From the NCBI GenBank assembly GCA_023663685.1, contig JAMPHB010000008.1, positions 1 to 56,764 on the forward strand: a stretch of DNA of 56,764 nucleotides. The letters are read 5' to 3'. The notes under the pieces are model-generated. The model was not told the DNA's origin. It ran no database searches and saw only the letters and a program-made list of their open reading frames with translations. Below, in pieces: positions 1-56,764 of the stretch (position 1 is the first letter of the stretch; every line of letters starts with the position of its first letter). This DNA comes from Blautia sp. Its GTDB lineage: Bacteria > Bacillota > Clostridia > Lachnospirales > Lachnospiraceae. The translations under genes and the position numbers were made by a program.

Positions 1-117
1 AGTTTTTACCAGAATATGCGCCAGAATGATTTTGTTGCCCAGCAGGCGTTTTGCCCTCTCATCATATTGGGCAGCCTCGTCCGCCGCACTTACCGCATTT
101 TTTATTTCGGTATCCAT
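1..117 (-). CDS. Rpn-like PD-(D/E)XK nuclease/transposase, N-terminal fragment (runs off window)
   Basis: Only the first 39 codons are inside the window; the gene continues past base 1. The peptide opens MDTEIKNAVSAADEAAQYDE and contains LLGNKIILAHIL, which I recognise as the N-terminus of the PD-(D/E)XK 'transposase' family (Rpn-like recombination-promoting nucleases) that is abundant in Lachnospiraceae. The catalytic residues lie outside the window, so activity cannot be judged. The start is fixed by a strong AAGGAGGAG site just upstream on the minus strand. A C-terminal remnant of the same family occurs near 45.0 kb. Family call from memory of the N-terminal motif. Confidence 0.7.
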   Translation of the reverse strand, partial: MDTEIKNAVSAADEAAQYDERAKRLLGNKIILAHILVKT

Positions 118-186
118 AAATCTCCTCCTTTTGTACCGCTGGCAGAACTATAAAGCCATTCCCAAAAGGAGTATGACATTAAAGCC

Positions 187-215
187 ATTATAACCTGAAA
201 TTTCTGCAAAATCAA
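187..215 (-). promoter_or_regulatory. Sigma-A type promoter of the Rpn-like gene
   Basis: On the minus strand TTGATT (210-215) is followed by a 17-nt spacer and a perfect TATAAT (187-192), about 70 nt upstream of the ATG at 117. This lies in the gap between the 3' end of the MATE gene and the Rpn-like gene. Confidence 0.6.
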
Positions 216-251
216 TCTGCACTTTGAAACGGGCACGGAAAAGATTGTAGA

Positions 252-1652
252 TTAACTACGCGAAGCTTCAAAAAGAATATCCCCTTTCCGGCGCACATGA
301 ATATAGTGCGCGCTAAACAGCACAAACAGCAGGAAATTGTGGCCGATCATGCAGCCCCATGCGGCGATGAGCCCATAACCTAAAAGCTGGGTGCAAAGGT
401 AGGTGCCGACGATGCGGACACACCACATGCCGAGCACATTGAATACAAAAGGCGTGACAGTTTTGCCCATGCCCAGCATCATGCCCTCGATCACAATGGG
501 AACCCCGTAAAACGGCTCCGACACGGCTACCATTCGCAGGACAGCGGCGCCCAGCGAGATGACCTCCGGGTCACGGGAAAACAGATGCATGAGCTGTGGG
601 GCAAGAAGAAACAAAAGTCCGCCGGACACAATCATAAGACATACCTCCAGGGGCAGAATCGTGCGCGCCAGCCGATGCAGCTTCTGGGGATTTTTTGCGC
701 CCAGGGCATTTCCGGCCAGCGTAGCCGCCGCTGTCTGCATCCCGTATCCGGGAATATAGAAAGCGGACTCTACCGTGTTTGCAATGGTGTGGGCGGCTGT
801 GGCTGTCTCACCGAGAGAATTTATCATGGAGGCAAAGGCGACATATCCCAGCGAGGTCGCAAACCTCTGCAGCATGTTCGGGAATGCGACCCGCAGACAT
901 GGCTTTAGAACCGCCGTATCCGGCCGCAGGCGCTGTCCCCGTGGTGAGATAAGCTCATGTTTCCAGAGCATAAAGGTGATCGCGATTCCGCCAAAGGTAT
1001 AGGCAATCGCGCTGGCGGCTGCGGCGCCCTCGACGCCGAGACCTGCGCCGGGAATCGTGAGCGTCGTATTCCAGAGTCTGGCTGTACGGGTTGGGTAGAT
1101 CAGCAGGAAATTTAAAGCGATATTGATGAGATTGACCGCAAGTCCCACCCGCATCGGCGTCTTAGTATCTCCGGCGGCCCGGAGAACCGTGCCGAAGATA
1201 ATGCTGGCACTGCGAAAGAGCATCGGGACATAAAGAATGAAAAAGTAGCGCGCGGCCATGTCGTGGATGTCTGGATCGACCTGCATCCAGACAGGCACCC
1301 TGCTGCTCAGGGAAGTGGTCAGAAGTGTAAAAAACACGCCGACTACAAGCACGGTCAGTACCGCCTGCCCCGAAGCCCTTTTTGCCCGCTGCTTTTCCCC
1401 TGCGCCGATGGACTGGGAGATAAAGGACAGAAAGCCGACGCCCAGCGCAGAGATAGTGCTGCCGATCAGCCAGTTGACGGTAGAGGTAGCGCCCACCGCC
1501 GCTGTGGCCTGCGTGCCCAGCGAGCCCACCATAGCGGTGTCGATGTATTGCACCGCCGTCTGCAAAAGCTGCTCGAGCATAGTCGGCCATGCCAGAGCGA
1601 GAATCACCGGAAGCATGGAGCCCGCAGAAGTCTTATTTATATTTTCATGCAT
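252..1652 (-). CDS. MATE family efflux transporter
   Basis: Multidrug and toxic compound extrusion protein: an inner-membrane antiporter that exports cationic drugs or metabolites using a Na+ or H+ gradient. About twelve hydrophobic segments span the protein, and its start (SMLPVILALAWPTMLEQ, then DTAMVGSLG) is typical of NorM/DinF-type MATE proteins; two MATE half-domains are visible. The frame is open to 1706, but the extra 18 residues have no ribosome site; the ATG at 1652 has AAGAAAGAA ahead of it and places the first helix at the usual distance, giving 466 residues. It is divergent from the sigma factor gene, with a double palindrome between them. The substrate cannot be told from sequence. 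Confidence 0.9.
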   Translation of the reverse strand: MHENINKTSAGSMLPVILALAWPTMLEQLLQTAVQYIDTAMVGSLGTQATAAVGATSTVNWLIGSTISALGVGFLSFISQSIGAGEKQRAKRASGQAVLTVLVVGVFFTLLTTSLSSRVPVWMQVDPDIHDMAARYFFILYVPMLFRSASIIFGTVLRAAGDTKTPMRVGLAVNLINIALNFLLIYPTRTARLWNTTLTIPGAGLGVEGAAAASAIAYTFGGIAITFMLWKHELISPRGQRLRPDTAVLKPCLRVAFPNMLQRFATSLGYVAFASMINSLGETATAAHTIANTVESAFYIPGYGMQTAAATLAGNALGAKNPQKLHRLARTILPLEVCLMIVSGGLLFLLAPQLMHLFSRDPEVISLGAAVLRMVAVSEPFYGVPIVIEGMMLGMGKTVTPFVFNVLGMWCVRIVGTYLCTQLLGYGLIAAWGCMIGHNFLLFVLFSAHYIHVRRKGDILFEASRS

Positions 1653-1743
1653 TTCTTTCTTCAAAATAAAAATTCCCAGCCTTTTCTCAGGTTTTTCACT
1701 ATGCATATTGTAACAGAAAAGTGGACATTAGAAAAGAAATTCA

Positions 1744-1783
1744 TTTTTGCAATTGCAGATGGCGGCGTGTGCAATTGCAAAAA
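1744..1783. promoter_or_regulatory. Paired TGCAATTGCA palindromes (40-bp dyad) between MATE and sigma genes
   Basis: Two identical 14-nt arms, TTTTTGCAATTGCA (1744-1757) and its exact complement (1770-1783), are separated by 12 nt. Each arm contains the 10-bp palindrome TGCAATTGCA, so the sites are 26 bp apart centre to centre (about 2.5 helical turns). Position between divergent genes suggests a two-site operator; as RNA it could also fold into a hairpin with a U-rich tail on either strand. Confidence 0.6.
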
Positions 1784-1857
1784 TTTACTTCCATGTGCGG
1801 ATATTTTTCCTTTTTGAATCGTGTATATGTTAGAATCGGTTCAGGATAGGAGTGTAT

Positions 1858-2373
1858 ATGCAGGCAAAACAGACAGATAAGACAACGGAATTCCGCGCCA
1901 TGTATGACAGGCAGATGCCGCAGGTGTACCGCCTTGCGCTGATGCTTTTGGGAAATGCCGCGGATGCGGAGGATATTGCGCAGCAGGTATTCGCCAAGGC
2001 GTGGGAGAAGCGCCCCCGCTTTCGGGATGCCGGCCATGAAAATGCATGGTTTATCACTGTGACGCGGAATCAGAGCAGGGATTTATTAAAAAGCAGCTAC
2101 CGCAGGAGGCGCACGGCGCTCTCCGACGTCCCGGAGCCGCAGATGGCATTTTCTTCGCGGGAGGAGGACGCGCTGTGGCTTGCCCTGCAGGAGCTGCCGG
2201 ACAAATACCGCATACTGGTCTATCTGCACTATTATGGAGGGTATTCCCTGCGGGAGCTTTCGCATCTGCTGCACCGGAGGGAGAGCACATTACAGACACA
2301 GCTCGCAGAGGCCAGAAAAAGGCTGCGGGACATTCTTGAAAAGGAACAGGGGGAGGAAAAGCATGAAGGATAG
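1858..2373 (+). CDS. ECF-type RNA polymerase sigma factor (sigma-70 family)
   Basis: Alternative sigma factor of the extracytoplasmic-function type, 171 residues. Region 2 is visible near residues 14-80 (YRLALMLLGNAADAEDIAQQ, then ENAWFITVTRNQSRDLL) and region 4 near residues 105-160 (LQELPDKYRILVYLHYYGGYS, HRRESTLQTQLAEARKRLR, the recognition helix). A GTG at 1852 is also in frame, but AGGATAGG sits at a better distance for the ATG at 1858. Its 3' end overlaps the next gene by 11 nt, the usual layout for a sigma and anti-sigma pair. The target promoters are unknown; the sigma is expected to be held by the downstream membrane protein. Confidence 0.9.
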   Translation: MQAKQTDKTTEFRAMYDRQMPQVYRLALMLLGNAADAEDIAQQVFAKAWEKRPRFRDAGHENAWFITVTRNQSRDLLKSSYRRRRTALSDVPEPQMAFSSREEDALWLALQELPDKYRILVYLHYYGGYSLRELSHLLHRRESTLQTQLAEARKRLRDILEKEQGEEKHEG

Positions 2374-3796
2374 AAATGAATCAAACAAATACAGCGAAGA
2401 AGAGCTTTCCCGGAGATTTTCACACATGATGGAGCAGACGGAGCCGACAAAGCTCCAGAGGGAGAGCGTGTGGGAAAAAATCGCAGCAAAAGAGGCGAAG
2501 CGGCATCCCATCGCCCGCGCCGCGCTGGTTGCCGCCTGCACCTTTGCGATTTTTCTCGTGGGGACGATGGGGGTAAACGCGGCCGCGGACGGAGCCCTTT
2601 TGGAGTCCGTGAAGGAATTCTGCGGGCTGAGCGAAAAGCAGCAGGAGGTGGCAAAGGAGACGCTGGCCATGCCCCAGGAGGTGTATGCGCCCGTGCTTGC
2701 GGCGGTGTCGGAGGAGTACCTTGTGTTTGCCAACGAGCGGGGGCTTATGGTCTACGACCGCACCATAGAGGCGCTCACCGCGGTGCTGGATCTGCAGGAG
2801 CTGGAATGCAATTACTTTAACGCAGACACCATGCGGACATGTGTTTATGTGGAGGATCACATGCTCTGCTTTTTTAACCGGAAGTGGGATGTGGAGAGCG
2901 GTGAGGAAATCCCGGGCAGCTATACAAGCGCCTATGTCTACGACCTGTCGCTGGCGGGGCAGGAGGGGGCTCTGCGCAAAACGGAGGAACCGTCGGAGCT
3001 TGCAGCGGTTCGGAATGGCTGGGAGCGCTATGAAGCTGACTGTATCCGGGATACCTTCGACGAGATGCAGAACCGGCCCATGGATATCAATGAGCTGTTT
3101 GCCACGGGCAGGATTGCTTACAGTGAGAACTGCATATGCTGGACAGATGCGGCGGGGGTAAAGCAGCTTAGCTTTTTAGTAGTTACGAGGGACAATGCGT
3201 ATATCCTCTATACCCGCCCGGAGGACAGCATGGAGCTGGCAGAGGATATGCTTGCCATCGAGACGGAGGAGCCGGACGGGGAGCAGGCGCTCCCGGAATT
3301 CCACTATAGCGGGGAGGACGAAATCATGGCGGCACTCTGCGAGGAAGCGCGGCTGGAGGAGGACAAATATTATTATAATGAGGAAAACTATGTGTTCATT
3401 CCGGCCCCGCAGATTTTCGCGATTGTGGAGGATGGGGACGACAGACTTGTGTTCTGCATGTTTTCGACATATGGGTATTACCGAAACGGAAATACGTTAA
3501 ACTGTGATTCAGGGGGCAGGGTTCCGGCACGGATACGCCTTACGCCCGGCGAAAACGGCGGTTATAAAGTGACGGAGCATATCAATGCGCAGGACGGCGG
3601 CGGTTATATGGAGAGTGTCGAAGAATTCTGTGAGCCCTATTCCGTGTCGCCGGATATCTTCAATTATACGGAGACGTTCGAGGAGGACGACAAACGGCTC
3701 CGAAAGGAAATGATTCAGATGTATGCGAAGGACAACAGGCTTGACATAAAGTATTTCAAGGACTATGGCTGGGATCCGGTTCCGGTCTGGGAGTAA
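2363..3796 (+). CDS. Membrane protein, probable anti-sigma factor
   Basis: 477 residues with a cytoplasmic N-terminus of about 50 residues, one membrane segment at about 51-71 (ARAALVAACTFAIFLVGTMG), and a large extracytoplasmic part of about 400 residues rich in acidic and aromatic residues. This topology plus the 11-nt overlap with the ECF sigma gene suggests an anti-sigma or sensor; no zinc-binding ZAS motif (HxxxCxxC) is seen, so this is not a classic zinc anti-sigma factor. The open frame extends upstream to 2180 but the ATG at 2363, behind GGGAGGAAAAGC, is the clear start. The outer domain is not recognised. Function is inferred from context, not from homology. Confidence 0.7.
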   Translation: MKDRNESNKYSEEELSRRFSHMMEQTEPTKLQRESVWEKIAAKEAKRHPIARAALVAACTFAIFLVGTMGVNAAADGALLESVKEFCGLSEKQQEVAKETLAMPQEVYAPVLAAVSEEYLVFANERGLMVYDRTIEALTAVLDLQELECNYFNADTMRTCVYVEDHMLCFFNRKWDVESGEEIPGSYTSAYVYDLSLAGQEGALRKTEEPSELAAVRNGWERYEADCIRDTFDEMQNRPMDINELFATGRIAYSENCICWTDAAGVKQLSFLVVTRDNAYILYTRPEDSMELAEDMLAIETEEPDGEQALPEFHYSGEDEIMAALCEEARLEEDKYYYNEENYVFIPAPQIFAIVEDGDDRLVFCMFSTYGYYRNGNTLNCDSGGRVPARIRLTPGENGGYKVTEHINAQDGGGYMESVEEFCEPYSVSPDIFNYTETFEEDDKRLRKEMIQMYAKDNRLDIKYFKDYGWDPVPVWE

Positions 3797-3849
3797 AAGA
3801 TATTTAAAAAAATTTAAGAAATATCCTCCTTTTTGGCGCCTGCTGGCGG

Positions 3850-3878
3850 TTGCGGTCTTAGAAAGAGTGTGCTAAGAT
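3850..3878 (+). promoter_or_regulatory. Putative promoter of the Ig-like surface protein gene
   Basis: TTGCGG (3850-3855), 17-nt spacer, TAAGAT (3873-3878). The match is modest (3/6 and 4/6), but the spacing is exact and a palindrome sits right where transcription would start. Confidence 0.4.
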
Positions 3879-3888
3879 ACCATATATA

Positions 3889-3909
3889 GTAGTGAAAGCG
3901 TTTCACTAC
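3889..3909. promoter_or_regulatory. Operator-like palindrome (cre/LacI-like) at the transcription start of the Ig-like gene
   Basis: GTAGTGAAA-GCG-TTTCACTAC is a perfect 9-bp dyad with a 3-nt centre, 10 nt after the putative -10. The inner TGAAAGCGTTTCA resembles catabolite-responsive (CcpA cre) and other LacI-family sites, though it is one base shorter than the 14-bp cre consensus. Binding here would block transcription of the downstream gene. Confidence 0.5.
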
Positions 3910-3947
3910 ACAAGAACTACTATCACTATAGGGAAAAGGAGGAGAAA

Positions 3948-6473
3948 ATGTTACAAAATCTAAAACGTGCGCTGGCGTTTGTCTGTGCGTTTGCGCTGCT
4001 GATTACGGCGTGTCCGATTTCCGCAGATGCGGCCGCAAAGCCAAAGTTCGCAAAGACTTATGTGGCTTTGTATGAAAACGGCAGCAATGGCGGGAGCTAC
4101 ACCTACACGGTCAAGAATCTGACCAAAGGGCAGACAGTCAAGTGGAGCGTGAGCGGCACCGGGAAAAGCTATGTGAAGCTGAAAAAAACAAGCACCAAGG
4201 CGACCTCCACAAAGGTCACAAATACCCTGACCATCAATACCAAGGGTAAGACGGCTGCGAAGTATAAGGTGGTCAAGGTCGTAGCCAAGGTTTACACCAA
4301 GGCGGGGAAGCTGCAGAGCACCCTCTCTGCCGGAAATGCAAAGATTAAGGTATATCCCACCAACATTGATGTGGTGACCACCTCCCTGCCCGATAAGCTT
4401 CTGGCAGGAAAGGCTTATAATCTGAAATACCAGATTACCCCGGCAAATGCTACGGGAACAGTTTCCTGGACGGCGGTGCGCGCGGACGGAACAGACGCGT
4501 CGGACTGTATTACAAAGGCCGGCGTATTCACGCCGAAGGACGAGGGGGCATATACCATTACCGTGCAGGCGATGGTTGGCAAGAAGGTCTATGCTTCCGA
4601 CAGCGCCAGCGTCACGGTCAGCACCACGCTTCTGGAAGCGCGGCAGGTAGCGGCGGACAAAGTGGTTGCGGTCTACTCCGGGAATGCGAGAGAGCTTGTA
4701 AATAAGGACAGCTTTACCGTGAAGAGCACAGCCGGAGTAAAAGAGCCGGTTAAAGATATCGCCTTTTCGAAGGATGGAAAAGAAGTGACGCTGACCATTT
4801 ATTCCGTATTTAAGAATGGCGGCGCGTATACTCTGACAGACGGGACAATGACCCGTGAGTTCACAACGAAGGTTGGAAGGCCGACGCTTATGAAGGTTCT
4901 GACGACGGAGGCTACTGTGAATAAGAACACCGTCATTGAATATGGCATTTACGATGCAGACGGGATTGAAGTGTCGGCGGCCTATCCGGGCACGATCCGC
5001 TACTCACAGCCGCAGATTATCAACGGGAACCTCATTCAGGAGCAGAACCAGATATTTATGACAAATATCGGTGATACCGGAACCTTTACCATGACCTACA
5101 CCTGCCAGAGTGACCCGACGCTGATTCTGACCGCCTATGCGCGGATCATCTGTGTGGCGGCGAGCACCTCTGACGATACATATTTTACACTGACAACCAC
5201 AGATGCCGTGCCGGACTACAAGGCGGCGACTTATGCGGACAACCGGAAGGTGGCCAGCGGCGGCAATTATTTTATTCATTTCTGCGCGCTGGATACCGAC
5301 AAGACGGAGCTCAAATACGATTCTGTCAAATATGAGTCCTCCGATCCGGATACACTGATGATCAACAACCGGACGGACGGTATCGCGAAGGTTACCGCAA
5401 TCAAGACCGGTACGGTGAAGGTTCTGGTAACGGCCGTGTACGGCGGGCAGACCTACGCCTACAGCTTTGATGTAGAGGTGGTGGCTCCCGCCCATCTGGC
5501 AGGCCTTACACTGGACAATGATGTTATGTTTGTGTCCAATTCCGGCGGCTATAGAACCTACATCAATGTGGCCGGAGTTGACCAGTATGGACAAAGTTAT
5601 GCGCTTGTGGGAGAGTCCGCGCAGATTACGGACAACAACACAAGCCGCGGCATGGTATCCTACGATGCGGCGGGCGACCGGATTGAGGTTTCTCCGAGCG
5701 GCTATACGGCGGGAAGCTACAGCTACACCTTAACCCTCACAGCGGGCGGACAGCAGGTGTCGATCAACTTCACCATAGTCGTGCAGACGCCCTCCTACAA
5801 CGGTGCGGTGAGCTACAAAGTGGATATCGACAATCCGACGCTGGATCTTGCGCTGAGTCCGGATGCGAGCCAGGCGAACGTGGCCGCTTCCAAGAAGATT
5901 ACGATCCGGCTGGCGGAGTATCGCGGAGGCATTTTCTATCAGTACCTTACAATTCAGTCCGCGAGAGTGATGAAGGACGGCATGTACTATTCCACCGACC
6001 TGACCAAAACTCCCTCCTCCACATCGACGCCCGCAATGTCCTACGGCTTGCTGCTTATGCTTGATACGGTGGACATAAGCGGAGGGGTTTGTACTAAAGC
6101 GCCTACCGGAACCTATACGGTGGAGCTTAAGTATATACCGCAAAACGGTTCGTCCAGTCTTGCGACGATTTCTGCGGCGTTTACCCTGAAAGATTCGCAG
6201 GCAAGCCCTCTGGTGGCGGTGACCCGCACGACGGCAAGTGCCTCCTGCAGCACGGCACTGGAGCTGGCGAAAAACTGTCTGTCTGTTGCGGACGGTGAAA
6301 TCACTGGCTGCACGGTGACCGGTTCCGCCAGCGCGGGAAAGGATTACAAGCTTTCCGCCGGAGAATCTGTCAATATTAAATCCATTACGGTGCAGATAAA
6401 GACAGTGATCGGCGGGCAGACGGTGTTGTCCAACTATACGATTGATGTGGGAAAGACCCTCACAAATAAATAA
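3948..6473 (+). CDS. Large secreted protein with bacterial Ig-like domains
   Basis: 841 residues starting with a signal peptide (MLQNLKRALAFVCAFALLIT, with a likely cut after ADA near residue 29). The remainder is a chain of beta-rich modules of about 80-100 residues with features of bacterial Ig-like (Big) domains: a lysine/threonine-rich N-terminal module, then YKVVKVVAKVYT, NATGTVSWTAV, GAYTITVQAMVGKKVYA, GIAKVTAIKTGTVKVLVTAV. No LPXTG anchor, choline-binding or SLH repeat was found, so it is either released or held by something not recognised. A strong AAGGAGGAG site precedes the ATG. It may be an adhesin or matrix component; that is inference. Its proximity to the ECF sigma pair suggests a link with envelope signalling. 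Confidence 0.8.
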   Translation: MLQNLKRALAFVCAFALLITACPISADAAAKPKFAKTYVALYENGSNGGSYTYTVKNLTKGQTVKWSVSGTGKSYVKLKKTSTKATSTKVTNTLTINTKGKTAAKYKVVKVVAKVYTKAGKLQSTLSAGNAKIKVYPTNIDVVTTSLPDKLLAGKAYNLKYQITPANATGTVSWTAVRADGTDASDCITKAGVFTPKDEGAYTITVQAMVGKKVYASDSASVTVSTTLLEARQVAADKVVAVYSGNARELVNKDSFTVKSTAGVKEPVKDIAFSKDGKEVTLTIYSVFKNGGAYTLTDGTMTREFTTKVGRPTLMKVLTTEATVNKNTVIEYGIYDADGIEVSAAYPGTIRYSQPQIINGNLIQEQNQIFMTNIGDTGTFTMTYTCQSDPTLILTAYARIICVAASTSDDTYFTLTTTDAVPDYKAATYADNRKVASGGNYFIHFCALDTDKTELKYDSVKYESSDPDTLMINNRTDGIAKVTAIKTGTVKVLVTAVYGGQTYAYSFDVEVVAPAHLAGLTLDNDVMFVSNSGGYRTYINVAGVDQYGQSYALVGESAQITDNNTSRGMVSYDAAGDRIEVSPSGYTAGSYSYTLTLTAGGQQVSINFTIVVQTPSYNGAVSYKVDIDNPTLDLALSPDASQANVAASKKITIRLAEYRGGIFYQYLTIQSARVMKDGMYYSTDLTKTPSSTSTPAMSYGLLLMLDTVDISGGVCTKAPTGTYTVELKYIPQNGSSSLATISAAFTLKDSQASPLVAVTRTTASASCSTALELAKNCLSVADGEITGCTVTGSASAGKDYKLSAGESVNIKSITVQIKTVIGGQTVLSNYTIDVGKTLTNK

Positions 6474-6481
6474 GAACAGCA

Positions 6482-6513
6482 AAAAGGCAGATGTCCGGTG
6501 ACATCTGCCTTTT
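6482..6513. terminator. Bidirectional rho-independent terminator
   Basis: Perfect 14-bp stem AAAAGGCAGATGTC / GACATCTGCCTTTT with a CGGT loop, flanked by A and T runs, between two convergent genes. Confidence 0.9.
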
Positions 6514-6533
6514 GTTAATGGTGTATGCTTCCG

Positions 6534-7568
6534 TTATTCTGCTACCGCCTCCGCATTTTCCCCGGTGGAAAAAACCGGCTTGTCTACAATGGGCTGTGTG
6601 ATTTCACCGCCGTTTTGGTTCTTGCGGGTGAAAAGCCATACGATTCCGGCAACATAGACGAGTGTGCAGATCAGGCTTCCCTCCATGCCGAAGTCGCCGC
6701 CGTTTAAGAGGTCGCGGCCCTCGGCAGGCAGCATAGTGAAAAGCGTGTTGCCAAGCGGATTCCCGCTGACCTTGATTCCATAGAAATTCCCCTGCACAAG
6801 GTTCCAAATGCTGTGGAATGCGCCAACACCCCAGATGCTTCCCCTGCGGATAAAGTACAGCGATGCAAAAATACCAAACAGCACAAGATTGATAAAGGCA
6901 AGTACAGTGATTCCGCTGTTCAGCAGATGGAGTGATGCAAACAGCAGGGAGTTTGCGAGTACTGCGGCGTAGACAGGGTAGCGTCTTGCGTAGGAGCAGA
7001 GGAAATAGCCCCGGCAGAGCACCTCCTCCGCCATTCCCTGTACCATGTAGCCGAACAGATACAAGATAAAGATGCCGAGCGAGAAATCCGCCGCCACGCC
7101 GCCAAAGCTTAAGCCTCCGGTGATTACGCTAAGCCCCACGCAGACAGAGAAGAACACAAAGCCAAGGAGCGCACCGATAGCGTATTCCTTTATAATGTCC
7201 TTTTTGATAAAGCCCAGCGTCCGGAGCTTCCGCTTCTGAAATAAGCGGCAGAATCCAAATACAATGAGTATCAGGAGAATGTCGGAGAGGAGCATGACGA
7301 TCATGTACCAGTCCGAGGACATCAGCCGTTCGGACAGCGCCGCCTCCGCCTGAACCGCAGCCTGTATATCTCCGCTGGCTGCCGCCGCCTGATAATCCTT
7401 GTCCGTGAACATGGCGATCATGTTCGCCGGGAATACGACAAAGAGCTGCGCAATGCTTCCCACAAAGAATACTGCGACGAAAAGCAGAAGCTCCAGTATC
7501 CACACCAGTCCCTTTTGTGCCCGTGCCGTCTCCTCGACCGGCAGCGAACGGGTAATTAAATCCTTCAT
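6534..7568 (-). CDS. CPBP (CAAX/ABI) intramembrane glutamic protease
   Basis: 344-residue polytopic membrane protein of the CPBP family (Pfam Abi/CAAX protease). The conserved motifs are present in order: EEVLCRGYF (motif 1, EExxxR), FASLHLL (motif 2, FxxxH) and HSIWN (motif 3, HxxxN). It is a membrane-embedded metal-independent glutamic protease by family; in bacteria these are linked to bacteriocin immunity or protein processing, but no bacteriocin gene is adjacent. The frame is open to 7619, but only the ATG at 7568 has an upstream AGGAGG (13 nt away, somewhat far). It is convergent with the Ig-like gene. Confidence 0.85.
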   Translation of the reverse strand: MKDLITRSLPVEETARAQKGLVWILELLLFVAVFFVGSIAQLFVVFPANMIAMFTDKDYQAAAASGDIQAAVQAEAALSERLMSSDWYMIVMLLSDILLILIVFGFCRLFQKRKLRTLGFIKKDIIKEYAIGALLGFVFFSVCVGLSVITGGLSFGGVAADFSLGIFILYLFGYMVQGMAEEVLCRGYFLCSYARRYPVYAAVLANSLLFASLHLLNSGITVLAFINLVLFGIFASLYFIRRGSIWGVGAFHSIWNLVQGNFYGIKVSGNPLGNTLFTMLPAEGRDLLNGGDFGMEGSLICTLVYVAGIVWLFTRKNQNGGEITQPIVDKPVFSTGENAEAVAE

Positions 7569-7667
7569 AATAAAATAGAAACCTCCTGAATATGATCGCG
7601 CGATGCGCGTCTTTGCCATTGTAGCACAATTCAGGAGGGAAGTCTATTGCAATTATTCACTCAGCAA

Positions 7668-8141
7668 TTATTCGTTCAGCAATGCGGCAAATTCTTCGTC
7701 CGCAAGCTCCATCTCATTGTTTCGGGCAAGCTTATCCAGCTCAATGGCCCTTAAAATACGGCCGATATCCTCTGCCGAAAACATCGAGATGGCAGCGTTT
7801 AAGTCGCCAAGGCTGTCGCGGTTGACCAGCAGGCTTCCGCCGCCGGAGAGAGGGATATGCAGGCATTTGCTGCGGTCAGAGCAATCCCCGAGGGTCAGTG
7901 TGTTCGTATCGTAGTCGCACTGAAAAATGACGCCCTTGTAATTGATAAGACCGTTGGCGTCGGCCAGACGGAAATACTTGTTTCTGTCCGGATCCTCGTT
8001 TAAATGTCCGAAGCCCTCCCGCGTGATGGCGGCCTCGGCCTCCCCAAGCTTGGCCGCGAAGCCCCCGCTTTTCATATTTTTAACCGCGCCCTGATAATCT
8101 GACGCATACCTGCTGCTGCCTTCAGAAATCTCAATTCCCAT
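7668..8141 (-). CDS. Conserved-looking protein of unknown function (157 aa)
   Basis: Soluble 157-residue protein with no signal peptide or membrane segment. The start at 8141 (MGIEISEGSSRYASDYQGAV) is set by AAAGGAGG eight bases upstream; the longer open frame to 8213 has no ribosome site. Visible features are an acidic C-terminus and a Cys-containing central part (IFQCDYDTN, GDCSDRSKCLHI). I do not recognise a family. The stop region contains a 15-bp tandem repeat (7650-7664 and 7665-7679), suggesting recent slippage at the 3' end. Confidence 0.7.
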   Translation of the reverse strand: MGIEISEGSSRYASDYQGAVKNMKSGGFAAKLGEAEAAITREGFGHLNEDPDRNKYFRLADANGLINYKGVIFQCDYDTNTLTLGDCSDRSKCLHIPLSGGGSLLVNRDSLGDLNAAISMFSAEDIGRILRAIELDKLARNNEMELADEEFAALLNE

Positions 8142-8337
8142 GTTCTGTTCCTCCTTTTCACACAAAAACAGCGATAAATTCCAGATTCCATCCTGGAATT
8201 TACCGCCGTCCATAGCTGCTATTTTATTATATATCGGTCAGATGCGCCCGCAGCTTAACCCTTATCATCATATAAAATGCCAAAAAAGCAATACTTTAAA
8301 CAATTTCCGAATAGGAGTAGCATTCTTGGAAAAAATC

Positions 8338-8346
8338 TGCTATAAT
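8338..8346 (+). promoter_or_regulatory. Extended -10 promoter of the FN3-like gene
   Basis: TGC-TATAAT: a perfect -10 hexamer with the extended TGn element, 39 nt upstream of the ATG at 8386. No good -35 box at 17 nt. Confidence 0.55.
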
Positions 8347-8385
8347 ATATCCCTACAATTTTGCATAATTGAAACGAGGGATATT

Positions 8386-9471
8386 ATGAAGAGATATATT
8401 TGCATGTTTCTTGCACTCTGTCTTGCGGTGTGCTCTCCGGTTCTTGCGCAGACCGTGCAGGCAGAGGAGACGCAGAAGGATAATCAGAATCAGAAGACGT
8501 TTACATGGAGCCTTACGGCGGAGGCGGGGACGTCGCTGGACGAAGAGGGAGACGTTATTCCGGCCATTGCGCTGGATTTTTCAAGGTGCAGCAGCAAGCC
8601 GGATTATGTAGAAATCTACCGGGCGCCGGGGGGGTCGGAGGATTACGAGAGGATTACCACCTATATGTGCCTGGGGCAGACGCTGTATAGATATACGGAC
8701 AGCAGCATTGTGCCCCAGCAGGCCTATGACTACTATGCTGTGGCGGGCTGGTACCGGACGCTGACGGAGGAAGCATACACCAGCGAGCCCTCCAACAGGG
8801 TTTCCGTGTCGGTAGAGCTGCGCAGGCCTGTATTCGAGGCACAGAGCAGCGGGACAAAGAGCATCCGGCTGCTGCTTCCGGCGAGCAATTTTCCTGAGAG
8901 CTACCCTTATGTAACCCCGGAGGGCAGCGGGATTTACGCTACGGGCTTCCAGATTTACCGCTCCCGCAGGGAGGACAGCGGTTACAAGCAGATCGCAGAG
9001 GTCTCTGCGGATACTGCAAGCTATAGGGATACTTCGGTGACGAAGGGAAAGCTTTACTTTTACAAAGTGCGTACCTATTATTATGATAAGGCGACGGGGA
9101 CGACCTATACGGGGGAGTTCTGTGACCGCCGTATGTGCAGCCCGGGGGCGAATGTGTTTCCGGATGCAGACACGCTGAATTTGAATTTTACAGTGAAGTC
9201 CGGTTCGACGGCGAAGATCACATGGGAGAATGCGGACGGGTTTGTGGCGGATGCACTGCTTGTCACCTGCCGTGATGCAGGATCGTCCTCCTTTTCCAAG
9301 GCGGAGGAGGCAGAGCTTTCCAAGAAGGCAAAGAGCTATACGCTGAAAAATGTGAAGGAGAACTGCGAGTACGAAGTTCGTCTGCTGATTCGGATTAAGA
9401 CGCCGTACAATGACGGGAACGACAAATTTTATTATGACAGCCGGTGGTATGTAGAGCGTTTCTATACATAG
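8386..9471 (+). CDS. Secreted protein with fibronectin type III-like repeats
   Basis: 361 residues with a signal peptide (MKRYICMFLALCLAVCSPVL, cut likely after VQA). The mature part holds about three beta-sandwich modules with FN3-like spacing, each ending in a Tyr-rich strand: YRYTDSSIVPQQAYDYYAVA, YRDTSVTKGKLYFYKVRTYY and YTLKNVKENCEYEVRLLI. No catalytic domain, cell-wall anchor or lipobox is present. The frame is open from 8140, but the ATG at 8386 begins an obvious signal peptide and follows an extended -10 promoter. Likely an extracellular binding or structural protein; the ligand is unknown. It ends 25 nt before trpS and may be co-transcribed with it. Confidence 0.75.
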   Translation: MKRYICMFLALCLAVCSPVLAQTVQAEETQKDNQNQKTFTWSLTAEAGTSLDEEGDVIPAIALDFSRCSSKPDYVEIYRAPGGSEDYERITTYMCLGQTLYRYTDSSIVPQQAYDYYAVAGWYRTLTEEAYTSEPSNRVSVSVELRRPVFEAQSSGTKSIRLLLPASNFPESYPYVTPEGSGIYATGFQIYRSRREDSGYKQIAEVSADTASYRDTSVTKGKLYFYKVRTYYYDKATGTTYTGEFCDRRMCSPGANVFPDADTLNLNFTVKSGSTAKITWENADGFVADALLVTCRDAGSSSFSKAEEAELSKKAKSYTLKNVKENCEYEVRLLIRIKTPYNDGNDKFYYDSRWYVERFYT

Positions 9472-9496
9472 CAGGTGAGACGTGGAGGAAGAGAAA

Positions 9497-10561
9497 ATGG
9501 GAAAAATAATACTGACGGGAGACCGGCCGACCGGAAGACTGCATGTGGGACATTATGTCGGCTCTCTGCGCAGACGCGTGGAGCTGCAGAATTCCGGGGA
9601 GTTTGAGAAGATATTTATTATGATAGCGGACGCGCAGGCACTCACGGACAATTTCGAGAATCCTGAGAAGGTGCGTGACAATATTATCGAGGTGGCGCTG
9701 GATTATCTGTCCATCGGACTGGATCCGGCGAAGTCTAATCTGTTTATCCAGTCGCAGATTTCGGAGCTGACAGAGCTGACCTTTTTCTATTCGAATCTGG
9801 TTACGGTGTCGAGGCTGCAGCGCAATCCTACCGTGAAGTCCGAGATTCAGATGCGGAATTTCGAGACGAGCATTCCGGTGGGCTTTTTCACTTATCCGAT
9901 CAGTCAGGCGGCGGATATCACCGCATTTAAGGCGACTACGGTTCCGGTGGGCGAGGACCAGCTTCCCATGATTGAGCAGACCAGAGAGATCGTGCGCAAA
10001 TTTAATTCCATATACGATGAGGTGCTTGTAGAGCCGGAGGTGTTTTTGCCGGAAAATGAGGCGTGTATGCGTCTGCCGGGCATCGACGGCAAGCAGAAGA
10101 TGAGCAAGTCGCTGGGGAACTGTATTTATCTCTCGGACACGGAGGAGGATGTGAAGAAGAAGGTGATGAGTATGTACACCGACCCGGAGCATCTGCAGGT
10201 GTCCGATCCGGGACATCTTGAGGGCAACACAGTGTTTACTTATCTGGATGCATTCAGCAGGGATGCGCATTTTGAAGAATATTTGCCGGAATATCATAAT
10301 TTGGACGAATTAAAAGAACACTATCAAAGAGGCGGACTCGGAGATGTGAAGATTAAGAAGTTTTTGAACAAGGTGCTTGAGGAGGAGCTTGCGCCGATTC
10401 GCGCCCGCAGAGCGGAGTTTGAGAAGGACATTCCGGCGGTGTACGAGATTCTGCGGCACGGAAGTGACGTCGCGAGAGAGGTGGCGGCTCAGACGCTCTC
10501 CGAGGTGAAACGGGCGATGCGCCTTAACTATTTTGAGGATAAGGAGAACGGAGGATTATGA
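9497..10561 (+). CDS. trpS: Tryptophan--tRNA ligase
   Basis: Class I aminoacyl-tRNA synthetase that charges tRNA-Trp, 354 residues. The HIGH-type signature appears as [11 protein letters not shown] near residues 13-23 and the KMSKS loop as [10 protein letters not shown] near residue 200; [10 protein letters not shown] and VPVGEDQ are also characteristic. A GTG at 9482 is in frame, but GGAGGAA fits the ATG at 9497. No T-box leader is seen upstream. Its TGA overlaps the ATG of the next gene (ATGA), so translation of the surface-modification group is coupled to this housekeeping gene, which is unusual. Confidence 0.97.
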
Positions 10562-11016
10562 AAAGATCTGGCATTACCGCTGTGTTAGCGGCACTGGTAA
10601 TTCTGGCTTCTGGCTGTGGAAGTTCCGGGGCAAAGGAGATTGATGCGGCTTCACTGGCGGCTTCACTGGCATCGGAGGTGACATACGACGACACGCTGGA
10701 GGCCTTGGACGAGGAGCTGTCCGGCATGTATTTTGAGATGGAGGAGAATGTGACGGCCACTCTCTATATGGGAAGCGGAACCACGGCGGAGGAGGTCGCT
10801 GTGTTCGAGGCGCAGGACGAGGATACGGCAAAGACGCAGCTTTCCCATGTGCAGGATTACCTTGACTCCCAGAAAGAGGCTGTGCAGGACTACCAGCCCG
10901 AGGAGGTTAAGCGGATTGAGGGTGCGGTCGTAGAGCAGAGAGGGAAATATGTGATTCTCTGTGTGTCCGCAGATTCCACAAAGGCGAAGGAGATTATAGA
11001 GGAAGCGTTCAAATAA
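10558..11016 (+). CDS. DUF4358-type lipoprotein
   Basis: 152-residue lipoprotein: signal sequence with lipobox LASGC (Cys at residue 19), then a domain of about 100 residues matching my recollection of DUF4358 ([12 protein letters not shown]-like start, [35 protein letters not shown]). Biochemical role not established. In Lachnospiraceae this family is often found next to MBOAT and DHHW genes, as here, which suggests a part in cell-surface polymer acylation. The gene overlaps trpS by 4 nt and ends one base before the MBOAT start. Confidence 0.75.
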
Positions 11017-11017
11017 T

Positions 11018-12472
11018 ATGGTATTCAGCAGCTTTGTATTTTTACTGGTGTTTTTACCGCTCGTTTTGCTCTTATACTATATCAGCCCCGGGCGGCTGAA
11101 AAATCTTGTGCTGCTCATTGCGAGTCTCCTCTTTTACGCGTGGGGGGAGCCCGTGTATGTGCTGATTATGCTTTTTTCGACGGTATTTGACTACACGAAC
11201 GGACGCCTAATTGAATATTTCAAAAAGCGGGGGAGTTCGGGGAAGGCGAAGGCTGCACTGATCATTGATATCTGTGGTAATCTTGGCATCCTCGGATTCT
11301 TTAAGTACGCGGATTTCTTTACCGGGAATTTTAATTCCATTACGGGCGCGGGGATTTCCCTGCTGCACATTGCATTGCCGATTGGGATATCCTTTTATAC
11401 CTTCCAGACCATGTCCTATACGATCGACGTGTACCGGGGAGAGGTGGAGGCACAGCATAATATTCTTGATTTTGCTACTTATGTGACGCTCTTTCCCCAG
11501 CTGATTGCCGGGCCGATCGTGCAGTATAAGACTGTGGCCAGTGAGCTGTCCGGGCGGAAGGTGGGACTTACGGATTTCTCGGAGGGGGCGTTTCGCTTTA
11601 GCGTGGGACTTGCCAAGAAGGTGCTCTTTGCGAATCAGATAGGGAGCCTCTGGGATGAGATTTCCCGCCTGAACGAGCTGACGGCGGCGACGGCGTGGCT
11701 CGGAGCCATTGCCTACACCTTCCAGATCTATTATGACTTTTCCGGCTATTCGGATATGGCGATCGGGCTGGGGAGAATGTTTGGTTTCCACTTTCTGGAG
11801 AACTTTAACTTTCCCTACATTTCAAGTTCGATTACCGAGTTCTGGCGACGCTGGCATATCTCTTTGAGCTCATGGTTTAAGGAGTATGTGTACATTCCGC
11901 TGGGGGGCAACCGTAAGGGTCTGCCCTGGCAGATTTTAAATCTTTTTATTGTCTGGTGTCTGACAGGTCTGTGGCACGGCGCGAACTGGAACTTTGTCAT
12001 CTGGGGCTTGTATTACGGGCTTTTGCTGATTTTGGAAAAACTGTTTTTGCTTAAGCTTTTAAAGAAGCTTCCGGCTTTTGCCGGACGTGTATACACGCTG
12101 TTTTTTGTTATTGTCGGCTGGGCGGTGTTCGCACAGACCGATATGGCGGAGCTTGCCCGCTATTTAAAGGCAATGTTTGGAATCGGCGTGCAGGCGGCGA
12201 ATGCGGACTTTTTCTACTTTTTGTCCTGCAATGCGGTTCTGCTTTTTGTACTTATTCTGTGCGCTATTGATTTCCGCAGCCTTAAGAGGCGGCCGGGGCA
12301 CGGGGATACGGCCGCTCCGGCGGGGCGGCCTGCCGGCAGCATTTATGTGGCGGTGCAGAACGCCCGGGGACTGACGTATGCGAAGCCGGCGCTCATGCTT
12401 TTGTTTTTTGTGCTGTCCTTTGCCTTCCTCGTGGGGGACAGTTATAACCCATTTTTGTATTTTCGATTTTAG
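11018..12472 (+). CDS. MBOAT family O-acyltransferase (DltB/AlgI-like)
   Basis: 484-residue membrane protein with about ten or more hydrophobic segments. MBOAT signatures are clear: FWRRWHISLSSWFKEYVYIP with conserved Arg/Trp/His, and GLWHGANWNFVIWG, whose His is the family's catalytic residue. By family it moves an acyl group (usually acetyl) across the membrane onto an extracellular polysaccharide or teichoic acid, working with a DHHW/AlgX-type partner. Two such partners follow directly. The start is one base after the stop of the lipoprotein gene, so the genes are translationally linked. The polymer modified is not known. Confidence 0.92.
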   Translation: MVFSSFVFLLVFLPLVLLLYYISPGRLKNLVLLIASLLFYAWGEPVYVLIMLFSTVFDYTNGRLIEYFKKRGSSGKAKAALIIDICGNLGILGFFKYADFFTGNFNSITGAGISLLHIALPIGISFYTFQTMSYTIDVYRGEVEAQHNILDFATYVTLFPQLIAGPIVQYKTVASELSGRKVGLTDFSEGAFRFSVGLAKKVLFANQIGSLWDEISRLNELTAATAWLGAIAYTFQIYYDFSGYSDMAIGLGRMFGFHFLENFNFPYISSSITEFWRRWHISLSSWFKEYVYIPLGGNRKGLPWQILNLFIVWCLTGLWHGANWNFVIWGLYYGLLLILEKLFLLKLLKKLPAFAGRVYTLFFVIVGWAVFAQTDMAELARYLKAMFGIGVQAANADFFYFLSCNAVLLFVLILCAIDFRSLKRRPGHGDTAAPAGRPAGSIYVAVQNARGLTYAKPALMLLFFVLSFAFLVGDSYNPFLYFRF

Positions 12473-12490
12473 GCGGGGAAGGACTGTGAA

Positions 12491-13639
12491 ATGAAAAGGA
12501 CGAGAATCGTAATTATAATTTTATTTCTTGCCTTCCTTGTGGGGGTATCCGGCGGGAGCCTTCTTGTGAAGGATCGGGAGTTTTCCCCGAATGAGAACCG
12601 CTATTTAGCCGAGAAGCCCGAATTTTCATGGGAAAACGTGATGAGCGGGGATTTTCAGGAGGATTTGGAGGAGTATTTAAACGACCAGATTGTGGGCAGG
12701 GACCAGTGGATTACGGTCAAGACCGCCGTACAGAAAGTGACGGGAAAGACAGATATCGGCGGAGCTTATGTGGGAAAGAATGGCTACGATTTTGAGAAAA
12801 TTGCGCCGGAGGACGTGGACGATGCGCAGCTGGCGCGCAATATCGCAGCGGTGCAGGACTTTTTTTCCAGGGCTTCCGGGGAGATTGCCCCGGAGCGTCT
12901 GAGCTTTCTTCTCGTGCCGACCTCCGGCCTGATTATGGAGGATAAGCTTCCGAAAAATGCGAGACTTTTCGACCAGAACGCTTACATTGACAGAGTGAAG
13001 TTTGCAATGACGGACTACAATTTTGTGGACGTGAGGGACGAGCTCGCGGCTCACAGCGCGGAGTATATCTACTATAAGACAGACCATCACTGGACGACGG
13101 ACGGAGCCTGTATCGCCTGTGAAAAATGGTGCGCTTCCGCCGGAGTGCCTTATGTGGCGCCGGACGGGCTGGAGAAAAATGTGGTCACTACGGAGTTTCG
13201 GGGCAGCCTTTACTCCAAGATTCTGGATGCGGATTCTGCGTATGACAGCATTTGGATTTATGGGCAGCAGGAGGAGCCGCGCCTTGAGGTGACGGTGAAC
13301 GAAAAAGAGCCCGGTCAGCTCTACGACGAGAGCAAACTCACGGAAAAAGACAAGTACGCCTTTTTCTTCGGGGGCAACGAGGGACAGATGCACATTGCCG
13401 GAGGCGATTCCGGGGAGAGCGGGGAGAGAAGCCTCCTCGTGGTGAAGGATTCCTTTGCCAACAGCTTTGTGCCGCTGATCGCGGGGGAGTTCGAGCATGT
13501 CTACATGGTGGATCTGCGCTATTACAACGGCGATATGCAGGAATACCTGAGTGAGCACGGGATTACGGACGTGCTGGTACTTTACAATATTTCGAATTTT
13601 ATCTCGGACAGGAATCTGTACAAACTGTCGGGGGATTAG
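12491..13639 (+). CDS. DHHW family extracellular protein (AlgJ/AlgX-like acetylation partner), first copy
   Basis: 382 residues with one N-terminal membrane/signal segment (IVIIILFLAFLVGVSGGSLL). The family motif DHHW occurs in KTDHHWTTDGA near residue 198. The C-terminal part has VVKDSFANSFVPLIAGEF, a Ser-containing segment typical of the SGNH-like AlgX/AlgJ fold. By family, it accepts the acyl group from MBOAT and passes it to the sugar polymer outside the cell. GGGAAGGA precedes the ATG, 18 nt after the MBOAT stop. A second, diverged copy follows directly. Confidence 0.88.
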   Translation: MKRTRIVIIILFLAFLVGVSGGSLLVKDREFSPNENRYLAEKPEFSWENVMSGDFQEDLEEYLNDQIVGRDQWITVKTAVQKVTGKTDIGGAYVGKNGYDFEKIAPEDVDDAQLARNIAAVQDFFSRASGEIAPERLSFLLVPTSGLIMEDKLPKNARLFDQNAYIDRVKFAMTDYNFVDVRDELAAHSAEYIYYKTDHHWTTDGACIACEKWCASAGVPYVAPDGLEKNVVTTEFRGSLYSKILDADSAYDSIWIYGQQEEPRLEVTVNEKEPGQLYDESKLTEKDKYAFFFGGNEGQMHIAGGDSGESGERSLLVVKDSFANSFVPLIAGEFEHVYMVDLRYYNGDMQEYLSEHGITDVLVLYNISNFISDRNLYKLSGD

Positions 13640-13666
13640 GAAGCACAATAGAAAAGAGGAAGAACG

Positions 13667-14824
13667 ATGAAGAGAAGGTATGTGGCAGTTGTGCTGATGT
13701 CTGCGGTTCTTGCGCTGGGCGGCTGCGGAGATGACAAGGAACATATATCAAAAGGGAATACGGAGCAGCAGGTCGGAGCCAGCGAGATGCGTGAGCCCGG
13801 CGAGGTGAGCGGGAATACCGAGCCGGGAACGGAGAGTCCTGTGAGGGAGACGGTAGACGGGACGGAGTTTGTGGAGCCGCCGACCGAGACAGAGGAGACG
13901 CCCCAGTATCCGGAGATTGTCTCAGATAAGAAGGTGGTGGATTACGGTACAGTAGTACGCGTGGGGGATGCGGTCTATGAGCTCTACACTTATGTGGACG
14001 ACGCGGCGGACGCCTATGCGCTGGCGGTGAATAAGGCGGCGGCGGAGCTGGAGCAAAAGGCGGATGTCTACAATCTGGTGGTTCCGCTGGGCTCCGGGAT
14101 TGTATTTCCCGACAACTTAAAAGACCAGCTTTCCTGCTCCGACCAGCAGGAGGCCATGCAGCAGATTCACGGGAAAATGGATTCCGGTGTGATATCGGTG
14201 GATATCTATGACTCCCTTATGACGCATCGCGATGAATATATTTATTTCCGCACTGACCACCACTGGACGGCTCTCGGTGCGTATTATGCCTATCGGGATT
14301 TCTGTGAGGCAAAGGGGATTGTTCCGGAGGAGCTGGACAGCTATGAGACGAAAGTGTTTGACGGTTTCCTGGGCTCCTTCTATAACGATACGGACAAAAA
14401 TAAGAAGCTGAAAAAGAATCCCGACACCGTGACGGCTTACCTGCCGAATATGGATGCGGTCTGCCATGTCGAGGATGCGCAGGGCGTCAAATACGACAGT
14501 CCGGTCATTTATGACGAGACGAATGCGGGGGCTTCTCTTAAATACAGCGCCTTTATCGCGGGGGACAACCCTTATACGGAGATTGTCAATAGTGAGCTCA
14601 CTGACGGCAGTGCCTGCATCGTGGTGAAGGAATCCTTTGGCAATGCATTTATTCCGTTTCTGGTGGATCATTACCAGACCATCTATGTCATTGACTACCG
14701 CTACTGGAGCGGCAGTATCAGCGAGCTCGCCGGGGAAAAAGGCGTGGAAGATGTGATTTTTATCAATAATCTCTCAATGATTCGCAACAAGAGCCTGATT
14801 GGAAAGCTGTATCGGGTGATTTAA
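13667..14824 (+). CDS. DHHW family lipoprotein, second copy
   Basis: 385 residues. The signal peptide ends in a lipobox (LALGGC, Cys near residue 21), followed by a flexible Glu/Pro/Thr-rich linker of about 65 residues, then the DHHW domain: RTDHHWTALGAYYAY and VVKESFGNAFIPFLVDHY. It is a diverged paralogue of the preceding gene with a different membrane attachment (lipid anchor rather than a transmembrane start) and a shorter catalytic part. Same operon, 27 nt downstream. Two partners for one MBOAT may mean two acceptor polymers or a relay; that is inference. Confidence 0.85.
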   Translation: MKRRYVAVVLMSAVLALGGCGDDKEHISKGNTEQQVGASEMREPGEVSGNTEPGTESPVRETVDGTEFVEPPTETEETPQYPEIVSDKKVVDYGTVVRVGDAVYELYTYVDDAADAYALAVNKAAAELEQKADVYNLVVPLGSGIVFPDNLKDQLSCSDQQEAMQQIHGKMDSGVISVDIYDSLMTHRDEYIYFRTDHHWTALGAYYAYRDFCEAKGIVPEELDSYETKVFDGFLGSFYNDTDKNKKLKKNPDTVTAYLPNMDAVCHVEDAQGVKYDSPVIYDETNAGASLKYSAFIAGDNPYTEIVNSELTDGSACIVVKESFGNAFIPFLVDHYQTIYVIDYRYWSGSISELAGEKGVEDVIFINNLSMIRNKSLIGKLYRVI

Positions 14825-14860
14825 TCCGTAAGACGGCTGTGCAGCGAGGAGGAAAACCCT

Positions 14861-15802
14861 TTGGTTAAGTATTATAAGACAGACGACAGACAGATACATG
14901 AGGAGACCACCGTGCGGGACGGTGTTTGGATTCATATGGTGAATCCCAGCGTGTCCGAGGGGCAGATGGTGGCGGATATGCTGAATGTGGATATTGAAGA
15001 TGTGCTGGCCGCCCTCGACGAGGAGGAGAGCTCCCGCGTTGAGCTGGAGGACGGCTATACCCTGATCATCGTGGATATTCCCTCGATTGAGATTCGCCAT
15101 GAAAAGGAATCCTACACCACGATTCCGCTGGGCATCATCCTGACCGCTGATGAGATTGTTACGGTCTGCACCGAGGAGACTCCGGTGCTGCAGGCATTTA
15201 TCAGCAACCGGGTGAAGGAGTTTTCCACCAAAAAGAAGCTTCGCTTTGTCTATCAGATTCTGTACCGGATTGCGGTGCTTTACCAGAGTGATCTGCGGAT
15301 CATCGACAAGATGCGCACCGAGATAGAGGAGAGGGTCGGCAATGACACTGAGGAGGTGGATCTGATCGCCCTCCACGAGCTGGAGTCCACGCTGGTGTAC
15401 TTTGCCACTTCGCTGCGCGCCAATGACGTCGTTTTAGATCGTCTGACCCGCTACAAGCGGCTGGAGCAGTACCCGGAGGACAAGGAGCTTCTGGACGATG
15501 TGATTGTGGAGAACCGGCAGGCAATCGAGATGACCACGATCTACCGGGATATAATCAATGGAACGAGAGAGCTGCTCTCCTCCGTCATTGACAACCGCAT
15601 GAACAGCATCATGAAGTCCCTGACGGTCATTACGCTGATTATGGCGGTTCCCACGGTCATTTCCGGGATTTATGGTATGAATGTCAACGCCCGGTGGGTG
15701 CCGCTGGCGAACACGGCGCACGGCTTTGCCATTGTGTGTGGAATTATTGTGATTATCTGTATCTTAGTGCTGCTGCTGCTGCGCAGGAAGCGGATATTGT
15801 GA
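14861..15802 (+). CDS. corA: CorA-type divalent metal ion transporter
   Basis: 313 residues, matching CorA: a soluble N-terminal domain with long helices, then two C-terminal membrane helices with the GMN signature (SGIYGMN near residue 273) between them. It forms a pentameric Mg2+ (or Co2+/Ni2+) channel. The start is TTG at 14861, chosen because GAGGAGG lies eight bases upstream and no better start is nearby. It lies 36 nt after the second DHHW gene and may share its transcript; a metabolic link to surface acylation is not evident. Confidence 0.9.
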   Translation: MVKYYKTDDRQIHEETTVRDGVWIHMVNPSVSEGQMVADMLNVDIEDVLAALDEEESSRVELEDGYTLIIVDIPSIEIRHEKESYTTIPLGIILTADEIVTVCTEETPVLQAFISNRVKEFSTKKKLRFVYQILYRIAVLYQSDLRIIDKMRTEIEERVGNDTEEVDLIALHELESTLVYFATSLRANDVVLDRLTRYKRLEQYPEDKELLDDVIVENRQAIEMTTIYRDIINGTRELLSSVIDNRMNSIMKSLTVITLIMAVPTVISGIYGMNVNARWVPLANTAHGFAIVCGIIVIICILVLLLLRRKRIL

Positions 15803-15907
15803 GGGGACTGTACGAAAATTTTCTACTGATTTCTGTACAGATTCGCAAAAATATATCCAAGAATTCCCTTGATTTCACCCCGTTTCCAGTCAGTTTTCAC
15901 ATATGTA

Positions 15908-15930
15908 CTTTCGCGCGCGAAAGGTATAAT
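15908..15930 (+). promoter_or_regulatory. Perfect CG-rich palindrome abutting a TATAAT box
   Basis: CTTTCGCGCGCGAAAG (15908-15923) is a perfect 16-bp palindrome; one base later lies TATAAT (15925-15930). The palindrome occupies the promoter spacer, the classic place for a repressor. No good -35 box at 17 nt. Any transcript would run to the 42-residue gene at 16077. Confidence 0.5.
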
Positions 15931-15986
15931 AGAAATATTTTACAAAGATAGTATGCAAAACGCACAAAAACGTATCACATTTTTTG

Positions 15987-16015
15987 TTGATTTTTACTAC
16001 AAAAAGTGATATCCT
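15987..16015 (+). promoter_or_regulatory. Promoter of the 42-residue gene
   Basis: TTGATT (15987-15992), 17-nt spacer, TATCCT (16010-16015), about 60 nt before the ATG at 16077. Both hexamers match 4/6. Confidence 0.45.
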
Positions 16016-16076
16016 AATATTGTCAGCGGATTACCTCAAGTGGTTTTGGTAGTTGAAAGAAAAGGAGGTGTATCGT

Positions 16077-16205
16077 ATGCATACAATCGATCCGACGATG
16101 TCCTTCAATGAGGTCATCAAGTATTACAAGGAGTACGCAAAGCGTGCGAGAAACTGCGGACGAAAGCCAGTATCATTTTTGAGATTCATCACGGGCAGAT
16201 ATTAG
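16077..16205 (+). CDS. Small basic protein of unknown function (42 aa)
   Basis: An open frame of 42 codons (starts MHTIDPTMSFNEVIKYYKEY, ends PVSFLRFITGRY) with an excellent ribosome site, AAAGGAGGTG, eight bases before the ATG, and two candidate promoters upstream. The peptide is basic, with an amphipathic central stretch (YKEYAKRARNCGRK) and an FLRFITGRY tail; no signal peptide or membrane segment. Its stop codon lies in the loop of a perfect 9-bp hairpin. I do not recognise a family. It could be a small regulatory or signalling protein, or the coding part of a dual-function RNA. Support is the translation signals, not homology. Confidence 0.6.
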   Translation: MHTIDPTMSFNEVIKYYKEYAKRARNCGRKPVSFLRFITGRY

Positions 16206-16256
16206 AATCTGCCCGGATTCCCTAGCCGGGCGCATGTTCAGGCTGGCCGGAATCCG
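16192..16256 (+). promoter_or_regulatory. Two overlapping hairpins at the 3' end of the 42-residue gene
   Basis: Hairpin 1: CGGGCAGAT / ATCTGCCCG (16192-16200 with 16207-16215), perfect 9 bp, with the TAG stop in its loop. Hairpin 2: CGGATTCC / GGAATCCG (16214-16221 with 16249-16256), enclosing an inner AGCC/GGCT pair. They share two bases, so full pairing of both is mutually exclusive, as in attenuators. No U-run follows either stem. Confidence 0.5.
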
Positions 16257-16326
16257 TATTCTTTAGCAATTCTTCACAAAAACCCTATGGTCAATTTAGA
16301 AAAAAGCACGAAAAGCGAAAAAACGC

Positions 16327-16354
16327 TTGCTTTAATGAAAAATCATGTTATACT
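16327..16354 (+). promoter_or_regulatory. Promoter of the sugar ABC operon
   Basis: TTGCTT (16327-16332), 16-nt spacer, TATACT (16349-16354) with an extended TG two bases upstream of it. About 90 nt before the lipoprotein ATG. Confidence 0.6.
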
Positions 16355-16362
16355 TAATTTAT

Positions 16363-16400
16363 CGGAAACGTTACCGAGAATGTTTTCGGAAACGTTTTCA
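16363..16400. promoter_or_regulatory. Two LacI-family operators downstream of the ABC operon promoter
   Basis: CGGAAACGTTACCG (16363-16376) and CGGAAACGTTTTCA (16387-16400) share CGGAAACGTT around the central CG that marks LacI/GalR-family sites; their centres are 24 bp apart. They lie just after the -10 box, so binding would repress. The LacI-type gene at the end of the operon (19742) is the natural candidate. Confidence 0.65.
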
Positions 16401-16445
16401 GAAACCAATGTTTCACTTTTAATTTTACTTTTAGGAGGGTAAAAG

Positions 16446-17877
16446 ATGAAAAAGAAATTAGTATCCGTATTACTGGCTGCCACGATGGCAGCGACGGCAC
16501 TGGCAGGCTGTGGCGGCGGCGGCGACAGCACTGGCGGCAACGCAGGCACAAGCGGCGGCACCCAGGACGGGGGGGGCAGATGAAGGCGGAAGCGCAGACG
16601 CTGGTTCCGGTTCCGTATATCTGCTGAACTTCAAGCCTGAGACAGACGGCGCATGGCAGAGCCTGGCTGCTACATACAGCGAGCAGACCGGTGTGGATGT
16701 GACGGTAGTGACCGCGGCAGACGGACAGTACAAGACTACGTTACAGTCCGAGCTTGCAAAGTCTGAGGCTCCGACCGTTTTCACGATTGGAAACAGCTCT
16801 GACTGTGCAGAGTATGCAGATTACATTTATGATTTGAAGGACAGCGCGCTTTACAGCCATCTGACCGACAAGTCTCTGGCGCTGGAGTACGATGGAAAGA
16901 TCGCGGCGGTTGCGAACTGCTACGAGTGCTACGGCATCATCTACAACAAGACGATTCTTGAGAGCTACTGTGCAAACTACAGCGGTGCGGTGGTTTCCTC
17001 TGTAGATGAGATCAACAACCTTGACACTCTGATTGCGGTTGCAACAGATATTAACGACAATGTAGACGCTGTCAATGAGGCGTGCGGCACGAACCTGACC
17101 GAGGCATTTGCTTCTGCAGGTCTGGACAGCGGTTCTAACTGGAGATTCTCAGGACACCTTGCAGGTCTTGCCCTGTACTATGATTTCAAGGACGCTGGAT
17201 GCGATCTTGTAGCCGGTCAGGGTACGGTAACTGACAAGTATCTGGATAACTTCAAGAAAGTATGGGATATGTATGTAAATACTTCCGCAGCAGACAAGGC
17301 AACTCTTGATTCCGGCGCTTACAGCGCACAGCAGGAGCTTGGACTTGGCGAGGCAGTATTCTATCAGAATGGTGACTGGGAGTACGCAGCATTTGCTCCG
17401 GGCAATGAGAACGGTTATACCGTTACCACAGACGACCTTTCCATGATGCCGATCTACTTTGGTGTGGACGACGCTAACGAGGGTCTTGCAGTTGGTACTG
17501 AGAACCACTGGGCAGTAAACGCAAAGGCTTCCCAGGACGACATTGATTCCACACTTGCATTCTTAGAGTGGGTAATCACCTCTGACGAGGGACGTAACGC
17601 AATCAATAACGATATGGGTCTTACGGCTCCGTTTGACACCTTTACCGGCGACTATGCTTCCCAGAACGGCTTTGCTGCAATGGCAAACGAGTACGCAGCA
17701 CAGGGTAAGACTTCTGTAGCATGGAGCTTTAACGCAACACCTTCTGTAGACGACTGGAGAGCAGATTTCGTAGCTCCGCTTACTGAGTACACAGAGAGAG
17801 ACGGCTCCTGGGACGATGTCAAGAAGGCATTCGTTGATCAGTGGACATACTACTGGGATCTTCAGAACGCTGAATAA
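16446..17877 (+). CDS. Sugar ABC transporter substrate-binding lipoprotein (frameshifted in a G8 run)
   Basis: Extracellular solute-binding protein (family 1) that captures a carbohydrate for the two permeases downstream. The ATG at 16446, behind AGGAGGG, opens a lipoprotein signal (MKKKLVSVLLAATMAATALA then GC) and a Gly/Ser/Thr linker, but the frame hits TGA at 16581-16583. The mature protein (VYLLNFKPETDGAWQSLA onward) is in the +1 frame to 17877. The break is a run of eight G at 16569-16576; seven G would restore one 476-residue protein. This may be a sequencing or assembly slip, or a true on/off slippage switch. The 3' portion is intact to the usual end (WTYYWDLQNAE). The sugar is unknown. 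Confidence 0.85.
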
Positions 17878-17903
17878 GCATAGATAGGTATCACCGTATC
17901 AGT

Positions 17904-17928
17904 GAGGTGGGTGGGCAACACCCACCTC
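17904..17928 (+). other. Intercistronic hairpin between binding-protein and permease genes
   Basis: Perfect 10-bp stem GAGGTGGGTG / CACCCACCTC with a GGCAA loop, followed by CTTTTAT. Such stems after solute-binding-protein genes usually protect the upstream message or cause partial termination, giving more binding protein than permease. Confidence 0.65.
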
Positions 17929-17953
17929 CTTTTATAAAAGAAAGGGAATCATT

Positions 17954-18811
17954 ATGGAAAAAGCAATGAAAAAATATTTTCCTTTGTTTGCGCTCCCGAC
18001 CATGATTGCGTTTACGATTGGATTTATCGTGCCGTTTTTATATGGTATTTTCTTATCCTTCTGTAAATTTACGACGGTTGTTGACTGGAAATGGAGAGGC
18101 TTCGAGAATTATACCAGAATCTTTGTGGTGAATGGGAAGCTGGATACCTCCTTCCTGCACTCGATCTGGTACACCGCGCTCTTTACGATAGTATCTGTCA
18201 TTATTATCAATGTAGTGGCATTTGCGGTGGCAATGGCGCTGACCAAGGGAATCCGGGGAACGAACCTGTTCCGTACCGTGTTCTTCCTGCCGAATCTGAT
18301 AGGCGGAATCGTATTGAGTTATGTATGGCTGATGATTTTTAATGCGATCCTGCAGAATTTTTCAAAGACCATTGTGAGCTCCCAGTGGTCGGCATTCTGG
18401 GGAATGATCATTGTAGTCTGCTGGCAGCAGATTGGATATATGATGATTATTTATATAGCCGGTATCCAGAATATCCCCGGCGAGCTGATCGAGGCGGCAA
18501 AGATTGACGGTGCGAACTCATGGCAGCTGTTAAAGAGTGTGACACTCCCGATGCTGATGAGCACCATCACAATCTGCTCCTTCCTCACGCTGACGAACGG
18601 CTTCAAGCTGTTTGACCAGAACCTGGCATTGACGGGAGGAAATCCGGGCAAGCTTTCACAGCTGCTTGCATTAAATATCTATGATACCATGTACGGAACG
18701 ACTGGCTGGCAGGGCGTTGGTCAGGCAAAGGCGGTAATCTTCTTCATTCTGGTGGCCCTGATTTCCGTGGCGCAGAATAAGCTGACGACGAGCAAGGAGG
18801 TGAGGGACTGA
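17954..18811 (+). CDS. Carbohydrate ABC transporter permease (MalF-type)
   Basis: 285 residues, six predicted membrane helices, binding-protein-dependent transport inner-membrane component. The ABC-facing EAA loop is visible as ELIEAAKIDGANSWQLLKSV near residues 176-195. It pairs with the next permease to form the channel. Its TGA overlaps the ATG of the partner by one base. There is no ATPase gene in the cluster, so a shared MsmX/UgpC-type ATPase encoded elsewhere is expected, as is common in Firmicutes. Confidence 0.93.
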   Translation: MEKAMKKYFPLFALPTMIAFTIGFIVPFLYGIFLSFCKFTTVVDWKWRGFENYTRIFVVNGKLDTSFLHSIWYTALFTIVSVIIINVVAFAVAMALTKGIRGTNLFRTVFFLPNLIGGIVLSYVWLMIFNAILQNFSKTIVSSQWSAFWGMIIVVCWQQIGYMMIIYIAGIQNIPGELIEAAKIDGANSWQLLKSVTLPMLMSTITICSFLTLTNGFKLFDQNLALTGGNPGKLSQLLALNIYDTMYGTTGWQGVGQAKAVIFFILVALISVAQNKLTTSKEVRD

Positions 18812-19716
18812 TGGCTAAGAAAAACGATCAGGTGAGCGCTGTGCGCAAGGCAAAGCACGGCTGGCTCCTTTCCATCATTTTTGCAATTATCTCTGTGCTG
18901 TGGATAGCACCGTTGTTGATCGTGCTTTTGAATTCCTTCAAGAGGAAGGCATACATCTTCCGCTATCCCTTCGGCTTTAGCGCAGCCTCCTTATCCGATG
19001 GCTGGGATGCTTTTGTAGAAGGGGCAAAGACCATTTTCTGTGGCGGAATGAACTACAGTAACGGACTAAAGCTGACGAATTTCTGGTCCTGCTTTGGCAA
19101 CTCGCTGCTCATCACGGTGGGCTCAGTGTTTCTCATTATTCTGTGCTGCTCGATGTGTGCGTGGTACATTGTGCGGGTGAACAGCAAGGGTACAAAGTTT
19201 ATGTATCTTCTGTGCCTGTTTTCCATGATCGTGCCTTTCCAGATGGTGATGTTTACACTGTCCAAGTTTGCGAACATGCTGCATCTGTCCAATCCGCTGG
19301 GAATTATGATCGTGTACCTCGGCTTTGGAGCGGGGCTTGCAGTGTTTATGTTTACGGGTTTTGTGAAGGGAATTTCGCTGGAGATCGAGGAGGCGGCCAT
19401 GATTGACGGCTGCAGCCCGGTACAGACCTTTTTCAGGGTGGTATTCCCGATCTTAAAGCCGACGACAGTGACAGTTGCAATTCTTGAGGCAATGTGGGTA
19501 TGGAATGATTACCTGCTGCCGAGTCTGGTGTTGAACATTAACAAGTATAAGACCATTCCCATTGCCGTACAGTACCTGAAGCAGAGTCATGGTCAGGTGG
19601 ACTGGGGTGCAATGATGGCAGTGCTCGTACTTGCGATTTTGCCGATTATTATCTTCTACATTGCATGTCAGAAGTATATTATCGAGGGAGTTCTGGCAGG
19701 AGCAGTCAAGGGCTGA
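18811..19716 (+). CDS. Carbohydrate ABC transporter permease (MalG-type)
   Basis: 301 residues with about six membrane helices. The EAA loop reads EIEEAAMIDGCSPVQTFFRV near residue 190, the MalG-type variant. It has a somewhat longer first periplasmic loop (around residues 50-85) than typical. Partner of the preceding permease. The LacI-type regulator follows 25 nt downstream on the same strand, so the regulator is probably on the same transcript. Confidence 0.93.
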   Translation: MAKKNDQVSAVRKAKHGWLLSIIFAIISVLWIAPLLIVLLNSFKRKAYIFRYPFGFSAASLSDGWDAFVEGAKTIFCGGMNYSNGLKLTNFWSCFGNSLLITVGSVFLIILCCSMCAWYIVRVNSKGTKFMYLLCLFSMIVPFQMVMFTLSKFANMLHLSNPLGIMIVYLGFGAGLAVFMFTGFVKGISLEIEEAAMIDGCSPVQTFFRVVFPILKPTTVTVAILEAMWVWNDYLLPSLVLNINKYKTIPIAVQYLKQSHGQVDWGAMMAVLVLAILPIIIFYIACQKYIIEGVLAGAVKG

Positions 19717-19741
19717 TCGGCAGGTTTACGGGAGTAGAGGA

Positions 19742-20749
19742 ATGACGATTGTAGATATCGCAAAGGAATCCGGGTATTCGGTGAGTACCGTGTCGCGGGT
19801 GTTGAACGGGAGGCAGGACGTGAGCGCCAAGGCCCGGAATCGAATTCTCGCGATTGTGGAGGCGAGGAAATTTGTGCCGAATAACAATGCGAAGCATTTG
19901 AAGCAGGCGGCAAGCAAAAGTATTCTGATTCTGGTAAAAGGAACCTCGAATATGCTGTTTGCCAGTCTGATCGAGTCTTTGCAGAGTATTTTTGAGGAGT
20001 CGGATTATCCGATTCGCATTCATTATCTGGACGAGGATTCCAACGAGGTATCGGAGGCAGTCCGTATTTGTCGGGAGCACAAGCCGATGGGGGTACTGTT
20101 TCTGGGTGGTAATGAAACGTATTTTAAAGAACAGTTTGAGCGGATTCATGTGCCCTGTGTACTGGTGACCAACCGGGGAAATGAGCTGGGGTTCCCGAAC
20201 CTCTCTTCCGTGGCGACGGACGACGCCGCGGCTGCGGAGGAGGTGGTGGATTACCTCTTTGACCACGGACATACGGATATTGCAGTGGTTGGCGGCGAGA
20301 GGAATCTTTCTTCGACCAGTATTGAGCGGTATATGGGTTGCTGCAACAGCTTTTCAAAGCATGGAAGGACATTTGACGACAGATATTATGCCACGGCGCG
20401 CTATTCCTACGACAGCGCCTATGCGGCAATGAATCGGCTGCTGGATAAGGGAGTTCCGATTTCAGCGGTTTTCGCCATGAGCGATGTGATGGCGGTGGGA
20501 GCGATCCGGGCCATTTATGACCGGGGGCTTAAGGTTCCGGAGGACATTTCCATGATTGGATTTGATGGAACTTTGCTGGCGGATTATTACAATCCAAAGA
20601 TTGTTACGATTCGTCAGGACTATGAGCTGATGGCGGTGCGGAGCGTGGAGATTCTGCTTGGTATGGTCAATTTGAATTATCAGGCGGTTCACGAGCTGAT
20701 TCCTTTTGAGCTTAAGAATACAGAGAGTGTGATACAATATCATAGCTGA
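19742..20749 (+). CDS. LacI family transcriptional regulator
   Basis: 335 residues. The N-terminal helix-turn-helix and hinge are textbook: TIVDIAKESGYSVSTVSRVL then NGRQDVSAKARNRIL in residues 2-36; the rest is a periplasmic-binding-protein-like effector domain (IGFDGTLLADYYNPKIVTIR near the end). The open frame reaches back to 19631 inside the permease gene, but the ATG at 19742 starts the DNA-binding domain. It probably represses this sugar operon by binding the two CGGAAACGTT sites at 16363-16400 and releases on sugar binding. Followed by a strong terminator that closes the operon. Confidence 0.93.
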   Translation: MTIVDIAKESGYSVSTVSRVLNGRQDVSAKARNRILAIVEARKFVPNNNAKHLKQAASKSILILVKGTSNMLFASLIESLQSIFEESDYPIRIHYLDEDSNEVSEAVRICREHKPMGVLFLGGNETYFKEQFERIHVPCVLVTNRGNELGFPNLSSVATDDAAAAEEVVDYLFDHGHTDIAVVGGERNLSSTSIERYMGCCNSFSKHGRTFDDRYYATARYSYDSAYAAMNRLLDKGVPISAVFAMSDVMAVGAIRAIYDRGLKVPEDISMIGFDGTLLADYYNPKIVTIRQDYELMAVRSVEILLGMVNLNYQAVHELIPFELKNTESVIQYHS

Positions 20750-20759
20750 GAGTTAATTT

Positions 20760-20790
20760 ACTCCGGGCGGAATGCCCGGAGTTTTGTTTT
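20760..20790 (+). terminator. Rho-independent terminator of the sugar operon
   Basis: ACTCCGGGC / GCCCGGAGT, perfect 9-bp stem with a GGAAT loop (20760-20782), followed by TTTGTTTTG. Confidence 0.9.
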
Positions 20791-20824
20791 GTCTTTTTGT
20801 CTGCGGCAGCAGGACGCCTGTAAG

Positions 20825-22096
20825 CTACAGCTGGTTTAGATCCTCCCTGGAACAGCCATCCTTACTGTAGCGCGCTTTTTCATATACGGTATGGAGCGCA
20901 TCGTCATGCAGTGCGGCATTCTGCTCCAGTTCTGCAGGGGTGGCCCAGCGGCTGGGTCTGCCTTTTGTCGCTTTTCGTATGGTTTTCCGGTAACGTCTGC
21001 GAATGCGCTGGTTAATGGAAAGCGCCCGCTCTTTGGGCAAAGCATGAACCGCCTGCGCCTCGTCGGGGGCGGCAGTATGCAGCGATACGATCTCGTCTGC
21101 GTTTTCGGTGGAAAAATCCAGCCCCATGCTGCGGAGCTTGCGAATGAGCGCCATGGCCGCGGCGATGACACAGAAGGCAATGATAAGATAACCGATAAAC
21201 TCAAAGAGGGCGAGCAGCCATTTTGGGGCATCGTGACCGCTGTCCAGCATGGCTTCCATCAATTCGGTATCGACGACCTGGCCGCCGCCGACGGGCTGGA
21301 ACGCTTCTTCTGTGGGTGCTTCCAGTGAGACCAGTGGAGCGTCTGTGGTGAGGTTGATCTGAAACTCGCGCCCAAACAAAATGGCCGGAAGCAGGAAAAG
21401 GGTGAGCATTGCAAAGCCTGCGATACCAGTGAGACGATGGATGCGCTGCATGTTGCGGGCCGGGAAATTTGCAACCGCCCGGTTTTGGCGCGCGTATGTC
21501 TCCAGCGCACGGATATAGCGGTGCAGGAGGCAGATGAACACGTCTGCAAAGGCGAGGCCGAACAGACAGTAGAGGCAGGCAGTAAAATGCAGGAACATAG
21601 CAAACACATATAAGATGGTCAGCCATCCCCAGTGGTAGGGCTGCGGCAACAGTAAAATGCCGGGCATGCCACTGATTCGCAGGGTGAATTCCCCCCTCTG
21701 TACAGGCGCCTCCATAAATTCCCGCTTCTCTTTTCCGTACATTACCTTTGTATGCAGATGGATGCCGAAGACCGTCAGGGATATTACGCCATACAGTATG
21801 GCGGCCATATTGCCCGTGGGCAGTCCCGCCCCGCCGAGAAGGTAGGAGAAGATGACACCCGCTGCGGTAATTAGAAGGCCGGAAAAGATGTAGAGAAACA
21901 TGTTGTGGAGATATTGCAGCAGCAAAAAGCCAAGGATGACCGGCAGGAGCACAAGCAGGCTGCATATAGTCAGGCGCTGGAAATCTGTGCCGTGGAAGGA
22001 GAACAGACTGGCGAAAAAGGGATACAGTCCGGCGAATAAAATCCACGCGTGCAGGCAGGCAAGTATATTCAGGACAGCGGAAGTACGTCGTTTCAT
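20825..22096 (-). CDS. Membrane protein with DUF4129-like C-terminus (MoxR/DUF58 operon)
   Basis: 423 residues: about six membrane helices in the first 245 residues, an outer loop, a further helix near residues 295-315 (LFEFIGYLIIAFCVIAAAMA), and a cytoplasmic tail. The tail end (WATPAELEQN, HTVYEKARYSKDGC) resembles the DUF4129 domain that accompanies MoxR and DUF58 proteins. Some of these systems act in transglutaminase-like or cell-envelope processing; no transglutaminase domain is seen here. The ATG overlaps the stop of DUF58 by 4 nt, so the three genes form one operon. Function unknown. Confidence 0.75.
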   Translation of the reverse strand: MKRRTSAVLNILACLHAWILFAGLYPFFASLFSFHGTDFQRLTICSLLVLLPVILGFLLLQYLHNMFLYIFSGLLITAAGVIFSYLLGGAGLPTGNMAAILYGVISLTVFGIHLHTKVMYGKEKREFMEAPVQRGEFTLRISGMPGILLLPQPYHWGWLTILYVFAMFLHFTACLYCLFGLAFADVFICLLHRYIRALETYARQNRAVANFPARNMQRIHRLTGIAGFAMLTLFLLPAILFGREFQINLTTDAPLVSLEAPTEEAFQPVGGGQVVDTELMEAMLDSGHDAPKWLLALFEFIGYLIIAFCVIAAAMALIRKLRSMGLDFSTENADEIVSLHTAAPDEAQAVHALPKERALSINQRIRRRYRKTIRKATKGRPSRWATPAELEQNAALHDDALHTVYEKARYSKDGCSREDLNQL

Positions 22097-23216
22097 TTTT
22101 GCACCTCCCAGAAGATCGTGCGGACAGAGGGGAGCGTGATGGGCGGCCTCTCTGTGGCGGGGTTGATTGGGATAATCCAGAGCAGGGGTCTCGCCGGAGT
22201 AGCCAGATGGGACACCTGCGCAACGATTTCCTTGTCGGTATTTTTGGAGATAAAAACGATAAGCTGCTCATTTTTTGCCATCGGCTCAATCGCGGAAAGC
22301 AGTGAGAGGCAGGTCATGGAAGCTCCCTCAATTCTCGCGAGCCGCTGGTTTAGTTCCGCCATGCGCGCGGCTCCTGCGGGCAAATCTACCCGGAACAGAC
22401 CGCCCTCCTCTTCCTTATGTAAAGCGGCATTGCCGAAAACCATAAGCGGCATCCGCGCGTGCACCAGCCGGGCGGCCAGTGAGGAGGTGATGCGTATGGT
22501 CTCCTCGAGCAGCGAGTCGTTTTTCCAGATGTGTGAATCCTCCAGGTCAAACACTAAAGTCAGATCCAGATTTGTGGTGGAGTCAAACTGGTTTACCATG
22601 ACGTCGCCCATGCGGGAGCTCGCTTTCCAGTTGATGCGGTTCATCGGGTCTGTGGGCTGGTATTCCCGGATGCCGGAAAACTCAAAGGGATCCGGGAAAA
22701 GCGCATTTTGCACCAGAACCGTCCCCGTGATTGCGGTGCAGACGATATCCAGACGCCGGGCGTCCACCTGGGAGGGATAGACGTACAGTGCGGTGTTCTG
22801 GGGAAAAGAGTGATAGCCGACGTCCCGGAAAAAGAAGTCGTAGGCTCTCGCGTCCGCCTGCTGCAGTTCGTAGTAACCCCGCTTTGTTGCGGTGAAGGGC
22901 AGCGTCCGGGTAATCTGCTGGCGGAAAGAGAGGGAGAAAACGTCCCGCTTGTAGGTCTGGTCGGAGACGCCGCTATTGTCCGTCGCTTCGCCGATAAAGG
23001 AGAGAAAACGGCTCATGGAGATGCGCACTTCAAGAGCCGGGAGCGGAAGCCACTTGTCGTTGGCAACGATCTCCCGCAGAGCGGAGTCCTCATTTTCGTA
23101 TATGTAGCTGTCCTGAAACTGAAGAGTCACGTTCAGACGCTTTTTCCAGAGTTTTTGTATCAGGAGGGCGGAAAGCAGGCTAAAGAGCCCAAGCCCCAAC
23201 AGTAAGATCCAATACA

Positions 23217-23217
<1 letters not shown>
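22093..23217 (-). CDS. DUF58 domain-containing protein
   Basis: 374 residues. One or two N-terminal membrane helices (MYWILLLGLGLFSLLSALLI), a beta-rich part, then the DUF58 signature in FEFSGIREYQPTDPMNRINW near residue 190, followed by a von Willebrand factor A-like fold (LTLVFDLEDS). By family it works with a MoxR AAA ATPase, possibly in metal insertion or complex assembly; the substrate is unknown. The frame is open from a TTG at 23232, but the ATG at 23217 overlaps the MoxR stop by one base (TAATG), which is the likely coupled start. Confidence 0.88.
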
Positions 23218-24161
<944 letters not shown>

Positions 24162-24257
24162 AGCACTCCTCCGTTTCCTGTCCATTTCTAAATCTATTAT
24201 CAGGTGCCGGTCGGAATTTGTCAATTGCGATTTTATTGTTTTATTTTTACCATGACA

Positions 24258-24266
24258 TGGTATAAT
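24258..24266 (+). promoter_or_regulatory. Extended -10 promoter of the patatin-like gene
   Basis: TGG-TATAAT with a perfect -10 (24261-24266) 26 nt before the ATG. A TTGTTT at 24236-24241 gives a 19-nt spacer, which is long. Confidence 0.55.
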
Positions 24267-24292
24267 ACAGATATCAGAAAGGATTGGTGAGT

Positions 24293-25138
24293 ATGAAAAG
24301 AGGTCTGGTCATGGAGGGCGGCGCCATGCGGGGAATGTTCACCGCGGGCGTGACAGATGTGATGATGGAACATAATATAGAGTTCGACGGGGCAATCGGC
24401 GTGTCGGCGGGGGCTGTGTTCGGCTGCAATTTTAAATCGAAGCAGCCGGGGCGGGTAATCCGCTATAATGCGGCCTATTGCACGAGTCCGCACTATGCGG
24501 GTCTTAGGACGCTTGTAAAAACCGGAGATATCTTTGGGGAGCAGTTTTGCTACCATGATGTGCCGGATTCACTGGATCCCTTTGATTACAAGACATACCG
24601 GGAAAATCCCATGGAGTTTTATGTGGTTGCCACGGACGTGAACACCGGAAAACCTGTCTACCAGCGGGTGGACGCCTGCGAAGGGGAGGGTATGAAGTGG
24701 CTGAGGGCGTCGGCCTCCATTCCGATGGTGTCGAATATCGTAAAGGCCGGTGGCTATGAGCTTTTAGACGGAGGAATTGCGGATTCGCTTCCGGTCGCAT
24801 ATTTTGAGGGGCTGGGCTTTGCGCGCAATGTGCTGATTGCCACCCGTCCGCTGGATTACCGGAAAGAACCCAATAAGATGATTCCGCTTGCCCGGCTTCG
24901 TCTGCGCAAATATCCGAACATGATCGCCGCTATGGAGAACCGCCATGTGCACTACAATGCGGCCGTGGAGGAAATCATCAGGCGGGAGAAGGCAGGAGAG
25001 CTGTTTGTGATCCGCCCGCCGAAGCCCATCGGGGTGGGGGCTGTGGAGCGCAGCCGCCAGAAGCTTCTCGCCGCATATCAGATGGGGAGGGACACTATGG
25101 AGGAAAGATTATGGGAGCTGCGGGAGTATCTCGGGTAG
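24293..25138 (+). CDS. Patatin-like phospholipase family protein
   Basis: 281 residues. The Ser/Asp dyad of the patatin fold is visible: oxyanion loop GGAMRGMFTAG near residues 9-19, nucleophile elbow GVSAGA (GxSxG) near residue 40, and the Asp in LLDGGIADSLP near residue 165. Cytoplasmic, no signal peptide. It is an acyl hydrolase by family (YjjU/RssA-type), with unknown lipid substrate. In-frame upstream TTG/GTG codons exist, but the ATG at 24293 follows AAAGGA at good spacing. Single gene with its own promoter and terminator. Confidence 0.92.
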   Translation: MKRGLVMEGGAMRGMFTAGVTDVMMEHNIEFDGAIGVSAGAVFGCNFKSKQPGRVIRYNAAYCTSPHYAGLRTLVKTGDIFGEQFCYHDVPDSLDPFDYKTYRENPMEFYVVATDVNTGKPVYQRVDACEGEGMKWLRASASIPMVSNIVKAGGYELLDGGIADSLPVAYFEGLGFARNVLIATRPLDYRKEPNKMIPLARLRLRKYPNMIAAMENRHVHYNAAVEEIIRREKAGELFVIRPPKPIGVGAVERSRQKLLAAYQMGRDTMEERLWELREYLG

Positions 25139-25153
25139 TGCGTCGCATATTAT

Positions 25154-25197
25154 ATAAGGGTTTGGCAGCAGGATATGCGGTCAAACCCTTATTATCT
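25154..25197 (+). terminator. Terminator of the patatin-like gene
   Basis: ATAAGGGTTTG / CAAACCCTTAT, perfect 11-bp stem (25154-25164 and 25182-25192) with a 17-nt loop, followed by TATCTCTTT. Confidence 0.75.
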
Positions 25198-25283
25198 CTT
25201 TAAATAATGCTATGACTCTTCCGGAAGAAGTTCGATCATAAGCTGCTGTCCTTTCTCTATTTCTTTGTACCGGCGTTTACTGC

Positions 25284-25544
25284 TTAAATAAAGTGATAGA
25301 TTAGAATTGCAATGAAAATTCCGACAATTCCCGCAATTGTAATTTTAATAGTAAGTCCGAAGGTAATCACAAGAATTCCCAGATCTAAAACCAGCGGGCT
25401 GGAAAGTCCGAAGGTCTGTCCGTAATTCAGCCAGCTCAAAAAGGATATGCCGGAGACAAGCTGGCCGATAAAGCCTCCCAGCACGACTCCCGCTAAAATA
25501 AGGAGCATCAAAGCCCAGTAGTTTTTTCCAACACCTCTTGCCAT
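25284..25544 (-). CDS. DUF4321 small membrane protein
   Basis: 86 residues, almost entirely hydrophobic, with two or three membrane helices (ALMLLILAGVVLGGFIGQLV and LGILVITFGLTIKITIAGIV). The GGFIGQLVSG and the LSSPLVLDLGILVITFGL segments fit DUF4321, a small conserved Clostridia family often near maf/radC/mreB cell-shape genes; those are not adjacent here. GAGGTTGAACA precedes the ATG. Function unknown. Confidence 0.75.
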   Translation of the reverse strand: MARGVGKNYWALMLLILAGVVLGGFIGQLVSGISFLSWLNYGQTFGLSSPLVLDLGILVITFGLTIKITIAGIVGIFIAILIYHFI

Positions 25545-25657
25545 TGTTCAACCTCTTTTCTCATAATGTGTTTTGCATACATGCATTTTAGCACAACAGG
25601 GGGCTGGTCGCAATGTGCAAAGGTGTGATAAAATATAGAAAAAACGGAGGACTCCTT

Positions 25658-26116
25658 ATGACGCCAACAACTCTATGCTATATTGAAAAGGACGACAGCT
25701 ACCTGATGCTTCACCGGGTGAAAAAAGAGAATGATCAAAACCATGACAAATGGATTGGCGTGGGGGGAAAGCTCGAGGAGAACGAGTCGCCGGAGGAATG
25801 CCTGCTGCGGGAGGTGCGGGAGGAGACCGGCTATACTTTAACGGATTACCGTATGCGGGGAATCATTACGTTTATACTTGACGGCTGGGGCTCGGAGATT
25901 ATGTATCTGTTCACGGCGACGGGGTTTACCGGCGAGCAGACTGCCTGCGATGAGGGAGATTTGGTGTGGGTTCCCAAAAGGGAGCTTATGCAGCTAAGCC
26001 TCTGGGAGGGGGACAAAATTTTTCTACGCCTGCTTGACGGGGATGCGGGATTTTTTTCATTAAAGCTCCATTATAGGGGCGATGAGCTTGTCGGGCAGGC
26101 GCTGGTGCAATATTAG
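25658..26116 (+). CDS. Nudix hydrolase (MutT-like, probable 8-oxo-dGTP diphosphatase)
   Basis: 152 residues. The complete Nudix box is present, starting at GKLEENESPEECLL and ending REVREETGY (G-x5-E-x7-REV-x-EE-x-G), near residues 37-60. The N-terminal TLCYIEKDDSYLMLHR and the IGVGGK strand match the MutT/8-oxo-dGTPase subgroup that cleans oxidised nucleotides. The start at 25658 has GGAGG seven bases ahead; the frame open to 25613 has none. Divergent from the DUF4321 gene. Exact substrate not provable by eye. Confidence 0.9.
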   Translation: MTPTTLCYIEKDDSYLMLHRVKKENDQNHDKWIGVGGKLEENESPEECLLREVREETGYTLTDYRMRGIITFILDGWGSEIMYLFTATGFTGEQTACDEGDLVWVPKRELMQLSLWEGDKIFLRLLDGDAGFFSLKLHYRGDELVGQALVQY

Positions 26117-26222
26117 AGCATATAGAAATCAATTTTTGTGATTAGTCAGTAAATTATGTTGCTACAAGCGAAAAATTGTGATAAATTGGTAATTAGGAAG
26201 ATCACAGATTGCGGGGGATAGA

Positions 26223-28082
26223 ATGAAGAAAATTGCACTGATTTCAGATGGATGGAAGCGGCTAATCACATACGCCTGGGTAGACGGAATTATGAGCCGC
26301 ATCCATGAGCGTAAAGTGGACATTGCCCTCTATCAGTATAATTGCTACGGCAACTGGAGTAAGGATAAGCTCTACAATACTGGCGAGTACAATATCTATA
26401 ATCTGCCGAAGCTCACGGAGTTTGACGGGATTGTGCTGGATTGCAGCAATATTATCGACGATGAGCAGAGGGAGAAGACGATTCAAAAACTGAGGGACAG
26501 CGGCGTGCCGGTGGTGACGATTGATTACGAGGTGGATGGCTTCTACTATGTGGGGGCGAACAACGGTGTTCCCATCACGGAGCTCATACATCATCTCTAT
26601 GAGGAGCACGGATGCAGGCGCTTTGCTTATGCGGGAGGCCCGGAGGACGCTTTCAGCAACCGGGGACGGGAGCAGGCATATCGCCGCTGCATGGAGGAAT
26701 TTGGCCTGCGTATCGAGGACAATCCGGTATACTTTGGAGATTACGATTTTCAAACGGGTGTGAACTATATGAAAATGTACGGCAGGGAGGGGCTGCCGCT
26801 GCCGGATGCATTCATCTGCGCGAACGACAATATTGCCGCCGGCATTTGCGCGCAGGCAGAAAAGCAGGGCTATCGTGTGCCGGAGGATTTTCGGGTCACG
26901 GGCTTTGACAATCTGGACAAGGCTCTGTATTTTCGCCCGCAGATTACGACGGCGGGGCTGGACAGAAGCCGGATCGGTGCGACCTGTGTGGATATTTTGA
27001 TGACCCTCTGGGAGGGAGGGGAGGTGCCGCAGCATACCTTTACTCCGGTGGAGTGTATCTACGGGGAGAGCTGTGGCTGCGCAAATAACCAGATGGTGGA
27101 CTACCGGGAGTACATCAAAGGCCTCATTGTCGGAGGGATAGTCAAGGATTCAGATGATACGCTTTTAACCGAGCTGGAAGCGGAGATGGCAAAATACTCC
27201 CAGTTTGAGAAAATATTTGACTGTATTGTTGATTATTTTAGTAAGCTGCAGTGTGATGGCCTATATATTGTTGTGGACAAAAAGCTGTTTGGAGCCGACG
27301 CGGAGACGGTGTTTCCCACAGAGGGCTATGACTGGGAGGATCTGGTGGTGGCCAGCGGCTTTGAGGACGGCGGGCGCACAGAGATCACGGATACAAAGGA
27401 GCTGTACCGTCATTTAGAGGAGCAGGGCTCCGGCAGCGCCTATATGTTTACACCAATTCATTTTAAGCAGCAGGCGGTGGGTTATATGATTATGAAAAAC
27501 AGCCGTTTTCTCTTCGACAACCCGTATTACTATGATATCCACTGTACAATGGTCAAGGCACTGGAGACGCAGTTTAAGCAGAACCAGCTTGGGCGGGCGG
27601 TGGAAAAGCTTCAGGAGCTCTACAACCATGATCCACTGACCGGGATCTATAACCGGATTGCATACATGGAGCTGATTCGCCCGGCATTTTTGAGATATAG
27701 GGGGGAGGGAGTGATCTGTGCGCTGGTATTTGTGGACGCAGATGATTTCAAGAGCATCAATGATACCTATGGGCATGAGTTTGGAGACCAGGTGCTGATC
27801 AAAATTGCAACAGCACTCAGGGAGGAGTGTCCGGAAAAGGGATATGTATGCCGCTATGGTGGTGACGAGTTCTTTGCGTTTTTCCCGTATGCCACGCCGG
27901 AAATGACGGATGCCTATGCAGGGCGTGTAATGGAGCGGCTGGGCGCAGAGAATATCTCTGTCAGTATGGGAATCCGGCTGACGGATATCACGCTGGATGC
28001 GACGTTAGATGAGTATCTGTCCATGGCGGATCAGAATATGTATGAGCAGAAGCAGGCGCACAAACGCCGCCGGAATCAATAG
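26223..28082 (+). CDS. Diguanylate cyclase with LacI-type sensor domain and no DNA-binding domain
   Basis: 619 residues. Residues 1-280 look like the effector half of a LacI regulator (KKIALISDGW start, then PDAFICANDNIAAGICAQAE and RVTGFDNLDKALYFRPQITT), but there is no helix-turn-helix before it. A linker with Cys-rich YGESCGCANN follows, then a GAF-like region, and a GGDEF domain from about 465: HDPLTGIYNRIAY, FVDADDFKSINDTYGHEFGD and YGGDEFF. It should make cyclic di-GMP in response to a sugar-like or other ligand. The inhibitory RxxD I-site is absent at the usual position. No EAL domain. Stands alone. Confidence 0.9.
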   Translation: MKKIALISDGWKRLITYAWVDGIMSRIHERKVDIALYQYNCYGNWSKDKLYNTGEYNIYNLPKLTEFDGIVLDCSNIIDDEQREKTIQKLRDSGVPVVTIDYEVDGFYYVGANNGVPITELIHHLYEEHGCRRFAYAGGPEDAFSNRGREQAYRRCMEEFGLRIEDNPVYFGDYDFQTGVNYMKMYGREGLPLPDAFICANDNIAAGICAQAEKQGYRVPEDFRVTGFDNLDKALYFRPQITTAGLDRSRIGATCVDILMTLWEGGEVPQHTFTPVECIYGESCGCANNQMVDYREYIKGLIVGGIVKDSDDTLLTELEAEMAKYSQFEKIFDCIVDYFSKLQCDGLYIVVDKKLFGADAETVFPTEGYDWEDLVVASGFEDGGRTEITDTKELYRHLEEQGSGSAYMFTPIHFKQQAVGYMIMKNSRFLFDNPYYYDIHCTMVKALETQFKQNQLGRAVEKLQELYNHDPLTGIYNRIAYMELIRPAFLRYRGEGVICALVFVDADDFKSINDTYGHEFGDQVLIKIATALREECPEKGYVCRYGGDEFFAFFPYATPEMTDAYAGRVMERLGAENISVSMGIRLTDITLDATLDEYLSMADQNMYEQKQAHKRRRNQ

Positions 28083-28128
28083 GGAGTATTTCCCGGCAGA
28101 TGTATTGTCCTTATGGGGGCACATTCTA

Positions 28129-28458
28129 TTATACATCCAGAATTCGGTTGATTACATCCCGAAGCTCTGGATGTTTTCTTAATTTGTAGAGCAGGGTGCG
28201 CTCCTCCGGTGTAATGGAAAAGGGCTTTTGGCGTTTGGTCACCGGAAATTCTTCATAGAGGCGTTCAATCTGGTAAAGCTCGCACAGTGCAAGAAAGCTT
28301 TGCGTGCGCGGGAGGGACTGGTCACTCTCCCACCCATATATGGTTTTGCCGGCAATGTCGAGCTCAAAGCGCTGGCATAGCTCCTCGGATACATTTTCGA
28401 TTGTCCACCCGTGATTTTTGCGATATTCTTTTAATTTCGTCCCTATTTTTGTATTCAT
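28129..28458 (-). CDS. XRE-family helix-turn-helix protein
   Basis: 109 residues. The N-terminal HTH_3-type domain runs from about residue 3 to 65: KIGTKLKEYRKNHGWTIENV, then AGKTIYGWESDQSLPRTQSF and a leucine-rich helix. The C-terminal 40 residues (FSITPEERTLLYKLRKHPEL) are typical of small regulators with a dimerisation tail. The frame starts at a TTG (28464), but the ATG at 28458 with AAGGTGAT upstream is preferred. Divergent from the Rrf2-regulated Fe-S operon; target unknown. Confidence 0.85.
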   Translation of the reverse strand: MNTKIGTKLKEYRKNHGWTIENVSEELCQRFELDIAGKTIYGWESDQSLPRTQSFLALCELYQIERLYEEFPVTKRQKPFSITPEERTLLYKLRKHPELRDVINRILDV

Positions 28459-28569
28459 ATTCAATCACCTTACTCCTTGTGAACTATCAATTGAACTGGC
28501 AGTTATATAATTGAACTATTAGTTTAATCTTATAGAGTTCGAATTCTATCAGCAAGGAATTCTTCTCAG

Positions 28570-28587
28570 ATAAGAAATTATTCTTAT
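28570..28587. promoter_or_regulatory. ATAAGAA palindrome upstream of the Rrf2 promoter
   Basis: ATAAGAA-ATTA-TTCTTAT, perfect 7-bp arms, with a further related half-site AATAAGAATT at 28611-28620. It lies 42 nt upstream of the -35 box in an AT-rich divergent region, so it could be an upstream activator site or an operator for the XRE protein. Confidence 0.35.
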
Positions 28588-28628
28588 TAGATAATGAATA
28601 AGTCTCGGTAAATAAGAATTTCTTTGTG

Positions 28629-28657
28629 TTGACAAAGTATACAGAAGAATGTATAGT
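28629..28657 (+). promoter_or_regulatory. Strong promoter of the Fe-S operon with an internal dyad
   Basis: Consensus TTGACA (28629-28634), 17-nt spacer, TATAGT (28652-28657). The dyad TATACA-GAAGAA-TGTATA (28638-28655) lies across spacer and -10, a good place for repression by the Rrf2 protein. An AGTAGGAATTAG (28663-28674) follows the -10. Confidence 0.75.
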
Positions 28658-28713
28658 AAAACAGTAGGAATTAGTCTTGGGCTGAGAAAATGTAATAGGA
28701 AAGAGATGGTGGA

Positions 28714-29148
28714 ATGAAGGTTTCGACAAAGGGGCGGTACGCGCTGCGTCTGATGATGGACTTGGCACTGCATAGTACGGACGGACCGGTGAGTCTCAGG
28801 GATGTGGCAGGCCGTCAGGAAATATCCGAGAAGTATCTGGAGCAGATTATCTCTGTGCTGAATAAGGCGGGATATGTGAAAAGCGTCCGGGGCCCGCAGG
28901 GCGGATATCTGCTCACACGCGCACCGGAGGAATACACCGTGGGAATGATCCTGCGGCAGACCGAGGGCTCGCTGGCGCCGGTGGCCTGCGTGGAGGAGAA
29001 AGATTTTCCGTGTGAGAGGCAGGAGGACTGTGTGACCATCCTGCTCTGGAAAAAAATCCGCGACGCGATTGATTCCGTGGTGGATAATACGACCCTGCAG
29101 GATTTACTGGACTGGCAGAGCGAGAAAAACGGCCAGTATATCATATAA
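28714..29148 (+). CDS. iscR: Rrf2 family (IscR-type) transcriptional regulator
   Basis: 144 residues. The Rrf2 winged helix is clear: MKVSTKGRYALRLMMDLALH, then EISEKYLEQIISVLNKAGYV and SVRGPQGGYLL. Three cysteines at residues 92, 100 and 106 match the arrangement (C-x7-C-x5-C here) used by IscR to hold a [2Fe-2S] cluster. It heads the operon iscR-iscS-iscU-mnmA and is expected to repress it when cluster supply is sufficient. Its own promoter carries a TATACA/TGTATA dyad. The next gene starts 50 nt downstream. Confidence 0.9.
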   Translation: MKVSTKGRYALRLMMDLALHSTDGPVSLRDVAGRQEISEKYLEQIISVLNKAGYVKSVRGPQGGYLLTRAPEEYTVGMILRQTEGSLAPVACVEEKDFPCERQEDCVTILLWKKIRDAIDSVVDNTTLQDLLDWQSEKNGQYII

Positions 29149-29198
29149 AACGTTTAATATATGCGAAAAAATCAAAAAGTTAAAAGGAGATTTATTAA

Positions 29199-30380
29199 AT
29201 GAAAAAACCGGTATATTTGGATAATGCAGCTACAATGAGAGTTTTGCCCGAGGTATTGTCTGCCATGCTTCCGTATTTCTCGGAGGAATATGGCAATCCG
29301 GCCGCAATCTATGGCCTTGGAGCAGAGACGGAAAAAGCGGTGGCGGCCTCCCGGCGGACGGTGGCAGAGCTGATAGGCGCAAACCCCGAGGAGATTTATT
29401 TTACCGGGGGCGGAAGTGAATCCGACAACTGGGCGCTAAAGGCTACGGCAGAGGCTTATGCCGGAAAGGGAAAGCATATTATCACCACAGAAATCGAGCA
29501 TCACGCAGTGCTGCATACCGCTGAATGGCTGGAGCGGCAGGGCTTTGAGGTCACCTGCGTGGGTGTGGGGGAGGATGGCATTGTGAAGCTGGACGAGCTG
29601 GAGGCGGCCATTCGCCCGGACACGATATTGATCTCGGTTATGGCGGCAAACAACGAGATTGGCACGATTGAGCCTTTAAAAGAAATCGGGGAGCTTGCGA
29701 AGCGGCATGGCGTTCTTTTTCACACCGATGCGGTGCAGGCATTTGGCCACATTCCCCTTGATGTAGGAGAGATGCATATTGATATGCTCAGTGCCAGCGC
29801 GCATAAGCTGCACGGGCCGAAGGGCGTGGGCGTCCTCTACATTCGAAAAGGAATAAAAATCCGCTCGTTTATCCATGGAGGGGCACAAGAACGCGCCCGG
29901 AGAGCGGGTACCAGCAACGTGCCCGGGATAGTGGGTTTTGGCAGGGCGGCGGAACTTGCAAGGGCGCAGATGGCGGAAAATGCGGCTTACGAGAGTGGTC
30001 TGCGGGATCACCTGATTGACAGGGTGCTGGCGGAGATTCCCTATGTCCGGCTGAATGGCCATCGAAGCCTCCGCCTGCCGAATAATGTGAATTTTTGCTT
30101 TCGGTTTATCGAGGGGGAATCCCTGCTGATTCGGCTGGATCAGGCGGGAATTTGCGCCAGCAGCGGCTCGGCCTGTACCTCCGGCTCACTGGATCCCTCC
30201 CATGTGCTTCTTGCGATTGGCCTTCCACACGAAATCGCGCACGGGAGCCTGCGCCTGACACTGTCGGAGGAGACGACCATGGAGGAGCTGGATTATACCG
30301 TGGACAAGCTGAAAGAGATTGTGGAGGGGCTGCGGAATATGTCGCCTCTGTATGAGGATTTTGTGAAGAAGGGAGAATAG
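29199..30380 (+). CDS. nifS: Cysteine desulfurase (NifS/IscS type)
   Basis: 393 residues, PLP-dependent enzyme that takes sulfur from cysteine for Fe-S clusters and tRNA thiolation. Visible are the N-terminal YLDNAATMRVLPEVLSAM, the PLP lysine in SASAHKLHGPKGVGVLYI, and the catalytic Cys in the long loop CASSGSACTSGSLDPSHVL, typical of group I (NifS/IscS) enzymes. AAAAGGAGA precedes the ATG. It passes sulfur to the scaffold gene product encoded two bases after its stop and to MnmA. Confidence 0.95.
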   Translation: MKKPVYLDNAATMRVLPEVLSAMLPYFSEEYGNPAAIYGLGAETEKAVAASRRTVAELIGANPEEIYFTGGGSESDNWALKATAEAYAGKGKHIITTEIEHHAVLHTAEWLERQGFEVTCVGVGEDGIVKLDELEAAIRPDTILISVMAANNEIGTIEPLKEIGELAKRHGVLFHTDAVQAFGHIPLDVGEMHIDMLSASAHKLHGPKGVGVLYIRKGIKIRSFIHGGAQERARRAGTSNVPGIVGFGRAAELARAQMAENAAYESGLRDHLIDRVLAEIPYVRLNGHRSLRLPNNVNFCFRFIEGESLLIRLDQAGICASSGSACTSGSLDPSHVLLAIGLPHEIAHGSLRLTLSEETTMEELDYTVDKLKEIVEGLRNMSPLYEDFVKKGE

Positions 30381-30381
30381 T

Positions 30382-30825
30382 ATGTACAGTGAAAAGGTAA
30401 TGGATCATTTTAACAACCCCAGAAATGTGGGAGAGATTGAGGATGCTAGCGGCGTTGGTACTGTCGGTAACGCGAAGTGCGGCGACATCATGCGCATGTA
30501 TCTGGATATTGACGAAAAGGGTGTGATTCAGGAGGCAAAATTCAAGACCTTCGGCTGTGGAGCCGCTGTGGCAACCAGCAGTATGGCGACCGAGCTGGTG
30601 AAGGGTAAGACCGTGGAGGAGGCGCTGCAGGTGACCAACAAGGCCGTGATGGAGGCACTGGACGGGCTCCCTCCCGTCAAGGTGCACTGTTCCCTTCTGG
30701 CGGAGGAGGCGATTCACGCGGCACTCTGGGATTACGCCGAAAAGAATCAGCTAAAGATCGAGGGTCTTGAGAAGCCGGTCAGCGATATCGGCGAGAAGGA
30801 GGAGGCCGTCGAGGACACCTACTAG
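30382..30825 (+). CDS. nifU: Fe-S cluster scaffold protein (IscU/NifU N-terminal type)
   Basis: 147 residues. The three cluster-holding cysteines are present: C33 in GNAKCGD, C59 in FKTFGCGAA and C103 in VHCSLLAEEA; the N-terminal MYSEKVMDHFNNPRNVGE is typical of the IscU family. It carries no C-terminal Nfu domain. The last 20 residues (DIGEKEEAVEDTY) are an acidic tail, and the DNA coding for it is the source of the tandem repeats that follow. Starts one base after the desulfurase stop. Confidence 0.95.
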   Translation: MYSEKVMDHFNNPRNVGEIEDASGVGTVGNAKCGDIMRMYLDIDEKGVIQEAKFKTFGCGAAVATSSMATELVKGKTVEEALQVTNKAVMEALDGLPPVKVHCSLLAEEAIHAALWDYAEKNQLKIEGLEKPVSDIGEKEEAVEDTY

Positions 30826-30938
30826 AAGCCGGTCGTCGGGGGCAGAGATTAGAAGAAGCAGGCTGTCGGGGCAGAGATTAGAAGAAGCAGGCTGCCGGGG
30901 CAGGGATTAGAAGGAGGAGGCCGTCAGAGACGCGTATG
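30794..30938 (+). repeat. Five degenerate tandem copies of a ~29-bp unit between nifU and mnmA
   Basis: Units start GAAG(G/A/C)... at 30794, 30825, 30852, 30881 and 30910; the two central copies are 29 nt each and nearly identical (GAAGAAGCAGGCTGYCGGGG then CAGRGATTA). The first copy is the coding 3' end of nifU, the last reaches the mnmA ribosome site (GAAGGAGGAGGCCGTC in both). Copy length is not a multiple of three, so they are not a coding extension. Confidence 0.75.
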
Positions 30939-30943
30939 AGGAT

Positions 30944-32020
30944 ATGAAGGAAAAGGTGGTAGTCGGCATGTCGGGGGGCGTGGATTCCTCGGTGGCGGCG
31001 TATTTGCTAAAGGAGCAGGGCTATGAAGTGATTGGAGTCACTATGCAGATCTGGCAGGACGAGGACATGTCTGAGCAGTCAGAAAATGGTGGCTGCTGCG
31101 GCCTCTCGGCCGTGGAGGACGCAAGGAGGGTGGCGGATACCCTGGGAATTCCCCACTATGTAATGAATTTCAAGACAGAATTCCGGGAAAACGTCATCGC
31201 GTATTTTCTGAGAGAATATCAGCGGGGTTATACGCCGAATCCCTGCAACGCCTGCAACCGCTATGTAAAATGGGAGGCACTTTTGAACCGCTCCATGGAA
31301 ATAGGAGCGGAATATCTGGCAACAGGGCACTATGCAAGAGTAAAAAAGCTCCCAAACGGGCGGTTCACAGTACAAAAATCCGTGACGGCGAAAAAGGATC
31401 AGACATATGCGCTCTATAATCTGACCCAGCGCCAGCTCTCCCATACCCTTATGCCCGTGGGCGACTATGAAAAGGAGGAGATCCGGCAGCTTGCGGAGCA
31501 GCTCGGACTTTTGGTTGCGCGCAAGCAGGACAGTCAGGACATTTGCTTTGTGCCCGACCATGACTATGCCGCCTTTATCCGGCGTGAGACGGGGCGTGAG
31601 AGCGAGCCGGGAAATTTCGTGGACGAGGCGGGGCGCGTGCTGGGACAGCATCGCGGCCTCATCTGCTATACCGTCGGCCAGCGGAAGGGACTGGGAATCT
31701 CCGCGGAGACGCCGCTTTTTGTGAAAGAGCTTAAGCCGGAAACCAATGAAGTGGTGCTCTGCCGTTCAGAAGGACTGTTTGCCCGGGAGTGCATGGTAGA
31801 GGACGTAAACTATATGGCAGGGGAAAAGCTGACGGAGCCAAGGCGCGCCGTCGGGAAAATCCGCTATTCCCACGCGGGAGCGCCCTGCGTACTCTGTCCG
31901 GAGGGGGAGGGGAAAATCCGCTGTGTCTTTGACGAGCCGCAGCGCGCGATGACGCCGGGGCAGGCGGCAGTATTTTATCAGGAGGATTTCATACTCTGTG
32001 GGGGAAGCATTGTAAAATAA
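30944..32020 (+). CDS. mnmA: tRNA-specific 2-thiouridylase MnmA
   Basis: 358 residues. Adds sulfur to U34 of tRNA-Lys, -Glu and -Gln, using ATP and sulfur delivered by the desulfurase. The PP-loop is GMSGGVDSSVAAYLL near residue 8-22; the two catalytic cysteines lie in NPCNACNRYVKW (about residue 100) and QDSQDICFVPDHDY (about residue 200). The TVGQRKGLGI motif near residue 245 is also characteristic. The start ATG at 30944 follows GAGGAT. It is the last gene of the iscR operon and is followed by a palindromic repeat element. Confidence 0.96.
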   Translation: MKEKVVVGMSGGVDSSVAAYLLKEQGYEVIGVTMQIWQDEDMSEQSENGGCCGLSAVEDARRVADTLGIPHYVMNFKTEFRENVIAYFLREYQRGYTPNPCNACNRYVKWEALLNRSMEIGAEYLATGHYARVKKLPNGRFTVQKSVTAKKDQTYALYNLTQRQLSHTLMPVGDYEKEEIRQLAEQLGLLVARKQDSQDICFVPDHDYAAFIRRETGRESEPGNFVDEAGRVLGQHRGLICYTVGQRKGLGISAETPLFVKELKPETNEVVLCRSEGLFARECMVEDVNYMAGEKLTEPRRAVGKIRYSHAGAPCVLCPEGEGKIRCVFDEPQRAMTPGQAAVFYQEDFILCGGSIVK

Positions 32021-32023
32021 TAG

Positions 32024-32307
32024 TTATGGAAATCCATTTTGGAATTGTGAATGGCTGTGTGCGCAAAAGGTTCCACGCTGTCGGCTCCGGTAAATGGATT
32101 TTCTAAACCTTCTGTAAAGGATATCTTTCTTGACGCGACCGCCCGCAATTCGCCGTCGTGGCTCAGCGCGGGCTTTACGGGACGTCCATGTCCCGCAATC
32201 GCTGATGTCGTACAGAAGATTAAGAAAATCCAATTTTCTGTCGCAAAGACAGCTTTGGAAACCTTTGCGCACACAGCCATTTACAATTCCAAAATGGATC
32301 TTCATAA
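32024..32307 (+). repeat. Palindromic element, copy A (284 bp)
   Basis: Outer arms TTATGG.. (32024 onward) and ..TCATAA (to 32307) pair over about 50 bp, including ATCCATTTTGGAATTG and GGCTGTGTGCGCAAA. Inner stem GGATTTTCTaaaCCTTCTGTA pairs with TACAGAAG..AGAAAATCC. The 74-bp core (32132-32205) starts GACGCGACCGCCCGC and contains the stems GCCCGC/GCGGGC and GGGAC/GTCCC. Short open frames across it, such as one with LDATARNSPSW, are by-products. It lies between mnmA and the cysK promoter. Family not recognised. Confidence 0.9.
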
Positions 32308-32324
32308 ATAATCCCAATAACCTA

Positions 32325-32376
32325 TTGACATAGTAGGGATATAGGGATATACTCGATACTAAGAGAAATCCTACTA
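32325..32376 (+). promoter_or_regulatory. cysK: Promoter and dyad upstream of cysK
   Basis: TTGACA (32325-32330), 17-nt spacer, TATACT (32348-32353). TAGTAGGGAT (32331-32340) in the spacer is matched by ATCCTACTA (32368-32376) downstream. The AGTAGG motif also follows the -10 of the iscR operon, suggesting a shared regulator such as an Rrf2/CymR-type protein. Confidence 0.65.
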
Positions 32377-32414
32377 ATAAAGTATGAATAAGAGATATCG
32401 AGGAGGAAAACGAC

Positions 32415-33347
32415 ATGGCAAATATTTATCAGGGAACTTTAGGACTTATTGGGAACACTCCGCTGGTGGAGCTGACGCATATTGAGAAGCATTTTGGACT
32501 GGAGGCAAGGCTTCTGGCGAAGCTGGAATATTTCAATCCGGCAGGCTCTGTCAAGGACCGCATCGCAAAGGAGATGATTGAGCAGGCAGAGAAGGAGGGG
32601 AAACTAAAGCCCGGCTCTACCATTATCGAGCCTACTTCCGGTAACACGGGCATCGGTCTGGCAGCGATTGCGGCGGCGAAGGGCTACCGGCTGATTATCG
32701 TTTTGCCTGAGACGATGAGTGTGGAGCGGCGCAATATCATCAAGGCATACGGCGCTGAGCTGGTGCTTTCTGACGGCACGAAGGGAATGAAGGGTGCGAT
32801 TCAGAAGGCAGAGGAGCTGCACAGGGAGATTGCTGACAGCTTTATCCCGGAGCAGTTTGAGAATCCCGCAAATCCTGCGGCTCACCGCAAGGGCACGGGG
32901 CCGGAGATATGGAGAGACACCGACGGCGAGGTGGACGCTTTTGTGGCAGGAGTCGGAACCGGTGGGACGATTACGGGTGCGGGCGAATATCTGAAAGAGA
33001 AAAAGGCGGATGTAAAAATAATCGCGGTGGAGCCCGCTTCCTCCGCGGTACTCTCCACCGGGCAGGCGGGAGCGCACAAGATTCAGGGAATCGGTGCGGG
33101 CTTTGTGCCGAATACACTGAATACAGAGATCTATGACGAAGTGATCACAGTGGAGAACGAGGACGCCTTCGCATATGGCAAACTGATTGCGAAAGAGGAG
33201 GGCGTTCTCGTGGGAATATCCTCCGGCGCGGCACTAAAAGCGGCCGTTGAGGTGGCGAAGCGTCCGGAATTCAAGAATAAAACCGTGGTGGCGCTGCTCC
33301 CGGACAGCGGCGACCGCTACTATTCTACCGATTTGTTTAAGGATTGA
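32415..33347 (+). CDS. cysK: Cysteine synthase A (O-acetylserine sulfhydrylase)
   Basis: 310 residues. Forms cysteine from O-acetylserine and sulfide with PLP. The PLP lysine is K47 in NPAGSVKDRIA, the substrate loop is EPTSGNTGIGLA, the phosphate-binding loop is GVGTGGTITGAGEYL, and GISSGAALKAA lies near the end. GAGGAGGAAAACGAC precedes the ATG. It has its own consensus promoter, separated from mnmA by the palindromic element, and supplies cysteine to the desulfurase encoded upstream. Confidence 0.96.
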   Translation: MANIYQGTLGLIGNTPLVELTHIEKHFGLEARLLAKLEYFNPAGSVKDRIAKEMIEQAEKEGKLKPGSTIIEPTSGNTGIGLAAIAAAKGYRLIIVLPETMSVERRNIIKAYGAELVLSDGTKGMKGAIQKAEELHREIADSFIPEQFENPANPAAHRKGTGPEIWRDTDGEVDAFVAGVGTGGTITGAGEYLKEKKADVKIIAVEPASSAVLSTGQAGAHKIQGIGAGFVPNTLNTEIYDEVITVENEDAFAYGKLIAKEEGVLVGISSGAALKAAVEVAKRPEFKNKTVVALLPDSGDRYYSTDLFKD

Positions 33348-33363
33348 TTCAGAGGATTTTCAT

Positions 33364-33969
33364 TTAGTTCCCCTGCTCAAATTTGCGGATTTTCAGGTGT
33401 ACACCCCGGGAATCCGCAATTTTTTGACATGCCCGGATATCCTCCCCGGGGAGTACATCCACGATGGAGAGCTGGGTATGGGCAATCTGCTTCCCGCAGG
33501 ACTCGGCAAAATCCAGCATCGCCTCATAGGCATGGGGGAAGGAGGGGCGGGTAACTTTTTCATATTCTTCCGCGTTGGGTGCGTTCAAGCTGATAGAAAT
33601 GCTGTCCACGACACTGGCCAGCTCCGGAACAATGTCCCTGCCGTGGTAGAGATTTCCCAGCCCGTTGGAATTTACCCGAATGGGCAGTCCGGTCTTCTCC
33701 TTTACATAGCGGGCGGCGGCCAGCAGCGTTTCCAGAGCGCAGGTGGGTTCGCCGTAGCCGCAGAAGACAAATTCCCTATATCCCTTAAAATCAAAGGCGT
33801 CGATGGCGGCAAGAACCTCCTCCAGAGTCGGCTCCTGCTGGTGCCACAGCGTATCCGCATCCCCCACGCCGTCCATCTGCGAGCGGATGCAGAAAGTGCA
33901 GGCGCAGTCGCACTTGTTTGTGATGTTTGCGTAGACCTGATCGTTATATACATATAAAATCTTTGCCAT
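33364..33969 (-). CDS. Short radical SAM protein (TatD-associated type)
   Basis: 201 residues. The SAM/4Fe-4S motif is CDCACTFC (the CxxxCxxC pattern, residues about 20-27), followed by FVFCGYGEPT (glycine-rich motif binding SAM) and VRVNSNGLGNLYHGR. The length and the MAKILYVYNDQVYANITNKC start fit the TatD-linked radical SAM family (TIGR04038) as I recall it. No TatD gene lies in the window; instead it is the third gene of an operon with a probable vitamin transporter subunit and pyridoxamine kinase. Reaction unknown. Confidence 0.85.
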   Translation of the reverse strand: MAKILYVYNDQVYANITNKCDCACTFCIRSQMDGVGDADTLWHQQEPTLEEVLAAIDAFDFKGYREFVFCGYGEPTCALETLLAAARYVKEKTGLPIRVNSNGLGNLYHGRDIVPELASVVDSISISLNAPNAEEYEKVTRPSFPHAYEAMLDFAESCGKQIAHTQLSIVDVLPGEDIRACQKIADSRGVHLKIRKFEQGN

Positions 33970-33981
33970 GATATTGCCTCC

Positions 33982-34539
33982 TTAATCCTTCAAAAATTTT
34001 TTCTTAAAGCCCATCTTGTCTAAAAACAGCCCAAAAATTACAAATAAAATTGCACTTCCGCCGCTCTGAATCAGACTTCCACCCAGCAGATAAGCCAGCA
34101 GACCGCCGGAAAATCCACCCATGAAAAATACATTCGCGATATAATAACCGACCCCGCTTATGAAAAATGCTAAGATTACAGCGACTATATTGTGTACATT
34201 CACAATTTTGTTTTTTCTGCTCGTGAAGGGGAGCGCAATCAGCATTTTGATAATGATGGTCGGCAGCGTCCACATGGGAGCGGTGAGAAGATCCGCCAAC
34301 CCCCCGCCAATAGCGGCCGCAGCCAGTGCGTAGGGGGTGGGGAGCAGACATGCCGCCACATAGATCAGGCTGTCTCCAAAGTGGATATAGCCGCCGTTGA
34401 TCATATCCGGTACATGGCCGACATAGGCGGTCATCACCATAATCATGGCGGCGAAAATGGCGGTAGAGGTCAGCAGGCGCATCTGCTGACTTTCCTTTTT
34501 CTCAGCAATTAATGGTTGATTTTTAACGATATTTTTCAT
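33982..34539 (-). CDS. ECF transporter S component (probable vitamin B6-type substrate)
   Basis: 185 residues with six membrane helices, as in substrate-binding S components of energy-coupling factor transporters. The segment MVMTAYVGHVPDMINGGYIH followed by HFGDSLIYVAACLLP and GGLADLL are typical of this group. The neighbour upstream in the operon is pyridoxamine kinase, so a B6 vitamer is the likely cargo; that is inference from context. The shared ECF ATPase and T subunits are not in the window. AAGGAAGG precedes the ATG. Confidence 0.8.
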   Translation of the reverse strand: MKNIVKNQPLIAEKKESQQMRLLTSTAIFAAMIMVMTAYVGHVPDMINGGYIHFGDSLIYVAACLLPTPYALAAAAIGGGLADLLTAPMWTLPTIIIKMLIALPFTSRKNKIVNVHNIVAVILAFFISGVGYYIANVFFMGGFSGGLLAYLLGGSLIQSGGSAILFVIFGLFLDKMGFKKKFLKD

Positions 34540-34564
34540 AATTAAACCTTCCTTTAATTATATT

Positions 34565-35437
34565 TCATTCCTGCAGTCTGCGAATTCCATCAATCAGCTC
34601 CAGCAAATGCAGCTCAAAATTTACGCCGTCATTGCGGTCGGCGGAATCCTTCATGGTGTCCTCGATGCTGTGGCTGAGAAAGCGCGTGGCCAGCTCCGCC
34701 GCATCCGCTGTAGGCATACCCTGCGTGCGGCAGCCGCACATCACAGAAGAGAATAAATCTCCGGTGCCGGAAAAGTTGCAATCGAAAAAATGTGCCTGAC
34801 AGAGCTTTGCACCGTCCGGGGTGAGGGAGAGATTGTAGATCAGAGGCTGCTCCTGTCTGCGGCATTTAATCCCGGTGATAACCACATCCTGCGGCACAGC
34901 CGCCATGGAACGGAGGATTTCGGCGGCGCTTTTCGCAAGGGCAAGAGTCTGCTCTGCGCCTTTGCATCCACGAATCCTTTCGATTGGAATGTCCGCCAGC
35001 AGGCAGGCCTCTGTGAGATTCGGCGTAATCAGATCCGCCTGCCGGGAGAGTTCCTTCATACCGGCAAGCAGTCCGTCTGAGTACATAGTGTAAACCCTGC
35101 CGTCGTCTCCCATCACAGGATCTACGAGGAGAAGCGTGCCGTTTTCCCGGAAATGGGCAAGGAAATCCAGCACATGGCCAATCTGCCCGGAGCCGGTCAG
35201 AAAGCCGGTGTAGATGGAATCAAAATGTGCGCCGTTTTGTTCCCAGACGCTAGTGTAGCGGGGGAGCATATCTGTCAGGTCGGTGCAGTAGTAATGGGGA
35301 TATCCGGTTTGTCCGGTGAGAACGGCAGTAGCCAGCGGACAGCACTGTACGCCGAGGGCAGACAGTACTGGCAGCGCGGCTGTAAGAGAACATTTCCCGA
35401 AGCCGGACAGATCGTTGATAACCGCTGCTTTTTTCAT
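34565..35437 (-). CDS. Pyridoxamine/pyridoxal kinase family protein
   Basis: 290 residues, ribokinase superfamily. The start KKAAVINDLSGFGKCSLTAA, the TGQTGYPHYYCTDLT segment, VDPVMGDDGRVYTMY and the anion-hole GTGDLFSSVMCG near residue 225 match Clostridia pyridoxamine kinases, which phosphorylate B6 vitamers toward PLP. The open frame runs to 35500, but the ATG at 35437 follows GGAGG. First gene of the minus operon, divergent from the CarD gene. PLP is the cofactor for both NifS and CysK encoded just upstream. Confidence 0.9.
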   Translation of the reverse strand: MKKAAVINDLSGFGKCSLTAALPVLSALGVQCCPLATAVLTGQTGYPHYYCTDLTDMLPRYTSVWEQNGAHFDSIYTGFLTGSGQIGHVLDFLAHFRENGTLLLVDPVMGDDGRVYTMYSDGLLAGMKELSRQADLITPNLTEACLLADIPIERIRGCKGAEQTLALAKSAAEILRSMAAVPQDVVITGIKCRRQEQPLIYNLSLTPDGAKLCQAHFFDCNFSGTGDLFSSVMCGCRTQGMPTADAAELATRFLSHSIEDTMKDSADRNDGVNFELHLLELIDGIRRLQE

Positions 35438-35542
35438 GGAACAGACCTCCTTCCCGTTTTTAACTATTATATCCCGAACTGACATTATGTACATATCCAA
35501 AATGATACAAAATTATATGACCAGATGAATGTAAAGTATTTT

Positions 35543-35571
35543 TTGAAAAATGCGGATAAATATGATACAAT
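35543..35571 (+). promoter_or_regulatory. Promoter of the CarD gene group
   Basis: TTGAAA (35543-35548), exact 17-nt spacer, TACAAT (35566-35571), 60 nt before the ATG. Confidence 0.7.
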
Positions 35572-35631
35572 ATGGACAAAGTGCGTACCTTGCACAGAAT
35601 ATAAGGAAATGTCCGATAGACGGGGGAAAGC

Positions 35632-35922
35632 ATGTTTGAGAAAAAGCAGGTGATTTACAGCGAGACGCAGGGTGTATGCCGTGTAGATAATATCGTCTCC
35701 CTCTCCGCCGCGCGGGGAGAGCCGGGAGTACCCTACTATGTGCTGCGCTCGGTGTTTGACAGGGAGAAGGTGGCATACATTCCGGTGGACAACCATCAGG
35801 TCATGCTGCGGGAGCTCTTTAGCGAGGAGGAAGCCCGGGCACTGGAGCAGGACAGCGAGGCGCTCGCGAAGGACGAGAGGCTTAAGGAAGCCGTAGATTA
35901 TGTGTTACATAAGGAGGATTGA
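35632..35922 (+). CDS. CarD family protein (short, RNA polymerase-interacting)
   Basis: 96 residues; it contains mostly the CarD/TRCF RNA-polymerase-interacting domain: FEKKQVIYSETQGVCRVDNI at the start, then PYYVLRSVFDREKVAYIPVD, and a short helical tail. Full CarD proteins are about 150-160 residues, so the DNA-binding helical domain is largely missing. It may bind the beta subunit of RNA polymerase and tune initiation. Its stop lies two bases before the next start, so it is co-translated with an Arg-rich protein. Confidence 0.85.
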   Translation: MFEKKQVIYSETQGVCRVDNIVSLSAARGEPGVPYYVLRSVFDREKVAYIPVDNHQVMLRELFSEEEARALEQDSEALAKDERLKEAVDYVLHKED

Positions 35923-35924
35923 CG

Positions 35925-36470
35925 ATGGCGCAGCAGCAGGCGATACATAAGTTTGTATTGGGAAGCAAAGAAGTAGAGGGAAAAGAGGCCGAGTTCGGCT
36001 ACGACAAGGGCTGGTACAGTATCACAAATATCGTGGGCGAGGAGCGGGAGGTCATCTACCGCTCGAGAAACGCGCAGGAGGCTTATGCAAAGTGGAATGT
36101 GTACATAGGCAGGAAAAAGGAGCGTCCCGTGCAGGAGGAGCGCCGCAGGGGCGAGCCGGGAGAGGGAAATGAGCGCAGGAGCGAACGCGGCGAGCGCCCG
36201 GCCAGAAGCAGCCGTGAGGGCTGGGAGAGCCGCAGGGAGCAGAACCACAGGAGCCCGCAGGGAAGCCGGGACAACAACGGGGAGAACCGTGGGGAGAACC
36301 GTGGGGACAGAAATTACAGAGATCGCAGCAAAAGCCGTCCGGGCCGGGATAATGCGCGGGGAGAGCGCCGGGAGCGGGAGGTGCCGGGCAACCGGGAGGT
36401 TCGCCGTGACAGACGCCGCAACCGGGGCGACAGAAGCCGCCGTGACCGCGAATACACCGAGCAGGAGTAG
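35925..36470 (+). CDS. Arg-rich protein with disordered repetitive tail (unknown)
   Basis: 181 residues. The first 65 form a compact-looking domain (IHKFVLGSKEVEGKEAEFGY, DKGWYSITNIVGEEREVIYR); the remaining 115 are low complexity, rich in Arg, Glu, Gly, Asn and Ser with short repeats such as GENRGENRGDRN and RRDRRRNRGDRSRRD. Such RG/RE-rich tails bind RNA in eukaryotes; in bacteria similar tails occur on RNA helicases and RNase partners. The gene overlaps no neighbour but lies between CarD and rhomboid in one tight run. AAGGAGGATTGACG precedes the ATG. No family recognised. Confidence 0.75.
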   Translation: MAQQQAIHKFVLGSKEVEGKEAEFGYDKGWYSITNIVGEEREVIYRSRNAQEAYAKWNVYIGRKKERPVQEERRRGEPGEGNERRSERGERPARSSREGWESRREQNHRSPQGSRDNNGENRGENRGDRNYRDRSKSRPGRDNARGERREREVPGNREVRRDRRRNRGDRSRRDREYTEQE

Positions 36471-36473
36471 GCG

Positions 36474-37082
36474 ATGAGGGAAAATAAACCTTATGTCACC
36501 TATCTGTTTTTGGCTCTCAATATTATCGTGTTTTTTGTGCTGGAAAAAATGGGCAGCACAGAATATGATATGGATTTTATGATTAGGATGGGCGCTGTCT
36601 GGCCGGAGAATATCAGGGAGAATGGGGAATACTGGCGGCTTTTGACGGCAGCCTTTCTGCACTTTGGTTTCGAACATCTCCTCAACAATATGCTGCTTCT
36701 CTTCTGTGCAGGACCGATTCTTGAGAGGGCGATGGGACATGTCCGGTATTTCATTCTCTATCTCTGTGCCGCAGTCGGAGGCTGCAGCCTGAGCTATCTG
36801 TACATGCTCCGCACTGAGGACTATGCCGTGTCGGCGGGAGCCTCCGGCGCCATCTTCGGCGTGATTGCCGGGCTGCTGTGGGTCGTGGTGCAGAACCGGG
36901 GACATTATGAGACGCTGACAGACTGGGGAATTCTTTTTATGATCGTACTCAGCCTGTACATTGGAATCACTTCCGCAGGAGTGGATAACTGGGGGCATAT
37001 TGGAGGGCTGCTGACGGGCTCCCTGCTCAGCGTCATTCTATATAGGAAAAAACCGAAAGGAGTAGAAGGATATGAAAATTAA
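36474..37082 (+). CDS. Rhomboid family intramembrane serine protease
   Basis: 202 residues with six membrane helices. The nucleophile motif is SAGASGAIFG (Ser in GASG), the partner His is in WGHIGGLLTG, and the HFGFEHLLNNM segment with its His/Asn is also conserved. It cleaves membrane proteins inside the bilayer. Three bases after the Arg-rich gene; its stop lies inside the next gene (11-nt overlap). Substrates unknown. Confidence 0.93.
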   Translation: MRENKPYVTYLFLALNIIVFFVLEKMGSTEYDMDFMIRMGAVWPENIRENGEYWRLLTAAFLHFGFEHLLNNMLLLFCAGPILERAMGHVRYFILYLCAAVGGCSLSYLYMLRTEDYAVSAGASGAIFGVIAGLLWVVVQNRGHYETLTDWGILFMIVLSLYIGITSAGVDNWGHIGGLLTGSLLSVILYRKKPKGVEGYEN

Positions 37083-38061
37083 CGTATACTATGGCGGCCG
37101 GGGTCTGCTGGATGACCCTACGCTGTATGTTTTGAATAAAATGGAGGGTGTGCTGCGGGAGCTCCGGGTCGATGTGGAGCGTATCAATATCTACGAGCAC
37201 AAAAATGAGATCGCGACGCTGCCCCAGACCTTCAAGGAGGTGGACGGCATCATACTGGCGACCACCGTGGAATGGCTGGGAATCGGCGGCTACATGCAGC
37301 AGTTTCTGGACGCCTGCTGGCTCTACGGCAATAAGGAAAAGATTCACTCTACCTATATGCAGCCCATTGTCATGTCCACCACCTACGGAGAGAGGGAGGG
37401 GGAACTGGCGCTGGAAAATGCCTGGGAGTTTCTGGGCGGCCTGCCCTGCGAAGGTCTCTGTGGCTATGTGGAGGATCTGGTGTCTTTTGAGATGAGCCAG
37501 GACTACAATGTGATTATTGAAAAAAAGGCGGAGAATCTCTACCGGACGATATCGCAGAAAATCAAGAGCCTGCCCACCAGCAATCAGGCAGTGAAGCAGA
37601 GTGTGCTGCGGACGCAGCAGCTGAACCTGACGCCGCAGGAGAGCGAGCAGCTTTCGAAATATGTGTCGGACGATACCTATGTAAAAAAACAGAAGGAGGA
37701 TATCGAGGAGCTGGCGACCATGTTCAAGGACATGATGGAAAAGACCGCGCCTGAGGAGGGAAGTCCCTACATTCAGGAGCTGGAGTCCCACTTTATTCCG
37801 ACAGAGGATTTCAGCGCCAGCTATTCCTTCCTTATAGAAGATATGAAAACACCGCTGTATGTGTCTGTGGAGAATGATGAGCTGACAATTCGCTATGCCG
37901 AGGAGGAAAATGTGGATGTGATTGCAAAGCTCAGCAGGGATGTGCTGCAGTCCATCGTGGACGGGCGCATGACCTTCCAGCGGGCCTTTATGACAGGGGA
38001 CATGACGGCGAAGGGGAACTTTAAGACGCTGCGGATGCTGGATCAGGTTTTCAATTTTTAA
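37072..38061 (+). CDS. Flavodoxin-like domain fused to SCP2 sterol-binding-like domain
   Basis: 329 residues. Residues 1-170 look like an NADPH-dependent FMN reductase/flavodoxin fold (MKINVYYGGRGLLDDPTLYV, VDGIILATTVEWLGIGGYMQ); the central part is helical; residues about 240-329 end in an SCP2-type lipid-binding domain (LYVSVENDELTIRYAEEENV, FQRAFMTGDMTAKGNFKTLR). Reaction unknown; it may be a lipid-linked reductase. It overlaps the rhomboid gene by 11 nt, so the two are translationally coupled. Family calls are moderate. Confidence 0.75.
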   Translation: MKINVYYGGRGLLDDPTLYVLNKMEGVLRELRVDVERINIYEHKNEIATLPQTFKEVDGIILATTVEWLGIGGYMQQFLDACWLYGNKEKIHSTYMQPIVMSTTYGEREGELALENAWEFLGGLPCEGLCGYVEDLVSFEMSQDYNVIIEKKAENLYRTISQKIKSLPTSNQAVKQSVLRTQQLNLTPQESEQLSKYVSDDTYVKKQKEDIEELATMFKDMMEKTAPEEGSPYIQELESHFIPTEDFSASYSFLIEDMKTPLYVSVENDELTIRYAEEENVDVIAKLSRDVLQSIVDGRMTFQRAFMTGDMTAKGNFKTLRMLDQVFNF

Positions 38062-38085
38062 GCAATAGGAAAGGAGAGGGAGGCA

Positions 38086-38496
38086 ATGAGAGACGACAAT
38101 TGTATTTTTTGTAAGCTGGCAAATGGGGAGATTCCCACAAATACCGTGTATGAGGACGAGGATTTCCGGGTGATTTTGGATGCGGCTCCCGCGGCCAGGG
38201 GACACGCACTGATTTTGCCAAAGGAGCACTATGCGGACATTTACGAGGTGGAGGAAGAGACGCTGGCGAGGGCGGTGAAACTTGCAAAGAGGGTGATTGT
38301 GCATGAGAAGGAGGCGCTGGGCTGCGACGGCTACAATCTGCTGCAGAACAATGGCGAGGCGGCAGGGCAGACCATATTTCATTTCCACATGCACCTGATT
38401 CCCCGTTATGCTGCGGAAGAGAAGCTGCTGATGTGGAAGCCGCGGACGTTTTCGGAGGAGGAGATGAAGGATATTTGCCAGCAGATGCAGATGTGA
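38086..38496 (+). CDS. HIT family nucleotide-binding protein
   Basis: 136 residues. The histidine triad is visible as HFHMHLIPR near residue 103-111; the N-terminal CIFCKLANGEIPTNTVYEDE has the zinc-binding cysteines of the PKCI/HinT branch. By family it is a nucleotide hydrolase or transferase (adenosine phosphoramidase). GGAAAGGAGAGGGAG precedes the ATG, 25 nt after the previous gene. Ends before a strong terminator. Confidence 0.94.
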   Translation: MRDDNCIFCKLANGEIPTNTVYEDEDFRVILDAAPAARGHALILPKEHYADIYEVEEETLARAVKLAKRVIVHEKEALGCDGYNLLQNNGEAAGQTIFHFHMHLIPRYAAEEKLLMWKPRTFSEEEMKDICQQMQM

Positions 38497-38515
38497 GGAA
38501 TATGCTTATCAGTAT

Positions 38516-38555
38516 AAAAGCCTGCGGTACGGGAAATCCCGCGCCGCAGGCTTTT
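38516..38555. terminator. Bidirectional terminator between HIT and murG
   Basis: AAAAGCCTGCGG / CCGCAGGCTTTT, perfect 12-bp stem with an inner CGGG/CCCG stem and A and T runs at both sides; genes on either side converge. Confidence 0.92.
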
Positions 38556-38558
38556 GAT

Positions 38559-39632
38559 TTAACCGGACAGAGACTGGATGAGCTTTAAAATAGTGCCAAT
38601 GGAATCCATCTGTCCGCTCTCGGACATTGCCCGGATATATTGTTCGCGGTTGCGGTAGACCTCCCTCACAGCGGCCAGCAGCGTCTGGTCGCTCAGCGCT
38701 TCCTCCTCCAGCACATAAGAGAATCCCTGTTTTTTGAAGGATTTTGCGTTCAGAATCTGGTCTCCGCGGCTGGATTTGGCAGGGAGGGGAATCAGGATGC
38801 CCGGCTTGTGGAGGGCTAAAAGCTCACAGATCGAATTGGCGCCCGCGCGGGAAATTGCGAGATCCGCGAGGGCGAACATATCCGCAAGCTCCGCTCCGGC
38901 ATATTCAAACTGGGCGTAGCCGATCACCCCGGCAAGCTGGTCGTCCAGATTGCCCTTTCCACAGAGGTGGATAATGTTGAATTCCTCCAGAAGCTCGGGC
39001 AGCACATGGCGCACCGCATCGTTGATGGCCTTTGAGCCGGAGCTTCCCCCTATAATGAGGAGAACAGGTTTTTTGTGGTCAGAGAAGCCGCAGAGTTTTT
39101 CAGCCGCCCCGGCGCTGCCCGAAAACAGCTCCCGGCGAATCGGCGAGCCGGTCAGCACCGCCTTGTCCGCAGGCAGGTATTTCATGGTTTCGGGGAAATT
39201 GCAGCATACCTTTTTCGCACTTTTTATGGCGATGCGGTTGGCAAGTCCCGGCGTAATGTCGGATTCGTGGATAATGGCAGGGATTTTGCAGTGCCTTGCC
39301 GCGAGAACTACCGGAACCGACACAAAGCCGCCCTTGGAGAATACGATGTCCGGCTTTTCCTTTTTTAAAATGGAGATGGCCTGCCCGTATCCTTTTAGTA
39401 CTTTAAAAGGGTCGGAGAAATTTTTCCAGTCAAAATACCGGCGCAGCTTACCGGAGGAGATTCCCCGGTAGGGGATACCCTGCGCTTCAATCAGCCCTTT
39501 CTCCATTCCGCTGTAGGAGCCGATGTATGTAATGTCATAGCCGGCTTCCTTTAATGCCGGCATGAGGGCAATATTTGGCGTCACATGTCCCGCCGTGCCG
39601 CCTCCAGTCATAACGATTTTTTTGTTTCCCAT
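38559..39632 (-). CDS. murG: UDP-GlcNAc--undecaprenyl-PP-MurNAc-pentapeptide GlcNAc transferase
   Basis: 357 residues, the membrane-associated glycosyltransferase that turns lipid I into lipid II in peptidoglycan synthesis. The N-terminal [53 protein letters not shown] and the donor-site [20 protein letters not shown] are all diagnostic. A single gene here, not in a division cluster, with a terminator shared with the HIT gene. GGGAAAGGAAAGGTC precedes the ATG. Confidence 0.96.
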
Positions 39633-39740
39633 GACCTTTCCTTTCCCTTTTCTATCTATAAGGTATGTTTTTTATGCCGTTTGTTTCCTATCTAATCTTA
39701 CAACGACCGGAGAAAAAGTCAAGATTTTTGTGAGAATGTA

Positions 39741-39749
39741 TGCTATACT
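39741..39749 (+). promoter_or_regulatory. Extended -10 promoter of the SNF2 helicase gene
   Basis: TGC-TATACT (39741-39749), 53 nt before the ATG at 39803. No clear -35. Confidence 0.5.
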
Positions 39750-39802
39750 GAAACAGAATATATACAGATGAATGCAGAAAGAGAAGAAGGAGCGCTAAAG
39801 CT

Positions 39803-42800
39803 ATGGAATGGAGTTATCTGTTTTCGCAGAACATACTGAGCAGGGGCAGGCAGTATTTTATAAAGGGAAGAGTGACGAATTTGCAGCAGGAGGGGGCAAA
39901 ATATACCGCGGAGGTGATTGGGACGAAGCCCTATTATGTGGAGGCGGCTTTTGCCAGCGGGAAGCGACCGTCCTTAAGCTGTGACTGTCCCTATGCGCAG
40001 GATGGGAAGCGCTGCAAGCATATGGCTGCGCTTCTTTTTGCGGTGGCGGAGAAGTTTGCGCCGTCCCAGACTGATTCAGGGTCAAAGCTTTCGATCAACC
40101 GCCAGATCCATCCCTTTGTGAAGCCGGAGGAGTATTCTTACTTTGATTTCAGCAAAATCACAGATGCCTACCGGATCATGGAAAAGGATTATAAGGCCGC
40201 ACAGAAGCTGATCGAGAGTGGTGCGGTGGCTCTTCGGGATTTTCAAATAGGCTATGTTTCACAGATACATGCGGAGGGCATGGTCGTGGAGGCGGAGGCG
40301 GAATGTAAGCTCACGCCGTCCCGGGGCAGTGTGGGCATTTTATTTGATCATGCGCAGATTCACAAAATGCTGTGCTTTGTGGGAGGCTGCAAGGTTAATT
40401 TTGATAATCGATGGGGGGTATACAGCAGGCCGCAGAAGCTCTGTCCCCATGCGATTGCGTTGCTGTTGCTGGCGCAGGAGCGTATAGAGAGAGAACATCT
40501 TGGGGATGCCACGGATCTGGAGGCGCGCCGTCTACTGAAGGCGTTCCAGAGTGAACGCCGGGCGAATGTGGCAGAGGAAAATCAGGCACTGACGGAACGG
40601 GTCAGGCTGGAGCCAAGGCTGGAGTGGTCACTTTCCATGCTGCAGCTGTCGGTGCGGTGCGGAACCTCAAAGCTGTATGTGGTCAAAAATTTTCCAGAGC
40701 TTGTGGAGGCGGTGGAGAAGCGGGGTACGCTGCCGCAGGGGAAAAGCTCGATGCTGGATTTTGCATTGTGTGAATTTGACAGGGACAGTCTGGAACTGTA
40801 TCAGTTTATCCGCCGGGTAATCCGCGAGGAGGAGGCAAGGGATCGCAACAGCCAGACTGGCAGCAGGTACGCTGCGGGAGGCGACGAGATCGTCAACCGC
40901 ATCGGGCTCTATGGCGGGAGGCTCGACCAGTTTTTCGCCCTTTACTGCGGGCGTGCCATTCCCTTTTCTGATAAGTTTCATGCGGCGAAGAAGGATATGG
41001 TGCTAAAGCTGGAGGAGGGAGCGGTACGGCTCAAAATTACAGTGGATGCAGAGGAGGATGCGGGGGGTATATTTCACGGTGTGAGAGTGACGGGACGGAT
41101 GCCGGAGATTCTTTATGGTCTGGAGCATACTTATCTGTACCGGGAGGACAAGCTGATAAAAATCACCGGAGAGTGCGAGCGCGGGCTGCGGCCGTTGATG
41201 GAGCTTGCGGAGTATACGGGCAGGCTGGACATGGTGATTGGCAGGCGGAATCTGTCGGAATTCTATTACCGTGTGCTTCCGAGACTGTCGGAGTTTGCGG
41301 ACGTCAGTATAGAGAAGAAGCAGGAGATTGAGAGATATCTTCCGCCGGAGGCGGTCTTTGTTTTCTATCTGGACGCCGAGGACGGCAATGTCATCTGCAC
41401 GGCGAAGGTGGTATACGGGGAAGAAGAGTTCGACCTGATCGACTGGCGCATAGCCGATTTGCCGAAGGCGGCTGTCCGTGACGTACAGGAGGAGATTGGG
41501 ACGTTAGAGGTAGTGGAGGCGCTTTTCCCCGAGAGGGACTGGGCGAATAAGAGCTTTCACTGTGGGCAGGATGCGGATGCCGTCTATCATTTCCTGAATA
41601 CCGGACTTTCACAGCTCATGGAGCTGGGGATGGTGGAGACGACCGACCGCTTCCGGCGGCTTAAGATCCGCGACCACGCCAAAGTGACGGTCGGAGTGTC
41701 TGTGCACAGCGATATCATGGATCTGGAAGTGCTTTCCGAGGATTTGACGCAGGAGGAGCTTCTGGATATCTTGTTTCATTATAAAAGAAAGAAAAAATAC
41801 TACCGGCTGCGAAACGGCGATTTTCTGGATCTGGAAAACGAGAGTCTTATGGAGCTGGCCGGAATGATGGAGGCTCTGCGCATCTCTCCGAAGGATTTTG
41901 TCAAAGGCAAGATGCATCTGCCACTCTACCGCGCACTGTATCTGGACAAGATGCTGGAACAGAACGAGGATATTTATGCGGAGCGGGACAAGAATTTTAA
42001 AAAGCTGGTGAAGGAATTCAAGACGGTTAAGGATTCGGATTATGAGCTGCCTGCAGAACTCAAGGACACGATGCGCAATTACCAGAAATACGGATTTCGC
42101 TGGCTGTGTACCCTCCGGGAGAATCATTTCGGGGGCATTCTGGCCGACGATATGGGACTTGGAAAGACGCTGCAGGTGATCTCTGTGCTGCTTTCCGATA
42201 AAGAGAGCGGCGGCGGGGGAACAGCCCTTGTGGTGTGTCCGGCGTCCCTGATATACAACTGGCGGGAGGAATTCCTGCGTTTTGCCCCGGAGCTTACGGT
42301 GGCAGTGCTGGCGGGGAAGAAGGAGGAGCGCATGGCGCTTCTCGGGGGATATGAGAACTGGGACGTGCTGGTGACTTCCTACGACCTTTTAAAGCGGGAT
42401 ATCGACGTTTATGAGGGGAAACATTTTTCTTATCAGATTATTGATGAGGCTCAGTATATCAAAAACCAGACTACGGCGGCGGCGAAGGCGGTCAAGCTGG
42501 TGGACAGCCGGGTGCGCTATGCGCTGACCGGAACGCCCATCGAGAACCGGCTGAGTGAGCTCTGGAGCATTTTTGATTTCCTGATGCCGGGCTTTTTATA
42601 CAGCTATGAGAGTTTCCGAAGGGATTTTGAGGCTCCGATCACTAAAAGTAAGGATGAGCAGGCAACCGTGCAGCTCAGGCGCATGGTGTCGCCCTTTATC
42701 TTAAGGAGACTGAAAAAGGATGTGCTAAAAGATCTCCCGGAAAAGCTGGAGGAAGTGCAGTACGCGCATATGGAGGAGGCACAGCGTCAGGTGTACGACG

Positions 42801-43459
42801 GCCAGGTGGTGCGTATGCGTCAGATGCTGGAGAAGGAGACCGATGAGAATTACCGGAAAAATAAGCTGCAGGTACTGGCGGAGCTTACAAGGCTTCGGCA
42901 GATCTGCTGTGACCCGTCGCTTTTGTTCGAGGATTACACGGGGGAATCTGCGAAACGGCTGGCGTGTCTGGAGCTGATTGAGAGCGCCATGGAGGGCGGG
43001 CACAAGATGCTCGTGTTCTCCCAGTTCACTACCATGCTGGAGCTGCTGGAGCAGGATTTGAAGCAGAAAGGCATTGCATTTTACAAGATTACCGGCGTTA
43101 CCTCGAAGGAGGAGCGGATTCATCTGGTCAAGGCATTCAATGGGGACGAGACGCCGGTGTTTTTGATTTCCCTAAAGGCGGGGGGAACGGGACTGAATCT
43201 GACCGGGGCGGACATTGTGATCCACTATGACCCGTGGTGGAATCAGGCGGTGCAGAACCAGGCCACGGACCGGGCGCACAGAATTGGGCAGGAAAAGGTC
43301 GTGTCGGTGTACCGGCTGATCGTGAAGGATTCCATCGAGGAGAAGATTCTTAAGATGCAGGAGGGCAAGGCGAATCTTGCAGACGAGATTTTAAGCGGCG
43401 AGATGGGAGGTCTTGCGGCGCTGAGCAGGGAAGAGCTGATGGAGCTGCTGGCGGTGTGA
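39803..43459 (+). CDS. SWIM zinc finger / SNF2-family helicase
   Basis: 1218 residues. The N-terminus has a SWIM zinc finger (CDCPYAQDGKRCKHMAALLF near residues 54-73); the middle (to about 720) is the 'SNF2 helicase-associated' region; the SNF2/helicase core follows: Walker A ILADDMGLGKTLQVI, DEAQ box (IIDEAQYIKN), and motif V-VI SLKAGGTGLNLTGADIVIHY then QATDRAHRIGQ. It is an ATP-driven DNA translocase, often near defence genes or repair. The last 40 codons have a second, decayed copy at 44774, after an inserted gene pair. Full length and intact. Confidence 0.94.
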   Translation: MEWSYLFSQNILSRGRQYFIKGRVTNLQQEGAKYTAEVIGTKPYYVEAAFASGKRPSLSCDCPYAQDGKRCKHMAALLFAVAEKFAPSQTDSGSKLSINRQIHPFVKPEEYSYFDFSKITDAYRIMEKDYKAAQKLIESGAVALRDFQIGYVSQIHAEGMVVEAEAECKLTPSRGSVGILFDHAQIHKMLCFVGGCKVNFDNRWGVYSRPQKLCPHAIALLLLAQERIEREHLGDATDLEARRLLKAFQSERRANVAEENQALTERVRLEPRLEWSLSMLQLSVRCGTSKLYVVKNFPELVEAVEKRGTLPQGKSSMLDFALCEFDRDSLELYQFIRRVIREEEARDRNSQTGSRYAAGGDEIVNRIGLYGGRLDQFFALYCGRAIPFSDKFHAAKKDMVLKLEEGAVRLKITVDAEEDAGGIFHGVRVTGRMPEILYGLEHTYLYREDKLIKITGECERGLRPLMELAEYTGRLDMVIGRRNLSEFYYRVLPRLSEFADVSIEKKQEIERYLPPEAVFVFYLDAEDGNVICTAKVVYGEEEFDLIDWRIADLPKAAVRDVQEEIGTLEVVEALFPERDWANKSFHCGQDADAVYHFLNTGLSQLMELGMVETTDRFRRLKIRDHAKVTVGVSVHSDIMDLEVLSEDLTQEELLDILFHYKRKKKYYRLRNGDFLDLENESLMELAGMMEALRISPKDFVKGKMHLPLYRALYLDKMLEQNEDIYAERDKNFKKLVKEFKTVKDSDYELPAELKDTMRNYQKYGFRWLCTLRENHFGGILADDMGLGKTLQVISVLLSDKESGGGGTALVVCPASLIYNWREEFLRFAPELTVAVLAGKKEERMALLGGYENWDVLVTSYDLLKRDIDVYEGKHFSYQIIDEAQYIKNQTTAAAKAVKLVDSRVRYALTGTPIENRLSELWSIFDFLMPGFLYSYESFRRDFEAPITKSKDEQATVQLRRMVSPFILRRLKKDVLKDLPEKLEEVQYAHMEEAQRQVYDGQVVRMRQMLEKETDENYRKNKLQVLAELTRLRQICCDPSLLFEDYTGESAKRLACLELIESAMEGGHKMLVFSQFTTMLELLEQDLKQKGIAFYKITGVTSKEERIHLVKAFNGDETPVFLISLKAGGTGLNLTGADIVIHYDPWWNQAVQNQATDRAHRIGQEKVVSVYRLIVKDSIEEKILKMQEGKANLADEILSGEMGGLAALSREELMELLAV
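43339..43374 (+). repeat. 36-bp direct repeat, left copy (inside helicase 3' end)
   Basis: Starts GGAGAAGATTCTTAAGATGC and continues CAGGAGGGCAAGGCGAA. It matches 44774-44809 at 34 of 36 positions. Lies 85 bp before the helicase stop. Confidence 0.8.
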
Positions 43460-43507
43460 GGAAGCCTTGTTTTTGACGGAAAATTGGCGAAAATTCAACA
43501 TCTTATA

Positions 43508-43536
43508 TTGTGTTTTCGCATATTCTAATATATAAT
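43508..43536 (+). promoter_or_regulatory. Promoter of the ImmA/IrrE module
   Basis: TTGTGT (43508-43513), exact 17-nt spacer, TATAAT (43531-43536), 50 nt before the first ATG of the module. Confidence 0.6.
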
Positions 43537-43585
43537 ATAAATCACTTCATTTACGAAAACATGGCGGAAAGGAAAAAGAGAAGGT

Positions 43586-43816
43586 ATGAAAAGAAAGCAG
43601 ATAAAGGCACTTATTGAGCTCTCCGGCACCTATGAGGAGGCGAATCAGATAATAGAGACTTATGCGGTATTGTCGGATAAGTCAAACTATTCCCAGAAAA
43701 TAGCTTTTCTTTCTGGCATGTTCGACTGTGAAATTGTTGGCAGGAATGTTGAAAGTGAGGAGGCGGATTACAAGGCACTTCTTACTTCTATTATAGAACA
43801 GAAATGGAAAAATTAA
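43586..43816 (+). CDS. Small protein of unknown function (76 aa), partner of the ImmA/IrrE-type protein
   Basis: 76 residues, soluble, mainly helical: MKRKQIKALIELSGTYEEAN, then a Ser/Phe-rich centre and a charged end (SEEADYKALLTSIIEQKWKN). No helix-turn-helix can be made out, unlike the usual XRE partner of ImmA/IrrE proteins. The gene starts 50 nt after a good promoter and ends one base before the next start. Base composition is clearly more AT-rich than the flanking genes. I do not recognise a family. Confidence 0.7.
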   Translation: MKRKQIKALIELSGTYEEANQIIETYAVLSDKSNYSQKIAFLSGMFDCEIVGRNVESEEADYKALLTSIIEQKWKN

Positions 43817-43817
43817 T

Positions 43818-44426
43818 ATGAACGCAGCAAGAAAGAATGACATTAGGGGGAAAGCGGAGGAAATAAACGCTCTTTCGGAGCAGTTTCAATTGATTCATGC
43901 AACCTATGCAAGCAGCGAATATATAAAAGACATTGTCCGGGGATATTATCAGAAAAAGCTGTCTGAGCTGAAAACAAGGATATCGGAAAAGATTAGCAGG
44001 GAACTGGATACCACGCAGGAGTTATTGGAAAAGTCAGAGCTGGAAGATGTTATCAGGCGGAATAATTATACCGTTGATATTGGATACATAGACATATCTG
44101 ACGATAACATTGCAAGAGTAATAAAATCCGGTAAGTCGTTTACTATTTATCTGGCCTCGTCGTTAAGAGATACTATTACAAAGCCCAATGGGGATTTTGA
44201 CTATAAAGTGATAGGTAAAATCCGCAAACTGATGGCGCATGAAATAGGCCACATGGTGTTACATACCAAGGAATTGTTGCTGGAAGATGGTACACAAGGG
44301 ACTTTGAACATAAAGGACTGTGAAAAGGAAGAAGAGGCAGAGTTTTTCGGTAGGGAATTGCTGGAACTCAGGCGTAAACGCAACAAGAAAATTCGGGAAG
44401 ATGGAGGTGCAGACAGTTTATTCTGA
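43818..44426 (+). CDS. ImmA/IrrE-type (DUF955) metallopeptidase
   Basis: 202 residues. The zinc motif HEIGH occurs in RKLMAHEIGHMVLHT near residue 141, followed after 37 residues by EEEAEFFGRELLELRR, whose Glu would be the third zinc ligand in the ImmA/IrrE fold. The first 90 residues are helical and not recognised. These peptidases usually cut a repressor to switch on stress, phage or mobile-element genes, or act in toxin-antitoxin pairs with an XRE protein. Here the partner is a small 76-residue protein, on the same transcript. AT-rich, likely acquired. Confidence 0.85.
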   Translation: MNAARKNDIRGKAEEINALSEQFQLIHATYASSEYIKDIVRGYYQKKLSELKTRISEKISRELDTTQELLEKSELEDVIRRNNYTVDIGYIDISDDNIARVIKSGKSFTIYLASSLRDTITKPNGDFDYKVIGKIRKLMAHEIGHMVLHTKELLLEDGTQGTLNIKDCEKEEEAEFFGRELLELRRKRNKKIREDGGADSLF

Positions 44427-44487
44427 TATTGCTTGTGGCTGTAGTAAAGGACAACCTAAAGGTTGGGGCTATAGAATTCCCCTAAAG

Positions 44488-44522
44488 AAAATCGCTGAAA
44501 CCGTGAGACTTCAGCGACTTTT
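44488..44522 (+). terminator. Terminator after the ImmA/IrrE-type gene
   Basis: TCGCTGAA / TTCAGCGA (44492-44499 and 44510-44517) with flanking A and CTTTT. A second stem CAACC-TAAA-GGTTG lies upstream near 44451-44464. Confidence 0.7.
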
Positions 44523-44531
44523 GCTATAATT

Positions 44532-44772
44532 ATGTGTCTGAAAAGAGGAGATTCTATAATAATATTTCGATATATTTTAAATGAATACAGACAGCTTGGG
44601 GTTATATACAGAGATAAAGAATCCATAGACGATGTACTATCGCTGGAGATGTGTATGATAAATTTGTCTTCAGCGGGGTGGCTACGAAGCTTTTGGATTA
44701 TTTTCTGATTCAGTAGAGGGAAAGGGAAAAATAGCACCCATTGATGAAAAATTGTTGGAATATTGGGAGTAA
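44532..44772 (+). pseudogene. Decayed small gene (two frameshifts), third gene of the island
   Basis: Three reading-frame pieces lie head to tail in different frames: MCLKRGDSIIIFRYILNEYR to SIDDVLSLE, then GDVYDKFVFSGVATKLLDYF, then SDSVEGKGKIAPIDEKLLEY-WE with TAA at 44770-44772. Joined, they give an acidic protein of about 75-80 residues that reads like real coding sequence. The joins need single-base losses or gains near 44648 and 44706. Family not recognised. It lies between the ImmA/IrrE-type gene and the second 36-bp repeat. Confidence 0.5.
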
Positions 44773-44773
44773 A

Positions 44774-44809
44774 GGAGAAGATTCTTAAAATACAGGAGGG
44801 CAAGGCGAA
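44774..44809 (+). repeat. 36-bp direct repeat, right copy (decayed helicase 3' end)
   Basis: Starts GGAGAAGATTCTTAAAATAC, two changes against 43339-43374. Similarity fades after that (GCGGGCGGGATTCTA against CAGACGAGATTTTAA), consistent with an older duplicate of the helicase end. Could be an insertion-site duplicate or the end of a lost second helicase. Confidence 0.7.
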
Positions 44810-44933
44810 CTTCGCGGGCGGGATTCTATCAACATTGGACTGGCAGACTGGCAAAGATCAGTCCTTGTCAACGCCATAAACACATATAGCTGGACGAAGC
44901 GGTGCAGTCTGTCAGGAATAATGAAAAATGGAG

Positions 44934-44968
44934 GGTGCTAGACATCCGGCGGATGTCTGTTCAGCACC
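44934..44968. repeat. Compact hairpin inserted in transposase remnant
   Basis: GGTGCT-AGACATCC-GGC-GGATGTCT-GTTC-AGCACC: two nested perfect stems of 6 and 8 bp. It is part of about 55 nt (44935-44989) that interrupt the otherwise typical transposase text between NNEKWR and DYMTLQM and shift the frame. Confidence 0.6.
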
Positions 44969-45028
44969 GACCGGAACGAAGTGGAGAAGGATTATATGAC
45001 ATTGCAGATGAATTATCAGGAAAAATAT

Positions 45029-45124
45029 GAGCAGGGAATCGCACTGGGAAAAGAGCAGGGAATTGCACTGGGAAAAGAGCAGGGAATCGCACTGGGAAAA
45101 GAGCAGGGAATCGCACTGGGAAAA
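45029..45124 (+). repeat. Four tandem 24-bp repeats (EQGIALGK units)
   Basis: GAGCAGGGAATCGCACTGGG plus AAAA, repeated four times at 45029, 45053, 45077 and 45101, with a single change in the second copy, followed by a partial fifth (GAGCAGGGC). In frame they encode EQGIALGK, a coiled-coil-like repeat usual in the tail of Rpn-like transposases. Confidence 0.9.
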
Positions 45125-45341
45125 GAGCAGGGCAGAATGGAAGAACGTATCTCCTGCATTGCGGGATTTCTAAAAAACGGGAGGAACCGAACGCAGGCAA
45201 TCCTTCTTTTGAATGCATCGGAGCAGGAACTCCAGAAGGCAGAGGAGCTTCTTGGAAGCAGTAGGTAATACCTCCTTCGGAGGCATTACAGGTGTCGAAA
45301 CTTGCGGTCGATTATGTATTTTGTTTGAGAGCCGTATCTAC

Positions 45342-45388
45342 TATAATTATGCGTAGAAGCTTTCTGTTATTACTCGGGCGGAGTAATA
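45342..45388 (+). promoter_or_regulatory. TATAAT box and leader hairpin of the 102-residue gene
   Basis: TATAAT at 45342-45347 (weak TTGTTT at 45321, spacer only 15), then TATTACTC-GGGCG-GAGTAATA (45368-45388), a perfect 8-bp stem in the leader, 24 nt before the ATG. Confidence 0.4.
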
Positions 45389-45412
45389 GGATACGGGACA
45401 AGGAGGATACAT

Positions 45413-45721
45413 ATGTCGGAGATGATTTTGTTTGTGCAGACCTACAGTCAGACGATTTTGACGGGGATTTTCTGGCTGGTGCTCTTAGTGCTTCTGGTGA
45501 ACCAGCTCAGGCTTTTGCGCCGGACGAAAAGGCTGCAGAAGAGCCTTGACGGGATTGTGGGGAAGGTCAGGGAGTACCTTGCAGTGGTAATGGAGGCGGA
45601 GGAGGCGGGAGAGGAACCGGAGCATAAGCTGCAGGCAGAGGGGGGAATGCAGGACGCCGATCGCAGCGAGGAGGAGAACAGCCGCATTATTTCTGCGATG
45701 CTGCAGGAAATTTTCCCATAA
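45413..45721 (+). CDS. Small membrane-anchored protein (102 aa), unknown
   Basis: Single membrane helix at residues about 14-32 (QTILTGIFWLVLLVLLVNQL), a positively charged stop-transfer stretch (RLLRRTKRLQK), then a helical, acidic cytoplasmic tail to FP. AAGGAGGATACAT gives a strong ribosome site. The tail (VGKVREYLAVVMEAEEAGEE) suggests coiled-coil pairing. Function not recognised. It lies just upstream of pgi but has its own promoter-like elements. Confidence 0.75.
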   Translation: MSEMILFVQTYSQTILTGIFWLVLLVLLVNQLRLLRRTKRLQKSLDGIVGKVREYLAVVMEAEEAGEEPEHKLQAEGGMQDADRSEEENSRIISAMLQEIFP

Positions 45722-45735
45722 GCACCGCTTTTTCC

Positions 45736-45764
45736 TTGATTAACCAGCTGCACTCTGCTAAAAT
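45736..45764 (+). promoter_or_regulatory. pgi: Promoter of pgi
   Basis: TTGATT (45736-45741), 17-nt spacer, TAAAAT (45759-45764) with a TGC extension directly before it. Confidence 0.7.
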
Positions 45765-45810
45765 ACATAAGGTAAGATAAGTTTAACCTTTTGAAAAAGG
45801 AGTGGGGAAT

Positions 45811-47154
45811 ATGAGTAAGGTCACGTTTGATTATTCTAAGGCAGATGTTGTCAGCAGGGAGGAAATCTCTTATATGGAAAAGCTTGTCGCTGACGCGAAG
45901 GAGCAGCTGGTTTCCAAAACGGGAGCGGGCAACGATTTTTTAGGCTGGATTGATCTGCCCGTCGATTATGACAAGGACGAGTTTGCGCGCATTAAGAAGG
46001 CGGCCGCGAAGATCCAGTCGGATTCCGAGGTGCTGGTAGTGATTGGCATTGGCGGTTCCTATCTCGGCGCGAGAGCAGCGATTGAATTTTTACGGCATGG
46101 ATTCTATAACAATCTGCCGAAGGAGGTTCGTGGAACCCCGGAGATTTATTACGCTGGAAACAGCATTAGCAGCACCTATTTGAAGGGACTTGTGGACGTG
46201 ATCGGAGACCGGGATTTTTCCGTGAATATTATCTCTAAGTCCGGCACCACCACGGAGCCTGCGATCGCGTTCCGCGTGTTTAAGGAGATGCTGGAGAAAA
46301 AGTACGGCAAGGAAGGTGCGGCGAGCCGCATCTATGCCACCACCGACAAGGCAAAGGGTGCGCTCAAGAACCTTGCCAATGAGGAGGGCTACGAGAGCTT
46401 TGTGGTTCCCGATGATGTGGGTGGACGCTTCTCAGTATTGACGGCAGTTGGTCTGCTTCCGATTGCGGTCAGCGGCGCGGACATTGATAAATTGATGGAG
46501 GGCGCGGCAGAGGGAAGGAAGCTTGCATTAGAGCAGCCCTTTGCAGACAATGACGCGCTTCAGTATGCGGCAGTCCGCAATATTCTGCTCCGCAAGGGTA
46601 AGAGCATCGAGGTGCTGGCGAACTATGAGCCTTCCTGCCATTATGTGTCAGAATGGTGGAAGCAGCTCTATGGAGAGAGCGAGGGCAAGGATCAGAAGGG
46701 TATTTTCCCGGCATCCGTCGATCTGACCACGGATCTGCACTCGATGGGACAGTTTATCCAGGACGGCGCACGGCTGATGTTTGAGACGGTGCTGAATGTG
46801 GAGACTTCCCGCGAGAAGGTTGTGCTTGGGGAGGAGCCGGTAGATCTGGACGGCCTGAACTATCTGGCGGGCAGGGACATGGATTTTGTCAACAAGAGCG
46901 CCATGAATGGCACGATATTGGCACACACAGACGGAAATGTTCCGAATCTGATGATCAAGGTGCCGGAGCAGAACGAATTCTATCTCGGCGAGCTCTTCTA
47001 TTTCTTTGAGTTTGCGGTGGGTGTCAGCGGATATCTTTTAGGAGTGAATCCCTTCAACCAGCCGGGTGTGGAGAGCTACAAGAAGAACATGTTTGCACTT
47101 TTGGGCAAGCCGGGCTACGAGGAGGCGCGGGAAGCCCTGCTTAAGAGACTGTAA
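45811..47154 (+). CDS. pgi: Glucose-6-phosphate isomerase
   Basis: 447 residues, the short form found in Firmicutes. Interconverts glucose 6-phosphate and fructose 6-phosphate in glycolysis. Signatures include [57 protein letters not shown], and [18 protein letters not shown] near the C-terminus. The GTG at 45802 is in frame, but AAAGGAGTG fits the ATG at 45811. Single gene with its own promoter and terminator. Confidence 0.97.
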
Positions 47155-47169
47155 TATCATATAGGATAT

Positions 47170-47195
47170 AAAGGGGCTGTGAAAAGCCCCTTTTA
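47170..47195. terminator. Terminator after pgi (overlaps end of convergent gene)
   Basis: AAAGGGGCT / AGCCCCTTT stem (47170-47178 and 47185-47193) then TAT. The left arm can also pair with CACAGCCCCTT at 47208-47218, which is coding sequence of the convergent gene, so two hairpins compete. Confidence 0.8.
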
Positions 47196-47196
47196 T

Positions 47197-48003
47197 TCAG
47201 CCTTTTCCACAGCCCCTTAAATATCCGTTTTCTGTAAGCCAGTCTGCGGATTGTTTCAATGCTTCTACGGTTTTTGTCTCGACCACACATCTGCAGTTAT
47301 ACATTTCTGCAATTGCAAGTCTCTGCTTAAGATCAATATTTCCACTCCCCAGCGTCATGTGATTCTTTTTGCCAAGACCGTCATGTATATGAAAATGCGT
47401 AAGCTTTTGCTTTCGTTCTATAAGAAAGGGCTCGTCGATATCGTCCGCCGCGTGGGAGTGACCGATATCCCACGTCAGATAAAACGCGGGACTCTCCAGA
47501 AGCATGTCGATGGCATTTTTCTCAAATTCCCGGTATCCGTCTGTATTTTCGATACAGATGCGAAGATTTTCCCCACCGATGGCATCTTCGCACATTTTCC
47601 GGAATTCCTGCCAGGCTTTGCGGTAGCTGTCGGAGTATTTTTCAAAAAGATATACCTTTTTGTCCGGCAGAGTAAAGTATACGCCGGGGTGCATATGCAG
47701 GTTCAGAATGGGCACGGAGAGCTTTTTGGCGGCCTGAATCGTCCGAAATACAGTGTCCGTGTAGGCTTTTGCCACCAGTTTATTAAAATCGCAGACGTTC
47801 AGATTTTCGTCCAGATGAATCGTAAAATATATGTCATATCTGGCTTTTAACTCCGACAGGATATCCGTTTCCTCTAATTTCTCAAGCTGGCAGGAGGGAA
47901 GATTCATATTCAGTTCTATAAATTGAAGTCCCAGATCCTGGCAGAGCTCCGCCGTCTCCTCCAGAGAATCCAGTTCTATCAGGGTCGGCATTCCATAATC
48001 CAT
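47197..48003 (-). CDS. Sugar phosphate isomerase/epimerase (xylose isomerase-like TIM barrel)
   Basis: 268 residues. Acidic and His residues in barrel strands are visible: LQFIELNMNLP, YFTIHLDENLNVC, NLHMHPGV, LRICIENTDGY, LTWDIGHSHAADD and THFHIHDGLGKKNHMTLGSG, typical of the AP_endonuc_2 / sugar isomerase family with a divalent metal. Substrate unknown. The start at 48003 has AAAGGAGACAACTTT. The open frame runs to 48300, but its first 99 codons come from palindromic element B and are not real. Convergent with pgi. Confidence 0.88.
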   Translation of the reverse strand: MDYGMPTLIELDSLEETAELCQDLGLQFIELNMNLPSCQLEKLEETDILSELKARYDIYFTIHLDENLNVCDFNKLVAKAYTDTVFRTIQAAKKLSVPILNLHMHPGVYFTLPDKKVYLFEKYSDSYRKAWQEFRKMCEDAIGGENLRICIENTDGYREFEKNAIDMLLESPAFYLTWDIGHSHAADDIDEPFLIERKQKLTHFHIHDGLGKKNHMTLGSGNIDLKQRLAIAEMYNCRCVVETKTVEALKQSADWLTENGYLRGCGKG

Positions 48004-48087
48004 AAAGTTGTCTCCTTTCCGAATTGCTGTCAGGGAGATTATAACATGTGGAGATGGAAAAAGGAAGAGCTTCCCGCAAATCGCCCG

Positions 48088-48357
48088 GAAAGCCGGTTGG
48101 CAGCGGATGGCGGTGTGCGCAAAAGGATTCACGCTATCAGTTCTGTCAAATGGATTTTCTAAGTGTTCTGAGAAGGCCGCATTTCTTGACGCGACCGCCC
48201 GCAATTCGCCGTCGTGGCTCAGTGCGGGCTTTGTGGGACGTCCATGTCCCGAAATCGCTGATTCTGTACAGAACACTAAGAAAATCCAATTTTCCGACAC
48301 AAGGATAGCGTTGAAATCTTTTTGCGCACACCGCCATCCGCTGCAAACTGGCTTTTC
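48088..48357 (+). repeat. Palindromic element, copy B (270 bp)
   Basis: Outer arms GAAAGCCGGTTGGCAGCGGA... and its partner ending ..GGCTTTTC pair over about 45 bp including GCAGCGGATGGCGGTGTGCG. Inner stem GGATTTTCTAAGTGTTCTG pairs with CAGAACACTAAGAAAATCC. Core 48188-48261 is 74 bp, identical to copy A at all but four positions. It lies between the TIM-barrel gene and the promoter of the cell-wall hydrolase. Confidence 0.9.
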
Positions 48358-48489
48358 TCGCGTAGCGGCTGTAACATATTTTCAATATTTAGAAACAGCG
48401 AAATGAGAGCAATTATGTGGTCTGCGCCCATTTTTTTCGCAAATTTTGGCAAAAAGTGGAGAGAAAAATCCAAATTTTCACCAAAATGA

Positions 48490-48518
48490 TTGACATGGCA
48501 CTTTCTCTGTGCTACAAT
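48490..48518 (+). promoter_or_regulatory. Strong promoter of the cell-wall hydrolase gene
   Basis: TTGACA (48490-48495), 17-nt spacer ending in TGC, TACAAT (48513-48518). A leader of about 100 nt follows; 48358-48489 holds nothing else that I can recognise. Confidence 0.8.
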
Positions 48519-48624
48519 ACCCGTCGTAACAAAGTTGTAATATTTGAAATAAAGTGTTTAAAAAGGTGACATATGTGTGAGATTTATTGCATAGAATGCA
48601 CCTAGAAAATGCGGAGGTTCAGAC

Positions 48625-49860
48625 ATGAAGGCAAGTAAGAAGATGATAGAGGGTATCGCAGTTGCAGGACTTGTGGCGGCACTTACAATCACATCCATTA
48701 CTACAAATGGCGAAAGCGCCGTGGGGCGTGAGTATACAACCGAGTTAGAGCAGAACGGAGTCGCAGGGATTGCAGCCACCATCAATGCATACGGGGTGGA
48801 GGCAGCAGACGAGCTGGATCTGGCAGTCTATGTTGAAAAGGAGGAGCTTACGATGGTAGCGGCCTCCGGTGAGGAAGCGGCAGAGCAAAAGAGCACCGTC
48901 GCAGAGGAGACAGAGCCCGCCATAGAGGAGGAACTTACCTCAGAGGAAGAGGAGTGGCAGGATAAGCTGATGGCGGATGTCAAGGATTTTCTGTATGTTC
49001 GGGAAAAGCCGGATGCGGACTCTAAGATTGTCGGCAAGATGTATAAGGGCGACCGCGCAGTGATAAAAAAAGAGGGCGATACCTGGACAAAAATTGCCTC
49101 CGGCAATGTGAAGGGTTATGTAAAGAATGAATACTGTCTCTTTGGACAGGATGCACTTAAATATGCAAAAAAGCACTGTGATACCGTGGCGAAGGCGACG
49201 ACGAACGGACTCCGCGTCCGCAGTGAGGCAGATGAGAATGCGAGTGTCGTTAAGGCGCTGGCCTCTGGAGATAAGCTGATTGTAGATAAAAAAGCAGATG
49301 AGATTAAGGGCTGGGTAGCCGTGAAGGTGAACTCTAAGACCTGCTATGTCAGCGCAGAATATGTAACAGTAAAACTGGATACGGGCAAGGCTGTGACTCT
49401 TGAGGAGGAGGCAGCGGCGCAGGCAGCTCAGGCAGCAGCGTCCTCGAACTCCGGCTCCGGTTCCGGCTCTGGCGGACAGACCTCCAGTCCGGGAACGACG
49501 CAGGGGCCGTCCTTAGCGGCAAGTGCAGATGAGGTGACACTTCTGGCTGCGCTGGTTCAGTGTGAGGCGGGCGGCTGTGGTACAGAATGCATGACAGCCG
49601 TTGGTGCGGTAGTTCTGAATCGTGTGCGGAGCGGAAATTTCCCGAACAGCATATATGGTGTGATATATCAGAGCGGCCAGTTTGGACCGGCGTCCTCCGG
49701 CAGATTAGAGCAGCGGCTGGCAGCCGGTGTAAGCTCCAGCGCAAAACAGGCGGCGCAGGCAGCCATAAATGGAGCGGATCCCACCGGGGGAGCAAAGTAT
49801 TTCAAACTTGCTTCCAGCGGACACGACGGAGTTGTGATTGGACCGATTGTATTCTATTAA
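48625..49860 (+). CDS. Secreted cell-wall hydrolase with two SH3b domains (SleB-type)
   Basis: 411 residues: signal sequence (GIAVAGLVAALTITSITTNG), an acidic linker, two bacterial SH3-like domains (about 112-170, FLYVREKPDADSKIVGKMYK, and about 190-255, LRVRSEADENASVVKALASG), an Ala/Ser/Gly-rich hinge, and a C-terminal SleB/CwlJ-type hydrolase_2 domain (LLAALVQCEAGGCGTECMTA, AVVLNRVRSGNFPNSIYGVI). The Glu in QCEAG is the likely catalytic residue of this lysozyme-like lytic transglycosylase family. GCGGAGG precedes the ATG. Probably acts in vegetative wall growth or sporulation/germination. Confidence 0.92.
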   Translation: MKASKKMIEGIAVAGLVAALTITSITTNGESAVGREYTTELEQNGVAGIAATINAYGVEAADELDLAVYVEKEELTMVAASGEEAAEQKSTVAEETEPAIEEELTSEEEEWQDKLMADVKDFLYVREKPDADSKIVGKMYKGDRAVIKKEGDTWTKIASGNVKGYVKNEYCLFGQDALKYAKKHCDTVAKATTNGLRVRSEADENASVVKALASGDKLIVDKKADEIKGWVAVKVNSKTCYVSAEYVTVKLDTGKAVTLEEEAAAQAAQAAASSNSGSGSGSGGQTSSPGTTQGPSLAASADEVTLLAALVQCEAGGCGTECMTAVGAVVLNRVRSGNFPNSIYGVIYQSGQFGPASSGRLEQRLAAGVSSSAKQAAQAAINGADPTGGAKYFKLASSGHDGVVIGPIVFY

Positions 49861-49873
49861 AAGAAGCAGTGTG

Positions 49874-49915
49874 AGCGGAGCTTCTGGTTTAATGCCAGAG
49901 GCTCCGCTTGTTTTT
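49874..49915 (+). terminator. Terminator of the cell-wall hydrolase gene
   Basis: AGCGGAGCTTCTGG / CCAGAGGCTCCGCT, 14-bp stem with one T-G mismatch and a TTTAATG loop, followed by TGTTTTT. Confidence 0.9.
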
Positions 49916-49941
49916 GCGGGGATAAAATCAGAAAGCGGCTT

Positions 49942-50226
49942 GCCGCGGGAATCCCCTATGCAGCGGGCGGCGGCGAAGCGCGGGGTGGATTTCAAAGCTA
50001 TCTTTGTGGCGGAAAATTGGATTTTCTTAATGTTCTGCGCAGAATCAGCGATTGCGGGACACGGATGTCCCGTAAAGTCCGCACTGAGCCACGACGGCGA
50101 ATTGCGGGCGGTCGCGTCAAAGGATACAAACTTTCCAGAACATTTAGAAAATCCATTTGACAAAACCGATAGCGTGAATCCACCCCGCGCTTCGCCGCCG
50201 CCCGCTGCATAGGGGATTCACGCGGC
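49942..50226 (-). repeat. Palindromic element, copy C (285 bp, opposite orientation)
   Basis: Near-perfect outer arms of about 59 bp: GCCGCGGGAATCCCCTATGC from 49942 pairs with GCATAGGGGATTCACGCGGC ending at 50226; they also hold GCGGGCGGCGGCGAAGCGCG. Read on the minus strand it has the same order as copies A and B: stem AAATGTTCTG/CAGAACATT and the 74-bp core (50045-50118). Only the core and inner stems match the other copies; the outer arm sequence is new. Between the hydrolase terminator and the argF promoter. Confidence 0.92.
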
Positions 50227-50242
50227 AAATCGCTCTTTATCC

Positions 50243-50271
50243 TTGTAATATCCCCAAAAAAGTAGTAAAAT
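50243..50271 (+). promoter_or_regulatory. argF: Promoter of argF
   Basis: TTGTAA (50243-50248), 17-nt spacer, TAAAAT (50266-50271), 40 nt before the ATG. No ArgR box was clearly seen. Confidence 0.65.
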
Positions 50272-50310
50272 AGCTTCCATGTAACGATATGTGCGAGGAG
50301 GCGGGAGAAA

Positions 50311-51300
50311 ATGACTTTAAAGGGACGCAGTTTTTTAAAGCTAATGGACTATTCTCCAGAGGAGATTCTGTATCTGATTGATTTGTCAGCAGAGCTCAAG
50401 GAGAAAAAGCGTCAGGGCGTGATTCACGACAGTCTGGTAGGGAGGAATATTGCCCTGATCTTTGAAAAGACCAGCACCAGAACCCGATGCTCCTTTGAGG
50501 TGGCAGCTCACGATCTGGGTATGCATGTGACCTACCTCGACCCGGCCGGCTCCCAGATTGGCAAAAAAGAGAGCATTGCGGATACGGCGCGGGTGCTTGG
50601 CAGAATGTTTGACGGCATCGAGTACCGCGGCTATGGGCAGGAAATCGTGGAGGAGCTTGCAAAATACGCAGGAGTTCCGGTCTGGAACGGACTCACGAAC
50701 GAGTTTCACCCGACACAGATGATTGCGGACATGCTGACGATTCGCGAACATCTGGGCAGACTTTCGGGAGTGAAGCTTGTGTATATGGGGGACGCCCGCT
50801 ATAATATGGGAAATTCCCTGATGGTGACCTGTGCAAAGCTGGGTATGCATTTTGTCGCCTGCACGAATCCGAAATATTATCCCGATAAAGAGCTGGTAGA
50901 TTACTGTGTGGACGTGGCCTCGGGAACGGGGGCGACCATCACGCTGACGGACAATGTGGCGGAGGCTGCAGGCGGGGCAGATGTGGTTTACACAGACGTG
51001 TGGGTGTCCATGGGTGAGCCGGAGGAGGCATGGGCGGAGCGCATCGGGGATTTAAAGCCCTATCAGGTAAACGCCGCCGTCTTTGAATATACGAAGGAGA
51101 GCGCAATCTTTATGCACTGTCTCCCGGCGTTTCACGATTTAAAAACGACGATTGGGCGGCAGGTATACGAAAAGTTTGGCATGTCCGAGCTGGAGGTGAC
51201 GGACGAGGTATTTGAGGGGCCGAGGTCGGTGGTCTTTGACGAGGCGGAGAACCGTATGCATTCCATTAAGGCGATTATGAAGGCAACCTTGTCTGATTAG
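50311..51300 (+). CDS. argF: Ornithine carbamoyltransferase
   Basis: 329 residues. Joins carbamoyl phosphate and ornithine to citrulline. The carbamoyl phosphate loop is [15 protein letters not shown] near residue 52-66 (STRTR), with [12 protein letters not shown], and the ornithine-side [12 protein letters not shown] near residue 270. Could be anabolic (arginine synthesis) or catabolic (arginine deiminase route); no other arg or arc gene is nearby to decide. GAGGAGGCGGGAGAAA precedes the ATG. First gene of a run with birA, coaX and dusB. Confidence 0.95.
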
Positions 51301-51311
51301 AGGCGAATACT

Positions 51312-52289
51312 ATGAAAGCAGAGATACTCAGAATGCTCAGGGAGTCCGGGGACTATGTGTCGGGGCAGGAGCTTTGCAATAAACTCGGGGTTTCCCGGAC
51401 GGCGGTCTGGAAGGTAATCAACCAGCTCAAGGAAGCCGGGTACGAGATCGAGGCGGCACAGAACAAGGGATATCATCTGAGCCATGCGCCGGACGTGGTA
51501 AATGAGGCAGAGCTGGCGAGCCTGCGGAATACCAAGTGGGCGGGCTGCGAGATCTTCTATTATGACTGTCTGGATTCCACAAATACCAAGGCGAAGGAGC
51601 TGGCAGAGGCTGGACACCCCAGCGGTACGCTGGTGGTGGCGGAGCAGCAGACCGTCGGCAGGGGGCGCAGGGGCAGAGGCTGGGAGTCTCCCGCCGGTTC
51701 CGGTATTTTTATGACGCTGATGCTAAAGCCGGAGATCAATCCGAACAACGCTTCCATGCTGACGCTGGTGGCGGCGCTGGCAGTTGCCAAAGCGATTACA
51801 GATGTGGCGGGCGAGCCTGCCCGGATCAAGTGGCCCAATGATATCGTGATGCACGGGAAAAAGGTGTGTGGAATCCTGACGGAGATGAGCGCCCAGTTCG
51901 ACTATATCAATCACATTGTCATCGGTATTGGAATCAATGTGCACAACGAAAGCTTTCCAGAGGATATTGCACACATGGCGGGTTCTCTTCGCACGGAGTG
52001 CGGCAGGCGCCTGCACCGGGCGGATATCATAGAGCGGGTACTGGAGCATTTTGAAAAATACTATGGACTTTTCCTGCAGACAGAGGATCTCGAGGGGCTG
52101 CAAAAGGAGTACAATGCCATGCTTGTAAATCTTCAAATGGATGTGAAGGTGTTAGACCCGAAGGAACCCTTTGAGGGGAAGGCAATGGGAATCACTAAGC
52201 GGGGAGAGCTCATTGTGGATACCTGGGAGTCCCGCAAGCTGGTCTCCTCGGGAGAAGTTTCGGTGAGAGGAATATATGGATATGTCTGA
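51312..52289 (+). CDS. birA: Bifunctional biotin--protein ligase / biotin repressor
   Basis: 325 residues. The N-terminal winged helix (EILRMLRESGDYVSGQELCN, KLGVSRTAVWKVINQLKEAG) marks the DNA-binding type that represses biotin genes. The catalytic part has VVAEQQTVGRGRRGRGWESP (biotinyl-AMP loop), KWPNDIVMHGKKVCGILTEM and IVIGIGINVHNE. It biotinylates carboxylase subunits. The stop is inside the next gene, which starts 14 nt before it. 11 nt after argF. Confidence 0.95.
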   Translation: MKAEILRMLRESGDYVSGQELCNKLGVSRTAVWKVINQLKEAGYEIEAAQNKGYHLSHAPDVVNEAELASLRNTKWAGCEIFYYDCLDSTNTKAKELAEAGHPSGTLVVAEQQTVGRGRRGRGWESPAGSGIFMTLMLKPEINPNNASMLTLVAALAVAKAITDVAGEPARIKWPNDIVMHGKKVCGILTEMSAQFDYINHIVIGIGINVHNESFPEDIAHMAGSLRTECGRRLHRADIIERVLEHFEKYYGLFLQTEDLEGLQKEYNAMLVNLQMDVKVLDPKEPFEGKAMGITKRGELIVDTWESRKLVSSGEVSVRGIYGYV

Positions 52290-52626
52290 CTGTGTGACCC
52301 TTTGCGTGTCGAACGCATACCAGAAAAAATATTATCTGAACGAGGATTTTGAGGGGCTTCCTTCCTCCATCCGGGATGAGCTCAAGATTATGTGTGTGCT
52401 CTATACGGAGGACGTGGGTGGGATTCTGGAGCTGTACTTCGACGAGGAGGGCAGCCTGGAATACCGGACAAGCAGCGAAGAGGGGGACTTTTTTTACGAC
52501 GAGATAGGAAGCGTGCTGAAAATCAAGCAGTACCAGAGTGAAAAACGGGAGCTGATGGAGGCGCTGGAGACTTACTACCGCATTTTTTTCATGGGAGAGG
52601 GCTTTGAGGAGGAAGAATGTTACTGA
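52276..52626 (+). CDS. Small acidic protein, DUF6145-like
   Basis: 116 residues, strongly acidic, no membrane segment. [20 protein letters not shown], then [20 protein letters not shown] and [20 protein letters not shown] match my recollection of a Lachnospiraceae family called DUF6145; no function is known. The gene overlaps birA by 14 nt and coaX by 10 nt, so the three are translationally coupled. GAGAGGAATAT precedes the ATG. Confidence 0.75.
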
Positions 52627-53396
52627 CGATTGATGTGGGCAATACGAATATTACCTGCGGCGTGTTCGATAAGGACGCGCTTACAGCCAGCTTTCGGATT
52701 ACGACGAAAATGCCCCGTACCTCGGACGAGTACGGGATGCTGCTGGGAAATCTGCTGGAGAGGAATGAGATTCAGGGCTCGGACATTCAGGATGCGATTA
52801 TCTGCTCTGTGGTGCCAAATGTCATGCACTCTCTGGAGGGGGCGCTGATCAAGTATTTTCACATTACGCCCATTGTGGTTGAGGCGGGAATTAAGACGGG
52901 TATCCGCATTGTGACCCCGAATCCGCAGCAGATTGGCGCAGACCGGATTGCCGATGCGGTGGGGGCTTACGAAATCTATGGCGGCCCGGTGCTGGTCATT
53001 GACTTTGGTACGGCCACGACTTATGATTTTGTGGATGAGAGTGGTGCGTTTTTGGGCGGGATTACCGCGCCGGGTATCCGCATCTCTGCCCGGGCACTCT
53101 GGGAAGATGCGGCGAAGCTGCCGGAGATAGAGATAAAAAAACCGCCCTGCATTCTCGGGAAGGACACCATCACCAGTATGCAGTCCGGCCTTGTGTACGG
53201 GCAGATTGGACAGCTGGAGTACATTATCTGCAAGGTGAAGGAGGAGGTCGGGCGGGAAAATGTGAAAACCGTGGTGACCGGGGGACTTGGAAGAATTATT
53301 GCCAACGAGACGAATGCAATAGATGTTTACGATCCGAATCTTACACTAAAAGGTATTCAGCTCGTGTATAAAAAGCAGAACCGTAAAATAAAATAG
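52617..53396 (+). CDS. coaX: Type III pantothenate kinase
   Basis: 259 residues, ASKHA-fold kinase for the first step of coenzyme A synthesis. The N-terminal [20 protein letters not shown] (phosphate 1 loop), [39 protein letters not shown] (phosphate 2) and [20 protein letters not shown] are diagnostic. It pairs logically with BirA: both feed acyl-CoA metabolism. Overlaps the preceding gene by 10 nt. Confidence 0.96.
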
Positions 53397-53398
53397 AT

Positions 53399-54394
53399 AT
53401 GGAAACAACGCAGATAAAACGACTGGCGATCGGGAATGTAATTTTGCCGAACAATCTTATACTGGCTCCCATGGCAGGCGTGACAGACCTGCCATTTCGC
53501 TTATTGTGCCGCGAACAAGGGGCGGGGCTTTTGTGCATGGAGATGGTCAGCGCCAAGGCGGTTCTTTATAAGAACCGCAATACGCAGGAACTTCTGACCA
53601 TAGACCCGCAGGAGCATCCGGTGTCCCTGCAGCTGTTTGGCTCCGACCCGGATATTATGGCGGAGGTGGCAGGGCAGATCGGGGAGCTTCCCTTTGATAT
53701 TCTCGATATCAATATGGGCTGCCCCGTGCCGAAAATCGTGAACAATGGCGAGGGTTCGGCGCTGATGAAGAATCCACGCCTTGCAGGGGAGATTATCCGT
53801 AAAATGGTCTGTGCCACAAAAAAGCCTGTCACTGTGAAAATCCGCAAGGGTTTTGACGAGAAAAACGTCAATGCGGTGGAGCTGGCAAAAATCGCGGAAG
53901 AGGCAGGGGCGGCTGCGGTGGCAGTTCACGGAAGAACCAGAGAGCAGTATTATTCCGGCAGGGCAGACTGGGATATAATCCGTCAGGTCAAAGAGGCGGT
54001 GTCGATCCCGGTGATCGGCAACGGCGACATAAGGACAGCGGAGGACGTGGCAGCCATGCAGGAGCAGACGGGCTGTGACGGATTTATGATTGCCCGGGGG
54101 GCGCAGGGCAACCCATGGATTTTCCGGCAGCTTCTGCACTTTTTTGAGACGGGGGAAAAGCTGCCAAAACCGGATATGCGGGAGGTGGCGGATATGGTTT
54201 TGCGCCATGCCCAAATGCTTCTCGACTATAAGGGAGAGTACACGGGAATCCGGGAGATCCGCAAACATGCCGCATGGTACACCGCCGGCTATCCCGGCTC
54301 GTCGAAGCTTCGGGTGGCGGTCAATCAGGTGGAGTCCTATGAGGAGCTCCGGGAGCTGTTTGAGGCTTGTCAGATACTTGACAAGCCACGGTGA
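53399..54394 (+). CDS. dusB: tRNA-dihydrouridine synthase
   Basis: 331 residues, FMN enzyme that reduces uridines in the D-loop of tRNA. LAPMAGVTDLPFRLLCREQG, NMGCPVPKIVNNGEGSALMK (with active-site Cys in MGCP), TVKIRKGFDEKNVNAVELAK, AVHGRTREQYYSGRADWD and IARGAQGNPWIF are characteristic of the DusB group. Starts two bases after coaX stops. Its last codons contain the promoter of the greA-lysS pair. Confidence 0.95.
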   Translation: METTQIKRLAIGNVILPNNLILAPMAGVTDLPFRLLCREQGAGLLCMEMVSAKAVLYKNRNTQELLTIDPQEHPVSLQLFGSDPDIMAEVAGQIGELPFDILDINMGCPVPKIVNNGEGSALMKNPRLAGEIIRKMVCATKKPVTVKIRKGFDEKNVNAVELAKIAEEAGAAAVAVHGRTREQYYSGRADWDIIRQVKEAVSIPVIGNGDIRTAEDVAAMQEQTGCDGFMIARGAQGNPWIFRQLLHFFETGEKLPKPDMREVADMVLRHAQMLLDYKGEYTGIREIRKHAAWYTAGYPGSSKLRVAVNQVESYEELRELFEACQILDKPR

Positions 54395-54406
54395 ATTCGA
54401 TATAAT
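54378..54406 (+). promoter_or_regulatory. greA: Perfect consensus sigma-A promoter of greA-lysS
   Basis: TTGACA (54378-54383), exactly 17 nt, TATAAT (54401-54406): full consensus at both boxes. It starts inside the last codons of dusB and lies 66 nt before the greA ATG. Confidence 0.9.
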
Positions 54407-54472
54407 ACGTTAGTTGTTTTCGGAGAATATTTCTATCATATGAGTGTATTTTAAGAAAAGCGGGGTAGACAA

Positions 54473-54961
54473 ATGGAAACGAAGAAGAATATTCTGACTT
54501 ATGAAGGACTGAAGAAGCTGGAGGACGAGCTGGAGGACTTAAAGGTCGTAAAGCGCAAGGAGGTCTCCCAGAAGATCAAGGAGGCCCGGGAGCAGGGAGA
54601 CTTGTCCGAGAATGCAGAGTACGATGCGGCGAAGGATGAGCAGCGCGATATTGAGGCCCGGATTGAGGAGATTGAGAAGATTCTGAAAAATGCGGAGGTT
54701 TTTGTCGAGGAGGAAGCGGATCTGGAGAAGGTAGGCATCGGCTGTAAGGTGAAGATCCTCGACATGGAATATGACGAAGAGCTGGAGTACAAGATCGTGG
54801 GCTCCACAGAGGCCAACAGCTTAAAGGGCAAGATCAGCAATGAGTCCCCGGTAGGCCGGGCGCTTCTCGGCAAGAAGGTGGGAGACACCGTCACCGTGGA
54901 GACAGAGGCGGGGGAGCTGTCATACAAGCTGTTGGAGATACAGAGATCAACCGTGAGTTAG
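54473..54961 (+). CDS. greA: Transcription elongation factor GreA
   Basis: 162 residues. The N-terminal coiled coil inserts into the RNA polymerase secondary channel; its acidic tip appears as [16 protein letters not shown] near residues 42-57. The C-terminal FKBP-like domain has [20 protein letters not shown] and [20 protein letters not shown]. It rescues backtracked polymerase by stimulating transcript cleavage. Driven by a perfect consensus promoter. lysS follows after 13 nt, a pair widespread in Firmicutes. Confidence 0.97.
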
Positions 54962-54974
54962 AGAGGATTAGAAC

Positions 54975-56474
54975 ATGGCAGAGCAGAATAATGGCGGGCA
55001 GCAGGATATCAACCAGCTTTTGAAGGTGCGCCGGGAGAAGCTAAAGGAATTGCAGGACAATGGAAAGGATCCCTTTGTCATCACTAAGTATGATGTAACG
55101 CATCACAGTGTGGACGTGAAGGAGCACTTTGAGGAGCTGGAGGGAAAGGAGGTTTCCGTCGCGGGGCGCATGATGTTCAAGCGCGTGATGGGGAAAGCTT
55201 CTTTCTGCAATATTCAGGATTTGAAGGGAAGCATTCAGGTCTATGTGACAAGGGACGATCTGGGAGAGGAGGCGTACAAGGACTTCAAGCGCGCAGATGT
55301 AGGAGATATCTTTGGTGTGAGGGGCTTTGTGTTCAAGACAAAGACCGATGAGATTTCCATTCATGCGGAGTCTGTCGTCATGCTATCCAAGAGCCTGCAG
55401 ATTCTGCCGGAGAAGTTCCACGGACTTACGGACACAGATACCCGCTACCGCCAGAGGTATGTCGATCTGATTATGAACCCGGAGGTAAAGGATACCTTCA
55501 TTAAGCGTTCCCAGATTATCAGGGAGATTCGGAATTTCCTTGATGAGAGAGGCTTCATGGAGGTGGAGACGCCGATGCTGGTCAGCAACGCGGGAGGTGC
55601 GGCGGCGAGACCCTTTGACACGCATTACAATGCATTGAATGAGGATGTGAAGCTTCGCATCTCTTTGGAGTTATACTTAAAGCGTCTGATCGTCGGTGGC
55701 CTTGAGCGCGTGTATGAGATTGGCAGGGTATTCCGCAATGAGGGGACAGACACCCGTCACAACCCGGAGTTTACCCTGATGGAGCTGTATCAGGCATATA
55801 CGGATTACGAGGGAATGATGGAGCTGACTGAGAGCATGTTCCGCTATCTGGCGGAAAAGGTCTGCGGCAGCAGCAAAATCACTTACAACGGTATCGAGAT
55901 TGATCTTGGCAGACCCTTTGCGCGTATGACGATGAATGAGGCGATTCAGAAGTACGCGGGCATTGATTTTGACGCGGTGGCGGACGACGATGCGGCCAAG
56001 GCACTGGCCAAGGAGCGCCGCATCGAGTATGAGGAGCGCCACACGAAGGGAGATATTATCAATCTCTTTTTCGAGGAGTACTGTGAGAAGGAGCTGGTGC
56101 AGCCGACTTTTATTATGGATCACCCGCTTGCGATTTCTCCGCTGACGAAGAAGAAGCCCTCTGATCCGGGGAAGGTGGAGCGCTTTGAGCTCTTCATCAA
56201 CACATGGGAGATGTGTAACGCCTATTCCGAGCTCAACGACCCCATCGACCAGCGCGAGCGCTTTGCCGCGCAGGATGCGGCTTTCGCCGCGGGCGATGAG
56301 GAGGCGAACCACACAGACGAGGACTTTTTGAATGCGCTGGAGATCGGTATGCCTCCCACGGGCGGCATCGGCTATGGCATCGACCGGCTGGTGATGCTGC
56401 TGACGGACTCGGCAGCGATCCGGGATGTGCTGCTGTTCCCGACGATGAAAACTTTGGGTAAAGAAAACCAGTAA
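54975..56474 (+). CDS. lysS: Lysine--tRNA ligase (class II)
   Basis: 499 residues. N-terminal OB-fold anticodon domain ([20 protein letters not shown]), then class II motif 2 ([20 protein letters not shown], near residue 255) and motif 3 ([20 protein letters not shown], near residue 465). Charges tRNA-Lys. No T-box leader is visible. The gene ends KTLGKENQ, and short direct repeats begin 35 nt after the stop, possibly an insertion boundary. Confidence 0.97.
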
Positions 56475-56508
56475 AATCAAGGGTTTCAGCGGTTTTGAGT
56501 TATGATTT

Positions 56509-56535
56509 ACTACAAATTTACTACAAATTTGCTAC
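56509..56535 (+). repeat. ACTACAAATTT direct repeats after lysS, possible attachment site
   Basis: ACTACAAATTT twice in tandem (56509-56519, 56520-56530) plus GCTAC. Such short AT-rich direct repeats often flank the crossover of tyrosine-recombinase integration sites. The other end of any element lies outside the window, so this is only suggestive. Confidence 0.3.
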
Positions 56536-56602
56536 GCATAATACGGAATAATACCTTATAATACGTTTTGTGCGGCATTCAATTTTATAGGTATGTGCCT
56601 TT

Positions 56603-56640
56603 AGGACACTTTCCAAGTGAGAATTTGGAAGTGTCCTTTT
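56603..56640 (+). terminator. Terminator-like hairpin downstream of lysS
   Basis: AGGACACTTTCCAA pairs with TTTGGAAGTGTCCT (one bulge), followed by TTT. It lies 128 nt after the lysS stop and 36 nt before a new start codon. Confidence 0.75.
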
Positions 56641-56675
56641 GTTATGGTCAAAAAATAAAATTGGAGGTAGAAAAG

Positions 56676-56764
56676 ATGAACAACACAGCGTTAAGAGCAG
56701 TGGCGCAGAGCGCCGACAACACACACATGGTTTTTGCAGACAGGAAACATGAGAAGTTTTATTT
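56676..56764 (+). CDS. N-terminus of a probable DUF6075-type protein (runs off window)
   Basis: Only 29 codons are in the window: MNNTALRAVAQSADNTHMVF then ADRKHEKFY. The ATG follows TTGGAGG at nine bases. The FADRKHEKFY motif fits, from memory, the start of DUF6075 family proteins, which are common in conjugative or integrated elements of gut Clostridia. Too little sequence remains to be certain. Confidence 0.45.
   Translation, partial: MNNTALRAVAQSADNTHMVFADRKHEKFY

What the first reader, a model, noticed from the sequence alone, without database searches (positions are those of the whole stretch)
32024..50226. Three copies of an unrecognised ~280-bp palindromic element with a fixed 74-bp core
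Copies at 32024-32307, 48088-48357 and 49942-50226 (opposite strand) share one layout: outer arms, an inner stem, and a central core of exactly 74 bp in all copies (32132-32205, 48188-48261, 50045-50118). The core has two small stems, GCCCGC/GCGGGC and GGGAC/GTCCC. The elements sit between genes, next to promoters. They match no family I can name (not an IS, group II intron or typical REP). Could be a mobile miniature element, a structured RNA, or a binding site.
Basis: partly seen in the sequence, partly recalled or inferred. Interest (0 to 1): 0.88.

Follow-up and report, generated by a model that had tools for sequence, protein, structure and literature searches.

The report
Known RNA inside flipping DNA palindromes
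The three repeats are copies of an RNA already catalogued as TwoAYGGAY, whose job is not proven; what is unexpected is that each copy sits in a long DNA palindrome of its own, and that the centre of some of these has turned round in place between closely related bacteria.

Summary
All three copies are Rfam RF01731 (TwoAYGGAY RNA; 103.8-111.1 bits, cut-off 43). The genome holds 15 copies; 13 of 36 genomes of the genus, own included, hold 1 to at least 38. Function is unproven; CsrA binding has been proposed (PMC4333381).

Added here. (1) Beyond the Rfam model most copies have ~50-nt outer arms that are private to the copy yet complementary to each other. (2) The core inverts in place: 6 of 23 shared sites in one sister pair, and window copy 3 against sister G448. 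Arms also change together more than chance. Template switching between the arms would explain both. (3) Within the class, all 12 sampled families with TwoAYGGAY have CsrA, against 11 of 48 without; inside families there is no such link. (4) In the window's species the second GGA loop is lost in 15 of 15 copies. No clean empty site was found; absent alleles in close relatives keep element pieces. Known RNA, unexpected DNA behaviour, function likely but unproven.

The parts
32021..32075 (.). Copy 1, outer arm (low-coordinate side)
   Evidence: Inverted repeat I4, 89% complementary to 32256-32310
32082..32246 (-). Copy 1, TwoAYGGAY RNA (RF01731, model 1-168)
   Evidence: 111.1 bits, cut-off 43, E 4.3e-19; same orientation at the orthologous site of sister G448
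32184..32189 (-). Copy 1, hairpin A loop ATGGAC, the GGA loop that resembles a CsrA site
   Evidence: AYGGAY closed by 6 Watson-Crick pairs; only 3 AYGGAY of 104 in the window are closed by 5 or more, one in each copy
32256..32310 (.). Copy 1, outer arm (high-coordinate side)
   Evidence: Inverted repeat I4
48082..48129 (.). Copy 2, outer arm (low-coordinate side)
   Evidence: Inverted repeat I5, 88% complementary to 48315-48362
48138..48302 (-). Copy 2, TwoAYGGAY RNA (RF01731)
   Evidence: 103.8 bits, E 2e-17; absent in sister G448, which keeps a piece of one arm
48240..48245 (-). Copy 2, hairpin A loop ATGGAC
   Evidence: AYGGAY closed by 5 Watson-Crick pairs
48315..48362 (.). Copy 2, outer arm (high-coordinate side)
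   Evidence: Inverted repeat I5
49934..49991 (.). Copy 3, outer arm (low-coordinate side)
   Evidence: Inverted repeat I3, 95% complementary to 50177-50234
50004..50168 (+). Copy 3, TwoAYGGAY RNA (RF01731)
   Evidence: 108.3 bits, E 1.8e-18; inverted relative to its flanks in sister G448
50061..50066 (+). Copy 3, hairpin A loop ACGGAT
   Evidence: AYGGAY closed by 6 Watson-Crick pairs
50177..50234 (.). Copy 3, outer arm (high-coordinate side)
   Evidence: Inverted repeat I3

Best explanation
The three elements are dispersed copies of the TwoAYGGAY structured RNA (Rfam RF01731), each embedded in a near-palindrome of about 270-300 bp. Shown: family membership, 15 copies here that cluster apart from those of related species, compensated base pairs in the core, arms that are private to the copy but complementary, and inversion of the core in place at some sites. 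Inferred: at the DNA level replication switches template between the arms (or the hairpins recombine); this copies one arm onto the other, so private arms stay complementary while they drift, and now and then it turns the centre round. Inferred: at the RNA level the conserved product is a hairpin pair that presents GGA loops of the kind the regulator CsrA binds, so a transcribed copy would bind or titrate CsrA; in this species only hairpin A keeps its GGA loop. How new copies arise is not explained.
For: RF01731 at 103.8-111.1 bits; 15 copies in own genome; 32 of 38 pairs with compensated changes. Inner stem: 42 G.U against 11 A.C mismatches in the RNA sense (p 2e-5, with G014/G016 orthologues both counted; the four genomes are 5:1, 5:2, 15:2, 17:6), as expected if this strand is read as RNA. 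Outer arms: own-partner score 29-33.5 against 6-8 for other copies' arms; own partner best in 36 of 38, 33 of 33, 18 of 19 and 14 of 15 copies of four genomes. Inversion: 6 of 23 shared G014/G016 sites, each flipped core nearest to its own orthologue, and window copy 3 against G448. Marks next to the core change sides in flipped pairs (22 swapped columns in 6 flipped pairs, 1 in the others). Concordant arm changes: 18 seen, 1.3 expected; in G448 copy 1 a block of one arm has the other arm's form. Template switching is reported to homogenise arms and invert the spacer of inverted repeats (PMC8604942, abstract and section list only). CsrA: 30 of 35 positive genomes against 35 of 125 negative; 12 of 12 families against 11 of 48.
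Against: No transcript was examined, and the antisense strand folds nearly as stably (-148.3 to -182.5 against -151.8 to -187.7 kcal/mol). Orientation to neighbouring genes shows no rule, so many copies may not be read in the RNA sense. Inside TwoAYGGAY-bearing families negatives are as often CsrA-positive (22 of 25), and in the genus CsrA is in 12 of 13 genomes with and 20 of 23 without the element, so the CsrA link could be ancestry or motility. Five of 35 positive class genomes lack a CsrA match: G235, G277, G316, G333 (80-95% complete) and G378 (98%). Hairpin B's GGA loop is lost in all 15 copies here. The CsrA-like string ACANGGANGT also occurs twice in the window outside the copies. Outer-arm mismatches show no overall strand bias (137:110), but G016 leans to G.U (68:22) and G004 the other way (12:38), which I cannot explain. 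One shared site holds quite different elements in the two sisters (distance 0.77), which this model does not explain. G014 is, by its contig lengths, a draft metagenome assembly, so some flips could be assembly errors; exact inverted stretches in the six flipped pairs are 13-51 nt, not measured for G448.
Confidence: 0.55

Rival explanations
1. Non-autonomous transposable palindrome (MITE- or REP-like) spread in trans by a transposase; the RNA fold is incidental.
For: 0 to at least 38 copies per genome within one genus; copies cluster by species; part of the G014/G016 copies share end motifs, GTAAGG on the left and CCGTA on the right, and a 20-nt end pattern with up to 3 mismatches occurs 15 times in G016 and 9 in G014 against 2 and 0 for the reversed control; one shared site holds two different elements.
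Against: No Y1 transposase in 7 of 13 element-bearing genomes of the genus, own genome, G014 and G016 among them; outer arms differ between copies; no clean pre-insertion allele: the five absent or partial alleles in close relatives keep element pieces, and no target duplication was evident by eye; no plasmid or phage match of copy 1, and 0 of 5 viral pattern hits is RF01731. Core pairs are compensated. Transposase families other than Y1 were not searched for.
Confidence: 0.25
2. The outer arms are part of one long functional RNA hairpin, kept complementary by compensatory selection rather than by DNA-level copying.
For: The full elements fold at -151.8 to -187.7 kcal/mol; G016 outer arms favour G.U over A.C (68:22); PMC7657543 reports that covariation extends the helix of this family (passage).
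Against: Overall G.U:A.C in the outer arms is 137:110 (p 0.10) and reversed in G004, unlike the inner stem (42:11). Selection on an RNA helix does not predict in-place inversion or a block of one arm taking the other's form (copy 1 in G448).
Confidence: 0.2
3. Site-specific invertible switch (inverton): a dedicated recombinase turns the core.
For: In-place inversion at 6 of 23 and 1 of 3 comparable shared sites in two sister pairs.
Against: The outer inverted repeats share little sequence between copies (identity 0.52-0.62; shuffled 0.40-0.46 in three of the four genomes), so one recombinase could hardly recognise them by sequence there; a conserved site nearer the core was not excluded.
Confidence: 0.08

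Closest known systems
TwoAYGGAY RNA (Rfam RF01731)
   Same: Covariance model matched end to end (1-168) in all 15 copies of this genome; same stems and hairpin A loop.
   Different: Hairpin B has lost its GGA loop in 15 of 15 copies here. High copy number and in-place inversion are not mentioned in the passages I read; a poorly conserved external stem is (PMC4333381 figure legend), and PMC7657543 extends the helix.
CsrA-binding sRNAs (CsrB, CsrC, RsmX/Y/Z)
   Same: GGA in hairpin loops; proposed for TwoAYGGAY in PMC4333381; CsrA encoded in this genome (2 matches).
   Different: One or two GGA hairpins per copy and many copies per genome, instead of many sites in one RNA (the latter partly recalled); no independent transcript shown.
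Inverted repeats remodelled by template switching (quasipalindromes)
   Same: Arm homogenisation and spacer inversion, as stated in the abstract of PMC8604942 (yeast).
   Different: Here a multi-copy element carries a conserved RNA as the spacer and inverts at several sites; the mechanism itself is inferred, not shown.
REP/MITE palindromic repeats
   Same: Dispersed, mostly intergenic, palindromic, multi-copy.
   Different: No Y1 transposase in own genome, G014 or G016, no clean empty site found, compensated RNA core.

Membership tests
TwoAYGGAY RNA (RF01731) | Covariance-model score at or above the gathering cut-off of 43 bits | tested here: met
   111.1, 103.8, 108.3 bits; 15 of 15 genome copies over the cut-off
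TwoAYGGAY RNA (RF01731) | Compensated base pairs in the core stems | tested here: met
   32 of 38 predicted pairs have both-sided kept changes over 70 cores of three genomes; R-scape was not run
TwoAYGGAY RNA (RF01731) | AYGGAY-type GGA loop in hairpin A | tested here: met
   14 of 15 copies of this genome, 35 of 36 in G016, 15 of 19 in G004, 9 of 10 G014-only copies
TwoAYGGAY RNA (RF01731) | AYGGAY-type GGA loop in hairpin B (the second of the two in the name; Rfam's own criterion is the model score) | tested here: not met
   0 of 15 copies here; 31 of 36 in G016, 16 of 19 in G004, 7 of 10 G014-only copies. Filed as a variant member on the model score, not on the name
CsrA-binding sRNA | CsrA encoded in the genome | tested here: met
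   2 matches in own genome
CsrA-binding sRNA | Several GGA hairpins per RNA | tested here: not met
   At most one of the two hairpins per copy in this genome
CsrA-binding sRNA | Binds CsrA; independent transcript | not testable with these tools
   Needs binding assay and RNA-seq
REP/RAYT or IS200/IS605-derived repeat | Y1 transposase in the genome | tested here: not met
   0 in own genome, G014, G016; 7 of 13 element-bearing genomes of the genus have none
MITE | Target-site duplication and clean empty site | tested here: inconclusive
   Five absent or partial alleles in close relatives keep element pieces; no true pre-insertion allele could be read
Inverton (site-specific invertible element) | In-place inversion between alleles | tested here: met
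   6 of 23 G014/G016 sites, 1 of 3 G000/G448 sites
Inverton (site-specific invertible element) | Conserved recombinase site shared by the copies | tested here: inconclusive
   Outer arms are private to each copy; the inner stem was not searched for a site

The most novel reading that the evidence does not exclude
TwoAYGGAY elements are a genome-wide set of invertible riboregulators: each palindrome can turn its core round in place, and so decides whether neighbouring transcripts carry a CsrA-binding RNA; arm homogenisation keeps the copies able to turn even though the arms drift.
Probability: 0.12. Interest if true: 0.85.

Novelty: new variant of a known kind. Interest (0 to 1): 0.5.

Why it matters
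TwoAYGGAY has been in Rfam without a proven function; the passages read treat it as an RNA fold. In-place inversion and private complementary arms make it a natural case in which a DNA-level mutation process may keep an RNA-bearing palindrome intact and flip it. The family-level match with CsrA makes the published CsrA hypothesis directly testable in cultured commensal Lachnospiraceae. It also warns that complementary changes in such arms are not by themselves proof of RNA selection, since arm copying produces them too.

Tried and rejected
Transposition by an IS200/IS605 or RAYT enzyme: PF01797 absent from own genome, G014 and G016, and from 7 of the 13 element-bearing genomes of the genus; 6 of the 13 (G004, G022, G023, G027, G028, G031) do have it. 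Phage or plasmid spread: no match of copy 1 in either collection; the five viral pattern hits are not RF01731. Clean empty sites: sought at G014-only and G016-only copies and in G448. Of the five absent or partial alleles read, four look like deletions that leave part of the element; at the fifth (G014 C15_27148) G016 keeps a left-end piece but the right flank does not match. At the copy 3 site the more distant G005, G010, G025 and G027 show no element, but too little aligns to read a junction. Cis-regulation of a fixed neighbour: neighbours in the window are unrelated and genes lie in all orientations (for +|+, +|-, -|+, -|-: G016 16/8/6/8, G014 8/8/6/11, G004 4/7/2/6); genes there are crude longest open frames. 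My first hairpin count took the loop too short and counted false A.C pairs; only the arm and inner-stem figures of that call are used, and hairpins were recounted. A link between CsrA and TwoAYGGAY inside families was looked for and not found.

Rows dropped before counts: the two intron-split G016 copies from the identity part and; the replaced pair C16_94699/2999324 (25 concordant, 8 single columns): without it the totals are 18 concordant and 91 single, with it 43 and 99; the intron-split pair C7_6500/2053357 gave no columns. The tree covers 22 of the 23 pairs, warns of long branches, and gives the G004 branch no support. The 23 pairs are those whose flanks matched, out of 38 G016 and 33 G014 copies; two were matched by one flank only. 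In one search the best 38 candidates per genome were scored, so the 38 of G016 is a floor; only the best 7 were, so copy numbers there are floors too. CsrA was searched in 125 of the 355 class genomes without a TwoAYGGAY match, nine of them picked because they share the window's family and the rest in handle order. Six G448 stretches were fetched; three of the copies in them (L298, L299, L301) had no partner among the 15 own copies.
Full report
WHAT IS THERE. The repeat search finds the three copies at the stated places, 83-88% alike over 194-216 nt, each with arms of 48-58 nt that are 88-95% complementary. Rfam names all three: RF01731, TwoAYGGAY RNA, 111.1, 103.8 and 108.3 bits against a cut-off of 43, full length, on the minus strand for copies 1 and 2 and the plus strand for copy 3. 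The constant core is real: between fixed anchors 73 nt in 14 of 15 genome copies, 72 in one.

WHAT WAS KNOWN. The 2010 discovery paper lists TwoAYGGAY as a probable RNA, probably neither cis-regulatory nor a riboswitch, from human gut, gamma-Proteobacteria and Clostridiales (PMC2864571, one table passage); Rfam types it Cis-reg. [quoted passage not shown] PMC11701678 lists it among families whose structure R-scape improved (passage); PMC7657543 says covariation extends its helix (passage); PMC11661157 discusses the stability of its two hairpins (passages). Searches for TwoAYGGAY, RF01731 and AYGGAY gave these five, PMC7682815 (holds the accession; not opened) and two papers on other subjects by title. 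In the passages read, none mentions copy number within a genome or inversion.

DISTRIBUTION. The window's genome has 15 copies, all over the cut-off. Of 60 genomes searched, own included, 13 hold it: 13 of 36 in the window's genus and 0 of 24 from other families of the order. Copy numbers run from 1 to at least 38, the latter in a single-contig 3.4-Mb genome (G016) for which all 38 scored candidates matched. In the same search 14 well-known control genomes gave none. Across the class 36 of 391 genomes, own included, match at E 0.001 and 27 over the cut-off. In a quick tree of 103 cores the copies split by species: 15 of 15 of the window's genome (support 100), 69 of 69 of the sister pair G014/G016 (95), 19 of 19 of G004 (no support), with a warning about long branches.

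THE RNA. On 70 cores from three genomes 38 pairs are predicted, 32 with both-sided changes that keep the pair. In the inner stem mismatches in the Rfam sense are G.U 42 times and A.C 11 times (p 2e-5, relatedness not corrected; G.U leads in each of the four genomes), which points to that strand being read as RNA. The GGA loop of hairpin A is kept in 14 of 15 copies here, 35 of 36 in G016 and 15 of 19 in G004; hairpin B's is lost in all 15 here but kept in 31 of 36 and 16 of 19. In the whole window an AYGGAY closed by at least five Watson-Crick pairs occurs three times among 104, once in each copy; the recalled CsrA-like string ACANGGANGT occurs five times, three of them in the copies.

THE ARMS. 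Outside the Rfam model the outer 50 nt of each copy pair with their own partner (median score 29-33.5) and hardly with other copies' arms (6-8). Own partner is best in 36 of 38, 33 of 33, 18 of 19 and 14 of 15 copies; two G016 copies are split by an intron, which probably accounts for the two exceptions there. Core identity between copies is 0.74-0.84 and outer-arm identity 0.52-0.62; shuffled arms give 0.40-0.46 in the three genomes where this was run. Outer-arm mismatches show no overall strand bias (137:110), with opposite leanings in G016 and G004.

INVERSION IN PLACE. G014 and G016 share 23 sites that I could match by flanks, mostly 94-99% identical, two of them by one flank only. At 6 the core is turned relative to both flanks, and in each of the 6 the turned core is nearest to its own orthologue (distance 0.007-0.091), so it is the same copy turned, not another one inserted. 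At one of the other 17 the element has been replaced (distance 0.77), and at one an intron splits the G016 copy. The window's genome has a sister, G448 (91% over the copy 1 region). There copy 1 has the same orientation, a further shared copy (locus L009) too, copy 3 is inverted (0.915 identity when turned, against 0.835 collinear with the flanks), and copy 2 is gone apart from a piece of one arm. In flipped pairs an asymmetric mark next to the core changes sides; in the two pairs where the alignment also holds an outer asymmetric mark (G014 C10_14095 and C31_3731) that mark stays, which puts breakpoints inside the arms.

ARM HOMOGENISATION. Leaving out the replaced pair, 18 columns changed concordantly in both arms where 1.3 are expected if arms change independently (p 6e-15); flipped pairs have relatively more (11 concordant to 31 single, against 7 to 60; p 0.04). 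The expectation is a simple one that treats columns as independent. In the G000/G448 pairs there are 4, 5 and 1 concordant columns against 11, 8 and 1 single, and in G448 copy 1 a block next to the core on one arm has the other arm's form. The abstract of PMC8604942 describes these two outcomes, arm homogenisation and spacer inversion, for template switching between inverted repeats in yeast. Compensatory selection on an RNA helix could give concordant changes but not inversions.

CSRA. CsrA is found in 30 of 35 TwoAYGGAY-positive class genomes (own genome left out) and in 35 of 125 negatives (p 1.3e-9); with positives over the Rfam cut-off only, 22 of 26 (p 1e-7); by family 12 of 12 against 11 of 48 (p 1e-6). 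Inside the positive families negatives are also mostly CsrA-positive (22 of 25). In the window's genus CsrA is in 12 of 13 genomes with the element and 20 of 23 without. So, in this sample, TwoAYGGAY is confined to families with CsrA; shared ancestry or motility could cause this too. In six Eubacterium and Roseburia genomes csrA was found at a motility locus (PMC3720852, passages).

GAIN AND LOSS. I found no insertion event that can be read base by base. Five absent or partial alleles in close relatives keep element pieces. Y1 transposases are missing from the own genome, G014 and G016. How copies spread is open.

VERDICT. Ordinary as to identity: a known Rfam RNA, here a variant with one GGA loop. 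Less ordinary as to behaviour: private, self-complementary arms and in-place inversion, seen in two separate sister pairs. CsrA binding is the best-supported function but unproven.

Noticed in passing
L098 and L058 (G016:C1 near 2053357 and 2184758): The same group II intron (flanks 100% alike over 1730 nt) sits at the same position in two TwoAYGGAY copies of G016; an open frame with YADD lies in the one read. A partial core at G016:C1:2406519 may be a third. The element may be this intron's home site.
   Followed up: partly
window 45029-45148: Tandem repeat of a 24-nt unit (GAGCAGGGAATCGCACTGGGAAAA and variants) in a stretch with only short open frames.
   Followed up: no
window 43338-43393 and 44773-44828: A 56-nt direct repeat at 84% identity, 1.4 kb apart, the first near the end of a 1218-aa frame.
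   Followed up: no
G014:C16:94699 and G016:C1:2999324: Orthologous site with matching flanks and the same outer ends, but with quite different arms and core (distance 0.77): replacement, or a second insertion at one spot.
   Followed up: partly
G016, G014, G004, G021, G028: pairs of copies 0.3-0.8 kb apart: Copies recur as close pairs in the order minus then plus (for example G016 613736/614033 and 2296099/2296552; G004 C1 96346/96933), an arrangement not explained here.
   Followed up: no
L044 (G000:C29:50050-50187): Second, weaker CsrA match (55.1 bits) in the window's genome besides the main one (91.7 bits).
   Followed up: no
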